DNA from: Cymodocea nodosa
Lineage: Eukaryota > Streptophyta > Magnoliopsida > Alismatales > Cymodoceaceae
Length of the DNA: 64,000 nucleotides
NCBI GenBank assembly: GCA_036874045.1
Contig: CM072341.1
Coordinates: 1,066,501 to 1,130,500, forward strand
Direction of reading: 5' to 3'
Shown: positions 1-64,000 of the stretch, piece by piece
How positions within the stretch are numbered: position 1 is the first letter of the stretch
How the letters are laid out: each line of letters starts with the position of its first letter
Made by a program: the position numbers and the translations under genes
The notes under the pieces: model-generated
What the model was told of the DNA's origin: nothing
The model's input: only the letters and a program-made list of their open reading frames with translations
Database searches by the model: none

Positions 1-1290
1 AAAGAAATATAAAAGGACTAAAAGATATCGAGAAGAATGGAGGAAAGAAGCACTTACTATAAAGAGCGTGAGATGTTTGTTGGGATATCATTTTTTTACT
101 GTTCATCGATCATTCATTAGAGGTCTATGGAGATATTTCTAAAGTTGGATCGTTCTAATCAAACTTTGGTAACTGACAATTACTACGAAAAAGTGATCAC
201 ATAAAACGAAGAGAATATTTCTTCACCAAGTACCAAATCATCTCATAGTAGAAAGACTAAAGTTTCTAGCTTTAGTGTTGAGTTGATGTCAACTTACCGA
301 GAAGAAGATTTCCTTACAAAGGTTTAGGTTTGTAATCCAATAAGGAGAGGAGTGTTTGATAGTAAGTGATTAAATTTTAAGAGGTATAACTACATTACAT
401 ATAAGGTTAGAGGTTTTTGATTTTCAATAGAGAGCATTGTTAGTCATCTATCATCCACCTTAGGGAACATTTACATTTACATATATATTATGTTTTGTTT
501 ATGTACTATTTGTGTTTGTATTGTTTATTTGTGATTGTCAATTGTTGTGTATTTATTTCCATTTCAGTATGAATATGTATGTTACTTTATTTTGAAACCA
601 ATTAGTTGTAATCTTTGAAATCATGTCTTAAATGATTGCTATTTGAGATCATTTAGATGTTAAATCTGTTCATTGTTCAATCAGAGATAAGTTGTAATCA
701 TAGAGTTTAAAGCAAGTTATTTGCATTCTTTGGGATCGCTGAATAGTTGGTCGAATTTAGGTGCAAACAACTATAATTAGCTTAAGTCCATAGACTTGTA
801 CGTTGAATTAAATAATAACTTAACGAGGTGAGAGAAATTAATTAGTAAAACACTATCACCAACTAAAAGCAACCTAGAAATTGATTCTAATCACTTTCTA
901 TGGTTTGATCTATATTTGCGTACTTTTATAACATACATTGTATACTTGTAGTAACGAATGAATTTATTAATTTAAATCTCGTTCAAAAATTACTTTATAT
1001 TTTAAGCAAAATCAAACCCAAGCATTATCCATAACTCTTCCATGAAAGACATTAAGTTATTCATCAGACAAGTGAAACTTAAATATTCGTATGACATACA
1101 AAAATTGAAAAAAAAATTAAAAAAAGTAAAGGAGGAAAAAATAATACGACATTTGAAAATATCGGGCCAATATCATTAAACTTTGCAAATGACGGTTAAC
1201 ATCTAAATACATTCATTAAAAAATATATATATATATAATATAAAGATACATATAATAATAATGAAAAGTAAATAATAAAATAATTAATTA
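1..1290. repeat. Old interspersed repeat copy, then AT-rich DNA
   Basis: No gene is seen. About 1-960 is a diverged relative of the insertion at 8824-10814: both carry an AAAGAAATATAAAAG block, then a 'ggtctatg..gat..tgacaa' block, then 'gtaagtgattaa' and a late 'cttgtagt' block in the same order. It looks like the long terminal repeat or untranslated part of a retroelement, but I cannot classify it. From 960 to 1290 the DNA is simple AT-rich sequence. Confidence 0.4.
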
Positions 1291-1299
1291 CCGTCGATG

Positions 1300-2265
1300 T
1301 TTGCTATATTCTCCAAGATTCTCAAGAATCGTTTTTTTTGGTTTTTTGGGCTTTTCCAAGCATTTCTAGGAGGCTTCTAGTGGGGTGTTGCCGACATTAA
1401 TCCATGATTGTCAGGATTGCCGTCAATTTGGAAGATTTGGGTTGTAATAAGTGTGATTTGCAATCACACAATTTATTTAAATAAAGGCCTTCGTCATCTT
1501 GGACGGCAATCGGAATAGTGAGAACTCCTACAATAGGAACTCACTATATTGATTTATGTTAATGTGTGTTCTACCATCTTCCACCCTCCTTTGTTCCCTT
1601 TCTCTCGATCGTATTCTTCACGATTCAACACTACAATATCAATTACTCGACATCATGCAGTAGAAGGTGCCAAGTCCACAGTCGATTTAAACGCCGAAGA
1701 CAAACTGGTATCAAAGCTTTCCGATCTAGAGAGTGCAATAAAGCCAGAGGAGATGGAAGCGTTCAGAAAATTATTGGAAGACAGGTTGAATATGCTGCAC
1801 ACGGAGATAGACGTGAGCCATCGAGATTTGCAGTAGGAGTGATTAGGCATGACGTAGTATCTAGGAGGAGAAATATCAGAACTCAACGAATAATTGCAGG
1901 CCACGAAGGTACATTGCATCCTAAAATTTTTCGCATGCGTGAGGGAACATTGTCAAAAATAGGAGAGGGTGAGGTATGTTATCCAAAACTCTCTGCTATT
2001 AAGCTCTCAATGTTTGATGGGAGCCAAAACCAATCGACATGGGTGTATAAGGTAAAATAATACTTTTGCTTTCATAATGTGGCACCAAAGCAAAAGATGA
2101 CGGCGGCGGCGTACCATCTTGATGGCGTCACCTTAGAATGGTTTTGGTTCACTTCTAAGTTCTAGCTAGGAGGACATATCATGGGAGCAATTGGCGGAGG
2201 CTGTCGTCACTTGTTTTGGACGAGAAGGAAATAAAGATAGATTAAAGTGCAAGATTGAGGGAAAT
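1300..2265 (+). mobile_element. Ty3/gypsy fragment: LTR tail and partial gag
   Basis: A TATA-like stretch (around 1470-1485) and a leader are followed by gag-like coding sequence. Recognisable motifs are FDGS around 2015, a W-Y-K-like block just after it, and 'HLDGVTLEW' around 2120, the usual order in plant gypsy gag (substrate-domain start, then the fold around the conserved Trp). Protease, reverse transcriptase and integrase are absent. The fragment stops at about 2265, where GRP-associated DNA begins. It is broken and old. Confidence 0.6.
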
Positions 2266-2480
2266 TAATTATATTTAACAAAATATTTGGTATAAACTTG
2301 ACATTTCATGGTTGAGAGAGACGGCTGCATCTGGAAACTCAATCTGCATCTCACGTCTAGAAATTCCCGAGTCTTTTTCCTGAAGGTCGAAGTTGAATGC
2401 GACGACGTAGACGTTGAAGTAACGAAATAGACAAGTAACGAAATAGAATGAAGAGAATGCTTTAAGCGAGTCATTCACCA
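2266..2480. repeat. Degenerate GRP-associated flank
   Basis: The block around 2345-2440 weakly resembles 17654-17740 and 48368-48450 (a 'tct(c/a)a(c/t)gt(c/g)tagaaat' start, then 'ctgaaggt.gaagttgaatgcg'). It is probably an older copy of the DNA upstream of a GRP gene. No coding potential is supported. Confidence 0.35.
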
Positions 2481-2833
2481 AAATTTTCAATGATATTTAT
2501 TATTTCTCACTTGAGACATTCATATTTTTTAGATCATACGATTGTTTCTTTAATGAACATGTTGGATGTACGTGATCCTACTTCCATTTCAATCACTTTT
2601 AGTTCCAACATGAGGTTAAAATTTGGACGTCTAAGTTTGAGTGAGATGTTCAATTCCTCAGTTGAGTTGGACACAAACTAACTAAATTAGACAGGATTAA
2701 ACAAATTCATAAGAAATAACAAGGAGAAGGTAAATTACTTTGACGTGGGCGTCATGCACGCATACATCTCACAACCATTAAGATTCTTATTTAATTATCA
2801 TGTCAATGCATGTCGTAGCACGCAAGCATCTTC

Positions 2834-2839
2834 TTTATT
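2834..2839 (-). terminator. Candidate polyadenylation signal of GRP-A1
   Basis: AATAAA on the minus strand about 100 bases after the stop codon, inside a 3' region conserved in all A copies. A second AATAAA lies nearer the stop (around 2889). Confidence 0.45.
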
Positions 2840-2942
2840 TTTGTGTTACATACATAACAAGAGATTGAAATTACGCCCCTGGAATGAAAATAAAGATCGA
2901 TACAAGTATTTCCCATATTTGACCATCAAAGGAAGTGGAGTT

Positions 2943-3389
2943 TCAAGGGTAGTATCCACCACGAGCGTATCCGTGGCCGGAGCCCGAACCAGACCCATAT
3001 CCAGACCCACCGTGGCTCCCACCACCACCTCCTCCTCCGCCACCGCCGCCTCCAGCTCTAGCATAGCCGCCGTTGCCAACAGCATATCCGGAGCCACTAC
3101 CGGATCCATAGCCGGAACCACTTCCGCCATGAGATCCACCACCACCTCCACCGCCTCCACCTCCACCACCCGCGCTGGCGTATCCACCACGTCCTCCAGC
3201 ATGTCCGTAACCAGAGCCAGAGCCAGAGCCGTATCCAGATCCTCCTCCACGGCCACCGCCACCACCTCCGCCTCCTCCTCCTCCTCCTCCTCCACTGGCA
3301 TATGCCGTCAAGACCCTAGTGGCAGTGGTCATGCCCAAACAGAACATGAGGAGAAGGGCGACACTTACAACTTTTCCGAACCTCGCCAT
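2943..3389 (-). CDS. Secreted glycine-rich cell-wall protein, GRP-A copy 1
   Basis: A 148-residue, single-exon glycine-rich protein. Residues 1-24 (MARFGKVVSVALLLMFCLGM and on to TTAT) form a signal peptide with a basic start and hydrophobic core, so the product should enter the secretory pathway. The rest is about three imperfect modules of 36-38 residues, each a run of 12-14 Gly followed by a SGYGSGSGSGYG-type segment and a GGYA segment. The protein ends in RGGYYP. Gly, Ser and spaced Tyr are typical of structural GRPs of the plant wall, where Tyr can be cross-linked; that role here is inference. The ATG follows a purine-rich leader about 80 bases after a TATA box. It differs from the other A copies by one extra Gly. 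The long open frames in other phases here are by-products of GGN repeats. Confidence 0.88.
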   Translation of the reverse strand: MARFGKVVSVALLLMFCLGMTTATRVLTAYASGGGGGGGGGGGGGGRGGGSGYGSGSGSGYGHAGGRGGYASAGGGGGGGGGGGGSHGGSGSGYGSGSGSGYAVGNGGYARAGGGGGGGGGGGGSHGGSGYGSGSGSGHGYARGGYYP

Positions 3390-3466
3390 CCTTTGTTTCT
3401 CTAGTTTTCAGAACGTCTTGAGAGAAAAGTGAGATGGCTGTGATCAGTTTCGGACCACATTGTTGG

Positions 3467-3476
3467 CTATTTATAG
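3467..3476 (-). promoter_or_regulatory. TATA box of GRP-A1
   Basis: CTATAAATAG on the minus strand, 78 bases before the start codon. The same box at the same distance is kept in all five A copies. Confidence 0.75.
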
Positions 3477-3479
3477 CGC

Positions 3480-4235
3480 TTTCTTCCGTTCTTGCACCAA
3501 TTTTTAACGTGGAAGAAAACCCACAGGAATCTTAGAATACAAACAGACAATAATATATATGTGTCACAACCTGGCCATATCGTCGAGAAATAATAAATGA
3601 ATATCTAATCATTGTGCTAAAGGTCAACACCATACCAACTTGCAAACTTAAGAAGCAATCGTGATGTCCCGTAAGTCAATAGAAATTAGAAAATAGTCCC
3701 GCTCTCTAGAAATCTGAAGGGCCAAGCCGAATCTTTGCTGGTGGATTTTGACTGGAATTTGCTGAATAGACCTAATCTTTTCTAATTCGGAATAATGAGC
3801 GGTGAAGCTTGAGTTGGAATTACTTGTTGGAGGTATGAGTAAGATAAGATGGATGGAGTATAAAAGTGATCAAATACAAGTCTTTGAAGTGAATAATAAT
3901 AAATTAAAGTATTAGGTCGATGGAAATTGATTAACAAAATGTTTGGTAAATAAATTGCAATTGGCTGTATATGGAGGTGCAATGTTTGTGGGTTGCATCT
4001 GTTGGATGAGTTGTGGCACTTGGTCATTTGTTTGGTATTCTTTACTTCTTCTATCAGAAGGAATGCCAAACCTCACCAGAAGACTCAGCTACACCTTGCA
4101 ATGCCGTGTTGTCGTCGGTGGATTTTTACTGAAATTTGCGGTATTAAATAATATTCTCTATGTTCATGCAGCTGATCCCATCTCAACGTAATTTTAGTAT
4201 ATCCACCATCCAAGCACAAGCGTTTAATTATATCA
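3480..4235 (-). repeat. GRP-A upstream region, copy 1
   Basis: Nearly identical to 26045-26810, 31980-32738 (inverted), 50386-50960 and 55017-55600, in the same place relative to each A gene. It carries the promoter-distal DNA of the family. Short open frames inside it are not believed to be genes. The match to the other units ends near 4235. Confidence 0.7.
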
Positions 4236-4760
4236 AACACGCAGATAAACACCATCGGACATACCACGATACTGTTTTTTTTTTCTTCTTCTTCCTTCCT
4301 TCTACCATGGAGGGTATAACGTTTATTTTTCTCAAGGTGAGCTAAACTCAAATTAAAGATAAGAGAATTTCCAACTCTAAGATCAAATGCTTGCAAACAA
4401 ATGTTCGATTAAAGAAAACAACAAACCGTACTTGACAAGAGGTTGAGGGCACCAAACCACCAAAAGCGAGAGAAAAAAAAACAACAGATGTTTATTTCCC
4501 ACCTTCAATATCAACTTCATCCGGCCATCTCTCGAGAACATCAACAATCAGGTTTGAACTGATCTTGATATTCTTTGCATTGTTGGAGCTCCTCCTAAGC
4601 TACCAAATTGGAATAGCATCATCATCAGGGGGTATCAAATCAAACTGTGATTGAAGTCTGAAGAGATTTCGTTCGTATTCATTGTGTCTGTGTCGTTACC
4701 AAGGGAGTAATATCAAGTAATATCATATTCCTTAATCAGATAACAATATTTGACTTTTTT
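4236..4760. other. Unassigned stretch
   Basis: Pyrimidine-rich and simple sequence at 4260-4310. At 4500-4640 the minus strand has a short peptide-like stretch (AKNIKISSNLIVDVLERWP...) after an AG that could be a splice acceptor. This could be an exon remnant, but I recognise no family. Confidence 0.25.
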
Positions 4761-4830
4761 AATTTTACGGTGGTAGTACGTTGGAGTGACGCTTATCAAT
4801 TAACCCACGGCGTCGTAGGTAGATTGATGA

Positions 4831-5183
4831 TCAACAACATCGGCAACGACAAATGTAGCGGCAGCAGTAGCGATAGATCCCACATCTGCACAGACGGATG
4901 CAATACGGTTTACAACACCTCCTCCTCGAATGGTTTTCTCCAACTTTGTCTTCATCAACATCATTCGCATCCAAGTCAAGTTCTACAAAGAATAATATAT
5001 GTTACTTTTAGTAGTGAATACAATATACAAGTAGTTGGTCAACAAGAAGAGTACTGGACGAAATATTTGGCGACCTGTGGTTTCTTCTTCCGCATTTTCC
5101 ACCGCTTTCACCAGCACGTCAGAGGTGACGAGTACGAGGACCAGCAAAAAGGCAGTAAGCACGAAAATAGGCTTAGGAGCCAT
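4831..5183 (-). CDS. Secreted cysteine-rich peptide, two exons
   Basis: Spliced gene: exon 1 is 5183-5075, intron 5074-4983 (92 bp, GT...AG, starting GTCGCC and ending TTTGTAG), exon 2 is 4982-4831. The joined frame is 261 bases, 86 residues plus TGA. Residues 1-20 or so (MAPKPIFVLTAFLLVLVLVT) are a strong signal peptide. Residues 29-52 are acidic (ENAEEETT, then ELDLDANDVDEDKVGE). Residues 56-86 are Arg/Cys-rich with 11 Cys, starting RRRCCKPYC and ending YCCRYICRCRCC. The exon/intron layout (signal peptide and acidic linker in exon 1, Cys-rich tail in exon 2) recalls short plant GRPs with Cys-rich C-termini, but there is no Gly-rich middle. The acidic part may be a pro-region that balances the basic tail; that is inference. 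A Met nine residues upstream (5210) is possible, but the 5183 Met gives the better signal peptide. No second copy is seen in the window. Confidence 0.7.
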
Positions 5184-5272
5184 CGATCCTCCTCCTCTTC
5201 TCTTCTGCATCTATAACAAAGGAAATATGTGAAGATTGATGCTGATGAACAGATGGGCCACGACCATGCTCT

Positions 5273-5282
5273 CTATTTATAG
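5273..5282 (-). promoter_or_regulatory. TATA box of the cysteine-rich peptide gene
   Basis: CTATAAATAG on the minus strand, 90 bases before the 5183 start codon. This is a normal spacing for a plant gene with a leader of about 60 bases and supports the gene being real. Confidence 0.65.
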
Positions 5283-5334
5283 CAAGCGTGGATGAGAACG
5301 AGTCAGATGTGGTGACATAAGGACACAACTTTTT

Positions 5335-5452
5335 TGTGTTAAAGACAAATAAATACTTGTATCGATCTTTACTTTCATTGCAGGGGCGTAATTTCAATCT
5401 CATGTTATGTATGTAACACAGAAATAAAGAAGATGCTTGCGTGCAACGCATG
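5335..5452 (+). repeat. Inverted fragment of a GRP-A 3' end
   Basis: Matches the transcribed 3' region of GRP-A (compare 33295-33400 on the plus strand): tacttgtatcgatcttt, then the ggggcgtaatttcaatct block, then the AATAAA-agatgcttgcgtgc block. It points the opposite way to GRP-A1, sits just upstream of the cysteine-rich peptide gene, and is cut by the copia element at 5453. The GRP coding part is gone. Confidence 0.7.
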
Positions 5453-5862
5453 TGTTATGCTAAATGAATCACCAATGGGCTGCGTGGTTGAAGAAAGAAA
5501 TGAGCAAAGGAGGTGGAGCGGCAGGGAGAAGAAATGTCGATCAATCTCAAACAAACAAACACAACGGAACACAGTAGATTTACATAGTTTCCTAATACGG
5601 GTACGTTCACAGGTAATCTATCTCTGATGTTCTTCTTGCTAATTAGGTTGCTGGTACAAAGAGAAAAGAAGAGAGCCGACTAGGGATGTCACAAATGGCT
5701 CTCACAAGGACAACTTGGTCTCTCTTGGTCAAAACATCTCCAAATGGGCAACAAAGGGTATTTATACTTATACCAGATTACAAGTTTTCCCTTACAAGTA
5801 TTTACCAAGTTACAACCATATAACAAAGACATATTAATATGATGGAAGATACAAGCATCACA
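5453..5862 (-). repeat. 3' LTR of the copia element
   Basis: 410 bases, TG...CA ends, next to a purine-rich tract (5863-5878 on the minus strand). Pairs with 12181-12456. Confidence 0.8.
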
Positions 5863-8823
5863 AATCTACACCTTGTCTTTTATCAATCTTCACCTCGAGC
5901 AAATAAGAAAGATCACCAAGACCAACGTAAGTCAGCAGTAGCAGTAGACATTGAGTAAATCCAAGCAATGCTTGAACTTGCTCTTCACAACGCCTTTGGT
6001 AAACATATCAAGCGGGTTCTCTTTGGTGTTGACCTTCATAATCTTTATCTCGTCTTCATTTCTGAGGAAGTGATATTTCACATCTATATGCTTTATTCTA
6101 TCATGAAAAACATTATCTTTGGAGAGACATATTACACTGAAACTATCACAAAAGATATGTACCTTATTAATGCACCATCTCAAATCTCCTAACAAGCCTT
6201 TCAACCAAATCCCTTCCTCAGTAACTTATGTCATAGCAATATACTCAACCTCAATAGTAGACAAAGGCACAATAGGCTGAAGAGTAGATTTCCAACTCAC
6301 TATAGAACCTACAAATGTAAAGACATATCCAGATAGAGATCTTCTTTTGTCAACATCTCCTACAAAGTCAGAATTTGTATATCCTGCCATAGAACAACCC
6401 TGATTTACTGCATACATCAAACCAACATCTGAAGTTCCTTTCAAATATCTAAATATCCTCTTGACTGCTCACCAATGTTCCCTACCCAGATTGGACATGA
6501 ACTTGCTAATCACGCTCAAGTGATATGCCAAATCAAGTCTAGTGCAAACCATTGCATACATTAAACTTCCAATAGCCTATGCATAAGGAACTCTCTGCAT
6601 ATCTAATTTTTTTGATTTAGATTGAGGACACATAGCAGATGATAGTTTTACATTTCTATCATATAGCGTGCTAATGGCTTTGCATGAAGCCAAGCCAAAC
6701 CTGCTAAGGATCCTTTTAATATACTTCTGTTGATTCAAAAATAGCTTACTAAAATTCCTTTCACACCTAATTTTCATCCCAAGAATTTTTCCCACTGGTC
6801 CAAGATCCTTCATGTCAAATTCAGATTTCAACATGTCCTTCAACTCTTATATAACATCAATATTCTTTGCAACAATAAGAATATCATCAACATATAAAAG
6901 CAAATAGACATGTGTATCATTGTCAAGAGATTTAACATAAACACATAAGTCATAGCTACTACGACTAATGCCAACTTTGGTTATAAATGAATCAAATCTC
7001 TTGTACCATTATCGTGGTGACTGTTTAAGCCTATACAAGGACTTATTCAACTTGTACACCCAATTTGATTTACTCTTTACCACGAACCCTGTTGGCTGTT
7101 CTATCCATATATTTTCTTCTAAATCACCATGCAAGAAGGTCGTCTTTACATCTAGTTGTTTCAACTCTAAGTTCTGCACTAGAGCAATAGATAATAAAAC
7201 TCTAATAGATGTATTACGCAAAATAAGAGTAAATACCTCATTAAAGTCAACTCCTTCTTGCTGTGAATAACCTTTGGCAACCAATCTTGCCTTGTGCTGT
7301 ACTCTAACGTTGCCTTGAGTCCTAACTTTCTTCTTATAGACCCATTTGCAACCAACTATGTTTTTATTCTTTGGACGCTTCACTAATTCCCAAGTCTTGT
7401 TCTTATGGAGGGATTGTAATTCCTCCTCCATAGCAGTCATCCAAAGATTAGCTTCTGGACTTTTCACTGCAGCTTCATAAGTAGGTGGATCAATAGAATC
7501 CTCCACCTCAATTGCTACTTGCAAGGCAAATGTAACCAAACTGTTGTAGCTATATCTAATAGGAGGTCTAACGTCCCTTCTAGGATGATCTCTGCCAATG
7601 GTTCTTAGTGGTGGTTGCTCCACCTCTTCCTCTTCAACTTCATCATCATCTTGAACTTCAGACGAGTTATCTTTAACTTCAGACGAGTTATCTTTAACTT
7701 CAACTTGATTAGTGCTAGTTGGCTACTATATATGTAACTCCACCTATTCAGGAGTGGTGTGTTCAACTTCTAATGTTTCACTTATTAATTTTTCTATAGC
7801 TTGCAATAGGGAATTTTCATCAAAAGTAACATCACAACTATATATTACTTTATGAGATTCAATATCATAAATTCTATATCCCTTCAACTCCATAGCCTAC
7901 AAATATGTCTTTCTTTGCATGTGGCTCCAGCTTCCCATTATTCACGTGGTAGTAAGCTAGATACCCAAATACTCTGAGCTTGGAATAATTTGCAGACCTA
8001 TTCAACCACAACTCAAGGGGTATCTTCTCATCTAGCGCACTAGAGGGGGACTTGTTCACTAGAGAAGAAGCTATGTTAACAGCCTTTGCCCAAAATTTCT
8101 TACTCAAACCTACATGAGACAACATACAACATGCTTTCTCTAGGAGTGTTCTATTCAATCTTTCTGCCACTCCATTTTATTGAAGAGTATTTCTAATAGT
8201 ATGATGTTGTGTAATACCTTCATCTCTATACAAGTTATCAAATTCTTGGGAACAAAACTCAAAACTATTATCAGTTCTAAGATATTTCACCTTTCTATCT
8301 GTTTGGTTTTCAACCTATGTCTTCCAATGCTTAAAGCTTGAAAAAGCTTCACTCTTGTGCTTCAAAAAGAAAACTCAATTCATTCTTGAATGACAATCAA
8401 TGATAGAGAGAAAGTATCTTGAACCTACATTTGAAGGTTGACGTGAAGGCCCCTAACAATCAGCATGTATATAATCCAAAACTCCCTTAGAGCTATGTTG
8501 ACTACGTCCAAAAGACATCATTTTCTGCTTGCCATAGACACAATGCTTGCACATGTCAATGTAAGCAACCTTGTGTCCATCAAATTTGCCTAGACTACTC
8601 AATCTTTGCATTCCTTTCTACCCTAAATGACTCATTCTTGAGTGCCACATAACATAAAGATCTTGTTGATTGACTGTAGCTGCTATAGCTATGTCAACTA
8701 TAGGAGTACCCTACAAAATATATAAGGTGTCAGATTTGACTCCCTTCATAACAACTAATGAGCCTTTCACAATGCTGATTTTACCCTCTCCACCTGAATA
8801 TTTATAACCTTGAGAATCAAGGG

Positions 8824-10814
8824 CTATTTAGAATGAAAAAGTGCATAATATTAACAGTTAAATGATGGTTAATTGCATAATATTTAGCTTATCATATGAG
8901 AATTATGTCATTATGTTATAATTGCACTACTATATGCTTTAATGAAAGAATTTGCATAATTTCAAGGAATTAGCATTAATTAAGTACATTTCTGAACTAT
9001 TGGTAAGTTGCAGGTTTTTAATTCTTAAGTATCCAAATTTTCTATTATTTCGGAGAGTTAGATTGCATGTATCGGATAGTTATGTTTTAAATGCTTAAAG
9101 AATATTTTATTATTTCCTAGAGTACACCTATTATAACCATAATGCATGACTTAAGTGAATGTTCGGTAAGTTATCTAGTAACTATCCAAAATGCATCTAA
9201 GCATCGGATAGTTAGGTTTGCAAGTATCCGAAATATCTGAACTCGTTAAGTTAAAATTATGCACGTGTTGAATTTAAATGCTTTATTATGTCACGTGAGT
9301 TGCACATGTTTAACTCGTTAAGTTAGCATAACTATATGCGTTGAGTTAATTGAATATACACTAAGGAACGCGTTGTGTTAGCTTATAAGTTATTTCTTTA
9401 TTACACGTGTTTTATAGTTAAATCAACGAAGTAAGTTCTTTGAGTTATCTGTAATTTCACAAACCATTTATTTTCTAATATGCCACTATAGCAGTTGTAT
9501 AAATAGGAAATTTGAAGGAAAACCACGATTACACGTATCACGTAGGAATTCACTCATGGAATGAAGAGGAAATCACCATCATTGATATGAATGAAGGAAA
9601 TCTAATCGATCATCTAAGCAGAAGCAGTTACTATAGAAAGAAATATAAAAGAAGAGAAGAAAGACAAAGAAAAAGTGTGTGTGCAGAGGTAAAGAACCGC
9701 ACTAACTGTAGGAAGCATTAGAAGTTCCCTGAAGCTCCACACCACCACCAAAATCACCAACCATCGGAGGTCTATGAGTATACTTTCCTGATGTTGGGTC
9801 GATTCTGAGCCAAACACGGTGATTGACAACCATAGTGAGGAGTAATCACGTCGCGGGAGGGGAAGTCATTTTCACCAAGCATTGACTCATATCTCAGGAG
9901 ATCATAAAGCTTCTAACCTTGGTTTCGGGTTGATGCCAATATGCTAAAGAGGAGATCATCTTACAATTCTTGATTCGCGATTCTATACGAAGAGGAGGCA
10001 AGATTGTAAGTGATTAAGTTTTCAGTGGTGTAATTACGTCACATGTAATGACGAAAGTTTTTACTATCGATAGAGATTTTTATATTTCACCTTTCGCTCA
10101 TCTTCAAGAACATATCAAAATAAAAATACCAAAAACAACAAATTATATGTGTTTATATTTAGTATTAAAGTGTTGTATTGTTTACATTGTATCGTGATTA
10201 ATTTTATCATTGTCAGTATTTTGAATGTTTTATGTTTGTTTGATTCAGAAAATAGAAAATAATTTTACAGTTTATTGAAATTGAATCGTTCCAGATACTT
10301 AAAGATTTTAATGGTTACTGTTTGAAATATCTGAATGTTAATGTTGCTTAATGACAAATCTAATATTAGGTAACATTAAAAAGCTTAACTGATGTTATTT
10401 ACATTATGTGGAATTGCCCAATGGTTGCCAGAATTCCTTTGTAAATAATAGTATTTAACTGAAAAAATAAACTCGTAGAGTTAACTTAAGTCCACGAGGT
10501 TAGTCCGTTAAGTTAACTATAACTCCACGAACTAAGTCTATTGTGTTAACTGTAACTCAACGAAGTGCTTTACTGAACACATATAAACTCCAATATAAAA
10601 ATCAGAACAGTACACAATTCTTTACTCAATCTCTATGGGATCAATTTGTACTTGCACACAAATATAATATACACTATGCACTTGTAGTTTAAAATACAAA
10701 TTGGACTTCATATCTAATTTGTGTGAAAGGTTGTTTGTTAACTTTTAAGAGAATTTATTAATATAGGCATAAAAAAATCAAGCAAGTTTATGATTTAACC
10801 TTTACAACCAAAAC
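8824..10814. mobile_element. 2-kb insertion nested in the copia element
   Basis: Interrupts the protease/GAG-pre-integrase region. The copia reading is present on both sides and a 7-base direct repeat CAAGGGC lies at both edges (8818-8824 and 10814-10820), consistent with a target duplication. The ends are not TG...CA and I see no terminal inverted repeats. It has a TATA-like 'gtataaatagg' near 9500 and repeated 'gttaag/gagttaac' motifs. It is related to 1-960 and perhaps to 43020-43760 reversed. It could be a solo LTR-like or non-autonomous element; the class is unknown. Confidence 0.5.
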
Positions 10815-12180
10815 AAGGGCCATCAAAGAAATCAGGCTTTTGCCAAGTTTTGGAACGTGCCAGACGTCCTCCAAAACTCTAACTGTGCCATCATGCATTC
10901 TGAATTTTATAATGTCCATGCTTGCTTTGGAGCATACATCATCATTGGCCAAAGTCACTTGGCCACCCTACACCTGCTCGTAAGTGTCAAAATACTCCTT
11001 AATAGGAGTCATATGATGAGATGTACCTTTGTCCATAATCCACTGATCATCTGAGTAGACACTGTAACAAATTTTAAGTGAAAAATCATCCCCAGACACA
11101 GAACTAGTTTCTACCACTACAGCCTTTCCTTTATTCATCAACTTGGGATAATTTGCTTTCCAATGACCTTTCTCTTTATAGTAATTGCAAGTATCCCTAG
11201 AGTACTTGCCTTTTGATTTGCTTCTACTTCTATTCTTGTTTCCACCCTACTTCTAGCTTCTACCTCTGTTCTCCTATTGTTGAGCTGAGAGGTCAACACC
11301 ACTTGCCTCATTTCTGCCATGCACTATGTGCCTAAGCTCTCTAGAATGAAGGCTAGACCTCACCTCCTCTAGTGTAATAGAATCTCTTCCAACTACACAA
11401 GACTGAACAAAATTTTCATAACTCAAAGGAAGTGAGCAAAGCAAGATAAGAGTTGCATCTTCATCTTCTATGATCACTCCAATATTTTTGAGTTCCATCA
11501 AAATAGCATTTAGCAGATCTAAATGCTGCTTGAGAGGTATGCCTTCCTTCATTTTCAATGAGAACAATCTTTGTTTTAACAACAATTTATTTGTCAAAGT
11601 CTTAGTCATATACAAAGATTCCAATTTCTACCAAAGCTCAGAAGAGGTTGTTTCATCTGCAACTTCAATGATTACTTCATCTAACAAACACAACAAGATT
11701 GTGAAGTGAGCTTTCTACTCCTACAATTCAAACTTGGTAGTATTCATGTTCAAACTTACTTCCTTATTTAAAGGAGCCCAAATACTCTGTTGTTTTAAAG
11801 GTGCTCTCATCTTAATTTACCACAAGATGAAGCTATTCTTGCCAACAAACTTTTCAATCTTCAAACCTGATGTATTCATGATTTCAAATACCAAATAACC
11901 AGTAACACACAATCTGATTTCAATCAAATAAGATTCTACTGCAAAGTATCACAACAACAAACAAAAAATGTCAAACAACAATATGCAAATATCAAAACAA
12001 GTCCCCAAAATTTGGGACGAAACGAAGCATAGACGGAGCAAGCGCAAAGGTCGGCGTTGAAGTGCACAGGTGAGCGCCGACGACAATGGCAACAAGTGCG
12101 GTGGCTGTTGAAACCTTGATGGAATCCTTCCACAACTCAGATGTAAGCCCGGAGATGACTCAATCCACTTTGATACTAGT

Positions 12181-12456
12181 TGTTATGCTAAATGAATCAC
12201 CAATGGGCTGCGTGGTTGAAGGAAGAAACAAGCAAAGGAGGTGGAGCGGCAGGGAGAAGAAAAGTCGATCAATCTCAAACAAACACAACGGAACACAGTG
12301 GATTTACGTGATTCCCTAATATAGGTACGTCTATAGGTGATCGATCTCTGATGTTCTTCTTGTTGATTAGTTTGTTGGTACAAAGAAGGAAGAGGAGAGC
12401 CGGCTAGGGATATCACAAATGGCTCTCACAAGGACGAAATGGTCTCTCCTGGTCAA
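12181..12456 (-). repeat. 5' LTR of the copia element, truncated
   Basis: About 275 bases matching 5453-5735. The outer part of the LTR and its flanking target duplication are missing, and HSP70-related DNA starts directly at about 12457. Confidence 0.8.
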
Positions 12457-13505
12457 TTCGCTGCACTCCTCCATCCTCTACACTTCTTCCTTCTCATCTT
12501 AAATATCCTTCAGTTTCCTTTCTATCGTTAAAAGGAGCACCTCCTTAACGTTTCCTTACCATCAGGGGATTATAAAATGGGTGGATTCCAATCGAAGCTC
12601 GGTCGTACAAATAGGGCATACACATCTTAAAATCAATAAATGCAGATGAGGCCGTCGCCCATGGTGCAACCATTCTGGCAGCCATGTTGATGGGCGAGAA
12701 AGGAGGGGCATCCATGGCCTCGTCATACAGGACGTCATCCCCTTCTCACTCGGCATCGAAAGGTTGGGAGGAGATATGAAGGTTTGATACGAAGGAACAC
12801 GCCCATCCCAACTAGGAAAGAATGGGCATGTTCCACTGTGATCGATAATCAAAGTTGTGTCGGCATCAGAGTGTACGAGGGCGAGAGAAAATCAGTCAGG
12901 GAAAACAACTTACTTGGGGAGTTTGATCTTGAGGGCATACCTCCGGCACTTGCTGGCACCATAAAAATCACTGTGAGCAACGAAGTTGATGTTGATGGAG
13001 TCTTGACTGTGATGGCGAAGCTCGGAGCCCATGGACCACGAAAGGAGATGACCTTCACTGTTGGAAATTGTTGGATAGGTACGAATGCCATTGAGCGAAA
13101 CGTTGCGACAGCGAAACTCTATGAGGTCAAAGATGAAGAAGAACAAAACGTAGCAATGTCTAGGTGTAAACTGGAATGTTGCCTTAATAATTTGAAGAGA
13201 AGGATCAATGATCAAGAGATGGCACGCAACCTGAGGCCGATCAATAGGAACATGATGGAGGATGAAATAAAGAGAGCAAGAGATTGGTTGAATTCAACGC
13301 AGTCCATCGATGCTTCCCAGTACGATTGCATGATGCTTAAATTGGAGAAACTTTGGAAGGAAATCATTGTGGTACAAGCTTTGGTAGCCTTAGAATTTGA
13401 GTATTCCAATGTGATGTGTGTGACGATGAAACTTGAATCTTTTTTATGTTTGCTATCGAAGTCAGAAGAGTGTACTTTCTCTATTTTGATTAATTGTAAA
13501 TAATG
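12457..13505 (+). pseudogene. HSP70 pseudogene, C-terminal part (left copy)
   Basis: Encodes the end of the ATPase domain (SINADEAVAHGA, compare the HSP70 'NPDEAVAYGAA' motif, about 12630), then the substrate-binding domain (the linker-like DVIPFSLGIERLGG and RNTPIPTRKEW, 12730-12830; YEGERKSVRENNLLGEF, about 12865-12925) and part of the helical lid to 13505. Compared with the right copy, one base is missing near 12785, which breaks the frame. Everything N-terminal to about residue 380 of a normal 650-residue cytosolic HSP70 is absent, and the EEVD tail is missing. The sequence has drifted far from normal HSP70 (for example in the substrate-binding loops). The 5' side is cut at the copia LTR. 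Confidence 0.75.
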
Positions 13506-14090
13506 GTGTCATCAATCTTCTATGGCTTGAATAAAGGAAATGAGATATAATTGTGGTTCCTGTGCTTAACTTACAAAGAAAGAAAAAATGTGCAAACTTT
13601 GGATTTAGACAAATTTTTCTTTCTTAACATTACTGATTGGCTGTTCGTTTATTTATTTGTCCATTTGTTTGTGTGATTGTATATTTTCCGTGAGCCTAAA
13701 TTTAACTAATGATAGATATATTCATTTGTATTGTTTGACAAAGTTATTTAAAGTGGATGAAGAGTATAAGGATACTGTGAAGTTTTTAAATTTAATTTAA
13801 AAAAAGCAATTCTATTATGAAAAAGGAAACAAGTAATTCAAAATTATATTTGATGTTCCAAAACATCTAATGTATTCCAACATTAGGTTTATCACTTGCT
13901 ACACGTTAAGATTAATAAATAATGAGTTGCAATGTCACATGCTACTAAACAATAAATGGACTTCTACCTTTTGGCGAAAGTAATTCGTAATGGTGACGAA
14001 GTGGGCGTTTGTGACAATTGGGAATTCGCAGAGATCATTTTATCTGTATTGGACTCAACAAAATGTGCAAAGAAGATTCAAGGTAATCAT
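13506..14090. other. AT-rich intergenic DNA
   Basis: 3' flank of the HSP70 remnant. No gene or clear repeat is seen. From about 14091 the DNA matches the GRP-B 3' region at 45318. Confidence 0.4.
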
Positions 14091-14269
14091 GATGCCAATC
14101 ATTAATGTTATTGAGATTTTGTCTGAGAGGAGATACAAACATTTATAAAGTAATTACTACAAAAAGCCCTGCATACACAAGAAATAGGCTATGATATTTA
14201 ATTTATATCAGTGAGGCTTCGCCATTATATTGGTGCGTGCTCATGTATCGAAGAGTGAGCTCTTGTCTT
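14091..14269 (-). repeat. GRP-B 3' flank, copy 1
   Basis: Matches 44872-45065 and 45310-45492: 'ccaatcattaatgttattgagattttgt' at the far side and 'tatgatatttaatttatatcagtgagg' near the stop codon. Confidence 0.7.
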
Positions 14270-14830
14270 TCACGGGCTTCCTCCATGCGTACCATATCCA
14301 GAGCCATAACCGGAGCCGGACCCAAACCCAGACCCACCTGCTTGTCCACCACCTCCACCGCCTCCACCGCCACCTCCGCTTCCATATGCACCATTCCCAC
14401 CACCGGATCCATATCCAGACCCACTTCCCGAACCATATCCCGATCCGTTTCCATTGCCGCCACCACCACCACCTCCTCCACTCCCGTATCCCACACCACC
14501 ATTACCAATGCCGGCACCATAACCGGAGCCTGATCCGTACCCGCTACCGTATCCGGAACCACCGCCACCTCCTTGCCCACCACCACCGCCTCCGCCTCCA
14601 CCTTGTCCGTACCCTACACCGTTTCCACCACTCGCTCCATAGCCAGATCCATATCCGCGACCATAACCATCCCCTCCCCCATTTTGGCCACCACCGAAAC
14701 CATTGCCTCCACCACCTCCACCACCGCCTCCGCCCCCACTGCCATATGCGGAGAGGATTCTAGCAGCCGAGGTCATGCCTAGGAGGAACAAGGCCACGAA
14801 AGCCACACCCACAACTTTAGAGCCCACCAT
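14270..14830 (-). CDS. Secreted glycine-rich cell-wall protein, GRP-B copy 1
   Basis: A 186-residue single-exon GRP. Residues 1-23 form a signal peptide (MVGSKVVGVAFVALFLLGMT, then SAA), followed by RILSAYGSG, parallel to RVLTAYASG in GRP-A, so A, B and C share an ancestor. The mature part has Gly runs of 7-12 separated by SGYGSGSGYG, GAGIGNGGVGYG, GNGNGSGYG and NGAYGSG segments, and ends near YGTHGGSP. It should be an extracellular structural GRP. The start is the first Met and lies about 100 bases after a TATA box. It lacks the roughly 112-residue internal duplication of GRP-B2. The other long frames on both strands are triplet-repeat by-products. Confidence 0.86.
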   Translation of the reverse strand: MVGSKVVGVAFVALFLLGMTSAARILSAYGSGGGGGGGGGGGNGFGGGQNGGGDGYGRGYGSGYGASGGNGVGYGQGGGGGGGGGQGGGGGSGYGSGYGSGSGYGAGIGNGGVGYGSGGGGGGGGNGNGSGYGSGSGSGYGSGGGNGAYGSGGGGGGGGGGGQAGGSGFGSGSGYGSGYGTHGGSP

Positions 14831-14931
14831 GGGAACGAACGTACGTGAATTATTCGATCAGAGAGATGGATGTGTAAGCAAATGGTAAGGAAGAGGTGAT
14901 GGATATGGAGGAGGAGGAAGAGCGCACGGGT

Positions 14932-14939
14932 ACTTATAG
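14932..14939 (-). promoter_or_regulatory. TATA box of GRP-B1
   Basis: CTATAAGT on the minus strand, about 100 bases before the start codon; the same box is at 46701-46708 in GRP-B2. Confidence 0.6.
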
Positions 14940-16380
14940 GAAGCGATGCATGACATGAACGCTTGCCTGCTGCATGTGATATATATTAATTATTTGTGTA
15001 TTTGTATGCTTGCGTGTTGAATATTGCTTCCTTCCTTCACGACAACCTTTTCATTGAAAGAAAACAAACAACTTTGTTACCGATTTGGATTCCATCCGTT
15101 CGCATTTGACTCTGTACGCGCATTTGACTCACTACAAAAGTGATGATAGCGGATGGACATACAGCGAAAGCTCCTTGACGTCAGTGCGTAGCTTCCGAGA
15201 AACTTCGAATCACAAGTAGTATAGTAGCGTGTGACGATTGGTATGTGTTGATGATATATATCTCCCGTATATATATGGAAATGCAATTGTAAAAAAAATG
15301 TAGCATATAATGCAACTTTTTTTGTTATCACGTTGATTTTTTTATTTTTTTTAATATTCGAAATTTTAAAGAATTGTTTGGATATCGTACGTGGTTCTTG
15401 ATTTTTGGAACTACTGTCACTTCTAAGTATAAATTGATTTTCGATTAAAGAAAAAAAAAATTCTCGTCCATGTTTCTGTTTTAAGTGCAACGAATGCAAT
15501 CGACAACTATAATAAGAAAGTAATGCAAAATAAAATAAATTACTACAATTGACATTTGCAATAAATGAATGCAACTAATGGTTTCTTTGTTAGGAGCTTG
15601 AAAAAGAAGTTTTTTACAAACCTTTTGTTGATTTCCTTTTAGATGAAAGGTGACTCACAGATTAATGATTTTATATAAACCATTTTGCAAAATGTCCATT
15701 TACATGAGTTACTTCGAGGGCGAAAGAAAATAAGAGAGACAAGTGAAGAAAGTAATACTCTCTTTGGCAGCTATTACCATATCACCTCCTTCACATAGAC
15801 GACAAAGAAGTTAATTCGTGATCGATTTGAGTTGAAATTTCATTTGCTCATTCACTTTTTAATTTGAATCGAAGATCAGAATAGAATAAGGTCAATTGTA
15901 AAGCAGTTTTCGAAGGATATCTCACGACAATTCTATTTGTGCATACTCTTGGTAGATGAATTAGTTTGAGGGGGTAAATGACACTTGTTTCGTTGAAATT
16001 TTATCAATACATCAGAGACTCATAAAACTTTATTCTTACCAAGTTTTGTGAATTTTAACAACAAAAATGATAGTTGAGGTTGGTTCCCTTTACCCCTTGT
16101 TGTGTTTGATATATTTTCCTTGATGATTAAATGTTGATGCATGTCATGATTTCTCTAGTTCAATACTAGAGAAGCCCCGTTTTATACTTATTTGATTATA
16201 GTGAAAGATTTTAAGGTAGACCATTGGATGTTGTGGTTTTTTCATCCTCATACATATTGGAGAGATTTTCCATATGAATCTTGATGTTACTGTGCTTGTG
16301 GTTTACATTTGTGTTTTTGATCGAATTTATACATTGATTTCACCATTAAGTTGTCAAAGGACCCATGGTTTTCCCAACAA
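14940..16380 (-). repeat. GRP-B upstream region, copy 1
   Basis: Aligns with 46709-47940 in the same order, with a gap (about 15600-15860 is reduced in the right copy). No gene is seen. The right copy diverges at 'ggaggaggga' (16432 against 47968). Confidence 0.65.
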
Positions 16381-16384
16381 GAAG

Positions 16385-16690
16385 TATTTAAAAGACTGAT
16401 AAATAGATTGTATGGCTACTTAGTAATTGGAGGAGGGACACTGGATTTATCATTTTTGCAACAGCATTATGAGCAAGGGTGTTTTTGCCGTTACTAACAT
16501 ATTGCATCGAAGATTACTTCTCAAGAAATACTTTATTTAGTTTTTGTCCTCATAGAAAGCCATTTATCTAATTTCATTCAATGGCATGTCCTGTATTCTC
16601 ACAATCTGTACGTACAAATATCTTAGAGTGTCTTGAAGCACTGTTTCTAGTTCTTATTGTTGTTATTTCTTCCTCTATCGTAATAATTAC
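16385..16690 (-). mobile_element. Ty1/copia gag fragment
   Basis: Matches 57100-57350 and 30690-30960 (reverse): 'gtaattggaggag', a 'gactacttc..aagaaa' segment, and a 'ttgttatttcttcctctatc' end. A short broken piece of the copia family that recurs beside GRP upstream DNA. Confidence 0.55.
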
Positions 16691-16852
16691 TTCTAGTGGT
16701 CTTAAATATATAATAAACAATCAAAATTCTGCCTCATAAACAAAAAATGTACTTAAGTTCATGTATAGATAGCGAAATCATCGTATGAAGTTTCGATTAT
16801 ATCCACCATGGCCATATCCGTAGCCAGAGCCAGAACCAGACCCATGTTGCAT

Positions 16853-17377
16853 TCACCGTCCGTGGCTGCCACCACCTTCACTGCCGCCACCTCCGTCTCC
16901 AGCATGGCCGCCATTGCCAGCACCATATCCAGAGCCACTACCGGAGCCATAACCAGAGGAAAGCCCTAACCCACCATAGTTGCCGCGATCCCTTGCCTCC
17001 CATCCACTTCCATATCCAGATCCATAGCCTCCGCCGCTTCCACCATGAGATCCATCACCGCCTCCCCCACCTCCGCCTCCTCCCCCGCTAGCGTATCCAC
17101 TACGTCCTCCACCCTTTCCGTAACCAGAGCTGGAGCCATAGCCGCTTCCTGGTCCATGACCGGAGCTACCTCCGACACCACCTCCACCGCCACCTTTACT
17201 GTATCCACTCCCACGGCCAGAGTCGTATCCATATTCTCCTCCACGGCCACCATCACCGCCGCCACCACCACCTCCTCCCCCATTGGCATATGCCGTCAGG
17301 ACCCTAGTGGCAGTGATCATGCCAACACAGAGCATGATGAGAAGGGCGACGCTTAGAATTTTGCTGGACCGAGACAT
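16853..17377 (-). CDS. Secreted glycine-rich protein GRP-C, shortened by a stop
   Basis: A 174-residue GRP from the Met at 17377. Signal peptide MSRSSKILSVALLIMLCVGM (then ITAT), followed by RVLTAYANGGGG, closest to GRP-A. The mature part is Gly-rich with Asp and Tyr-containing spacers (GEYGYDSGRGSGY, GGLGLSSGYGSG) and less regular than A. The frame ends at SHGR-TGA. Directly after the stop, the same frame continues with a normal GRP-A-like tail (HGSGSGSGYGYGHGGYN) for about 25 more residues, so the stop removes the conserved C-terminus. The gene may still make a working protein, because the tail is repetitive, or it may be an early pseudogene. No clear TATA box is seen upstream. Confidence 0.75.
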   Translation of the reverse strand: MSRSSKILSVALLIMLCVGMITATRVLTAYANGGGGGGGGGDGGRGGEYGYDSGRGSGYSKGGGGGGVGGSSGHGPGSGYGSSSGYGKGGGRSGYASGGGGGGGGGGDGSHGGSGGGYGSGYGSGWEARDRGNYGGLGLSSGYGSGSGSGYGAGNGGHAGDGGGGSEGGGSHGR

Positions 17378-17479
17378 TTGCTTGGTTAGTTCATTTGCTT
17401 GTGGCAAGGATGAATGGTGATGGATGAGCTGAGCTGGGCTGTGGAGATGGCGTTCTCAGTGGTATTTCTAGGACTTTGA

Positions 17480-18030
17480 TGATTCCTGTGTGCTTGCATT
17501 CATTGGTGTGAAAATTTGAATCATTTGCAGTGGTAGGAGCAGTGAAGCTTGACTTGGAATCACGTGTTTGAGGCTGATTGAGATAAGATGGAATATGTAA
17601 GTCAAGGTAGATAGAGATGCATGGTTTTGCGGGCTGCATTTGTACTTTATGGATAAGTCACTCTCATGTGTAGAAATACCTGGATGTTTCTGCCGAAGGT
17701 GGAGATTGGAATGCGTTGTAGGCATTGAATATATTACCGGAATAATCATATTGAAATACCCGCGCTTATTGCTACACGGGTCCCATGCATCTACTGGATG
17801 AGATAAGGCACTTGGTCATTTGTTTGGTATTGACTTGACTTCTTCTAGTGAAAGGAATATTACCAAAGCTAACCACACAAGAGTTTCCCACACCTTGCAA
17901 TACCGTGTTGTCGTAAGCTTCCCTAGCCAACGTATTATTAGACGCACGTCTGACTAAAGAGTTAGATAATGTTTGCATTATCTCTTTTTCTCAACGAAAA
18001 TTGTTGTTGGTAGGCTTTCATTTTTGATCC
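17480..18030 (-). repeat. GRP-C upstream region
   Basis: The part 17654-17995 matches 48368-48650, and 17880-17960 also matches 50925-51020 ('accttgcaataccg.gttgtcgtaagcttcc'). It contains no gene. The match shows that GRP-C flanks are shared with the right module, where GRP-C itself is missing. Confidence 0.6.
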
Positions 18031-18645
18031 ATATATAGTAGATGTGTCAATTGGGTCGGGCCATTGTAGGTCGGTTTAGTCTAACCTGTTATGGGTTAGT
18101 TCAACCCAATCCAATTTAAAAAATTAGGTTAGATTGGACTATAATATATTAGAAAATTAATCTATAAGTCGGATTCACCTGCGGACAGATTTGGATCGGG
18201 TCGGGCTGACCCATGGGCCAATTTGAGTCGGGTCAGGCTGGCCCATAGGTCAATTCGAGCTCAACTTGTATTAGGTTAAAACTTAAAAACGAACGTTACG
18301 AACATCGAAAACAACATTCGTAAAAAAAGTAAATGTTGAAACAACAGTAAAAAAGAAGAAGAAGTCTAAGCATTATTTCAATGTTAGTAAAAAATGAACA
18401 TTGAAATAATGTTTGTAAAAAATGAACGTTGAAACCAATGGTAAAAAAAGGAAAAAAAGAAAAAGACAAGAGAAGGGATGAAAGAGAGAGAGGAATGTAG
18501 ATGAAAAATCTATAAATAGAGAAGAATGTTAGAATTTTTTTCACAATTCATACTCATTCAATCTTCTCTCTTTCTTTCACAAAATACAAAGATCATATTT
18601 TAGGCTTCAACTTTCTTCAACTCTCAAGTTAGATTCTTTGCAAAA

Positions 18646-20619
18646 ATGGCACACAACTTCAATGACTTCATCTTCAATAGCACTATCGATGCTGACGATA
18701 ATTTTGAGTAGGAACAACAATACTCTCAAGTTTAAACTATAGAAGAAGGTAGAGCATCGACTTCAACTACTACTGCTAAAACAAGAAGAAGGTCAAATTT
18801 ATGGTCAAAGTTTACAATAAAGATGAAAGAGTTGGGAGATGGTACTATGGTGGAGAGGGCCTACAACAACATTTGCAATGCAGACTTTTCATGCAAAGCT
18901 TTAGGTAGTACAAGTCATTTATCTAGACATGTAGTTAGTTGTTCGTCCAAAAATCTTGAAAAAAATAAAATGATTCAAACACAACTTAATTTTAGCACTG
19001 AAGGTAATATAATACAATGACATTATAATCCTAGTAATGCTAGAGAATTACATGCTAAATTTATTGCTGTTCAAAATTTACCTATTAATTTTGGTGATAA
19101 TCAACATTTTCAAGAATATATTTCACAAGCTTATTGTCCACAGTTTAAAAAAGTTTCTAGAAATACAACTAGGCAAGATATTATTGAACTTTATAATAAA
19201 CTTAGAATGGAATTAGTTAGTATAATAGGTTCTATTAACACATCTATAGCATGCACATCTAATATTTGGGAGGGTAAAAGTAAAGCAGGATATATTGCTA
19301 TTACTACACATTTTATTGATGATAATTGTGTTTTACAAAAAAGATTAATAGCATTTAGAAGAATAAATCATCCACATAATGCTCAAAATATTTTTTCTAC
19401 TGTTATGGAAATTTTTGAATTTTATGAAATTGAAGAAAAAGTAGGTAGTATTACATTTGATAATGCAACTATCCCTATGTTTAAAAGTAGATTAACTCCA
19501 CTAAATGGTTTTGATTTATTTCACCAAAGATGTATATGTCATATAATTAATCTTATAGTTCAAGTAGGTGTTGAAGAATTAAAACATTTTCTAGAAAATA
19601 ATAGAATTGCATTAGGTTATATTTTATCTAGTGGTAGACGATAATAAGAATTTAATCATGTATGTGATTCATTTGAATTATCACATAAAACATTTACAAT
19701 GGATGTCTCTCATAGGTGGAATTCATTATATTTAATGTTAAATAATTATTTACCTTATAAAGAAGCTATAAAAGCTTATTATAATGGTAGAATAGATAAT
19801 AGTACAACACCACTAGATGAAAATGATTTTGCAATAACTAATTGTTTTATTGAATTTTTAAAATCATTTTATAATGCAATAGAACATTTATCAGGAATAT
19901 ATTATTGTACATCTATTTATGCAATCCACCACTTATATAATATTGCAAGAGTTTTTAATAATTATAGTAATTATCCATTTTTTGCACCTATAGTTTTAAA
20001 AATGAAAGAGAAATTTTTAAAATATTGGAATAAAATACCTCTCTTATATACATTAAGTGCTTGTTTAGATCCTAGGACTAAAGTAAAAGTTGTTAAAAAA
20101 ATTAATAAATGGAATACAAACTTGTTTAAATTTAGAACTTGATGTAACAATTAAAAATGTAGAAGAAAGTTTAAATAATATGTTTGATATGTATGTTATA
20201 AAATATGGAATACAACAACAAACACAAAATATGCTTTATTTTTCACACCATCGTCATCATCTTTAATAATTGATTATAGTTGATTTGATAATGAATATAG
20301 TGATTTTAATGTAATAAATAGGAAAGAATTAAATAATTTTAATAATACTAATCATACCTATTTAATAAGAGATAATCCTGATTTTCTAAATTTTGATGTA
20401 ATAAATTGGTAGAAAATACAAAAATGCACATTTCCTATTTTATCATTAATGTCTAGAGATTTACTAACAATTCCAACTTCTTCTGTAGCATGTGAACAAA
20501 CATTTTGTATTAGTAGTAATATATTATATAATAGAAGAGTATAATTAAAACATGATATTTTAGAAACATTAATGTATGTTAAAGATTGGGAGCTTGCTCG
20601 TATTCGTGGACAACAATAG
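18646..20619 (+). pseudogene. hAT transposase pseudogene
   Basis: In order: a BED-type zinc finger (about 18840-18940, FSCKALGSTSHLSRH), the catalytic core with SNIWEGKSKAGYIAITTHFI (the conserved 'T.D.W' region, here N for the usual Asp context) and SITFDNA (about 19450), the CxxH-like segment RCICHIINLIV (about 19530), MDVSHRWNSLYLML (about 19700), and the C-terminal dimerisation block LLTIPTSSVACEQTF (about 20460-20510). One frame runs from the ATG to about 20140 with in-frame stops early (before the BED finger), at 19018 and at 19642-19647. A shift after about 20130 moves the C-terminus to another frame. A normal protein of this type is about 650-700 aa. Confidence 0.85.
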
Positions 20620-20959
20620 AAAGATAACTTATGAATTTGCAAATTTAAATATTTAAATGTAATTATGTAAATTAAATGTAAATATATTTTATGTAATTAC
20701 AAAAATAATATAATTTTTAATTTAAATTTAAAAATAAAATAATTATTTTAACTTTATGACTTATCTTTGAATGTGTTGATGGATGATGACTGATGAATTA
20801 TGAATGGTTCGTTGATGATGTCATGATATTGATATTAATGTGATGAATGAATCATGACTTATGTTTGATTTTCATATATTTATAAATAAAATATTGTATT
20901 TGAACAATGAATTGATTATCAGATAACATTGTAATTTTTTTATTTTTTATTTTAATTTA

Positions 20960-21540
20960 AAATCAAAGTAAATAAAATAAAAAATGGTCAGATCGATGAA
21001 AAAATAAAAACAAAATTAGAAAATGGTCAGACCAATGAAAAAATAAAAAAATCAATTTGATCGAAGGCAAGATATAGTTTGACCAAAAAAAATAAAAAAA
21101 TAAAAAACTTCAGTTAGTTAGATCAAAGAAAAAAATAAAGAAAATAGTTAGAGTGTTAGACAGTTAGATTGATGAAAAAATAAAAATAAAAAACATAAAA
21201 AAAAACATCAGTCTAACCAAAGGTGAGACATGATCTGATCGAAGAAAAAAATAAAAAAATAAAAAACATCGGTCTAACGGAAGGTAAGATACAATCTGAC
21301 AAAAAAAAAAAAAAAAAACTTCAACCTAAAAAAAATAAAAGAAAAAAAAAGCTTCTATCAATTAGATTGAAGCCAAGCTTGGGTGAGACCGACGTAAAAA
21401 TACAAAATATAAAATTGAGCGACCTAGCTAATAGACACCCAATCGAGATACAAACTAGACTAGGTTGTCTCAAAAATATTTTGAACCTAGCTAACCTATC
21501 ACAAAAAGATAAAAAAAATTTCAGCTCGGCCCAGCCCGAC
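20960..21540. repeat. hAT subterminal repeat region
   Basis: About ten loose copies of a 30-45 base motif, 'gatcgatgaaaaaataaaaa' or '(g/a)tctaaccaaaggtgagac' type, next to the right end. Such subterminal arrays are known as transposase binding regions in hAT elements. The mirror copy is at 37300-38050. Confidence 0.5.
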
Positions 21541-21608
21541 CTATAGGCTAAACAAGTTGCTATTTTTTGGGTCAGGTTGCCCCGCCCATTGACACCTCTA
21601 ATATATAG

Positions 21609-22940
21609 ATGGGTTCTATGGAGGCATAAACAGTAATAATCCAAATTAATTAACATAACTTATCCAAAGTTATTTAGATAATTTATATTCATACATAAGA
21701 CAATTTATAAAATATTATTTAATATCATCGTCTATATATTTTGACATTATCATGCCCTATTTGTATCAAAATATAAATCTTATTGATAGTTTTTCTTCTT
21801 ATCTAGGAGTCCTTAATATATTATATATATATATGTAAATAGTTTATACTCTTGCTTAAGAGTATCAAATATATTATATGTTTATATATATATATAAACA
21901 TTTTATACTTTTGTTTAAGAATATTTAACATATCTCATATATTTTGACATCTTATATTTTGTTTGAATCAAAATATAAATTTTTACAAATAGTTTATACT
22001 CATATTCAGGAGTATTTAATATATCTTATTTTTTAATATGTAAATAGTTTATACTCTTGTTGAGAAGTATTGAATATATTATATATATTTGTTTTTTTAT
22101 ATATAAACAGTTTATACTCTTGTTTAGGAGTATTAAATATATATTATATACTTTTTTATATGTAAATAGTTTATACTTTTGTTTAGGAGTATTTTATATA
22201 TTTTTTTATGTAAATAGTTTATACTCTTATTTAGGAGTATTAAATATATTTATCATTTTAATAATTTCCATTTATATTTTGATCTTTTATATACTTATGT
22301 TACCTTTTGGGTATCTAAATTTATATTATATATATATGTATTTCCCATAAGAACATCATCAATTCAATTCAAATATTTATTTTTAATGTATTTTGATAAA
22401 ATATGTTCATATATATATATTTACATATTCATTAATTCGTTGTTCCTTGTATTATTATTATATTATATATATATATTTTTGTTGGAATATGATCGACCAA
22501 GTTTATTTGAGTCAGTTGTTCTTGTTTCATATGTTTTATATTATGTGCCAAAGTACCGTATATTATGTATTAATTATCATTCTTTTAAAATACTTATACA
22601 CATATCTAAAAGATTTAATTTTATTGTTATTATTATTATTTTTAGATATTCACATTTAATACCTACCATATATTAATTCTAATTTAAACCTTTGGTCCGA
22701 CCCTTGGATTGGATCAAAATTTAAGAAAACGAAGGGAGGAGGATGACTCCATCGACATCCACCTTCCTTATAATATTTCTTTTAAAAATTATAAAAGATG
22801 GTAACTCCATTGATGTTTATCTTCCTTATATTTTATAAAAAAATGGTAAAATATTAAGAGATAGCAACTCATCGGTGTGCAAACAAACCTAAACCAATGT
22901 GGTGATTCATCTTTTATTTGTTACAATTAATTTTACTAAT
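21609..22940. repeat. AT-rich tandem repeat block
   Basis: Between about 21800 and 22250 a unit of about 60-65 bases ('tgtaaatagtttatactcttgtttaggagtattaaatatat') is repeated about seven times with drift. The remainder to 22940 is AT-rich. The Tyr/Ile-rich open frames here come from composition. The mirror copy is at 35850-37225, with one extra unit. Confidence 0.6.
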
Positions 22941-22944
22941 TTCA

Positions 22945-23680
22945 AAGAATAAACAACTACGTACATGGCTTTAGATTTCCATCAAATCAGAAGTGTATGT
23001 GAGCTTTGAGTCACTTGATAAATGCATTGACACCTAACGCCTGTGCGGGCACTTCATTTGCGTGAGCTTTACTCATTCTTGCTTTTCCTTCGATCATCCA
23101 ATGGTACTGTAAACGAGCCAAATTTGTGTACAGTTGTCCATTATAAGAAATAACAGTTAATATGTGAAAAGAGATAACCCATTGGTAACCTATGCCATTA
23201 TCTACACAGTTGCTCAAGTAGCTTTGTAATCGAATTTAGGTTTCCATCAATTCACACTTTAGAAGCGTGTGAGAGATTTTCCTCTCTTGACATTTAATGC
23301 ATTGGCACCTAACGCAATTTTATATATAGCTAGGGAACTTCATTTGCATGAGCTATGGTTAGGTGTCAATTGTATAGCTTTAATCTAGTTGAATTCGAGT
23401 ACAACGCTCCATTATAAGAAACAACAGTTAATAAGTCAAAAGAGACAACGCATTGGTACCCCATGCCACACGTAGTTGCTTAAACAACTTCGTACGAGGA
23501 TTTGAATTTTCATCGATCCCTTCACACTTGAGATGTACATGTGATCTTTAACTCACTTGAAAAATGCATTGACACCTAACCCTGGTGCGCATAGCTTGAG
23601 AACTTCATTTGCATGAGCTTTTACTTATTCTTGTTTTTGGTTCAATCATAATTTGTGTAACCCTAGAAACATTGTAAAGA
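22945..23680. repeat. Three diverged ~270-base repeats
   Basis: Three copies in a row, starting near 22950, 23218 and 23460. Each has 'tttccatcaat/a', 'cacttgataaatgcattgacacctaacgc', 'acttcatttgc(g/a)tgagct' and 'taagaaa(t/c)aacagttaat'. Related copies lie at 48685-48910, 51075-51250 and 55690-55870, always near a GRP unit. No coding potential. Confidence 0.55.
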
Positions 23681-25120
23681 GAGAGAAGAGAGATACTATT
23701 TTCAACCCTTTGGGGTTCCACTACTATTAGGTGAAAAAATGAGAAGAAATGAAGTCACCATTTAGTACAATTCTAAGGATAAAATAGTATATGCAAATGC
23801 AAGTGAAGTAAACGACCTTCAAAAATATAAGAGTATGACCTTAAAAACTATAAATTAATCTAGGTAAGTACTTCAAGTACGTATAAGCAAGGTGTTGGTC
23901 ACCTCACAAGCTTAAATTACTTAACCTCTAAAGTTATCTTAGTTAAGTAGGCTAGTCTTCAGCATCTAAGGTTATGCGTTCTAAATGATTGCAAAGTGAG
24001 CTAAAGTATAACATAGAGAAAATAAGAGAAATGGGTCCATGGGTGCCCATATGAGATGAAATAAATGAGAAATAAGTGAAGATATAAGAATAAAAGATCC
24101 TAAGAAGTCTGGAAGAGATGGAGAAGTTGTGTCTTGGTTTTCCTTTCGTGTGTAAGTGTGATGTGAAAAAAGACAGCCTAAGTGCTTTTGCATGGTAAGC
24201 ATGAATTCAAAATAAGTATTTCGAGACGGTCATTTTAAAATTAAATGTAGATTTTTAATTATCAATGTAAATTATGTAATGTAATTTTTATTCATCATAT
24301 GTAAATTTCTTGATAAATGATGTATCTTTTCTATAATTCATAAATTCAATAAATGTAATTATTATTTCTTATTTAATTTAATGAATAATGATTAATACTT
24401 TTTTCAATATCTTTAAATAATAATTTGAATGTATGGTACAATATTGAGATTTCTTAAAGATTATGAAGTCAAATCTCATCAACTTACTTTAAACAAATAA
24501 AATATTTTTGAATCCCATTTGATCGCCCAACCCACACTCGATCGAAGACCTACATAGCGGCCCATACCGATGGACTTCTCCTGCTCACGTTGACCAACCC
24601 ATCTGCATCGTGCCGATATGATAAGTAGAGATTGCACGAACAAATTAACGTCGTACATGACATAACTAATTAGATTAATATTTACAACTTACTTCTATAA
24701 ACATATAATATGTGAATAATGTTCATATGTATTCTTAGTAAACAATTCTATTTCAAAATTTTAATTTTAATAAACACCTATATCCTCTTCAATTCAATAT
24801 TGTGATCTTAAATATATATATAGATGTTTTATAATATAAGGAACCAACCCACAACTCACTACAAAATTCAATCAGGTCGTTAAAATTCTATCCAAATAGG
24901 TGTGGTTATTACATTTGAATCGAATCATGTGTACTCCTAACAAAGTTTCATAAATACATTTGTGTGCGATTAGATTTGTATAAAATATTATGATTTTTCA
25001 CACAAGGAATGAGAGGTGAAGACGAATTATAGATCCCGTGCATTCGATTAACAAAGGACTTATTTTCTGGAGAAAAAGGTATTTGCTTCGCATAACAAAA
25101 TAATATGTGCACAGAATACA
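23681..25120. other. Intergenic DNA of the left arm
   Basis: No gene is supported. 23928-24370 matches 48912-49340 and 25005 onward matches 49353 onward, so it belongs to the duplicated GRP module. The short open frame near 24000-24200 is copied in the other arm but has no recognisable features. Confidence 0.45.
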
Positions 25121-25513
25121 GAGATTGCCATATGCTTGTCTTTCACCAAAATTTGAATTGATATTTATTATTTCTCACTTGAGACAATCATGTTAGACGT
25201 CTAAGTTTGAGTAAGATGCTCAATTCCTCAGTTGAGTTGGACACAAATTAACTAAATTAGACAGGATTAAACAAATACATAAGAAATAACAAAGAGAAGG
25301 TAAATTACTTCGACATGGGCGTCATGCACGCATACATCTCACAACCATTAAGATCTTTATTTAATTATCATGTCAATGCATGTCGTAGCACGCAAGCATC
25401 TTCTTTATTTTTTGTGTTACATACATAACATGAGATTGAAATTACGCCCCTGCAATGAAAATAAAGATCGATACAAGTATTTCCCATATTTGACCATCAA
25501 AAGAAGTGGAGTT

Positions 25514-25957
25514 TCAAGGGTAGTATCCACCACGAGCGTATCCGTGGCCGGAGCCCGAACCAGACCCATATCCAGACCCACCGTGGCTGCCACCACCACC
25601 TCCTCCTCCGCCACCGCCTCCTCCAGCTCTAGCATAGCCGCCGTTGCCAACAGCATATCCGGAGCCACTACCGGATCCATAGCCGGAACCACTTCCGCCA
25701 TGAGATCCACCACCACCTCCACCGCCTCCACCTCCACCACCCGCGCTGGCGTATCCACCACGTCCTCCAGCATGTCCGTAACCAGAGCCAGAGCCAGAGC
25801 CGTATCCAGATCCTCCTCCACGGCCACCGCCACCACCTCCGCCTCCTCCTCCTCCTCCTCCACTGGCATATGCCGTCAAGACCCTAGTGGCAGTGGTCAT
25901 GCCCAAACAGAACATGAGGAGAAGGGCGACACTTACAACTTTTCCGAACCTCGCCAT
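25514..25957 (-). CDS. Secreted glycine-rich cell-wall protein, GRP-A copy 2 (left arm)
   Basis: 147 residues, one Gly fewer than copy 1 in the first Gly run, otherwise the same: signal peptide (residues 1-24), RVLTAYASG, three Gly-run/SGYGSGSGSGYG modules, RGGYYP end. Its protein is identical to the gene at 32826-33269 in the opposite arm. Start, leader and TATA box match the other A copies. The gene looks intact and its flanks contain the full set of family upstream DNA. Confidence 0.88.
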   Translation of the reverse strand: MARFGKVVSVALLLMFCLGMTTATRVLTAYASGGGGGGGGGGGGGRGGGSGYGSGSGSGYGHAGGRGGYASAGGGGGGGGGGGGSHGGSGSGYGSGSGSGYAVGNGGYARAGGGGGGGGGGGGSHGGSGYGSGSGSGHGYARGGYYP

Positions 25958-26034
25958 CCTTTGTTTCTCTAGTTTTCAGAACGTCTTGAGAGAAAAGTGA
26001 GATGGCTGTGATCAGTTTCGGACCACATTGTTGG

Positions 26035-26044
26035 CTATTTATAG
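26035..26044 (-). promoter_or_regulatory. TATA box of GRP-A2
   Basis: CTATAAATAG, 78 bases before the start codon; mirrors 32739-32748. Confidence 0.75.
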
Positions 26045-27014
26045 GGTTTTCTTCCGTTCTTGCACCAATTTTTAACGTTGAAGAAAACCCACAGGAATCT
26101 TAGAATACAAACAGACAATAATATATATGTGTCACAACCTGGCCATATCGTCGAGAAATAATAAATGAATATCTAATCATTGTGCTAAAGGTCAACACCA
26201 TACCAACTTGCAAACTTAAGAAGCAATCGTGATGTCCCGTAAGTCAATAGAAATTAGAAAATAGTCCCGCTCTCTAGAAATCTGAAGGGCCAATCCGAAT
26301 CTGTGCTGGTGGATTTTGACTGGAATTTGCTGAATAGACCTAATCTTTTCTAATTCGGAATAATGAGCGGTGAAGCTTGAGTTGGAATTACTTGTTGGAG
26401 GTATGAGTAAGATAAGATGGATGGAGTATAAAAGTGATCAAATACAAGACTTTGAAGTGAATAATAATAAATTAAAGTATTAGGTCGATGGAAATTGATT
26501 AACAAAATGTTAGGCAAATAAATTGCAATTGACTGTATATGGAGGTGCATTGTTTGTGGGTTGCATCTGTTGGATGAGTTTTGGCATTTGGTCATTTGTT
26601 TGGTATTCTTTACTTCTTCTATCAGAAGGAATGCCAATCCTCACCAGAAGACTCAGCTACACCTTGCAATGCCGTGTTGTCGTCGGTGGATTTTTACTGA
26701 AATTTGCGGAATTAAATAATCTTCTCTATGTTCATGCAGCTAATCCCATCTCAACGTAATTTTAGTATATCCACCATCCAAGCACAAGCGTTTAATTATA
26801 TCAAATACGCAAATGAATCATTGAGTGGGATTTGGGCCATCCGGCGCTGGTGGAAGTTGTTGCTTCCATTACCAAACGGACGAAGTTCCAAAGGAATGAC
26901 CCGTGCGATCCACTCCAGTTACCGTGTGTGTGACTCTTGAGTAGAGTAGTAGATTTTAGGGGTGAAATGACCAAGTCTTCTCATGGGATGGAAAAATTAC
27001 ATATCAACTAGTAA
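26045..27014 (-). repeat. GRP-A upstream region, copy 2
   Basis: Family upstream DNA, the most complete copy together with 61480-61740: it continues through 'attgagtgggatttgggccatccggcgctgg' and 'caaaggaatgac' to 'catgggatggaaaaattacatatcaact', where the arm ends. Confidence 0.7.
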
Positions 27015-28150
27015 ATTTTATTCTGTCAAACTAGACATTAGAGATACCATCATATCTTGCAAAACGACCTATGAAATCTAGGAAGATTTGAAAGAAAACT
27101 ATCGACAAACCAGTATATCTCAAATATATCAAATAAAAAAGGAGATTTCTGCGTGCAAAGAGGAGACGAACATTCATTGTTGCGGTCGGTCGTGCGGTGC
27201 CAAAGCCCTTCGTCTTCCCATTGTGTGGTCTATCGGTCGTTGACTGGGCGACGGGCTCGGACATTTGTTTTCCAACGAAATTGAGGTCGATTTGAAGAAG
27301 TTCGACGAGCTCGAGTGTTGGCTTCTTGTTTGGCAGTTGGTGGGTTCGTGAAGAAGAAAAAGAAGAGGAGAAGAAGAAAAAAAGAAAAGGAAAAAGAAGA
27401 AAAAGGAAGATAGAGGTCTCTCTTATGTTGTTACTTCATAAAAATTGTGTTAAGTATATCATTGATCATCTTAATGCATGCAATATTAGTATAATTTTTT
27501 TCTTGTAATTATTATTACTCGAAGGATGATTAAATTACTTGAAATTGGTTCAATTAGTAACATTGGAAATTATGAGTTTTACCGCATACTAGTTTTGTTG
27601 TGATCTTTTGATTCATATATCATTTCATTAATTGGTGTCATGATATGTTTATTGTCTTGTGTTATTAAATTTGGTTTCGTGTTGATCTAGCCATAGGTAG
27701 TTGTATTGTGATATTGTGTACATAATGAGACGTGTTGTTTAACCTCATCTCAAAGTTTGGGTAGCCAATGGGTCTCGTCATCAGGTTACGAGTGACATAT
27801 CCTGTTGTAGGGTTAAATACAAACATAGTAAATTTATTAGTGACAATGTTATTTTAAGATTGATGACCCTGTTGATGTGCATGCATATGATTCTTGCTGG
27901 TTTGATTTTGAAATTGGTAGTTTTAGGCATTCCTTCTTATAAGAGTATCGTATTGAATTTACTTGCTGTCATGGTTGTTATATTTAAATTGAACATGCGT
28001 TATATTGAGATTTATATAATATATTTATTAAGCTTCGCTCCTAAAAATTCCCTCTTTTAGGCCTTTAAAAAGACTAACCAATGAACTAGGGCCAAAGGCA
28101 AAGCTTCTAACTTCTCTTAGGTTGCAATGGTAACCCTCTTTAAGGACAAA
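27015..28150. other. Spacer of the inverted repeat, left part
   Basis: Single-copy in this window. A purine-rich stretch (about 27345-27410) gives a Lys/Glu-rich frame without gene features. No gene is supported. Confidence 0.4.
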
Positions 28151-28152
28151 AG

Positions 28153-30235
28153 TGATAAGGACTTAGGATTTGGATATCGCCTTATTGGAGATGAGTGTGG
28201 TTATAGATAGGGTTTCTTGATTTGTAAATATGAGATGAAATTAAAAACTCATCTTGTATATCTTAGAGATTTTTTTTGTGTAATTATTAGACTTATTGTA
28301 AATCATATCTTTTACCAAGTACCAAGCCTTAAATGAATTATTCAAAGGAGATTTTGTCCAACATTTTTGGTGCTTTCCCTTGGATGTTCATGTGATAGTT
28401 GTAACGTCTTACGTAAGACATGACACTCAATGCCATATCTTGATGAACAACCACTAGGAGGAGGAACATACTCACATAGTTGAATTTCTTAGGAGACTTA
28501 ATGAGTCTTATAATGTGGTTAGAAGCTTGATGCTTACTATGAAGCCTTCACCAACCTTGAATTACGTTTATTCTTCTGTTCTTGAGTATGAAAAACAAAA
28601 GAAGATTTATATGTCTCAAACTAATGACCTGATGACACTTTTAGCTGAAAAGACAAAAGGGTGAATTGAAAAAGGAAATACTGAACAAAAGAAAGATAGA
28701 GTTGTGTGTTCAAATGGCAAAAAGGTTGGACACATGAAAAAAAGATGTTTTTGGCTCATAGGATTTCCCCCCAAGCACAAGCTTCATGGAAATGTTATTC
28801 TAAACAAAGGAAAATATGCCAATAACTAGACTGTTGAAACAAATTGTGGAGAAACCTCTAATGTTGGTAGCCTGACAACAAAACAAATCACCAAACTTCT
28901 TAGTTTAATTGACAAAGACGATGACTCTAGAGTGAACTATTGCGATAGTAGGTACGGATTCTAATAATAATTGGATTATAGATAGTGGTACTACTAATCA
29001 CATATCATGCACTTTACACTAATTAAATAATATTAGATATCCTAGGAATAATCATATTGTTAAGCTTCCTAATCACCAAAAGATTATTGTAGAAGGTATA
29101 AGTCATGTGAACTTATCTAAAAAATTAATTTTAAATAATGTACTTTATATTCCAAATTTTAGCGTCAATCTTATGTTTGTTGTTATAACTATAGAAGACT
29201 TAAATTGTAGTGTTACTTTTCAACCTAGAAAATGTTTAATACAGAACCTTTTGAGCAAGATGGTGATTAGAGTAGCTGGAATATGACACCATCTTTACAT
29301 CTTAAACCCCATGGCCAAGGAAATCAAGCTCTTTGTAATCATATTACTCTAGTTGCTAGTGATGTGTGGCACCATAGACTTGGTCACCCTTTTGTTAAGA
29401 AGACTAGTGTGCTAAATAAACTTATTGATTTTGATATCATGGATGATAGACCTTGTGATGCCTGCAAAATGGGAAAACAGTCTTGCATATCCTTTCCTAT
29501 TAGCACTTCTAAAACTACTTCTAAATATCAACTTATACATGTAGATTTGTGGGGAAAATTTAGCTTAGCTTCTACTAGCAGTTCACACTATTTTATTACT
29601 ATTGTGGATGACTACACACGATTTACTTGGCTTTATTTTATTTCTTGCAAGATGGATGTGTTTGATTGTATGAATTTTCTTTTAATTATGTTGAAAATCA
29701 ATTTGATGTTGAAGTCAAAGAGGCGTGAAGTGACAATGACACTGAATTTGTTAACCATTACATGCAACATTTGTTTTCTACTCTAGGCACTGTTCTTTCT
29801 AAGAGTTGTCCTTACACACCGCAACAAAATAGGATAGTGGAACATAAACATAAACACATACTTGATGTGACTCATATCCTTAGATCCCAAGCTGATTTGC
29901 CCCTTAAGTATTGGGAAGAATGCATTCATGTAGTGATTTTTCTCATAAATTGCATTGCAAGTAGCGTTTTACAAGATAAAACTCCCTATGCTCTATTATG
30001 CAACAAAAATTTTGATTATCATCAATTAAGGGTTTTTGGTAGCCTCACTTAGGTCACTAATCTCAAACTATTCATAAATTTACTAATAGAGCAAGTTGCT
30101 ATGTTTTTATGGGTTACCCTATTGGTTATAAAGGATATAAATTATATGATTTGGATGCCAAAAAATTCTTAATCAATAAACACGTGCATTTTAGTAAACA
30201 TATATTCCCTTTTAAGGAATAAATTGTAAAAAAAA
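28153..30235 (+). mobile_element. Ty1/copia fragment: LTR-like end, gag, protease, integrase
   Basis: Plus-strand fossil. An LTR-like start is suspected at 28153-28330. Gag (about 28400-28700) ends with a GH-containing knuckle and a GFPPKHK tail (about 28710-28790). A protease-like stretch follows at about 28930-29270, then GAG-pre-integrase and integrase with WHHRLGHP (about 29370), the 'DACKMGKQ' zinc region and DDYTRF (about 29610), and the downstream YTPQQN and LRVFG motifs (about 29810-30040). Reverse transcriptase and RNase H are absent. It is degraded, with several breaks. Confidence 0.75.
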
Positions 30236-30650
30236 TTCCTTCGGTCTGAGGTTACAAGGAAAGTAAAAGATAAGAAATTAACATTGCAATTTAATTGAGC
30301 CTTATTTAATTAAGGCCCCTTGGTTACAGTAAAAAGTGACAAAGAAGAGTAAAACCCAAGCTCCGAAAATGACTTATATTTCAAGCCCTTTAGTTATGGT
30401 AAAAAAACTAAGGGAGCAAAAAACAAGAAGTCAAAAATGACTTATATTAAGGAGGTCAAAATTGCACTTGGAGCTATATTAAAGTTTCTTAAACCCTATA
30501 ATATCTTTCTATTTACAACAAGGATATTTTAAGAGGAAAAGGTGATGCCGTTAATAGGGCATATTTTACTTTCAGTCCATTACCCAACATTAGTAAAATG
30601 TATAATCTTGTTGTAGAAGAGAAGTAACGTGTTGTTGCTAATTAATACTT
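30236..30650. other. Short spacer between copia fragments
   Basis: Contains two related blocks ('aaggccccttggttacagtaaaaa' at 30313 and 'caagccctttagttatggtaaaaaa' at 30382) that could be the edge of a small DNA transposon. No boundaries can be set and no gene is seen. Confidence 0.3.
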
Positions 30651-31690
30651 TTAAGCATATTGATAATTTAACCATTATGGTCAGGATAGAGGAAGAAATA
30701 GCAACAATAAAAATAATACCTCAAGAAACTCCAAGAAATAATTATGTATAACTTGTGGGAAAATTCTATGAGATTAATAGCTTCATCAAAGACAAAAACT
30801 ACATAAAATGTTTCTTACGAAGTAGTCTTTAATGCAAAATGTTAGTAACAGCTAGCAGAAATACCTTTCCTCAAATTGTTGTTCCAGATAATGATAAAGG
30901 CAATGCCTCTCCTCCAATTACTTAAGGGCAGTACGATCAACTTGCAAGTCTTTTAAATGCTTCAGCTCTAAACAATTAGCCCATGTTTAATACGATTGGT
31001 TTTAAATACTGCTTAACATCGAGGCATCTTGTAAATCCTGTTAAAATATTTCTACATATTTTGCCTCAGTCAAAAAAGATATTTAAATTATAAGTACAAG
31101 TTTTACCGATCATATGTATTGTAATTTGAATTTTATTCATAATAGTAATAAAATCTATGATATGCGGTATGTCAAACTACCAAAATGAAGACTTAGGAAA
31201 TATTAGTTTTGTTGGAACAACTGTTGTTACTGAAGATCTTTACCTTACTAATGTTTTATATATACTAACTTTTAACTTCGACCTTATATCAATGAGTAAA
31301 TTATCTGAAGGAATTGATTGCAGCATAAATTTCTTTTTTCTTATATGCTTTAATCAAGATTTTGAATCTTGGACAATGATTGACATTGGTAAGGAGGTGT
31401 GTGATTTCCACATTCTCATCATAAACATTTAAAATCTGGAAATCCTAACAGCAATTTTAAAGAATCTAAAAGCTTAGACATCCCTTGGATTACAAAGCTC
31501 TTCGAAACTTACCAATGCATTTTACTAATAAAAGGATTAAAAAATCTTATTCTATTTGCCCTTTAGCAAAACTCCACCGTTTACCTTTTCAAACTAGTAG
31601 AAATAAAGTTTATAAACCTTTTGACCGGGTCGACATGATGAGGCTTGATCCACTTGATATATATATTCTACTTAAGTTATTGAAGCAACC
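30650..31690 (+). mobile_element. Second Ty1/copia fragment (gag tail to GAG-pre-integrase)
   Basis: Different copia lineage from the piece to its left. It runs from a gag tail (about 30685-30770), through protease-like sequence with LTNVLYILTFNFDLISMSKL (about 31240-31310), to a GAG-pre-integrase zinc region (about 31490-31610). The same fragment lies beside GRP upstream DNA at 56404-57350 and 62790-63990 in the same relative direction. Broken. Confidence 0.7.
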
Positions 31691-32738
31691 GCGACATTAG
31701 AAAGTGGTGTAGTATAAAGTGACATTTGATTGTAAGAGTATTTTTTTTAAATAGTATTTTACATTTTTAGCCTTTTCCCAATGTATCCAAGAGAAAAACA
31801 TAACTCGCTAGTTGATACGTAATTTTTCCATCCCATGAAAAGACTTGGCCATTTCACCCCTAAAATCTACTACTCTACTCGAGTCACACACACGGTAATT
31901 GGAGTGGATCGCACCGGTCATTCCTTTGGAACTTCGTCCGTTTTGTAATGGAAGCAACAACTTCCACCAGCGCCGGATGGCATATAATTAAACTCTTGTG
32001 CTTGGATGGTGGATATACTAAAATTACGTTCGGATGGGATCAGCTGCATGAACATAGAGAAGATTATTTAATACCGCAAATTTCAGTAAAAATCCACCGA
32101 CGACAACACGGCATTGCAAGGTGTAGCTGAGTCTTCTGGTGAGGATTGGCATTCCTTCGGATAGAAGAAGTAAAGAATACCAAACAAATGACCAAATGCC
32201 AAAACTCATCCAACAGATGCAACCCACAAACAATGCACCTCCATATACAGTCAATTGCAATTTATTTGCCTAACATTTTGTTAATCAATTTCCATCGACC
32301 TAATACTTTAATTTATTATTATTCACTTCAAAGTCTTGTATTTGATCACTTTTATACTCCATCCATCTTATCTTACTCATACCTCCAACAAGTAATTCCA
32401 ACTCAAGCTTCACCGCTCATTATTCCGAATTAGAAAAGATTAGGTCTATTCAGCAAATTCCAGTCAAAATCCACCAGCACAGATTCGGATTGGCCCTTCA
32501 GATTTCTAGAGAGCGGGACTATTTTCTAATTTCTATTGACTTACGGGACATCACGATTGCTTCTTAAGTTTGCAAGTTGGTATGGTGTTGACCTTTAGCA
32601 CAATGATTAGATATTCATTTATTATTTCTCGACGATATGGCCAGGTTGTGACACATATATATTATTGTCAGTTTGTATTCTAAGATTCCTGTGGGTTTTC
32701 TTCAACGTTAAAAATTGGTGCAAGAACGGAAGAAAACC
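31691..32738 (+). repeat. GRP-A upstream region, copy 2'
   Basis: Mirror of 26045-27014. Its outermost part, 31691-31807, also matches 61735-61850 reversed, so the ancestral unit reached past the present end of the left arm. A few single-base differences from the left arm cluster in 31850-32120. Confidence 0.7.
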
Positions 32739-32748
32739 CTATAAATAG
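32739..32748 (+). promoter_or_regulatory. TATA box of GRP-A2'
   Basis: CTATAAATAG, 78 bases before the start codon, on the plus strand. Confidence 0.75.
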
Positions 32749-32825
32749 CCAACAATGTGGTCCGAAACTGATCACAGCCATCTCACTTTTCTCTCAAGAC
32801 GTTCTGAAAACTAGAGAAACAAAGG

Positions 32826-33269
32826 ATGGCGAGGTTCGGAAAAGTTGTAAGTGTCGCCCTTCTCCTCATGTTCTGTTTGGGCATGACCACTGCCACTAGG
32901 GTCTTGACGGCATATGCCAGTGGAGGAGGAGGAGGAGGAGGCGGAGGTGGTGGCGGTGGCCGTGGAGGAGGATCTGGATACGGCTCTGGCTCTGGCTCTG
33001 GTTACGGACATGCTGGAGGACGTGGTGGATACGCCAGCGCGGGTGGTGGAGGTGGAGGCGGTGGAGGTGGTGGTGGATCTCATGGCGGAAGTGGTTCCGG
33101 CTATGGATCCGGTAGTGGCTCCGGATATGCTGTTGGCAACGGCGGCTATGCTAGAGCTGGAGGAGGCGGTGGCGGAGGAGGAGGTGGTGGTGGCAGCCAC
33201 GGTGGGTCTGGATATGGGTCTGGTTCGGGCTCCGGCCACGGATACGCTCGTGGTGGATACTACCCTTGA
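32826..33269 (+). CDS. Secreted glycine-rich cell-wall protein, GRP-A copy 2' (right arm)
   Basis: The only GRP gene on the plus strand. Its 147-residue protein is identical to that at 25514-25957, including the signal peptide, the Gly runs and the RGGYYP end. It has its own TATA box, leader and 3' region with AATAAA (about 33373), so it can be expressed independently. It and copy 2 point toward the outside of the palindrome, with their 5' ends facing the spacer (divergent, about 6.9 kb between starts). Confidence 0.88.
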   Translation: MARFGKVVSVALLLMFCLGMTTATRVLTAYASGGGGGGGGGGGGGRGGGSGYGSGSGSGYGHAGGRGGYASAGGGGGGGGGGGGSHGGSGSGYGSGSGSGYAVGNGGYARAGGGGGGGGGGGGSHGGSGYGSGSGSGHGYARGGYYP

Positions 33270-36200
33270 AACTCCACTTCTTTTGATGGTCAAATATGGG
33301 AAATACTTGTATCGATCTTTATTTTCATTGCAGGGGCGTAATTTCAATCTCATGTTATGTATGTAACACAAAAAATAAAGAAGATGCTTGCGTGCTACGA
33401 CATGCATTGACATGATAATTAAATAAAGATCTTAATGGTTGTGAGATGTATGCGTGCATGACGCCCATGTCGAAGTAATTTACCTTCTCTTTGTTATTTC
33501 TTATGTATTTGTTTAATCCTGTCTAATTTAGTTAATTTGTGTCCAACTCAACTGAGGAATTGAGCATCTTACTCAAACTTAGACGTCTAACATGATTGTC
33601 TCAAGTGAGAAATAATAAATATCAATTCAAATTTTGGTGAAAGACAAGCATATGGCAATCTCTGTATTCTGTGCACATATTATTTTGTTATGCGAAGCAA
33701 ATACCTTTTTCTCCAGAAAATAAGTCCTTTGTTAATCGAATGCACGGGATCTATAATTCGTCTTCACCTCTCATTCCTTGTGTGAAAAATCATAATATTT
33801 TATACAAATCTAATCGCACACAAATGTATTTATGAAACTTTGTTAGGAGTACACATGATTCGATTCAAATGTAATAACCACACCTATTTGGATAGAATTT
33901 TAACGACCTGATTGAATTTTGTAGTGAGTTGTGGGTTGGTTCCTTATATTATAAAACATCTATATATATATTTAAGATCACAATATTGAATTGAAGAGGA
34001 TATAGGTGTTTATTAAAATTAAAATTTTGAAATAGAATTGTTTACTAAGAATACATATGAACATTATTCACATATTATATGTTTATAGAAGTAAGTTGTA
34101 AATATTAATCTAATTAGTTATGTCATGTACGACGTTAATTTGTTCGTGCAATCTCTACTTATCATATCGGCACGATGCAGATGGGTTGGTCAACGTGAGC
34201 AGGAGAAGTCCATCGGTATGGGCCGCTATGTAGGTCTTCGATCGAGTGTGGGTTGGGCGATCAAATGGGATTCAAAAATATTTTATTTGTTTAAAGTAAG
34301 TTGATGAGATTTGACTTCATAATCTTTAAGAAATCTCAATATTGTACCATACATTCAAATTATTATTTAAAGATATTGAAAAAAGTATTAATCATCATTC
34401 ATTAAATTAAATAAGAAATAATAATTACATTTATTGAATTTATGAATTATAGAAAAGATACATCATTTATCAAGAAATTTACATATGATGAATAAAAATT
34501 ACATTACATAATTTACATTGATAATTAAAAATCTACATTTAATTTTAAAATGACCGTCTCGAAATACTTATTTTGAATTCATGCTTACCATGCAAAAGCA
34601 CTTAGGCTGTCTTTTTTCACATCACACTTACACACGAAAGGAAAACCAAGACACAACTTCTCCATCTCTTCCAGACTTCTTAGGATCTTTTATTCTTATA
34701 TCTTCACTTATTTCTCATTTATTTCATCTCATATGGGCACCCATGGACCCATTTCTCTTATTTTCTCTATGTTATACTTTAGCTCACTTTGCAATCATTT
34801 AGAACGCATAACCTTAGATGCTGAAGACTAGCCTACTTAACTAAGATAACTTTAGAGGTTAAGTAATTTAAGCTTGTGAGGTGACCAACACCTTGCTTAT
34901 ACGTACTTGAAGTACTTACCTAGATTAATTTATAGTTTTTAAGGTCATACTCTTATATTTTTGAAGGTCGTTTACTTCACTTGCATTTGCATATACTATT
35001 TTATCCTTAGAATTGTACTAAATGGTGACTTCATTTCTTATTTTTTCACCTAATAGTAGTGGAACCCCAAAGGGTTGAAAATAGTATCTCTCTTCTCTCT
35101 CTTTACAATGTTTCTAGGGTTACACAAATTATGATTGAACCAAAAACAAGAATAAGTAAAAGCTCATGCAAATGAAGTTCTCAAGCTATGCGCACCAGGG
35201 TTAGGTGTCAATGCATTTTTCAAGTGAGTTAAAGATCACATGTACATCTCAAGTGTGAATGGATCGATGAAAATTCAAATCCTCGTACGAAGTTGTTTAA
35301 GCAACTACGTGTGGCATGGGGTACCAATGCGTTGTCTCTTTTGACTTATTAACTGTTGTTTCTTATAATGGAGCGTTGTACTCGAATTCAACTAGATTAA
35401 AGCTATACAATTGACACCTAACCATAGCTCATGCAAATGAAGTTCCCTAGCTATATATAAAATTGCGTTAGGTGCCAATGCATTAAATGTCAAGAGAGGA
35501 AAATCTCTCACACGCTTCTAAAGTGTGAATTGATGGAAACCTAAATTCGATTACAAAGCTACTTGAGCAACTGTGTAGATAATGGCATAGGTTACCAATG
35601 GGTTATCTCTTTTCACATATTAACTGTTATTTCTTATAATGGACAACTGTACACAAATTTGGCTCGTTTACAGTACCATTGGATGATCGAAGGAAAAGCA
35701 AGAATGAGTAAAGCTCACGCAAATGAAGTGCCCGCACAGGCGTTAGGTGTCAATGCATTTATCAAGTGACTCAAAGCTCACATACACTTCTGATTTGATG
35801 GAAATCTAAAGCCATGTACGTAGTTGTTTATTCTTTGAAATTAGTAAAATTAATTGTAACAAATAAAAGATGAATCACCACATTGGTTTAGGTTTGTTTG
35901 CACACCGATGAGTTGCTATCTCTTAATATTTTACCATTTTTTTATAAAATATAAGGAAGATAAACATCAATGGAGTTACCATCTTTTATAATTTTTAAAA
36001 GAAATATTATAAGGAAGGTGGATGTCGATGGAGTCATCCTCCTCCCTTCGTTTTCTTAAATTTTGATCCAATCCAAGGGTCGGACCAAAGGTTTAAATTA
36101 GAATTAATATATGGTAGGTATTAAATGTGAATATCTAAAAATAATAATAATAACAATAAAATTAAATCTTTTAGATATGTGTATAAGTATTTTAAAAGAA

Positions 36201-37225
36201 TGATAATTAATACATAATATACGGTACTTTGGCACATAATATAAAACATATGAAACAAGAACAACTGACTCAAATAAACTTGGTCGATCATATTCCAACA
36301 AAAATATATATATATAATATAATAATAATACAAGGAACAACGAATTAATGAATATGTAAATATATATATATGAACATATTTTATCAAAATACATTAAAAA
36401 TAAATATTTGAATTGAATTGATGATGTTCTTATGGGAAATACATATATATATAATATAAATTTAGATACCCAAAAGGTAACATAAGTATATAAAAGATCA
36501 AAATATAAATGGAAATTATTAAAATGATAAATATATTTAATACTCCTAAATAAGAGTATAAACTATTTACATAAAAAAATATATAAAATACTCCTAAACA
36601 AAAGTATAAACTATTTACATATAAAAAAGTATATAATATATATTTAATACTCCTAAACAAGAGTATAAATTGTTTATATATAAAAAAACAAATATATATA
36701 ATATATTCAATACTTCTCAACAAGAGTATAAATATTTACATATTAAAAAATAAGATATATTAAATACTCCTGAATATGAGTATAAACTATTTACATATTA
36801 AAAAATAAGATATATTAAATACTCCTGAATATGAGTATAAACTATTTGTAAAAATTTATATTTTGATTCAAACAAAATATAAGATGTCAAAATATATGAG
36901 ATATGTTAAATATTCTTAAACAAAAGTATAAAATGTTTATATATATATATAAACATATAATATATTTGATACTCTTAAGCAAGAGTATAAACTATTTACA
37001 TATATATATATAATATATTAAGGACTCCTAGATAAGAAGAAAAACTATCAATAAGATTTATATTTTGATACAAATAGGGCATGATAATGTCAAAATATAT
37101 AGACGATGATATTAAATAATATTTTATAAATTGTCTTATGTATGAATATAAATTATCTAAATAACTTTGGATAAGTTATGTTAATTAATTTGGATTATTA
37201 CTGTTTATGCCTCCATAGAATCCAT
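33270..37225. repeat. Right-arm intergenic DNA
   Basis: Mirror of 21609-25513: GRP-A 3' region (to about 33420), unassigned DNA, three ~270-base repeats, then the AT-rich tandem block at 36530-37020. No additional gene is seen. Confidence 0.6.
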
Positions 37226-37233
37226 CTATATAT

Positions 37234-40200
37234 TAGAGGTGTCAATGGGCGGGGCAACCTGACCCAAAAAATAGCAACTTGTTTAGGCTATAGGTCGGGC
37301 TGGGCCAAGCTGAAAATTTTTTTTATCTTTTTGTGGTAGCTTAGCTAGGTTCAAAATATTTTTGAGACAAACTAACCCAGTTTGTACCTCGATTGGGTGG
37401 CTACTAGCTAGCTCGCTCAATTTTATATTTTGTATTTTTTTTATTTTTATGTCGGTCTCAATGAAGTTTGGCTTTAGTCTGATCGACAGAATCTTTTTAT
37501 TTTTTTTATTTTTTTCTTTGATCAAATTGAAGCTCAACTTCGATTTGATCGATAGAAATTTTTTTTATTTGATTAGATCGAACCTCAACTTTGATCTAAC
37601 TGAAGCTTTTATATTTTGTATTTTTTTTATTTTTATGTTAGTCTCACCAAAGCTTGGCTTCGATTTGACTAGCAAAAGATTTTTTTTCTTTTATTTTTTT
37701 CTTCAATTAGATCGAAGCTCAACTTTGGTTCGATTGGTTAGACTATATCTTACCTTCGGTTAGATTGATGTTTTTTATTTTTTCTTTCGGCCAGATCATG
37801 TCTCACCTTTGGTTAGATCGATGCCTTTTTTTATATTTTTTATTTTTATTTTTTCATCGATCTAACCGTATAACACTATAACTATTGTTTTCATTTTTTT
37901 CTTCGATCTACCTAACTTAAGTTTTTTTTATTTTTATTTTTTTTCGGTTAGACTATATCTTGCCTTCGATCAAATTGATTTTTTTATTTTTTCATCGGTC
38001 TAACCATTTTCTAATTTTTTTTTATTTTTTCATCGATCTAACCATTTTTTATTTTATTTATTTATTTATTTTGATTTTAAATTAAAAAAAAAAAATTACA
38101 ATGTTTTCTGATAATCAATTCATTGTTCAAATACATTATTTTATTTATAAATATATGAAAATCAAACGTAAGTCATGATTCATTCATCACATTAAAATCA
38201 ATATCAATACATCATCAATGAACCATTCATAATTCATCAATCATCATCCATCAACACATTCAAAGACAAGTCATAAAGTTAAAATAATTATTTTATTTCT
38301 AAATTTAAATTAAAAATTACATTATTTTTGTAATTACATCAAATATATTTACATTTAATTTACATAATTATATTTAAATATTTAAATTTGCAAATTCATC
38401 AATGAAGTCATCTTTCTGTTGTTATCCACGAATACAAGCAAGCTCCAAATCTTTAACTCACATTAATGTTTCTAAAATATCATGTTTTAATCATGCTCTT
38501 TTATTATATAATATATTACCACTAATACTAAATGTCTTCACATGCTACAGAAGAAGTTAGAATTGTTAGTAAATCTCTAGTCATTAATGATAAAATAGGA
38601 AATGTGCATTTTTGTGTTTTCTACCAATTTATTACATCAAAATTTAGAAAATCAGGATTATCTATTATTAAATAGCTATGATTAGTATTATTAAAATTAT
38701 TTAATTCTTTCCTATTTATTACATTAAAATCACTATATTCATCATCAAATCAACTATAATCAATTATTAATGATGATGATGATGGTGTGAAAAATAAGTG
38801 GTGGATTGCATAAATAGATGTACAATAATATATTCCTAATAAATGTTCTATTGCATTATAAAATGATTTTAAAAATTCAATAAAACAATTAGTTATTGCA
38901 AAATCATTTTCATCTAGTGGTGTTGTACTATTATCTATTCTACCATTATAATAAGCTTTTATAGCTTCTTTATAAGGTAAACAATTATTTAACATTAAAT
39001 ATAATGAATTCCACCTATGAGAGACATCCATTGTAAATGTTTTATGTGGTAATTCAGATGAATCACATACATGATTAAATTCTTATTGTCGTATACCACT
39101 AGATAAAATATAACTTAATGCAATTCTAATATTTTCTAGAAAAGGTTTTAATTCTTCAACACCTACTTGAACCATAAAATTAATTATATGACATATACAT
39201 CTTTGGTGAAATAAATCAAAACCATTTAGTGGAGTTAATCTACTTTTAAACATAGGGATAGTTGCATTATCAAATGTAATACTACCTACTTTTTCTTTAA
39301 TTTCATAAAATTCAAAAATTTCCATAAGAGTAGAAATAATATTTTGAGCATTATGTGGATGATTTATTCTTCTAAATGCTATTAATCTTTTTTGTAAAAC
39401 CCAATTATCATCAATAAAATGTGTAGTAATAGCAATATATCCTGTTTTACTTTTACCCTCCTAATTATTAGATGTGCATGCTATAGATGTGTTAATAGAA
39501 CCTATTATACTAACTAATTTTATTCTATGTTTATTATAAAGTTCAATAATATCTTGCCTAGTTGTATTTCTAGAAACTTTTTTAAATCGTGGACAATAAG
39601 CTTATGAAATATATTCTTTAAAATGTTGATTAACACCAAAATTAATAGCTAAATTTTGAACAGCAATAAATTTAACATGTAATTCTCTAGCATTACTAGG
39701 ATTATAATGTCATTGTATTATATTATCTTCAGTGCTAAAATTAAGTTGTGTTTGAATCATTTTATTTTTTTCAAGATTTTTGGACGAATAACAAACTACA
39801 TGTCTAGATAAATGACTTGTACTACCTAAAGCTTTGCATGAAAAGTTTGCATTGCAAATGTTGTAGTAGTCCCTCTCCACCACAGTACCATCTCCCAGCT
39901 CTTTCATCTTTATTGTAAACTTTGACCATAAATTTGACCTTCTTCTTGTTTTAGTAGTAGTAGTTGAAGTCGATGCTCTACCTTCTTCTATAGTTTAAGC
40001 TTGAGAGTATTGTTGTTCCTACTCAAAATTATCGTCAGCATCGATAGTGCTATTGAAGATGAAGTCATTGAAGTTGTGTGTCATTTTTGCAAAGAATCTA
40101 GCTTGAGAGTTGAAGAAAGTTGAAGCCTAAAAGATGATCTTTGTATTTTGTGAAAGAAAGAGAGAAGATTGAATGAGTATGAATTGTGAAAAAAATTCTA

Positions 40201-40353
40201 ACATTATTCTATATTTATAGATTTTTTCATCACCATTCCTCTCTCCCTTTCATCCCTTCTCTTGTCTTTTTCTTTTTCCCTTTTTTTATCGTTGAAACAT
40301 TTTTTACGAACATTATTTCAATGTTCATTTTTTACCAACATTGAAATAATGTT
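37234..40353 (-). mobile_element. hAT DNA transposon, copy 1', left end deleted
   Basis: Reverse copy of 18370-21600 at the same insertion site: the target sequence CTATATAT (reverse of ATATATAG) lies at 37226-37233 beside the TAGAGGTGTCAATGGGC end. About 330 bases of the other end are missing. The transposase remnant runs 40084 to about 38415 and shares old stops with copy 1 (for example after NIIQ), so it was already dead before duplication. Coding DNA differs by about 3%, the subterminal T-rich part by more. Confidence 0.85.
38415..40084 (-). pseudogene. hAT transposase pseudogene, copy 1'
   Basis: BED finger (about 39790-39890), SITFDNA (about 39260), MDVSHRWNSLYLML (about 39030) and the C-terminal dimerisation region (about 38530-38600) are recognisable. 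Stops seen in copy 1 recur here. About 280 bases present in copy 1 (20000-20240, the 'KMKEKFLKYWNKIPLLYTLSACLDPRTK' part) are missing near 38800. Not functional. Confidence 0.8.
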
Positions 40354-40359
40354 TAAGGC

Positions 40360-41574
40360 AACATAAAAAAGATTCAAGTTTCATCGTCACACACATCACA
40401 TTGGAATACTCAAATTCTAAGGCTACCAAAGCTTGTACCACAATGATTTCCTTCCAAAGTTTCTCTAATTTAAGCATCATGCAATCGTACTGGGAAGCAT
40501 CGATGGACTGCGTTGAATTCAACCAATCTCTTGCTCTCTTTATTTCATCCTCCATCATGTTCCTATTGATCGGCCTCAGGTTGCGTGCCATCTCTTGATC
40601 ATTGTTCCTTCTCTTCAAATTATTAAGGCAACATTCCAGTTTACACCTAGACATTGCTACGTTTTGTTCTTCTTCATCTTTGACCTCATAGAGTTTCGCT
40701 GTCGCAACGTTTCGCTCAATGGCATTCGTACCTATCCAACAATTTCCATCAGTGAAGGTCATCTCCTTTCGTGGTCCATGGGCTCCGAGCTTCGCCATCA
40801 CAGTCAAGACTCCATCAACATCAATTTCGTGGCTCACAGTGATTTTTATGGTCCCAGCAAGTGCCGGAGGTATGCCCTCAAGATCAAACTCTCCAAGTAA
40901 GTTGTTTTCCCTGACTGATTTTCTCTCGCCCTCGTACAGTCGGATGCTGACACAACTTTGATCATCGATCACAGTGGAACACGCCCATTCTTTCCTTGTA
41001 GGGATGGGCGTGTTCCTTCGTATCGAAACCTTCATATCTCCTCCCAGCCTTTCGATGCCGAGCGAGAAGGGGATGACGTCCTGTATGACGAGGCCATGGA
41101 TGTCGATCATGTGTACATCACACTAACAGGGTACATGGAGATGTAATTCTCCACACTGTCATCTTCAAATCTTCTCCCAATCAAACGCTTCACACCTAGG
41201 ATAGAATAAGTGACAACATTCATGAGTCGATCATGTGTGCTTGTTCCTTGGTCGATTGATGGTATTCTATTTGAATCGTTGTTTTGTCTCTCTTTTCGTG
41301 GTTTATGTATATATATATACATACATACATGAGGACAACATGCATACATATCATGCTTAGCAAAAATAGTGTTGATGGGAGTAATGTTTCACTGGTACTC
41401 GGCGGCCTCGCCGACAAGGCGGTCAGAATTGGTGAAGGCCACACAGCACGGCGTGGTCCGCTTTCCTTGGTAATTCACTACGATCTCTACACGATTGTGT
41501 TGCCATGCACCCACACTGTAGTTGGTGGTACCGAGGTCGATACCGATCACCGGGCCGTCCAACTTAGGGGCCAT
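40360..41574 (-). pseudogene. HSP70 pseudogene with N- and C-terminal parts (right copy)
   Basis: Starts [20 protein letters not shown] (41574), the HSP70 ATP-binding signature, to about 41392. The frame stops where plant cytosolic HSP70 genes have their single intron (codon ~71), and homology resumes at about 41230-41130 with GVKRLIGRRFEDDSVENY (HSP70 'AKRLIGRRFSD'). Most of the ATPase domain (about residues 90-390) is then missing, and the substrate-binding domain follows from 41110 (DVIPFSLGIERLGG, RNTPIPTRKEW, YEGERKSVRENNLLGEF) into the lid, ending at 40360 at a deletion. A 261-codon frame from 41110 is open but lacks the ATPase. It is better preserved than the left copy. Confidence 0.78.
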
Positions 41575-41599
41575 TACTTACAGATCGCCATTACTTACG

Positions 41600-42235
41600 A
41601 ATCGCCCGATGCAAGACATTGCAGGAACGCCATGGTCTTGTATTGGATTGGGATGCATCAAAGTCAATACTTACGTCCGAATGCTAGTTTTGTTATTGAA
41701 TCATTTACATTCATTGTCAAAGGTATCTTCATGGATTGGAAATGAGGCAATGAAGGTGTATGAATTGATCTAAAAATAATAATCGATTTATACACCTGTG
41801 TATGAGATTATATTATTAATTCTATCATACAAAATATTATATTATTGATAGGTGACATGGTATACATCAAACCAATTTAATCGCTTTGCACGGTATCCTT
41901 TGTAAATGTATGTCTTCTGTAAATTGCCCTCCTATGCATTTATTTATTGGTATAACCGATTCTGGCATACCGAATCAATGGGTGTGGCTTTGGAAGCACG
42001 AAAGGTCACATAATCAAATCATAATTCAAAGACAAACGGTAGTTTTCATCATTCTTGATGATCTTTTATATTATAGTTTTTCTATATTCTTTTTATAATT
42101 TCTATATTCTTTGGTTTTAGATTACTTTCAACAAGCTTTTTCACTTCTTTATTTATAAGTGGACATGTATAAGTGGGCTAGAGATGATTAATAATGAACC
42201 TTGCAACTCACCGTGCTAGCTGTTAATTAATCTTG
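41600..42235. other. Intergenic DNA upstream of the HSP70 remnant
   Basis: AT-rich. No gene, TATA box or repeat that I can support. Confidence 0.35.
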
Positions 42236-42239
42236 GGGT

Positions 42240-43008
42240 AAAAGAAATATAAGATTATCAATCTTTCCTCGGGATTATAACAAAGGGGTATATATTCAGC
42301 TACTTAGGTCCGGGTTGATGGACCTAGATCACTTCTAGATCGAGAGATGCAACCCTATTGATCACATGGATTCATTGTCTAGTGAATAGACCAATAAGGT
42401 GTGAAATCCCTCATAAAGACGTGAAGAAGTGGAAGACTGATAGTGATTAAACGTGGAGTATATGTATGAAATAAAGATACAGTACAAAAGGCATAGAATT
42501 CTCATTGATCAGTTATTCCTACACATCAAATGAAAAATCTTTTCAGAGATCAAAAACACTTTTTGGGGAAAAACTCTCGAATGGAAGAAAATTCAGTGAA
42601 GCAAAAACAAGTAAGATCTATGTCACTGAAGATTTGAAGTATTAAAAGAAAGTAAATTCAGTGAAGCAGAGAAAGATAAGATATTCGTCACTAAAAAATT
42701 GCTGAAGAAGATAAAGAAGAAGAACAAAAAAGATCTCAAACAGAGAGAAATGTTTTAAATTCCATAAATTAGTTTTCTCTATTTGTAGTTATGAAATTGT
42801 ATAGATGAAACATGATATCGATATATAATTGCATCTACAATTTCTGAGGAGAATTGAATTGTATATTCTAATTGAAACTGTGAATAAAAATGATTTTATG
42901 AAAACAGTGTCTCTACTTTTTTTGAGTTTTGATGTTTCAATTATAATCAAAAATATTGAAAAACACAATTCACCCCCCCCTCTTGTGTAGCTATACGATC
43001 CTACAATT
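42240..43008 (+). mobile_element. LTR-like fragment, Ty1/copia type
   Basis: Ends in a C-run followed by 'tcttgtgtagctatacgatcctaca', a typical end of plant copia LTRs of the SIRE type. No primer site or coding sequence follows, so it is probably a solo or broken LTR. The left boundary is uncertain. Confidence 0.4.
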
Positions 43009-43009
43009 C

Positions 43010-44190
43010 TAAACAATGGTAAAAGAAGGATATCTCAACAAATATCTAACGCTCTTTATAGTAAGTGTTTCTTCCCTCCATTCTTCTCGATTTCTTTTAG
43101 TACTTTTATATTTCTTTTCAAGAACAATTGATGATGCCAAAAATCAATGGCTAGATTCTTCTTTCCTATGCATCAATGGTTGTAATCCTTTCTCTATTCC
43201 ATGATAAAGATCAAAGGTATGAATCAAGCAATGTAGGTTTCCAATGTAATTCTTGTAACTACTTATAATCACGCATTAAATAAAATAACTACTCTCTAAT
43301 GTTAATGTAACTCAACAAACTAATTTCGTTGGGTTAAATGCTAACTCAACAGAGTTAGTTCATTCTTGCAATTTACTAGATTAAACATGTAATAAAACGA
43401 TTTAGGTAAACGATAATGTACTAAACAATTCTAAGCAATATTTAATAAAATTTTCATAGGATAAGTTACAATAATTCCAAAATAATACTTAATTAACGTC
43501 AATTCATGTCAATTATCCATATTCTTCAATTAAGCCTTAGATTTTCGTAAATGTAATATAATGACCTACTTCCTATCTAATTAGTCATATAACATGTCCT
43601 TAATAATTAATTAAGTTTTAAGAGCTATGCACTTTTTTACTCTAAACAAATAATTCAACATTTTTTTTTGAAGAGTTATGGATAACTTGCCATTTTTTAT
43701 TGAAAAGATATGGGTAATTGGTTGTTTATGTTTTTAATGGAATACACTTTTTTGTAAGACCTTTTTATTTCAACCAAAGTCTAAACATATATATATATAT
43801 ATATATTATTTACCAAAAAATTTGTAATTTGTGGATCTACACTTGTCTTCATTTTCCTTTCTCCCATCTTCAAACTTATTCCCCTTTTTTTCATATCTTC
43901 GGCATATACATTTCCTATGCATTTATGTAGAATGACACATGATGTTTTTTTCTTTCTATATTTTTGTAAATGTAGGGTGACTTTCTCTATTATTTATAAA
44001 TATATATATATATACCTTTTCTATTTCAATGCATATACTTCATTGGTTTGTGTCAAATGTTACTTGACATTTGTAAATGTTATTACTTAAATGTTAACAC
44101 AACATTCCACTGCTCATCTCTCTTTTCTTTTTAATATTTCATCATTCTTTTTACATAGTTGAATACTAAAAGAAAATTTTCTTTAACATT
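43010..44190. repeat. Old repeat (reverse of the 8824-10814 family?) and AT-rich DNA
   Basis: 43260-43760 read in reverse shows the 'gttaactca' motifs and 'attatattac...gttaattaagta' order seen at 8870-9430. Similarity is weak. No gene is seen to 44190. Confidence 0.3.
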
Positions 44191-44194
44191 TCTA

Positions 44195-44870
44195 CTTTTA
44201 TTTCCATCGGTAATAAAATATTTGGAAGATAATACTCTCATTTTCCATATATTTCATAAAAATAAAGTAAAATATCGAAGATAACATTTTGACAGTGTTC
44301 ATTTTTCGTATATTTCACAAAAATAAAGTAAAATATTAGAGATAACACTATAACAATGTCAATCTTTTATATATTTCATAGAAACAAAGTAAAATACCAA
44401 AAATAACACATTGATAGTGCCCATCTTCTATGTGTTTTACAAAGAAAAAGTAAAATATCAGAGATAATACTCTAACAATGTTTATCTTTTATATATTTAA
44501 TAAAGGAAAAGAAAAATATCAAAGATAACACTTTGATAGTGCTTATTTTTCAAATATTTCACAAGAAAAAAAATATATATCGAAGATAACACTCTAATAG
44601 TATCCATCATCTGTATATTTCACAAGGAAAAGTAAAATACAAAAGATAATATTTTAACAATACTTATCTTTTATGTATTTCACAAGAAAAAAGTAAAATA
44701 TCAAAGATAACACTCTAACAATGCTCATCTTTCATATATTTCATAAGGTAAAAGTAAAATACTAAAGATAATACTCAAACGGTGTATATCTTCTATATAT
44801 TTCATGAGAGAAATGTAAAATACTTAAGATAACACTCTAATCCCTATCTTTCATATATTTCACAAGAGAA
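44195..44870. repeat. Minisatellite, ~61-base unit, about 11 copies
   Basis: Unit: 'atatttcacaa' + 'aaaagtaaaatat' + 'aagataacactctaa' + a variable 'caatg/tagtg' + 'tcatctttt'. Copies run head to tail from about 44195 to 44870, and two more lie at 45195-45300. Drift between units suggests an older array. Confidence 0.75.
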
Positions 44871-44871
44871 A

Positions 44872-45065
44872 ATTAATCATGATGTCAATCATTAATGTTA
44901 TTGAGATTTTGTTTCAGAGGAGATACAAACGTTGATAAATTAATTACTACAAAAATCCCATCATACACATGAAATAGGCTATGATATTTAATTTATATCA
45001 GTGAGGATTTGCCATTATTTTTGTGTGTGCTCATATATCGGAGAGTGAGCTCTTCTTGTCTTTTT
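44872..45065 (-). repeat. Remnant 3' end of a third GRP-B copy
   Basis: Matches 45310-45495 and 14091-14275 up to the place where the GRP-B frame would end ('cggagagtgagctcttcttgtcttt'). The coding part is missing. The minisatellite pieces flank both this remnant and GRP-B2, so the remnant plus array was duplicated in tandem. Confidence 0.65.
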
Positions 45066-45492
45066 TAGACGTACCCATTTGAGTAAACACGTTAAACTTT
45101 GTTGTTTTTGCATTTGCTTCACACGTCTTTCCTATTTGTGTTCTTATTTCTTCTCCACGAGTTCAAACTTTTCCATTTCCGCACATATCTTCTCATAACA
45201 CACTCTAATAGTATCCATCATCTATATATTTCACAAGGGATAGTAAAATACTTAAGATAACACTCTAATGATACTTATCTTTCATATATTTCACAAGAGA
45301 AAAATAATCATATACCAATCATTAATGTTATTGAGATTTTGTTTTAGAAGAGATACAAAGGTTGATAAAGTAATTACTGCAAAAGTCCCATCATACACAA
45401 GAAATAGGCTAACATATTTAATTTATATCAGTGAGGATTTGCCATTATTTTTGTGCGTGCTCATATATCGGAGAGTGAGCTCTTCTTGTCTT

Positions 45493-46599
45493 TCACGGGT
45501 TTCCTCCATGCGTACCATATCCTGAGCCATAACCCGAGCCGGACCCAAACCCAGACCCACCAGATAGTCCACCACCTCCACCGCCTCCACCGCCACCTCC
45601 GCTTCCATATGCACCATTGCCACCACCGGATCCATATCCAGACCCACTTCCCGATCCGTTTCCATTGCCACCACCACCACCTCCTCCGCCTCCACCACTT
45701 CCGAAGCCCTCTCCTTCATGTGCACCGTAGCCAGAGCCATATCCACTGCCCGAGCCATAGCCAGATCCGGCACCACCACCTCCTCTTCCTCCACCTCCTC
45801 CTCCTCCTCCTCCTCCTCCTCCTCCTCTTCCTCCACTTCCGTATCCCACGCGACCATTACCAATGCCGGCACCATAACCGGAGCCGGACCCAAAACCAGA
45901 CCCACCTGCTTGTCCACCACCACCACCGCCTCCACCGCCACCTCCACTTCCATATGCACCGTTCCCACCACCGGATCCATATCCAGACCCACTTCCCGAT
46001 CCGTTTCCATTGCCACCACCACCACCTCCACCACTTCCGAAGCCTTCTCCTTCATGTGCACCGTAGCCAGAGCCATATCCACTGCCAGAGCCATAGCCAG
46101 ATCCGGCACCAACACCACCTCCTCCTCCTCCTCCTCCACTTCCGTATCCCACACCACCATTACCAATGCCGGCACCATAACCGGAGCCTGATCCGTACCC
46201 GCTACCGTATCCGGAACCACCGCCACCACCTTGCCCACCACCACCACCTTGCCCACCACCACCGCCTCCGCCTCCGCCTCCGCCTTCACCTTGTCCGTAC
46301 CCTACACCGTTTCCACCACTCGCTCCATAGCCAGATCCATATCCGCGACCATAACCACTCCCTCCTCCATTTTGGCCACCACCTCCACCTCCTCCTCCCC
46401 CACCACCTCCACTCCCATAGGCTCCTGCACCGTACCCAGAACCACTTCCCGAGCCATAGCCCGAGCCACCACCGAAACCATTGCCTCCACCACCGCCTCC
46501 GCCCCCACTGCCATATGCGGAGAGGATTCTAGCAGCCGAGGTCATGCCTAGGAAGAACAAGGCCACGAAAGCCACACCCACAACTTTAGAACCCACCAT
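45493..46599 (-). CDS. Secreted glycine-rich cell-wall protein, GRP-B copy 2, expanded
   Basis: A 368-residue GRP, twice the length of GRP-B1. It has the same signal peptide (MVGSKVVGVAFVALFFLGMT, then SAA) and RILSAYGSG start. An internal tandem duplication of 336 bp (112 codons) repeats the block containing SGYGAHEGEGFGSGG, NGNGSGSGSGYG, NGAYGSGG and GAGIGN(G/R)VGYGSGG; the two copies of the AHEGEGF segment lie at about 45710 and 46046. A further Gly block (GSGYGAGAYGSGG) after the signal peptide is also absent from B1. The whole frame stays open over 1.1 kb, which argues for selection or recent origin. TATA box at 46701. The product should be extracellular. Confidence 0.87.
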   Translation of the reverse strand: MVGSKVVGVAFVALFFLGMTSAARILSAYGSGGGGGGGGNGFGGGSGYGSGSGSGYGAGAYGSGGGGGGGGGGGGQNGGGSGYGRGYGSGYGASGGNGVGYGQGEGGGGGGGGGGGQGGGGGQGGGGGSGYGSGYGSGSGYGAGIGNGGVGYGSGGGGGGGGVGAGSGYGSGSGYGSGYGAHEGEGFGSGGGGGGGNGNGSGSGSGYGSGGGNGAYGSGGGGGGGGGGGQAGGSGFGSGSGYGAGIGNGRVGYGSGGRGGGGGGGGGGGGGRGGGGAGSGYGSGSGYGSGYGAHEGEGFGSGGGGGGGGGGNGNGSGSGSGYGSGGGNGAYGSGGGGGGGGGGGLSGGSGFGSGSGYGSGYGTHGGNP

Positions 46600-46700
46600 G
46601 GGAACGAACGTACGTGAATTATTCGATCAGAGAGATGGATGTGTAAGCAAATGGTAAGGAAGAGGTGATGGATATGGAGGAGGAGGAAGAGCGCACGGGT

Positions 46701-46708
46701 ACTTATAG
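46701..46708 (-). promoter_or_regulatory. TATA box of GRP-B2
   Basis: CTATAAGT on the minus strand, about 100 bases before the start; the flanks are nearly identical to GRP-B1. Confidence 0.6.
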
Positions 46709-47975
46709 GAAGCGATGCATGACATGAACGCTTGCCTGCTGCATGTGATATATATTAATTATTTGTACGCTTGCGTGTTGAATATTGCTTCCTTCCTTGA
46801 CGACAACCTTTTCATTGATATAAAACAAACAACTTTGTTACCGATTTGGATTCCATCCATTCGCATTTGACTCTGTACGCGCATATGACTCACTTCAAAA
46901 GTGATGATAGCGGATGGACATATAGCGAAAGTACCTTGACCTCAGTGCGTAGCGTCTGAGAAACTTCGAATTACAAGTACGTCGATTGGTATGTGTTGAT
47001 GATATATAACTCCCGTATAAACATGGAAATGCAATTGTAAAAGAAAATGTAATATATATGAATCCGATGATGCAACTTTTTTGTTGTCACGTTGATTTTT
47101 TTATATTTTTTAATATTCGAAATTTAAGAGAATTGTTTGGATATCGTACGTTGTTCTTGAATTTTGGAACTACTGTCACTTCTATGTTTGAGTTGATTCT
47201 GAATTAATGAAAAAATTTCTCGTCTGTGTTTCAGTTTTAAGTACAACGAATGCAATCAACAACCATAAATAGAAAGTAATGAAAAATAAAATAAATAACT
47301 ACAATTACATTTGCAATAAATGAATGTAACTAATGGTTTCTTTATGATGAGCTTGAAAAAGAAGTTTTTATGAAGAGCTTGAAGATCAAAATAGAGTAAG
47401 GTCAATTTTAAAGGAGACTTCAAAGGGTATCTCACGGAAATTCTATTTGTGTACGCTCTTGGTAGATGATTAGTTTGAGGGGGTAAATGACATTTGTTTG
47501 GTTGAAATTGTATCAATACATTAGAGACTCATAAAACCTTATTCTTACCAAGTTTTGTGAATTTTTAGAGCATCGTAGTGATAGCAATTTTAAAAAGAAA
47601 ATTGATAGTTGAGGTTGGTTCCCTTTACCCCTTGTTGTGTTTGATATATTTGCCTTGATGATTGAATGTTGATGCATGTCATGATTTCTCTAGTTCAATA
47701 CTAGAGAAGACAAGATTTATGCGTATTTGATTATAGTGAAAGATTTTAGGGTAGACCATTTGATGTTGTGGTTTTTTCCTCCTCATATATATTGGAGAGA
47801 TTTTCCATAAAAATCTTGATGTTATTGTGCTAGTGGTTTACATTTGTGTTTTTGATTGAATTTATACATTAATTTCACCAATGAGAAGTCGTCAAAGGAT
47901 CCATGTTTTTCCAACAAGAAGTATTTAACGGACTCATAAATAGATTGTATGGCTCCTAAGTAATTGGAGGAGGGA
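46709..47975 (-). repeat. GRP-B upstream region, copy 2
   Basis: Direct copy of 14940-16440 with deletions (for example near 47340-47370). No gene is seen. Confidence 0.65.
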
Positions 47976-49350
47976 CGATAAAAAAAAATTATATATACAT
48001 GACTCTTTAGTGTTGCCACTCAAAGAGTAGATCGATGCTGGAATTCATGTACAGAAACTCACTTGATTAGATGCCCCATTCCTTAATCTTGGCCTGTTTG
48101 ATCTTACCTAGCAACTCTTTCCAACATTGTCCTTTCAATTCCCCCATCCAGAATTAAATACTTCAATTTAATAGGCATGATTATAATACTTTTAGAAACT
48201 CACATGATAAATCCAGAATTACAAGTCAACATAAATCACATATAAAAATTCACACTTTTAGAACTTATATCGCCATTGATTAAACTTGCTTCCACTTATA
48301 TATATATATATATATTAAAGCACAAGTCAAACCATATTTCATAATATATATTGAAATACCTGGTTTTAAGTCACTCTCATGTGTAGAAATACCTGGATGT
48401 TTCTGCCGAAGGTGGAGATTGGAATGCGCTGTAGGCATTGAATATATTACCGGAATAATCATATTGAAATACCCGCGCTTATTGCTACACGGGTCCCATG
48501 CATCTACTGGATGGGATGAGGCACTTGGTCATTTGTTTGGTATTGACTTGACTTCCTCTAGTGGAAGGAGTATTGCCAAAGCTAACCACACACGTCTGAC
48601 TTGGAGTTAGATAATGCCAGTACTATTGCATGATCTCTTTTTCTCTCGAGGACATTGATTTGTCAAACTTTTCGCTAAAAGAATAAACAATTACGGACAT
48701 GGCTTTAGATTTCCATCAAATCAGAAGTGTATGTGAGCTTTGAGTCACTTGATAAATGCATTGACACCTAACGCCAGTGCGGGCACTTCATTTGCGTGAG
48801 CTTTACTCATTCTTGCTTTTCCTTCGATCATCCAATGGTATTGTAAACGAGCCAAATTTGTGTACAGTTGTCCATTACAAGAAATAACAGTTAATATGTG
48901 AAAAGAGATAACCTCTAAAGTTATCTTAGTTAAGTAGGCTAGTCTTCAGCATCTAAGGATATGACTTCTAAATGATTGCAAAGTGAGCTAAAGTGTAAAA
49001 TAGAGAAGATAAGAGAAATGGATCCATGGGTGCCCATATGAGATGAAATAAATGAGAAAGTGGTGAAGAGATAAGAATAAAAGAACCTAAGAATTCTGGC
49101 TGAGATGCAGAAGTTGTGTCCATGCTTTCCTTTCATGTGTAAGCGTGAAGTGGAAAATAACAGCCTAAGTGCTTTTGTGTGATAACCATGAATTCAAAAT
49201 AAATATTTCAAGAGGGTCATTACAAAATTAGATGTGGAATTTTGATTGTAAATATAAATTATGTAGTGTAATTTTTATTCACCATATGTATATTTTTTGA
49301 TAAATGATATATCTTTTCTATAATTCATAAATTCAATAAATGTAATTATT
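47976..49350. repeat. Collapsed right-module DNA
   Basis: 47976-48360 has no match in the left module and replaces GRP-C. 48368-48650 matches 17654-17995, 48660-48910 matches 22945-23178 and 48912-49340 matches 23928-24370. So the order of the left module is kept, but GRP-C, the hAT element and the AT-rich block are absent. No gene is seen. Confidence 0.65.
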
Positions 49351-49854
49351 ATTTCACAAGGAGTGAGAGGTGAAGACGAATTATAGATCCCGTGCATTCG
49401 ATTAACAAATGATTTATTTTCTGGAGAAAAAGGTATTTGCTTCGCATAACAAAATAATATGTGCACAGAATGAAGAGATTGCTATAAGCTTGTCTTTCAC
49501 CAAAATTTGCATTGATATTTATTATTTTTCACTTGAGACATTCATGTTAAAATTTGGACGTCTAAGTTTGAGTAAGATGTTGAATTCCTCAGTTGAGTTG
49601 GACACAAATTAAACAAACTCATAAGAAATAACAAAGAGAAGGTAAATTACTTTGGCATGGGCGTCATGCACGCATACATCTCACAACCATTAAGATCTTT
49701 ATTTAATTATCACGTCAATGCATGTCGTTGCATGCAAGCGTCTTCTTTATTTTTGTGTTACATACATAACAAGAGATTGAAATTACGCCCCTGCAATGAA
49801 AATAAAGAACGATACAAGTATTTCCCATATTTGACCATCAAAGGAAGTGGAGTT

Positions 49855-50298
49855 TCAAGGGTAGTATCCACCACGAGCGTATCCGTGGCCGGAGCCCGAA
49901 CCAGACCCATATCCGGACCCACCGTGGCTGCCACCACCACCTCCTCCTCCGCCACCGCCGCCTCCAGCTCTAGCATAGCCGCCGTTGCCAACAGCATATC
50001 CGGAGCCACTACCGGATCCGTAGCCGGAACCACTTCCGCCATGAGATCCACCACCGCCTCCACCACCTCCACCTCCACCACCCGCGCTGGCGTATCCACC
50101 ACGTCCTCCAGCATGCCCGTAACCAGAGCCAGAGCCAGAGCCGTATCCAGATCCTCCTCCACGGCCACCGCCACCGCCACCACCTCTGCCTCCTCCTCCT
50201 CCACTAGCATATGCCGTCAAGACCCTAGTGGCAGTGGTCATGCCCACACAGAGCATGAGGAGAAGGGCGACACTTACAACTTTTCCGAACCTCGCCAT
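49855..50298 (-). CDS. Secreted glycine-rich cell-wall protein, GRP-A copy 3
   Basis: 147 residues. The signal peptide differs by LCVGM for FCLGM, as in GRP-A4 and GRP-C, and the first Gly run is interrupted by Arg (GGGGGRGGGG). Otherwise it has the same three modules and RGGYYP end. TATA box at 50376. It is the A member of the right-hand module, in the same direction as GRP-B2. Intact. Confidence 0.88.
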   Translation of the reverse strand: MARFGKVVSVALLLMLCVGMTTATRVLTAYASGGGGGRGGGGGGGRGGGSGYGSGSGSGYGHAGGRGGYASAGGGGGGGGGGGGSHGGSGSGYGSGSGSGYAVGNGGYARAGGGGGGGGGGGGSHGGSGYGSGSGSGHGYARGGYYP

Positions 50299-50375
50299 CC
50301 TTTGTTTCTCTAGTTTGCAGAACGTCTTGATAGAAAAGTGAGATGGCTGTGATCAGTTTCGGAGCACATTGTTGG

Positions 50376-50385
50376 CTATTTATAG
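50376..50385 (-). promoter_or_regulatory. TATA box of GRP-A3
   Basis: CTATAAATAG, 78 bases before the start codon. Confidence 0.75.
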
Positions 50386-51377
50386 GGTTTTCTTCCGTTC
50401 TTGCACCAATTTTTAACGTGGAAGAAAACCCACAGGAATCTTAGAATACAAACAGGCGATAATATATGTGTCACAACTTGGCCATATCGTCGAGAAATAA
50501 TAGTTGAATAAGTAATCATTGTGCTGAAGGTCAACCATATACCAACTTGCCAACTTAAGAAGCAATCGTGATGTCCGTAAGTCAATAGAAATTAGAAAAT
50601 AGTCCCGCTCTCTAGAAATCTGAAGGGCCAATCCGAATCTTTGCTGGTGGATTTTGACTGGAATTTGCTGTATAGACCTAATCTTTTCTAATTCGGAATA
50701 ATGAGCGGTGAAGCTTGAGTTGGAATTACTTGTTGGAGGTATGAGTAAGATAAGATGGATGGAGTATAAAAGTGATCACATACAAGACTTTGAAGTGAAT
50801 AATAATAAATTAAAGTATTAGGTGGAAGGAAATTGATTAACAAAATGTTTGGATGAGTTGTGGCACTTGGTCATTTCTTTGATATTATTTACTTCTTCTA
50901 TCTAACCGGAAGACTCAGCTACACCTTGCAATACCGCGTTGTCGTAAGCTTCCGTAGTGGACGTATTATTAATTAGACGCACCTCTGACTTGGAGTAAGG
51001 TAATGCCAGCACTATTGCATCACTTTTTCTCTTGGGGAGATGAACTTGTCAATCTTTTCATTCAAAGAACAAACAAACTTGTACATAGATTTGGATTTTC
51101 ATCCATTCACACTTGAGAAATTTATACATAAGCTTTGATTCTCTTGACAAATGCATTGGCATCTTACACTAGTGTATGGTTAAGAATCTCCAATTACATA
51201 AGCTTCTTGAGCTTGGAATGAGCCAAATTTGAGTATAACCATTATATGAAATTTAAATTCAAAATCAATTGATTTTGAATGAGATGTATTTTTATATAAA
51301 TCCAAGTTTCACTCCTATTATAAGACTTATAAAATTCCTCAGTCCTTGAGGACCATCCTTCTTTCTTTCCAGCATCA
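50386..51377 (-). repeat. GRP-A upstream region, copy 3, cut by hAT
   Basis: Matches the other A upstream regions to about 50960, then a diverged ~270-base repeat (51075-51250) and a block shared with 55860-56020. It ends at TTTTTAAC (51378-51385), the hAT target site. Confidence 0.65.
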
Positions 51378-51385
51378 TTTTTAAC

Positions 51386-54079
51386 TAGAGATGTAAGTGA
51401 GTTGGGGTTAGGCTGGCCCGACCCACAAAGTAGAAATTCATGTAAGCTGCAGGTTGAGTCGGGCTTGCCCGTTAAAGTTAAAAATTTTATAGAGTCTGCT
51501 TGACTCAGCTCATATTCTTGGGCCCATAGGTTAGTAAGCAAATTTTTAAAAGTTTATGTATTTTTAGTAAATATATTAAATTAAATCATAATATGAACCT
51601 ATCAACACAAAAGAATTAAATTATTTCATTTATAAATATATCAACACATTAACATCTATGTCATTATTCATCAATACATTCAAATGCTAAGTCACAAAGT
51701 TAAAATAAATTATTTTATTTATGAATTGAAATTAAAATTACATTATAATTTGTTATGATATAAATACTACATTAGATATTTTTACATTTGATTTACATAA
51801 TTACATTGAAATATTTAAATTTTCAAATTCATCTACAAAATCAATTTATTATTGTTGTCAACAAACGTAAGCAAATAAGCTCCTAGTTTTAACTTATATT
51901 AAAACTCCTAGAATATGATCTTTCAACTTTACTCTTCAGTTATTTAACATAATACCATTAATACTAAATATTTTTTCACATGCTATAAAAAAACTAAAAT
52001 TGTTAGTAAATCTTTAACTATTAAAGATAAAATAGGAAATGTATCTTTTTATTTTTTTCCACCAATTAATTACATCAAAATTTAAAAAATTAAGATTTTC
52101 TCTCACCAAGTAGTTATGATTAGTATTATTAAAATTAATTAATTATTTCCTATTTGTTGAGCTAAAATCATTATAATCATCAACAAATATATTAAAATCA
52201 TAAATAGATGATGATGATGGTTATTCTGGTGTATAAGATGTATGTTGTGTTTGTTATATTTCATACCTTGTAGTGTATAAATCAATAATATTTAAATTTT
52301 CTTCTATATTTTCAATTGTTATATTAAAGTCAACATTTAAACAATTTTGTATTAAAATTATTGATTTTCTAACAACATTTATTTTAGTCTTAGGATCTAG
52401 ACAAGTATTTAATGTGTATAAGAAAGGTATATTATTCCAATATTTTAAAAATATTTCTCTCATTTTTAGAATTATATGTGTAAAAAATGGATAATTACCA
52501 TAATTATAAAAACTCTTACAATATTATATAAATGGTGTATTAGATAAATAAAGGTAGAATAATATATTTCTGATAAATATTTAGTTAAATTATAAAATAG
52601 TTTTAAAAATTTAGTAAATTAGTTAATTATTACTAAATCATTTTCATCTAATAGTATTGTATTATCATCAACTCTACCATTATAATAAACTTTTATAGCT
52701 TCTTTATAAGGTAAAATATTATTTACCATTAAATATAAAGAATTCTATCTATGAAAAACATTTCTTATAAATGTCTTATATGTTAAATAAAAAGAATCAC
52801 ATACATAATTAAATTCTTGTTGACATCTACCACTAGTTAAAATATTAGTTAATGTAGTTATTATATTTTCTACAAAATGTTTTCTTTCTTCAACACCAAC
52901 TCGAACTATAAGATTAATTATATGACATATACATCTTTAATAAAATAAAACAAAACCATTTGGTAGAGTTCATATATTTTTAAACATGGGAATAGTTGTT
53001 GTGTTATTAAATACATTGTCAAATATAATACTACCTACTTTTTCTTTAATTCTATAAAATTTTTAATAGTAAAAATATATTTTAAGCATTATGTAGATGA
53101 TTTATTCTTCTAAGTTCTATTAATCTTTTTTATAAAACTCAATTATCATCAATAAAATGTGCAATAATAGCAATATATCTTATTTTAGTTCTACCCTCCT
53201 AAATATCATATGTATATACTATAAATGTATTTATAGAACCTATTATATTCATTAATTCTATTCTAAGATTATTATAAAGATTAATAATATCTTACCTAGT
53301 TGTTTTTTGGAAACATTTTAAAATTATGGATAATAGACTTGTAAAATGAAATCTTGAAAATGTCGATTATCACCAAAATTATTAGGTAAATTTTGAATAA
53401 CAATAAATTTAATATGTAATTCTCTAACATTCTTAGCATTATAATGCCATTGTATGATATTACCTTTAGAATTAAAACTAATCTTTGTTTGAATCATTTT
53501 ATTTTTTTCAAGATTTTTAAATGAATAATTAACTAAATGTTTAGTTAAATAACTTGCACTAATTAAAATTTTTTAAAACAAGTCTACATTACAAATATTA
53601 TAGTAGATCTTTTCTATCATAGTGTTGTATTTCATATCTTTTATTTTTAATGTAAACTTTGACGATAGAATATATTTTCTTCTAGGTTTAATAATTCAAA
53701 CCTCTGTAGTTTGAGAGTATTGATGTTCTAATTAAAATGTTGAAAAATCAATGTTGCTAGTGTTATTGAAGTTGAGTTTATGGAAGTTACATGTCATTTA
53801 TGCAAATGGAAGTTGAGAGTTGAAGAAATTTGTGAACTAAAGCTTGAAATAAAATTGATTCCTTTACATACTTGGTGAAAGAGAAATAGAAAATTAAATA
53901 AGTTCTGAAGAAAACTCTAATCATCTTCTTTTACTTATAGATTTTCGTACCTTCTTAATTCCCCTCTCCCTCTCCCTCTCTTTCTCTCTCTTGAACGTTG
54001 CATACACTAAAACGTTTGAATATTCGAACGTTGAAACAACATTCGACTAAACATTGCAATGAAACGTTCGGCTTGCGCT
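51386..54079 (-). mobile_element. hAT DNA transposon, copy 2, 3' part
   Basis: Begins TAGAGATGTAAGTGAGTTGG directly after TTTTTAAC. It carries a strongly decayed transposase on the minus strand, related to hAT 1: 'KYWNNIPFLYTLNTCLDPKT' at about 52380-52440, the dimerisation region near 51960-52030 and the BED region near 53520-53600, with many stops. It is cut at about 54079, where GRP-A4 unit DNA starts. Much older than hAT 1 by decay. Confidence 0.78.
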
Positions 54080-54485
54080 TTTAGATCATACGATTGTTTC
54101 TTTAATGAACATGTTCTATGTACGTGATCCTACGACCATTTCAATCACTTTTAGTTCCAATATGATGTTAAACATTGGACGTCTAACTTTGAGTAAGATG
54201 TACAATTCCTCAATTGAGTTGGACACAAATAAAACGGGATTAAACAAACTCATAAGAAATAACAAAGAGAAGGTAAATTACTTTGACGTGGGCGTCATGC
54301 ACGCATACATCTCACAACCATTAAGATTCTTATTTAATTATCATGTCAATGCATGTCGTAGCACGCAAGCATCTTCTTTATTTTTGTGTTACATACATAA
54401 CAAGAGATTGAAATTACGCCCCTGGAATGAAAATAAAGATCGATACAAGTATTTCCCATATTTGACCATCAAAGGAAGTGGAGTT

Positions 54486-54929
54486 TCAAGGGTAGTATCC
54501 ACCACGAGCGTATCCGTGGCCGGAGCCCGAACCAGACCCATATCCAGACCCACCGTGGCTGCCACCACCACCTCCTCCTCCGCCACCGCCGCCTCCAGCT
54601 CTAGCATAGCCGCCGTTGCCAACAGCATATCCGGAGCCACTACCGGATCCATAGCCGGAACCACTTCCGCCATGTGATCCACCACCGCCTCCACCACCTC
54701 CACCTCCACCGCCCGCGCTGGCGTATCCACCTCGTCCTCCAGCATGTCCGTAACCAGAGCCAGAGCCAGAGCCGTATCCAGATCCTCCTCCACGGCCACC
54801 GCCACCGCCACCACCTCCGCCTCCTCCTCCTCCACTGGCATATGCCGTCAAGACCCTAGTGGCAGTTGTCATGCCCACGCAGAGCATGAGGAGAAGGGTG
54901 ACACTTACAACTTTTCCAAACCTCGCCAT
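54486..54929 (-). CDS. Secreted glycine-rich cell-wall protein, GRP-A copy 4
   Basis: 147 residues, with signal peptide MARFGKVVSVTLLLMLCVGM (Thr for Ala at residue 11). The mature sequence matches GRP-A2 with its uninterrupted first Gly run. The 3' flank back to about 54080 matches GRP-A1 (2527 onward), so this unit is closest to copy 1 downstream. TATA box at 55007. Intact, located between the two halves of the second hAT element. Confidence 0.88.
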   Translation of the reverse strand: MARFGKVVSVTLLLMLCVGMTTATRVLTAYASGGGGGGGGGGGGGRGGGSGYGSGSGSGYGHAGGRGGYASAGGGGGGGGGGGGSHGGSGSGYGSGSGSGYAVGNGGYARAGGGGGGGGGGGGSHGGSGYGSGSGSGHGYARGGYYP

Positions 54930-55006
54930 CCTTTGTTTCTCTAGTTTTCAGAACGTCTTGAGAGAAAAGTGAGATGGCTGTGATCAGTTTCGGACCACAT
55001 TGTTGG

Positions 55007-55016
55007 CTATTTATAG
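55007..55016 (-). promoter_or_regulatory. TATA box of GRP-A4
   Basis: CTATAAATAG, 78 bases before the start codon. Confidence 0.75.
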
Positions 55017-56403
55017 GGCTTTCTTCCGTTCTTGCACCAATTTTTAACGTGGAAGAAAACCCACAGGAATCTTAGAATACAAACAGACAATAATATATAT
55101 GTGTCACAACCTGGCCATATCGTCGAGAAATAATAAATGAATATCTAATTATTGTGCTAAAGGTCAACACCATACCAACCTGCCAACTTAAGACGCAATC
55201 ATCATGTACCATAAGTCACTTGTCTAGAAATCTGTAGGGCCAATCCAAATCTTTGCCGGTGGATTCTGACTGGAATTTGCCGTATAGACCTAATCTTTTC
55301 TAATTCGGAATAATGAGCGGTGAAGCTTGAGTTGGAATTACTTGTTGGAGGCGTGAGTAAGATAAGATGGATGGAGTATAAAAGTGATCAAATACAAGAC
55401 ATTGAAGTGAATAATAATAAATTAAAGTATTATGTCGATGGAAATTGATTAACAAAATGTTCGGTAAATAAATTGCAATTGACTGTATATGGAGGTGCAT
55501 TGTTTGTGGGTTGCATCTGTTGCATGAGTTGTGGCACTTGGTCATTTGTTTGGTATTATTTACTTCTTTTATCGGAAGGAATGCCAAAGCTAACCGGAAG
55601 ACTAAGCACCATTGCATCTCTTTTTCTCTTGGGGAGATGAATTTGTCAATCTTTTCTTTAAAAGAAAAAGCAAACTTGTACATAGATTTGGATTTTCATC
55701 TATTCACACTTGAAAAATATACATGAGCTTTGATTCACTTGACAAATGCATCGGCTTCTTACACTAGTGATGGTTAAGAAACTCCAATTACATAAGCTTC
55801 GACTCGTTTCTTACCTTTCCTTTCAATCATAGAATGAACCAAATTTGAGTATAACTAGTATATGAAATTTATATTCAAAATCAATTGATTTCGAATGGGA
55901 TGTATTTTTATATAAATCCAAGTTTTCACCCCTTTTATAAGACTTTTATAAAACTCAACGCGTATCACGTACACGCACTCCTCAATCCTTGATGACCGTC
56001 CTCCTTTCGTTCTAGCATCATTTTTAACGTGGAAGAAGGCCCACAGAAATGTCAGTATATTTTCTTGGTCCACATACAAACAGGTACATAATATGTGTTA
56101 CAACCTGGCCTTCACGTGGAATAATAAAAGAATGCCTAACCATTGTGTCATACCAGTTAAAGGTCAACAATATACAAACTTGCCAACTTAAGAAGCAATC
56201 GTCATCTTCCATAGGTCAATAGAAATGAGAAAACAGTCTCCCTCTCTTAAATGTCTGAAAGGCCAGTCCAAGTTCAAATCTGTGCTGCTGCAGTTGTCTT
56301 TGGCGGATTTTTACTGAAATTTGCCGTATTAAATAATCTTCTTTTTGTTCATGTAGCTAATCCCATCTCAACGTAATTTTAGTATATCAACCAGCCAAGT
56401 ACA
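55017..56403 (-). repeat. GRP-A upstream region, copy 4
   Basis: Family upstream DNA, including a ~270-base repeat relative (55690-55870). At 56021-56028 it has TTTTTAAC uninterrupted, followed by 'gtggaagaaggcccacagaaatg': the empty version of the site where hAT copy 2 inserted. Confidence 0.7.
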
Positions 56404-57350
56404 ATTGTTTAATTATATCGAACACAAAAATGCATCACAACATGGACACAGTCAAAAGGTTTATAAACTTTATTTCTACTAATTTGAACAGGTAAACGGT
56501 TGAGTTTTGCTAAAGGGCAAATAGAATAAGACTTTTTATTCCTTTTATTAGTAAAATGTGTTGGTAAGTTTTGAAGAGCTTTATAATCCAAGGGATGTCT
56601 AAGCTTTTAGATTCTTAAAAATTGTTGTTAGGATTTTCGGATTCTAAATGTTTATGATCAGAATGTGGAAATCGCACACCTCCTTACGAATGTCAAACAT
56701 TGTCCAAGATTCAAAATCTTGATTAAAGCATATAAGAAAAAAGAAATTGATGCTGCTATCAATTCGTTCAGTCAATTTACTCATTGATATAAGGTTGAAG
56801 TTAAACGTTAGTATATATAAAACATTAGTAAGGTAAAGATCTTCAGTAACAATAGTTGTTCTAACAGAACTAACATTTCCTAAGTCTTCTTTGAGATACC
56901 GCATATCATAGATTTTATTAATATTATGAATAAAACTCGAATTACAACATATATGATTGGTAAGACTTGTACCTATAATTTAAATATCTTTTTTGACTGA
57001 GGCAAAATATATAGAAATATTTTAACAGGATTTACAAGATGCCTCGATGTTAAGCAAGATTTAAAACCGACAATCTTAAACATGGGCTAATTTTTTAGAG
57101 CAGAAGCATTTAAAAGACTTACAAGTTGATTGTACTACCCTTAAGTAATTGGAGGAGAGGCATTGACTTTATCATTATCTGGAACAACAATTTGAGGAAA
57201 TGTATTTCTGCTAGCTGTTACTTACATTTTGCATTAAAGACTACTTCGTAAGAAACATTTTATGTAGTTTTTGTCCTTGATGAAGCTATTTATCTAATAG
57301 TAATTTTCCCACAAGTTATACATACTTATTTCTAGGAGTTTCTGATCTAT
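56404..57350 (-). mobile_element. Ty1/copia fragment beside the GRP-A4 unit
   Basis: Same fragment as 30650-31690, in the same direction relative to the GRP gene: gag tail (57100-57350), protease-like part with NVLYILTFNFNLISMSKL (about 56770-56830) and GAG-pre-integrase zinc region (56450-56590). Broken. Confidence 0.7.
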
Positions 57351-57700
57351 GACAACTCCCTTGCATCACCCAAATTTTAGCAATCGATAGTGAGAACGTA
57401 AGGATATAAGAGGGAAAGAAGATGCCTCCTCCTTTTTCTTTCTTTCCTATTTAAATCATACATCGGTAAGGACATAGGCACCACACGTCGGTCCTCATGT
57501 TACTTTTCACAAAAGAAAAAGTACATTCTCTTGTTTGTGCCTATTTACATACATATGAAAAAGTCCATTGACCTGATCTTTCCCATGCACGTCTCCTCTT
57601 TTCATGCAAGCATCATGCATGCTTCCTATTTTAATGCATGGCTCCATACATGCCAGATCCATCTATAAATCTAGATCACACGTCCCTCCCCTAATAGAAG
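57351..57700. other. Unassigned stretch before the gypsy fragment
   Basis: Pyrimidine-rich with several GCATGC-like motifs (57605-57640) and a TATAAAT at 57664-57670 on the plus strand. It could be part of a gypsy LTR, but I find no partner. No gene. Confidence 0.25.
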
Positions 57701-57703
57701 AGA

Positions 57704-60630
57704 CTAAGCTCCTGCGAAGTAATTAAAGAGTAAGGTTAGGGAACGTTGCACATGCTCCTTCGCCAAACTAGCAAGCCTTCTGCATAGAATCTCCTTTCCG
57801 CCCAATGTGGTAAAAGATATGAATATCACGTCGTGTGTGATGTTCTTCTTCTCCAAGAGGGTATCCTCCTCAAAACATACCTCTTTAGGCACCTCAAGAT
57901 CTTCTAATGTCGACATGATAACTTGCAGCTTATCGTCGAACATAGACGACTCAAAAAGTTTTAAGTCATTGATATTAAAAATTGAATAAATTGACATATA
58001 ACTTGGTAGATCTAAACTCATTTTCTCCTATCATTTGTAGAATCCGAAATGGACCATACCGTAGTGGTTTGAGCATATGACCCACTCCTTTCAATCTTTG
58101 CCGCCTTAGATGAAGCCATACCAAATCTCCTTCAATGAATCTAGAAGGAACTCGGTGCTTACCATGCTAGTCTTTATATCGTTGTTGAGTTTGCTCAAGT
58201 TGTTGTTGAATATGTCGATGAATTGATTGAATATGTTTTATAAAATGGCAAGCCTTGGAAGCCTTAGTAGCCTTTGACGGAACAACGTCACCTACCACAG
58301 GTAACTCAAAATCAGGTGGACTATTAGGAAGAAACCCCAACGTTACCTCAAAAGGTGTCCTCCCCACAGATTCATGAAATGCCCTATTAAATGTAAACTG
58401 TACATAGGGCAAGCTATCATCCCATGTCTTTGGATGACGAATATTATAACTCCACAATAGATGAATCACCGTCCGATTATTGGGACTGTCTATGGATGAT
58501 ATGGTGTACTACGCTTCAATGAGGTATCCATCATCTCCCATAAGGACTACCAGAATATGATGAGAAATCGACTATCTCGATCAGACACAATCAATGAGGG
58601 TAGTCCAAAATGCATCCACACGTTGAAAAAATAACTTAGTTGCATCAGCCCTTGAAATAGACTTCTTACATGGCAACAACACTACCATTTTCAAGAATCG
58701 ATCTACAACAACAAATAGATAATCATGTCCACGCCTTGTCTATGGTAAACCACCAACAAAATCCCATGGTCGTGTTGGCACCGTCAAGGGTAGATGCATT
58801 CCAATCTTCCTATTATTGGGCTTTACTTGACTACATAAGACACATCCTCGAATGTATCTTGCCACATCTGTTGCTAGATGGGGCCAATGAATATATCGAC
58901 TGAGATGAGCAACTGTCTTGTTTACCCCAAAATGTCCTGCCACTTTTGAGGAATGGGCTTCACGTATCCAATGTAGCCTATCAGCTCCATAAGGAACACA
59001 TAATTGATGCCCCTTCCATAGTACTCCATCTACAATATGAAGCCCAATTTGTCGTCGATATTGCCCTTCCTTCCATGCTAAACAAAAATCAACATCGTCT
59101 TTATACAACGCCACTACCTCTTCTGTTGGCAAGGCTTTCCACCAAACCAAACTACTAAGGACTACTATTGGTCGAGAAAGAAAATCGACAAGCTTATTAT
59201 GTCCCCCTTGCTTATACTTTAACAATAAATTAAATTGTTGAAGATAAGCCATCCATTTCATATGACGAGTTTGTTGCAAACAACTTTGAGATTGCAAATA
59301 TTAAAGTGGACAATGGTCGATGTGGATGACTGTCTCTTTCCCCAAGATATAACACCTCCAATGTTTTATAGCCTGGTGTAATGCAAGAAACTCCTTATCA
59401 TATGTGGAATACATAAGTTGCACACCTTGTAACCGCTTCGAGTAATATGCAATAGGATGCCCCTCTTGAAGTAAAATTGCTCCTATTACATGGCCTGATG
59501 CATCAACATTTATCTCAAATGGTTGCTGGAGACTTGGTAACGCCAATACTAGCATCGTTGAAATATGACTCTTCAATTCCTCAAAAGCTTGCTGACTTAG
59601 TGGATCCCATACAAACTTTTGATGCAACTTCGTTAGCTAATGAAGTAGGGTTGCTATAACTAAAAAATTATGGATAAACTTCCTTAAATACTAACATGCT
59701 CCCAAGAAACTTCATACCTCGATTGTCTTTGTAGGGGCTAGCCACTTCTAGATGACTGAAACCTTTGTTGGATCTACCTATATTTCTCCATTGCCAATGA
59801 TAAAACCAAGATAAAGCAGTCAATCACGTCCCCATTCACATTTCTTCCCATTGAGATGTAACATGTTGCTCTATAGAACCTCCAACACCTATCGAAGATG
59901 CTCTACATGCTCCTCCATACTCTCACTATAAATGAGAATATCATCAAGGTAAACTAGTACAAACTGCTCTAGAAATGGCCATAACACATTGTTCATTAAC
60001 TGCATAAACGTAACCGAGGCATTGCACAAGCCAAAGGGCATTACCCTCCACTCATACAATCCTTGTCTTGTCTTGAAGGTAGTTTTCCATGAATCTTTCT
60101 CCTTCACCCGCACTTGATGGTAGCCACTTCGTAGATCTATCTTGGTGAAGACCCAAGCCACCTTCAATTGATCAAGAATATCGTCTATTTGTGGCAATGG
60201 ATAACAATTCTTGACTGTAAGCTTGTTGAGAGCATGATAGTCAATACAAAGTCGCCAACCTCTGTCTTTTTTTGGAATGAGCACCACGGAAGATGAACAA
60301 GGTGAAGTACTTGGACGGAGCACTCCCTTGTCCAATAACTCTTGAATCTGATTTTTAATCTCCTCATTCTCCAACACAGAGTACTAGTAGAGGGGAAGAT
60401 TTGGTAAAACACCATCCGTCATCAACTGGATCTCATGGTTGATGGTCCGCCTCGAAGGCAAACCTTGCAGCTCTGCAAACATCTCTAGAAACAGCTCCAC
60501 CACCAGTGTAAGTGCTTGTGGCTCTCCATGTAGTGTACCTGCAACCACCACCATCTCCTACTCCTCTTGTTGATGCAACATTACCATCACATAGGCTTTT
60601 AATGCATGCAACGTTCTTCATATTTGTTCC
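57704..60630 (-). mobile_element. Ty3/gypsy pol fragment
   Basis: Minus-strand fossil with, in order: the end of protease/linker (about 60620-60400), reverse transcriptase (60377-59889, with RLCIDYHALNKLT and the catalytic YLDDIL), RNase H (59627-59301, NVDASGHVIGA), integrase zinc finger and core (59297-58170) and a C-terminal region to 57704. Gag and LTRs are not seen. It ends abruptly at about 60630 against hAT DNA. Degraded, with several breaks. Confidence 0.85.
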
Positions 60631-61136
60631 ATGTAAACTTTGATGATAGAATATATTTTCTTCTAAGTTTAGTAACAGTAATTGAAGATATTCAAATCTG
60701 TATAGTTTGAAAGTAATGATGTTCTAACTAAAATGTTAAAAAATCATGGTTACTAGTGTCATTGAAGTTGAATTTATTGAAATTGCATGATATTTACGCA
60801 AATAGAAGTTGAGAGTCTGAAGAAATTTGAGAACTAAAATTTGAAAGAAAATTGATACCTTTACATATTTTGTGAAATAAAAATAGAAAATTAAATAGGG
60901 TGTGAAGAAAATTCTAATCATCTTATTTTATTTATAGATTTTCATACCTTCTTAATTCCTCTCTCCGTCTCCGTCTCCCTCTCTTTCTCTCTCTTGAACG
61001 TTGCATACACTAAAACGTTTGAATATTCGAACGTTGACACAACATTCGACTAAACGTTTGAATTTTTGGATCGAGCTAGAGTAGGTCAATATTTCATGGG
61101 TTGGGTCGGACTGACCTACACCATTAGACGTCTCTA
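60631..61136 (-). mobile_element. hAT DNA transposon, copy 2, 5' end
   Basis: Carries the outer end TAGAGACGTCTAATGG (reverse) followed by TTTTTAAC at 61137-61144, the same 8 bases as beside the other end at 51378-51385. Its inner 430 bases (60631-61060) repeat 53650-54075 at roughly 85-90% identity. Confidence 0.75.
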
Positions 61137-62789
61137 TTTTTAACGTGAAAGAAGACCCACAAAAATGTCAATATATTTTCTTGATCCACACACAAATCGA
61201 TACATAATATGCGTTACAACCTGGCCTTAACGTGGAATAATAAAATAATGCCTAACCATTATATCCTATAAATAAAGGTCAACAATATACGGACTTGCCA
61301 ACTTTAGAAGCAATCGTCACCTCCCGTCAAGTCAATAGAAATGAGAAAACAGTCTCCCTCTCTTGAATGTCTGCAAGGCCGGTCCAAGTTCAAATCTGAG
61401 CTGCTGCTGTTCTCGTTGGTGGATTTTTACTGAAATTTGCGGTATTAAATAATATTCTCTATGTTCATGCAGCTGATCCCATCTCAACGTAATTATAGTA
61501 TATCCACCGTCCAAGTACAAGTGTTTAATTATATCAAACAAGCAAATGAATCATTGAGTGGGATTTTAGCCATCCGGCGCTGGTGGAAGTTGTTGCTTCC
61601 TTTCCCAAACGGACGAAGTTCCTTCCAAAGGAATGACCGGTGCGATCCACTCCTGATACCCTGAGCAAAGTAGCAGATTTTAGGGGTGAAATGACCAAGA
61701 CTTCTCATGGGATGGAAAAATTACATATCAACTGCCTAGTTAATTTTTTCTTTTGGATGCATTGGGAAAAGGCTAAAAGTGTAAAATACTATTTAAAAAT
61801 ACTTTTACAATCAGATATCACTTTATACTACACCACTATCTCAATATTATTTTATCTGTCTTACACTTGTGAGAGTTTTAGATAAGTACAAGTATTTCAT
61901 GTATTTAGGTCGTACAATCATTATTTTTATGAACAATGTAGTTGTACATGGGAATGACTTTCAGTGAAACGTTGAAATCCCATCTAACTTGGGTAATACA
62001 TATATGTATTCAAATTCCAACATGATACATAATAAATGACATGTGTTTAAACTAGAAGTAAAGAAGAAAATAAAGAGAGCGGGTAATTTTTTATTTGATC
62101 TCAACAATCAAGAGTTTAATTAGGATATTGTGTGCGTACGTACATACTCCAGATTGTAAGCATCTACTTTATTTACTCTTACAGTTTATGGTATGGATCA
62201 GAAATTATGCCCCATACAGAAAACAAAGATATTTTATGGTATTTTGGAGCCATTTTGTTCGTTCTAGCATAATATTTGAAGTGGAAGAAGCCCCACAGAA
62301 ATCTCAGTATATTTTCTTGGTTGTGGAATTAGGTCCACTTACAAACAGATATATCAACCTGATCTTAACGTGGAATAATAAAAGAATACCTAATCATTGT
62401 GTCATATCAATTAAAGGTCAACAATGTACAAACTTGCCTACTTAAGAAGCAATTGTCACTTCCCATAAGTCAATAGAAACTAGAAAACAGTCTCCCTCTC
62501 TTGAAAGTCTGAAAGGCCAGTCCAACTCCAACTCTATGCTGCTGTCGGTGGATTTTTACTGAAATTTGCCGTATTGACTAATCCTCTCTATGTTCATGCA
62601 CATAATTTTAGTATATCTTCCAGCCAAGGGTTTAATTATATTGACCATGCAAATGAATTATTGTGCGGGATTTGGGCCATTCGGCCGGTGGAAATCGTTG
62701 CTTCGTTTGCCAAACGAAGTTCGAAAGGAATGACCGGCGCGAGCCGAAAGTCTTCTCATGGGTTGAAAAAATTACATATCTAACTAGTT
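61137..62789 (-). repeat. GRP-A upstream regions without a GRP gene, two copies
   Basis: 61137-61740 and 62275-62789 both match GRP upstream DNA ('gtg(g)aagaag.cccaca.aaa', 'ctgatcccatctcaacgtaat', 'ggccat.cggc'). 61735-61850 also matches 31691-31807 reversed. 61850-62270 is unassigned. No GRP coding sequence remains. The first copy continues the GRP-A3 upstream region across the hAT insertion. Confidence 0.65.
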
Positions 62790-64000
62790 AAAATTTTATT
62801 TCTACTAGTTTGAAAAGGCAAATAGTAGAGTTTTGCTAAAGGACGAATAGAACAAGAATTTTTAATCCTTTTATTAGTAAGATGTATTAATAAGTTCTGA
62901 AGAACTTTATTATCCGAGGGTTGTTTAAGCTTTCCAATTCTTTGAGTTTGTTGTAAGGACTTGCAAATTCTAAATGTCTGTGATGAGAATGTATAAACCG
63001 CACACACCTCCCTGCCAATTTCGATCATTCTCACTGATACTGCAAGGACTTGAAAATCTTGAATAAAGCGTATAATAAAAAAGAAATCGATACTGCAATT
63101 CATTTATATAGTCAATTAACTCACTGATATAAGGTTGAAGTTAAAAGTTAGTTTATATAAAACATTTGCAAGTTGAAGATCTTCAGTAACAATAGTTGTT
63201 CCAACTAAACTAATATTCACTAAGTCTTCATTTTGGTAGTTTGACATACTGTATACCATAGATTTTATCAATATTATGAATAAAATTCAAATTACAACAC
63301 ATGTGATTAGTAAGACTTGTACCTATAATTTAAATATGTTTTTTGACTGAGGCAAAATATGCAGAAATATTTTTTAAGGGATTTACAAGATGCCTTGATG
63401 TTAAGCTAGATTTAAAACCTATCATATTAAACATGGAATAAGTTTTTCAAGCAGAAGTATCTAAATGACTTATAAGTTGATTGTATTGTATTGCTCTTAA
63501 GTAACTAGTGTAGAGGGGCAATGACTTTATCGTTTTCTGCAAAAATATTTCGAGTAAAAGGTATTTCTTCCGTTACTAACATTTTTCATTGAGGATTACT
63601 TATCAAGAAACACTTCATGTAGTTCTTGCAGAATGTCTTTAACGAGGCTTATATAGATAATGCTCTCAGTAATTTCAAGTTCCATTGAATTAGAAATTCA
63701 AGCGGTGATCATATCATTGAACGTTTCTTAGGATCAATCCTATTGAATCATCAGAAAACCAAACTTATTTATTATGTTAAGGGCCTTATGCATATATAGA
63801 TCTACTCTAAGTGGGCTAACTCCCAACCATGTAGAAACTGCAACAATTCATAATATATGGATTATAACAAGGATGTCATATATATTTATCTCACTATTAT
63901 TTTATATGTCGTCCTAGTGGTTGTTCATCAAGATAGGACATTGAGTGTCATGTCTTACGTAGGACATTACAACTATCACATGAACGTTTAAGGGAAAGCA
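62790..64000 (-). mobile_element. Ty1/copia fragment at the window edge
   Basis: Third copy of the 30650-31690 fragment, again upstream of GRP-type DNA. The last 90 bases (63905-64000) match 28370-28450 reversed (gag region of the spacer element), so the copia homology is longer here and runs off the window. Confidence 0.65.

What the first reader, a model, noticed from the sequence alone, without database searches (positions are those of the whole stretch)
18370..40353. Giant inverted repeat with two identical GRP-A genes
Arms of about 8.6 kb (18370-27014 and 31808-40353) flank a 4.8-kb spacer. The GRP-A proteins at 25514 and 32826 are identical. Long palindromes of this size are unstable and rarely assembled correctly, so this is either a young rearrangement or an assembly join of two haplotypes. 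The spacer and the different outer junctions argue for a real event.
Basis: seen in the sequence. Interest (0 to 1): 0.8.

Follow-up and report, generated by a model that had tools for sequence, protein, structure and literature searches.

The report
Old gene palindrome, recently re-copied middle
A plant DNA segment carrying a glycine-rich protein gene was duplicated in mirror image long ago, and one arm later seems to have overwritten the middle of the other, so that two old gene copies look newly identical; this is a known kind of event, seen here unusually clearly.

Summary
The inverted repeat is real in the sequence: 18367-27011 against 40355-31808, with a 4,796-bp spacer and two identical GRP-A genes. 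It is neither evenly young nor a simple join of two haplotypes. Identity is a mosaic: 6 mismatches in 5,159 aligned bases in a core (L 21548-26709), about 4-6% outside it on both sides, with private indels. Both arms carry the same hAT transposon, complete in the left arm; in the right it is cut about 330 bp inside its outer end and joined to an HSP70 fragment that also matches 12709-13450. The duplicated block was thus larger, at least 14.3 kb on the left, and the right copy lost about 4.9 kb with two GRP genes (inferred). The right 1.1 kb of the spacer is the right arm's own ancestral flank, placing the junction at 27011|27012. Best reading: an old inverted duplication with an asymmetric junction, its core recently homogenised by arm-to-arm gene conversion. 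Assembly error cannot be excluded without reads. A new member of a known kind; moderate interest.

The parts
18367..27011 (+). left arm of the inverted repeat
31808..40355 (-). right arm of the inverted repeat
27012..31807 (.). spacer, 4,796 bp; 30724-31631 and 31699-31805 match the flanks of other GRP units; 29283-29786 encodes Copia gag-pre-integrase/integrase pieces; 27012-28370 and 28463-30684 have no match in the window
21548..26709 (+). left copy of the near-identical core (inferred conversion tract): 6 mismatches in 5,159 aligned bases, one 54-bp tandem unit and one 3-bp indel
32074..37286 (-). right copy of the near-identical core
25514..25957 (-). GRP-A gene, left arm, 147 aa (glycine-rich; N terminus signal-like by eye; no Pfam match at E 0.01)
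32826..33269 (+). GRP-A gene, right arm, identical; head-to-head with the left copy across the spacer
18039..21600 (+). hAT transposon, 3,562 bp, TIRs TAGATGTGTCAA / TTGACACCTCTA, 8-bp TSD ATATATAG at 18031-18038 and 21601-21608; transposase interrupted by stops
37234..40355 (-). the hAT copy of the right arm: same inner TIR and flank, truncated about 330 bp inside its outer end
12709..13450 (+). HSP70 C-terminal fragment, outer part of the duplicated block on the left
   Evidence: match to 41102-40360
40360..41102 (-). inverted copy of that HSP70 fragment (PF00012 positions 381-593), joined to the truncated hAT copy
13451..18366 (+). left stretch absent from the right copy (inferred deletion of about 4.9 kb, with GRP genes at 14270-14830 and 16853-17377)
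27011..27012 (.). inferred junction of the inverted duplication: the left arm breaks off here while the right arm's unit goes on into the spacer
2623..4243 (+). direct paralogue unit U1, with a patch like U4 in sequence otherwise like U2
49355..50849 (+). direct paralogue unit U3 with a GRP-A gene at 49855-50298 (-)
54079..55616 (+). direct paralogue unit U4 with a GRP-A gene at 54486-54929 (-)

Best explanation
This is an old inverted duplication inside a tandem array of plant glycine-rich protein genes, whose middle was recently homogenised by arm-to-arm gene conversion. Order of events: (1) a hAT element inserted in the ancestral unit [inferred from the same inner end and flank in both arms]. 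(2) A block of at least 12709-27011 was duplicated in inverted orientation, with an asymmetric junction at 27011|27012. The right 1.1 kb of the spacer is shown to be the right unit's own flank; that the rest of the spacer is too, present once because two sister ends broken some 4.8 kb apart were joined, is inferred. (3) The right copy lost about 4.9 kb, with two GRP genes and the outer 330 bp of the hAT [inferred]. (4) The arms diverged by about 4% and gained private indels [shown]. (5) A tract of about 5.2 kb, from the end of the hAT to about 26.7 kb, was copied from one arm onto the other in one or several events, so that GRP-A became identical again [inferred from the sharp drop to 0.1%]. 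A few changes came later [shown]. The direction of copying is unknown. The two genes point away from each other across the spacer, so their own transcription should not run through the palindrome [inferred].
For: Core 6/5,159 mismatches against 88/2,217 in the hAT transposase part (Fisher p 3.5e-39), 11/266 at the inner end (p 3e-11) and 16/743 in the HSP70 piece (p 1e-10). Longest stretch with at most 5 mismatches 5,093 columns, against at most 1,124 in 5,000 shuffles. About 3.6 kb of the core is AT-rich non-genic DNA (27.6% GC, like the hAT at 26.5%), so selection on the gene does not explain it. Of 90 hAT differences, a third copy polarised 67: 36 on R, 31 on L; C>T and G>A make 18 of 67. 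Spacer 31631-30724 matches 56445-57343, 31611-30793 matches 62791-63628 and 31805-31699 matches 61738-61841, in the orientation of the right arm's unit. U1 has a run of 9 U4-like sites among 54 informative ones (0 of 20,000 shuffles).
Against: No reads, no relative species, no whole genome. The inner hAT end and its flank, which argue for one shared insertion, lie inside the core, so they could themselves have been copied; the inner end of the arms (11/266) is then the main independent sign of age. The HSP70 pair is unevenly diverged (mismatches per fifth 6, 7, 1, 1, 1) and a poor clock. Of seven other pairs or sub-pairs tested, four also have clustered mismatches, so patchiness is common here, though on a scale of 0.3-0.5 kb. 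Of five unit triplets tested for mosaicism, only the U1/U2/U4 one was significant by runs, and the cleaned test was made on that one alone. Spacer 27012-28370 and 28463-30684 have no match in the window. Junction microhomology cannot be read, as one partner sequence is not in the window.
Confidence: 0.67

Rival explanations
1. The whole palindrome is one recent duplication, and the divergent outer and inner patches arose afterwards by conversion from other, older copies of hAT, GRP-upstream and HSP70 sequence elsewhere in the genome.
For: Exchange between paralogues is supported in this array (U1). The HSP70 pair has only 3 mismatches in its inner three fifths. The hAT end shared by the arms lies inside the core.
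Against: It needs at least two separate overwritings, on both sides of the core. The polarised hAT differences split 36/31 between the arms. The one other hAT copy that self-BLAST found in the window is about 22% diverged (473 and 478 of 2,176 sites), so a closer donor would have to lie outside.
Confidence: 0.13
2. Assembly artefact: a false join, or a consensus copied from one arm to the other, makes the inverted repeat or its near-identical core where the genome has something else (two haplotypes, two distant loci, or a true palindrome with wrongly merged cores).
For: Cores of about 5.2 kb can be merged, or the spacer between them flipped, if reads were shorter than that; no reads are available. 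Palindromic chimeras are a documented artefact of amplified DNA (PMC6218980, abstract and outline seen).
Against: Chimeric fold-back reads would give arms alike along their length; these differ by about 4-6% with private indels outside the core, and the core itself has 6 mismatches, a 54-bp and a 3-bp indel. The outer flanks compared are not allelic. The right 1.1 kb of the spacer matches other units' flanks. The window has no N.
Confidence: 0.13
3. The hAT element made the inverted duplication directly, by alternative transposition using transposon ends, as described for duplications at maize Ac/Ds.
For: A hAT element lies at the outer edge of both arms, and Ac elements can make duplications, in the paper seen tandem direct ones (PMC3744419, abstract and outline).
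Against: That mechanism puts 8-bp target duplications at the breakpoints (same abstract). Here the right copy is cut about 330 bp inside the element, homology continues beyond it into HSP70, and the inner junction is 5.4 kb from the nearer hAT end.
Confidence: 0.03
4. No conversion: one duplication of a single age, with the core kept alike by selection or a low local mutation rate.
For: GRP-A copies look constrained (pN 0.006-0.010 against pS 0.08-0.10 in the seven pairs that involve A3 or A4).
Against: Only 444 bp of the 5.2-kb core is GRP-A coding sequence. Three pairs of other units compared over the genic part differ by 2.0-4.5%, and about 3.6 kb of the core is AT-rich non-genic sequence.
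Confidence: 0.04

Closest known systems
Gene-converting palindromes of the willow (Salix purpurea) W chromosome (PMC7023750, passages read)
   Same: Plant palindrome with kilobase arms and a spacer of a few kb, high identity limited to part of the repeat, LTR fragments in the spacer, arm deletions
   Different: Arms of about 20 kb and longer, in a sex-determining region, with conversion supported by interspecies and depth data. Here the chromosome is unknown and only one sequence is available.
Human Y palindrome P6 (PMC3723533, passages read)
   Same: Arm-to-arm conversion; inferred minimum tracts of up to 9,023 bp (mean 2,068), so a 5.2-kb tract is within range
   Different: Arms of about 100 kb, over 99.9% similar; population data available
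Concerted evolution of plant gene families (recalled; PMC3924838 seen in a search listing, and a term search in it returned no passage)
   Same: Paralogues homogenised in patches, as U1 suggests here
   Different: The strongest event here is between inverted copies and covers mostly non-genic DNA
Ac/Ds alternative-transposition duplications of maize (PMC3744419, abstract and outline)
   Same: A hAT element lies next to a duplication
   Different: Those are tandem direct duplications with 8-bp target duplications at the breakpoints; the breakpoints here are not at hAT termini

Membership tests
Gene-converting palindrome | two large inverted arms with a short single-copy spacer | tested here: met
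   arms 8.6 and 8.5 kb, spacer 4.8 kb
Gene-converting palindrome | arm identity much higher than the age of the duplication allows | tested here: met
   core 0.12% against about 4% on both sides; the age rests on other parts of the same arms
Gene-converting palindrome | arms alike within a species while differing between species | not testable with these tools
   no plant genomes in the collections described; no whole genome held
Gene-converting palindrome | both arms supported by read depth and spanning reads | not testable with these tools
   no reads
Gene-converting palindrome | location on a sex chromosome (typical, not required) | not testable with these tools
   species and chromosome unknown
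hAT DNA transposon (18039-21600) | short terminal inverted repeats and 8-bp target-site duplication | tested here: met
   TIRs at 18039 and 21589-21600, ATATATAG on both sides
hAT DNA transposon (18039-21600) | hAT-type transposase | tested here: met
   PF14372 hAT-like RNase-H, E 3e-11, in one of the two ORF pieces scanned (the other had no match); stops in all frames, so defective
hAT alternative transposition | rearrangement breakpoints at hAT termini with 8-bp target duplication | tested here: not met
   right copy cut about 330 bp inside the element, homology continues into HSP70
Artefactual palindrome from chimeric reads | arms alike along their whole length | tested here: not met
   177 mismatches in 8,279 columns, unevenly placed, with large private indels
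Join of two haplotypes | outer flanks allelic and divergence roughly even | tested here: not met
   40900-44400 against 1-13600 shows no collinear flank beyond the HSP70 piece; mismatches per fifth of the arms 58, 103, 2, 1, 13

The most novel reading that the evidence does not exclude
The palindrome is a standing conversion device for the GRP array: its arms recombine repeatedly, keep a head-to-head pair of GRP-A genes identical while their transposon-laden edges decay, and exchange with the direct copies (U1). If it lies on an ordinary autosome, it would be a plant case of palindrome-driven homogenisation outside a sex-determining region.
Probability: 0.2. Interest if true: 0.5.

Novelty: new member of a known kind. 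Interest (0 to 1): 0.28.

Why it matters
It shows that near-identity of two palindromic gene copies need not mean a recent duplication: dating the event from the core (0.1%) instead of the arm ends (about 4%) would be wrong about 35-fold. It is a compact case in which transposon anatomy, spacer and paralogous units let duplication, deletion and conversion be put in order from one sequence, and it warns against discarding such pairs as haplotype duplicates.

Tried and rejected
hAT alternative transposition as the cause: rejected on the breakpoints. Spacer as a fresh retrotransposon insertion into a perfect palindrome: not supported; only Copia gag-pre-integrase/integrase pieces were found, no repeat pair inside the spacer, and its right 1.1 kb is unit flank. 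Methylation decay as the reason for hAT divergence: not supported, C>T and G>A are 18 of 67 polarised changes, though the outgroup is 22% away. Continuation of the palindrome at 1-99 against 43117-43019 (90.9%): not accepted, because another repeat-like match (8827-9002 against 43646-43469, 69.7%) lies close by; unresolved. An empty hAT site in unit U3: the best alignment of the joined flanks stays left of the join, so no clean empty site. tRNA scan (bacterial code) and Rfam: nothing. A translated (tblastx) comparison of the outer flanks was written into the script but skipped, so outer homology was tested at DNA level only. The species was not identified; no search for it was made beyond. Literature: seven searches, of which I saw the listed rows only (11 to 15 each), showed nothing that I recognised as this locus.

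Papers: PMC7023750 and PMC3723533, passages from a term search; PMC3744419 and PMC6218980, abstract and outline; PMC3924838, search listing, and a term search that returned no passage. Recalled, from no call: the substitution rates used for dates (6.5e-9 and 1.5e-8 per site per year), the sister-end-fusion model, the usual look of hAT ends, and the plant origin (an inference from the gene and transposon content).
Full report
WHAT IS THERE. The window looks like plant nuclear DNA (inferred): a family of glycine-rich protein genes among hAT, Copia and other retroelement fragments. The species is unknown and no whole genome is held. The reported inverted repeat is present, L 18367-27011 against R 40355-31808, with a 4,796-bp spacer. 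The two GRP-A genes are identical in DNA and protein. They point away from each other: left gene on minus, 25957 to 25514; right gene on plus, 32826 to 33269.

IDENTITY IS A MOSAIC. Over 8,279 aligned columns there are 177 mismatches. They are not spread evenly: per fifth of the arm 58, 103, 2, 1, 13. The core, L 21548-26709 / R 37286-32074, has 6 mismatches in 5,159 columns (K 0.0012), plus a 54-bp tandem-repeat unit in R and a 3-bp gap. The hAT transposase part has 88 in 2,217 (K 0.041), the whole hAT part to 21547 has 160 in 2,854 (K 0.058, raised by low-complexity sequence at its end), and the inner end has 11 in 266 (K 0.043). The longest stretch with at most 5 mismatches is 5,093 columns, against at most 1,124 in 5,000 shuffles.

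CONTROLS. asked, for the arms and seven other pairs or sub-pairs, for the longest stretch holding at most one twentieth of the mismatches (at least one). Three of the seven show no marked clustering (HSP70 p 0.07, spacer flank p 0.29, U2/U3 p 0.14). Four do: the B block (0 of 2,000 shuffles), U1/U4 (0 of 2,000), U1/U2 (p 0.007) and the hAT part alone (p 0.0015). In these four the longest quiet stretch is 284 to 455 columns, against 5,211 in the arms. Patchiness is thus common in this array, but nothing else tested approaches this scale.

THE hAT AS A MARKER. In the left arm a complete hAT element lies at 18039-21600, with related 12-base ends and the 8-bp target duplication ATATATAG on each side. 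Of two ORF pieces scanned, one carries the hAT RNase-H domain (PF14372); the reading frames hold stops. The right arm has the same element with the same inner end and flank, so the insertion most simply came before the duplication. A caveat: that inner end lies inside the core and could itself have been copied. With a third, distant hAT copy (51500-54080) as outgroup, 67 of 90 differences in 2,176 three-way columns could be polarised: 36 on R, 31 on L, 23 ambiguous. C>T and G>A make 18 of the 67, so methylation decay does not look like the cause.

THE OUTER EDGE. The right hAT copy is cut about 330 bp inside the element (L 18367-18370) and joined, with a few unmatched bases, to an HSP70 fragment (40360-41102) that is a 97.7% inverted copy of 12709-13450. 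The simplest reading is that the duplicated block reached at least from 12709 to 27011, and that the right copy later lost 13451-18366 with two further GRP genes (14270-14830 and 16853-17377). The HSP70 pair is uneven (6, 7, 1, 1, 1 per fifth), so I do not use it as a clock. Beyond these points the flanks are not alike: 40900-44400 against 1-13600 gave the HSP70 piece, 99 bp at the window's first bases (90.9%), one 178-bp match (69.7%) and short hits (DNA level only).

THE INNER EDGE AND SPACER. Read outward from the right arm's gene, the spacer matches other units in the same orientation. Next to U4, 32107-31982 matches 56293-56418 and 31631-30724 matches 56445-57343; the stretch between is missing there. 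In the 61-64 kb region there are two partial copies: 32108-31699 matches 61408-61841, and further on 31846-31808 matches 62748-62787 followed by 31611-30793 matching 62791-63628. So 31808 is not a natural end: the right unit continues into the spacer for at least 1.1 kb, and the left arm breaks off at 27011. Further in, 28462-28371 matches 63909-64000 at the window's end, and 29283-29786 encodes Copia gag-pre-integrase and integrase pieces. Spacer 27012-28370 and 28463-30684 has no match in the window. The asymmetry is what a fusion of two sister ends broken at different points would give; that mechanism is inferred.

GENE CONVERSION. Two arms that seem to share an old insertion, have changed about equally, and are about 4% apart on both sides of a 5.2-kb core that is 0.1% apart are most simply explained by recent copying of the core from one arm to the other. 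With recalled plant rates, the hAT transposase part and the inner end would date to about 1.4-3.3 million years and the core to 0.04-0.09; the ratio, about 35, is more reliable than the dates. Larger gaps lie near both ends of the core (39 and 154 bp at L 21300-21328, about 220 bp away; 34 bp at L 26802, about 90 bp away), which would fit heterology stopping the exchange. Exchange elsewhere in the family is suggested by U1 (2623-4243): of 54 informative sites between U2 and U4 it matches U2 at 41 and U4 at 13, in 9 runs (p 5e-5), with a run of 9 U4-like sites that 0 of 20,000 shuffles reach. This triplet was the only one of five with significant runs (one other had maximum chi-square p 0.004, the rest did not reach 0.05), and repeats it without the badly aligned sites past 26510. 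All five GRP-A ORFs are uninterrupted; in the seven pairs that involve A3 or A4, pN is 0.006-0.010 and pS 0.08-0.10, so the genes look constrained.

WHAT IS NOT SETTLED. No reads and no relatives were available. An assembler with reads shorter than about 5 kb could have flipped the spacer or merged the cores; full merging would give 100% identity, which is not seen. Direction and number of conversion events are unknown. The most novel reading, a standing palindrome that keeps exchanging with the array, is neither excluded nor shown.

COMPARISON. Palindromes with partial arm-to-arm conversion are known in willow (PMC7023750, passages) and humans (PMC3723533, passages: minimum tracts up to 9,023 bp). 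This is a smaller member of that kind, seen in one sequence. Seven literature searches (listed rows seen) showed nothing that I recognised as this locus.

Noticed in passing
5453-12456: Copia element in minus orientation with LTR-like ends 87.9% alike (5453-5732 and 12181-12456) and a reverse-transcriptase piece at 7009-7440; by eye no matching target duplication, and an apparently unrelated insertion at about 8829-10820.
   Followed up: partly
44247-44876: Array of a degenerate 61-bp tandem repeat, about 10 copies, near the long GRP gene at 45493-46599.
   Followed up: no
45493-46599 and 14270-14830: Related GRP genes of very different length (368 and 186 aa), suggesting internal repeat expansion or contraction.
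   Followed up: no
5330-5451: By eye, a short inverted copy of sequence downstream of GRP-A (about 25381-25480) lies just outside the Copia element's end.
   Followed up: no
1-99 and 43019-43117: 99 bp at the window's left edge match inverted at 90.9%; could be a shared repeat or a sign that the duplicated block goes on outside the window.
   Followed up: partly
22019-22251 and 36529-36847: Minisatellite inside the core; R has one more 54-bp unit than L, a change that probably came after the inferred conversion.
   Followed up: partly
41100-41570: By eye in the translation, an HSP70 N-terminal fragment on the minus strand lies beside the C-terminal fragment at 41102, with the middle of the gene missing.
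   Followed up: partly
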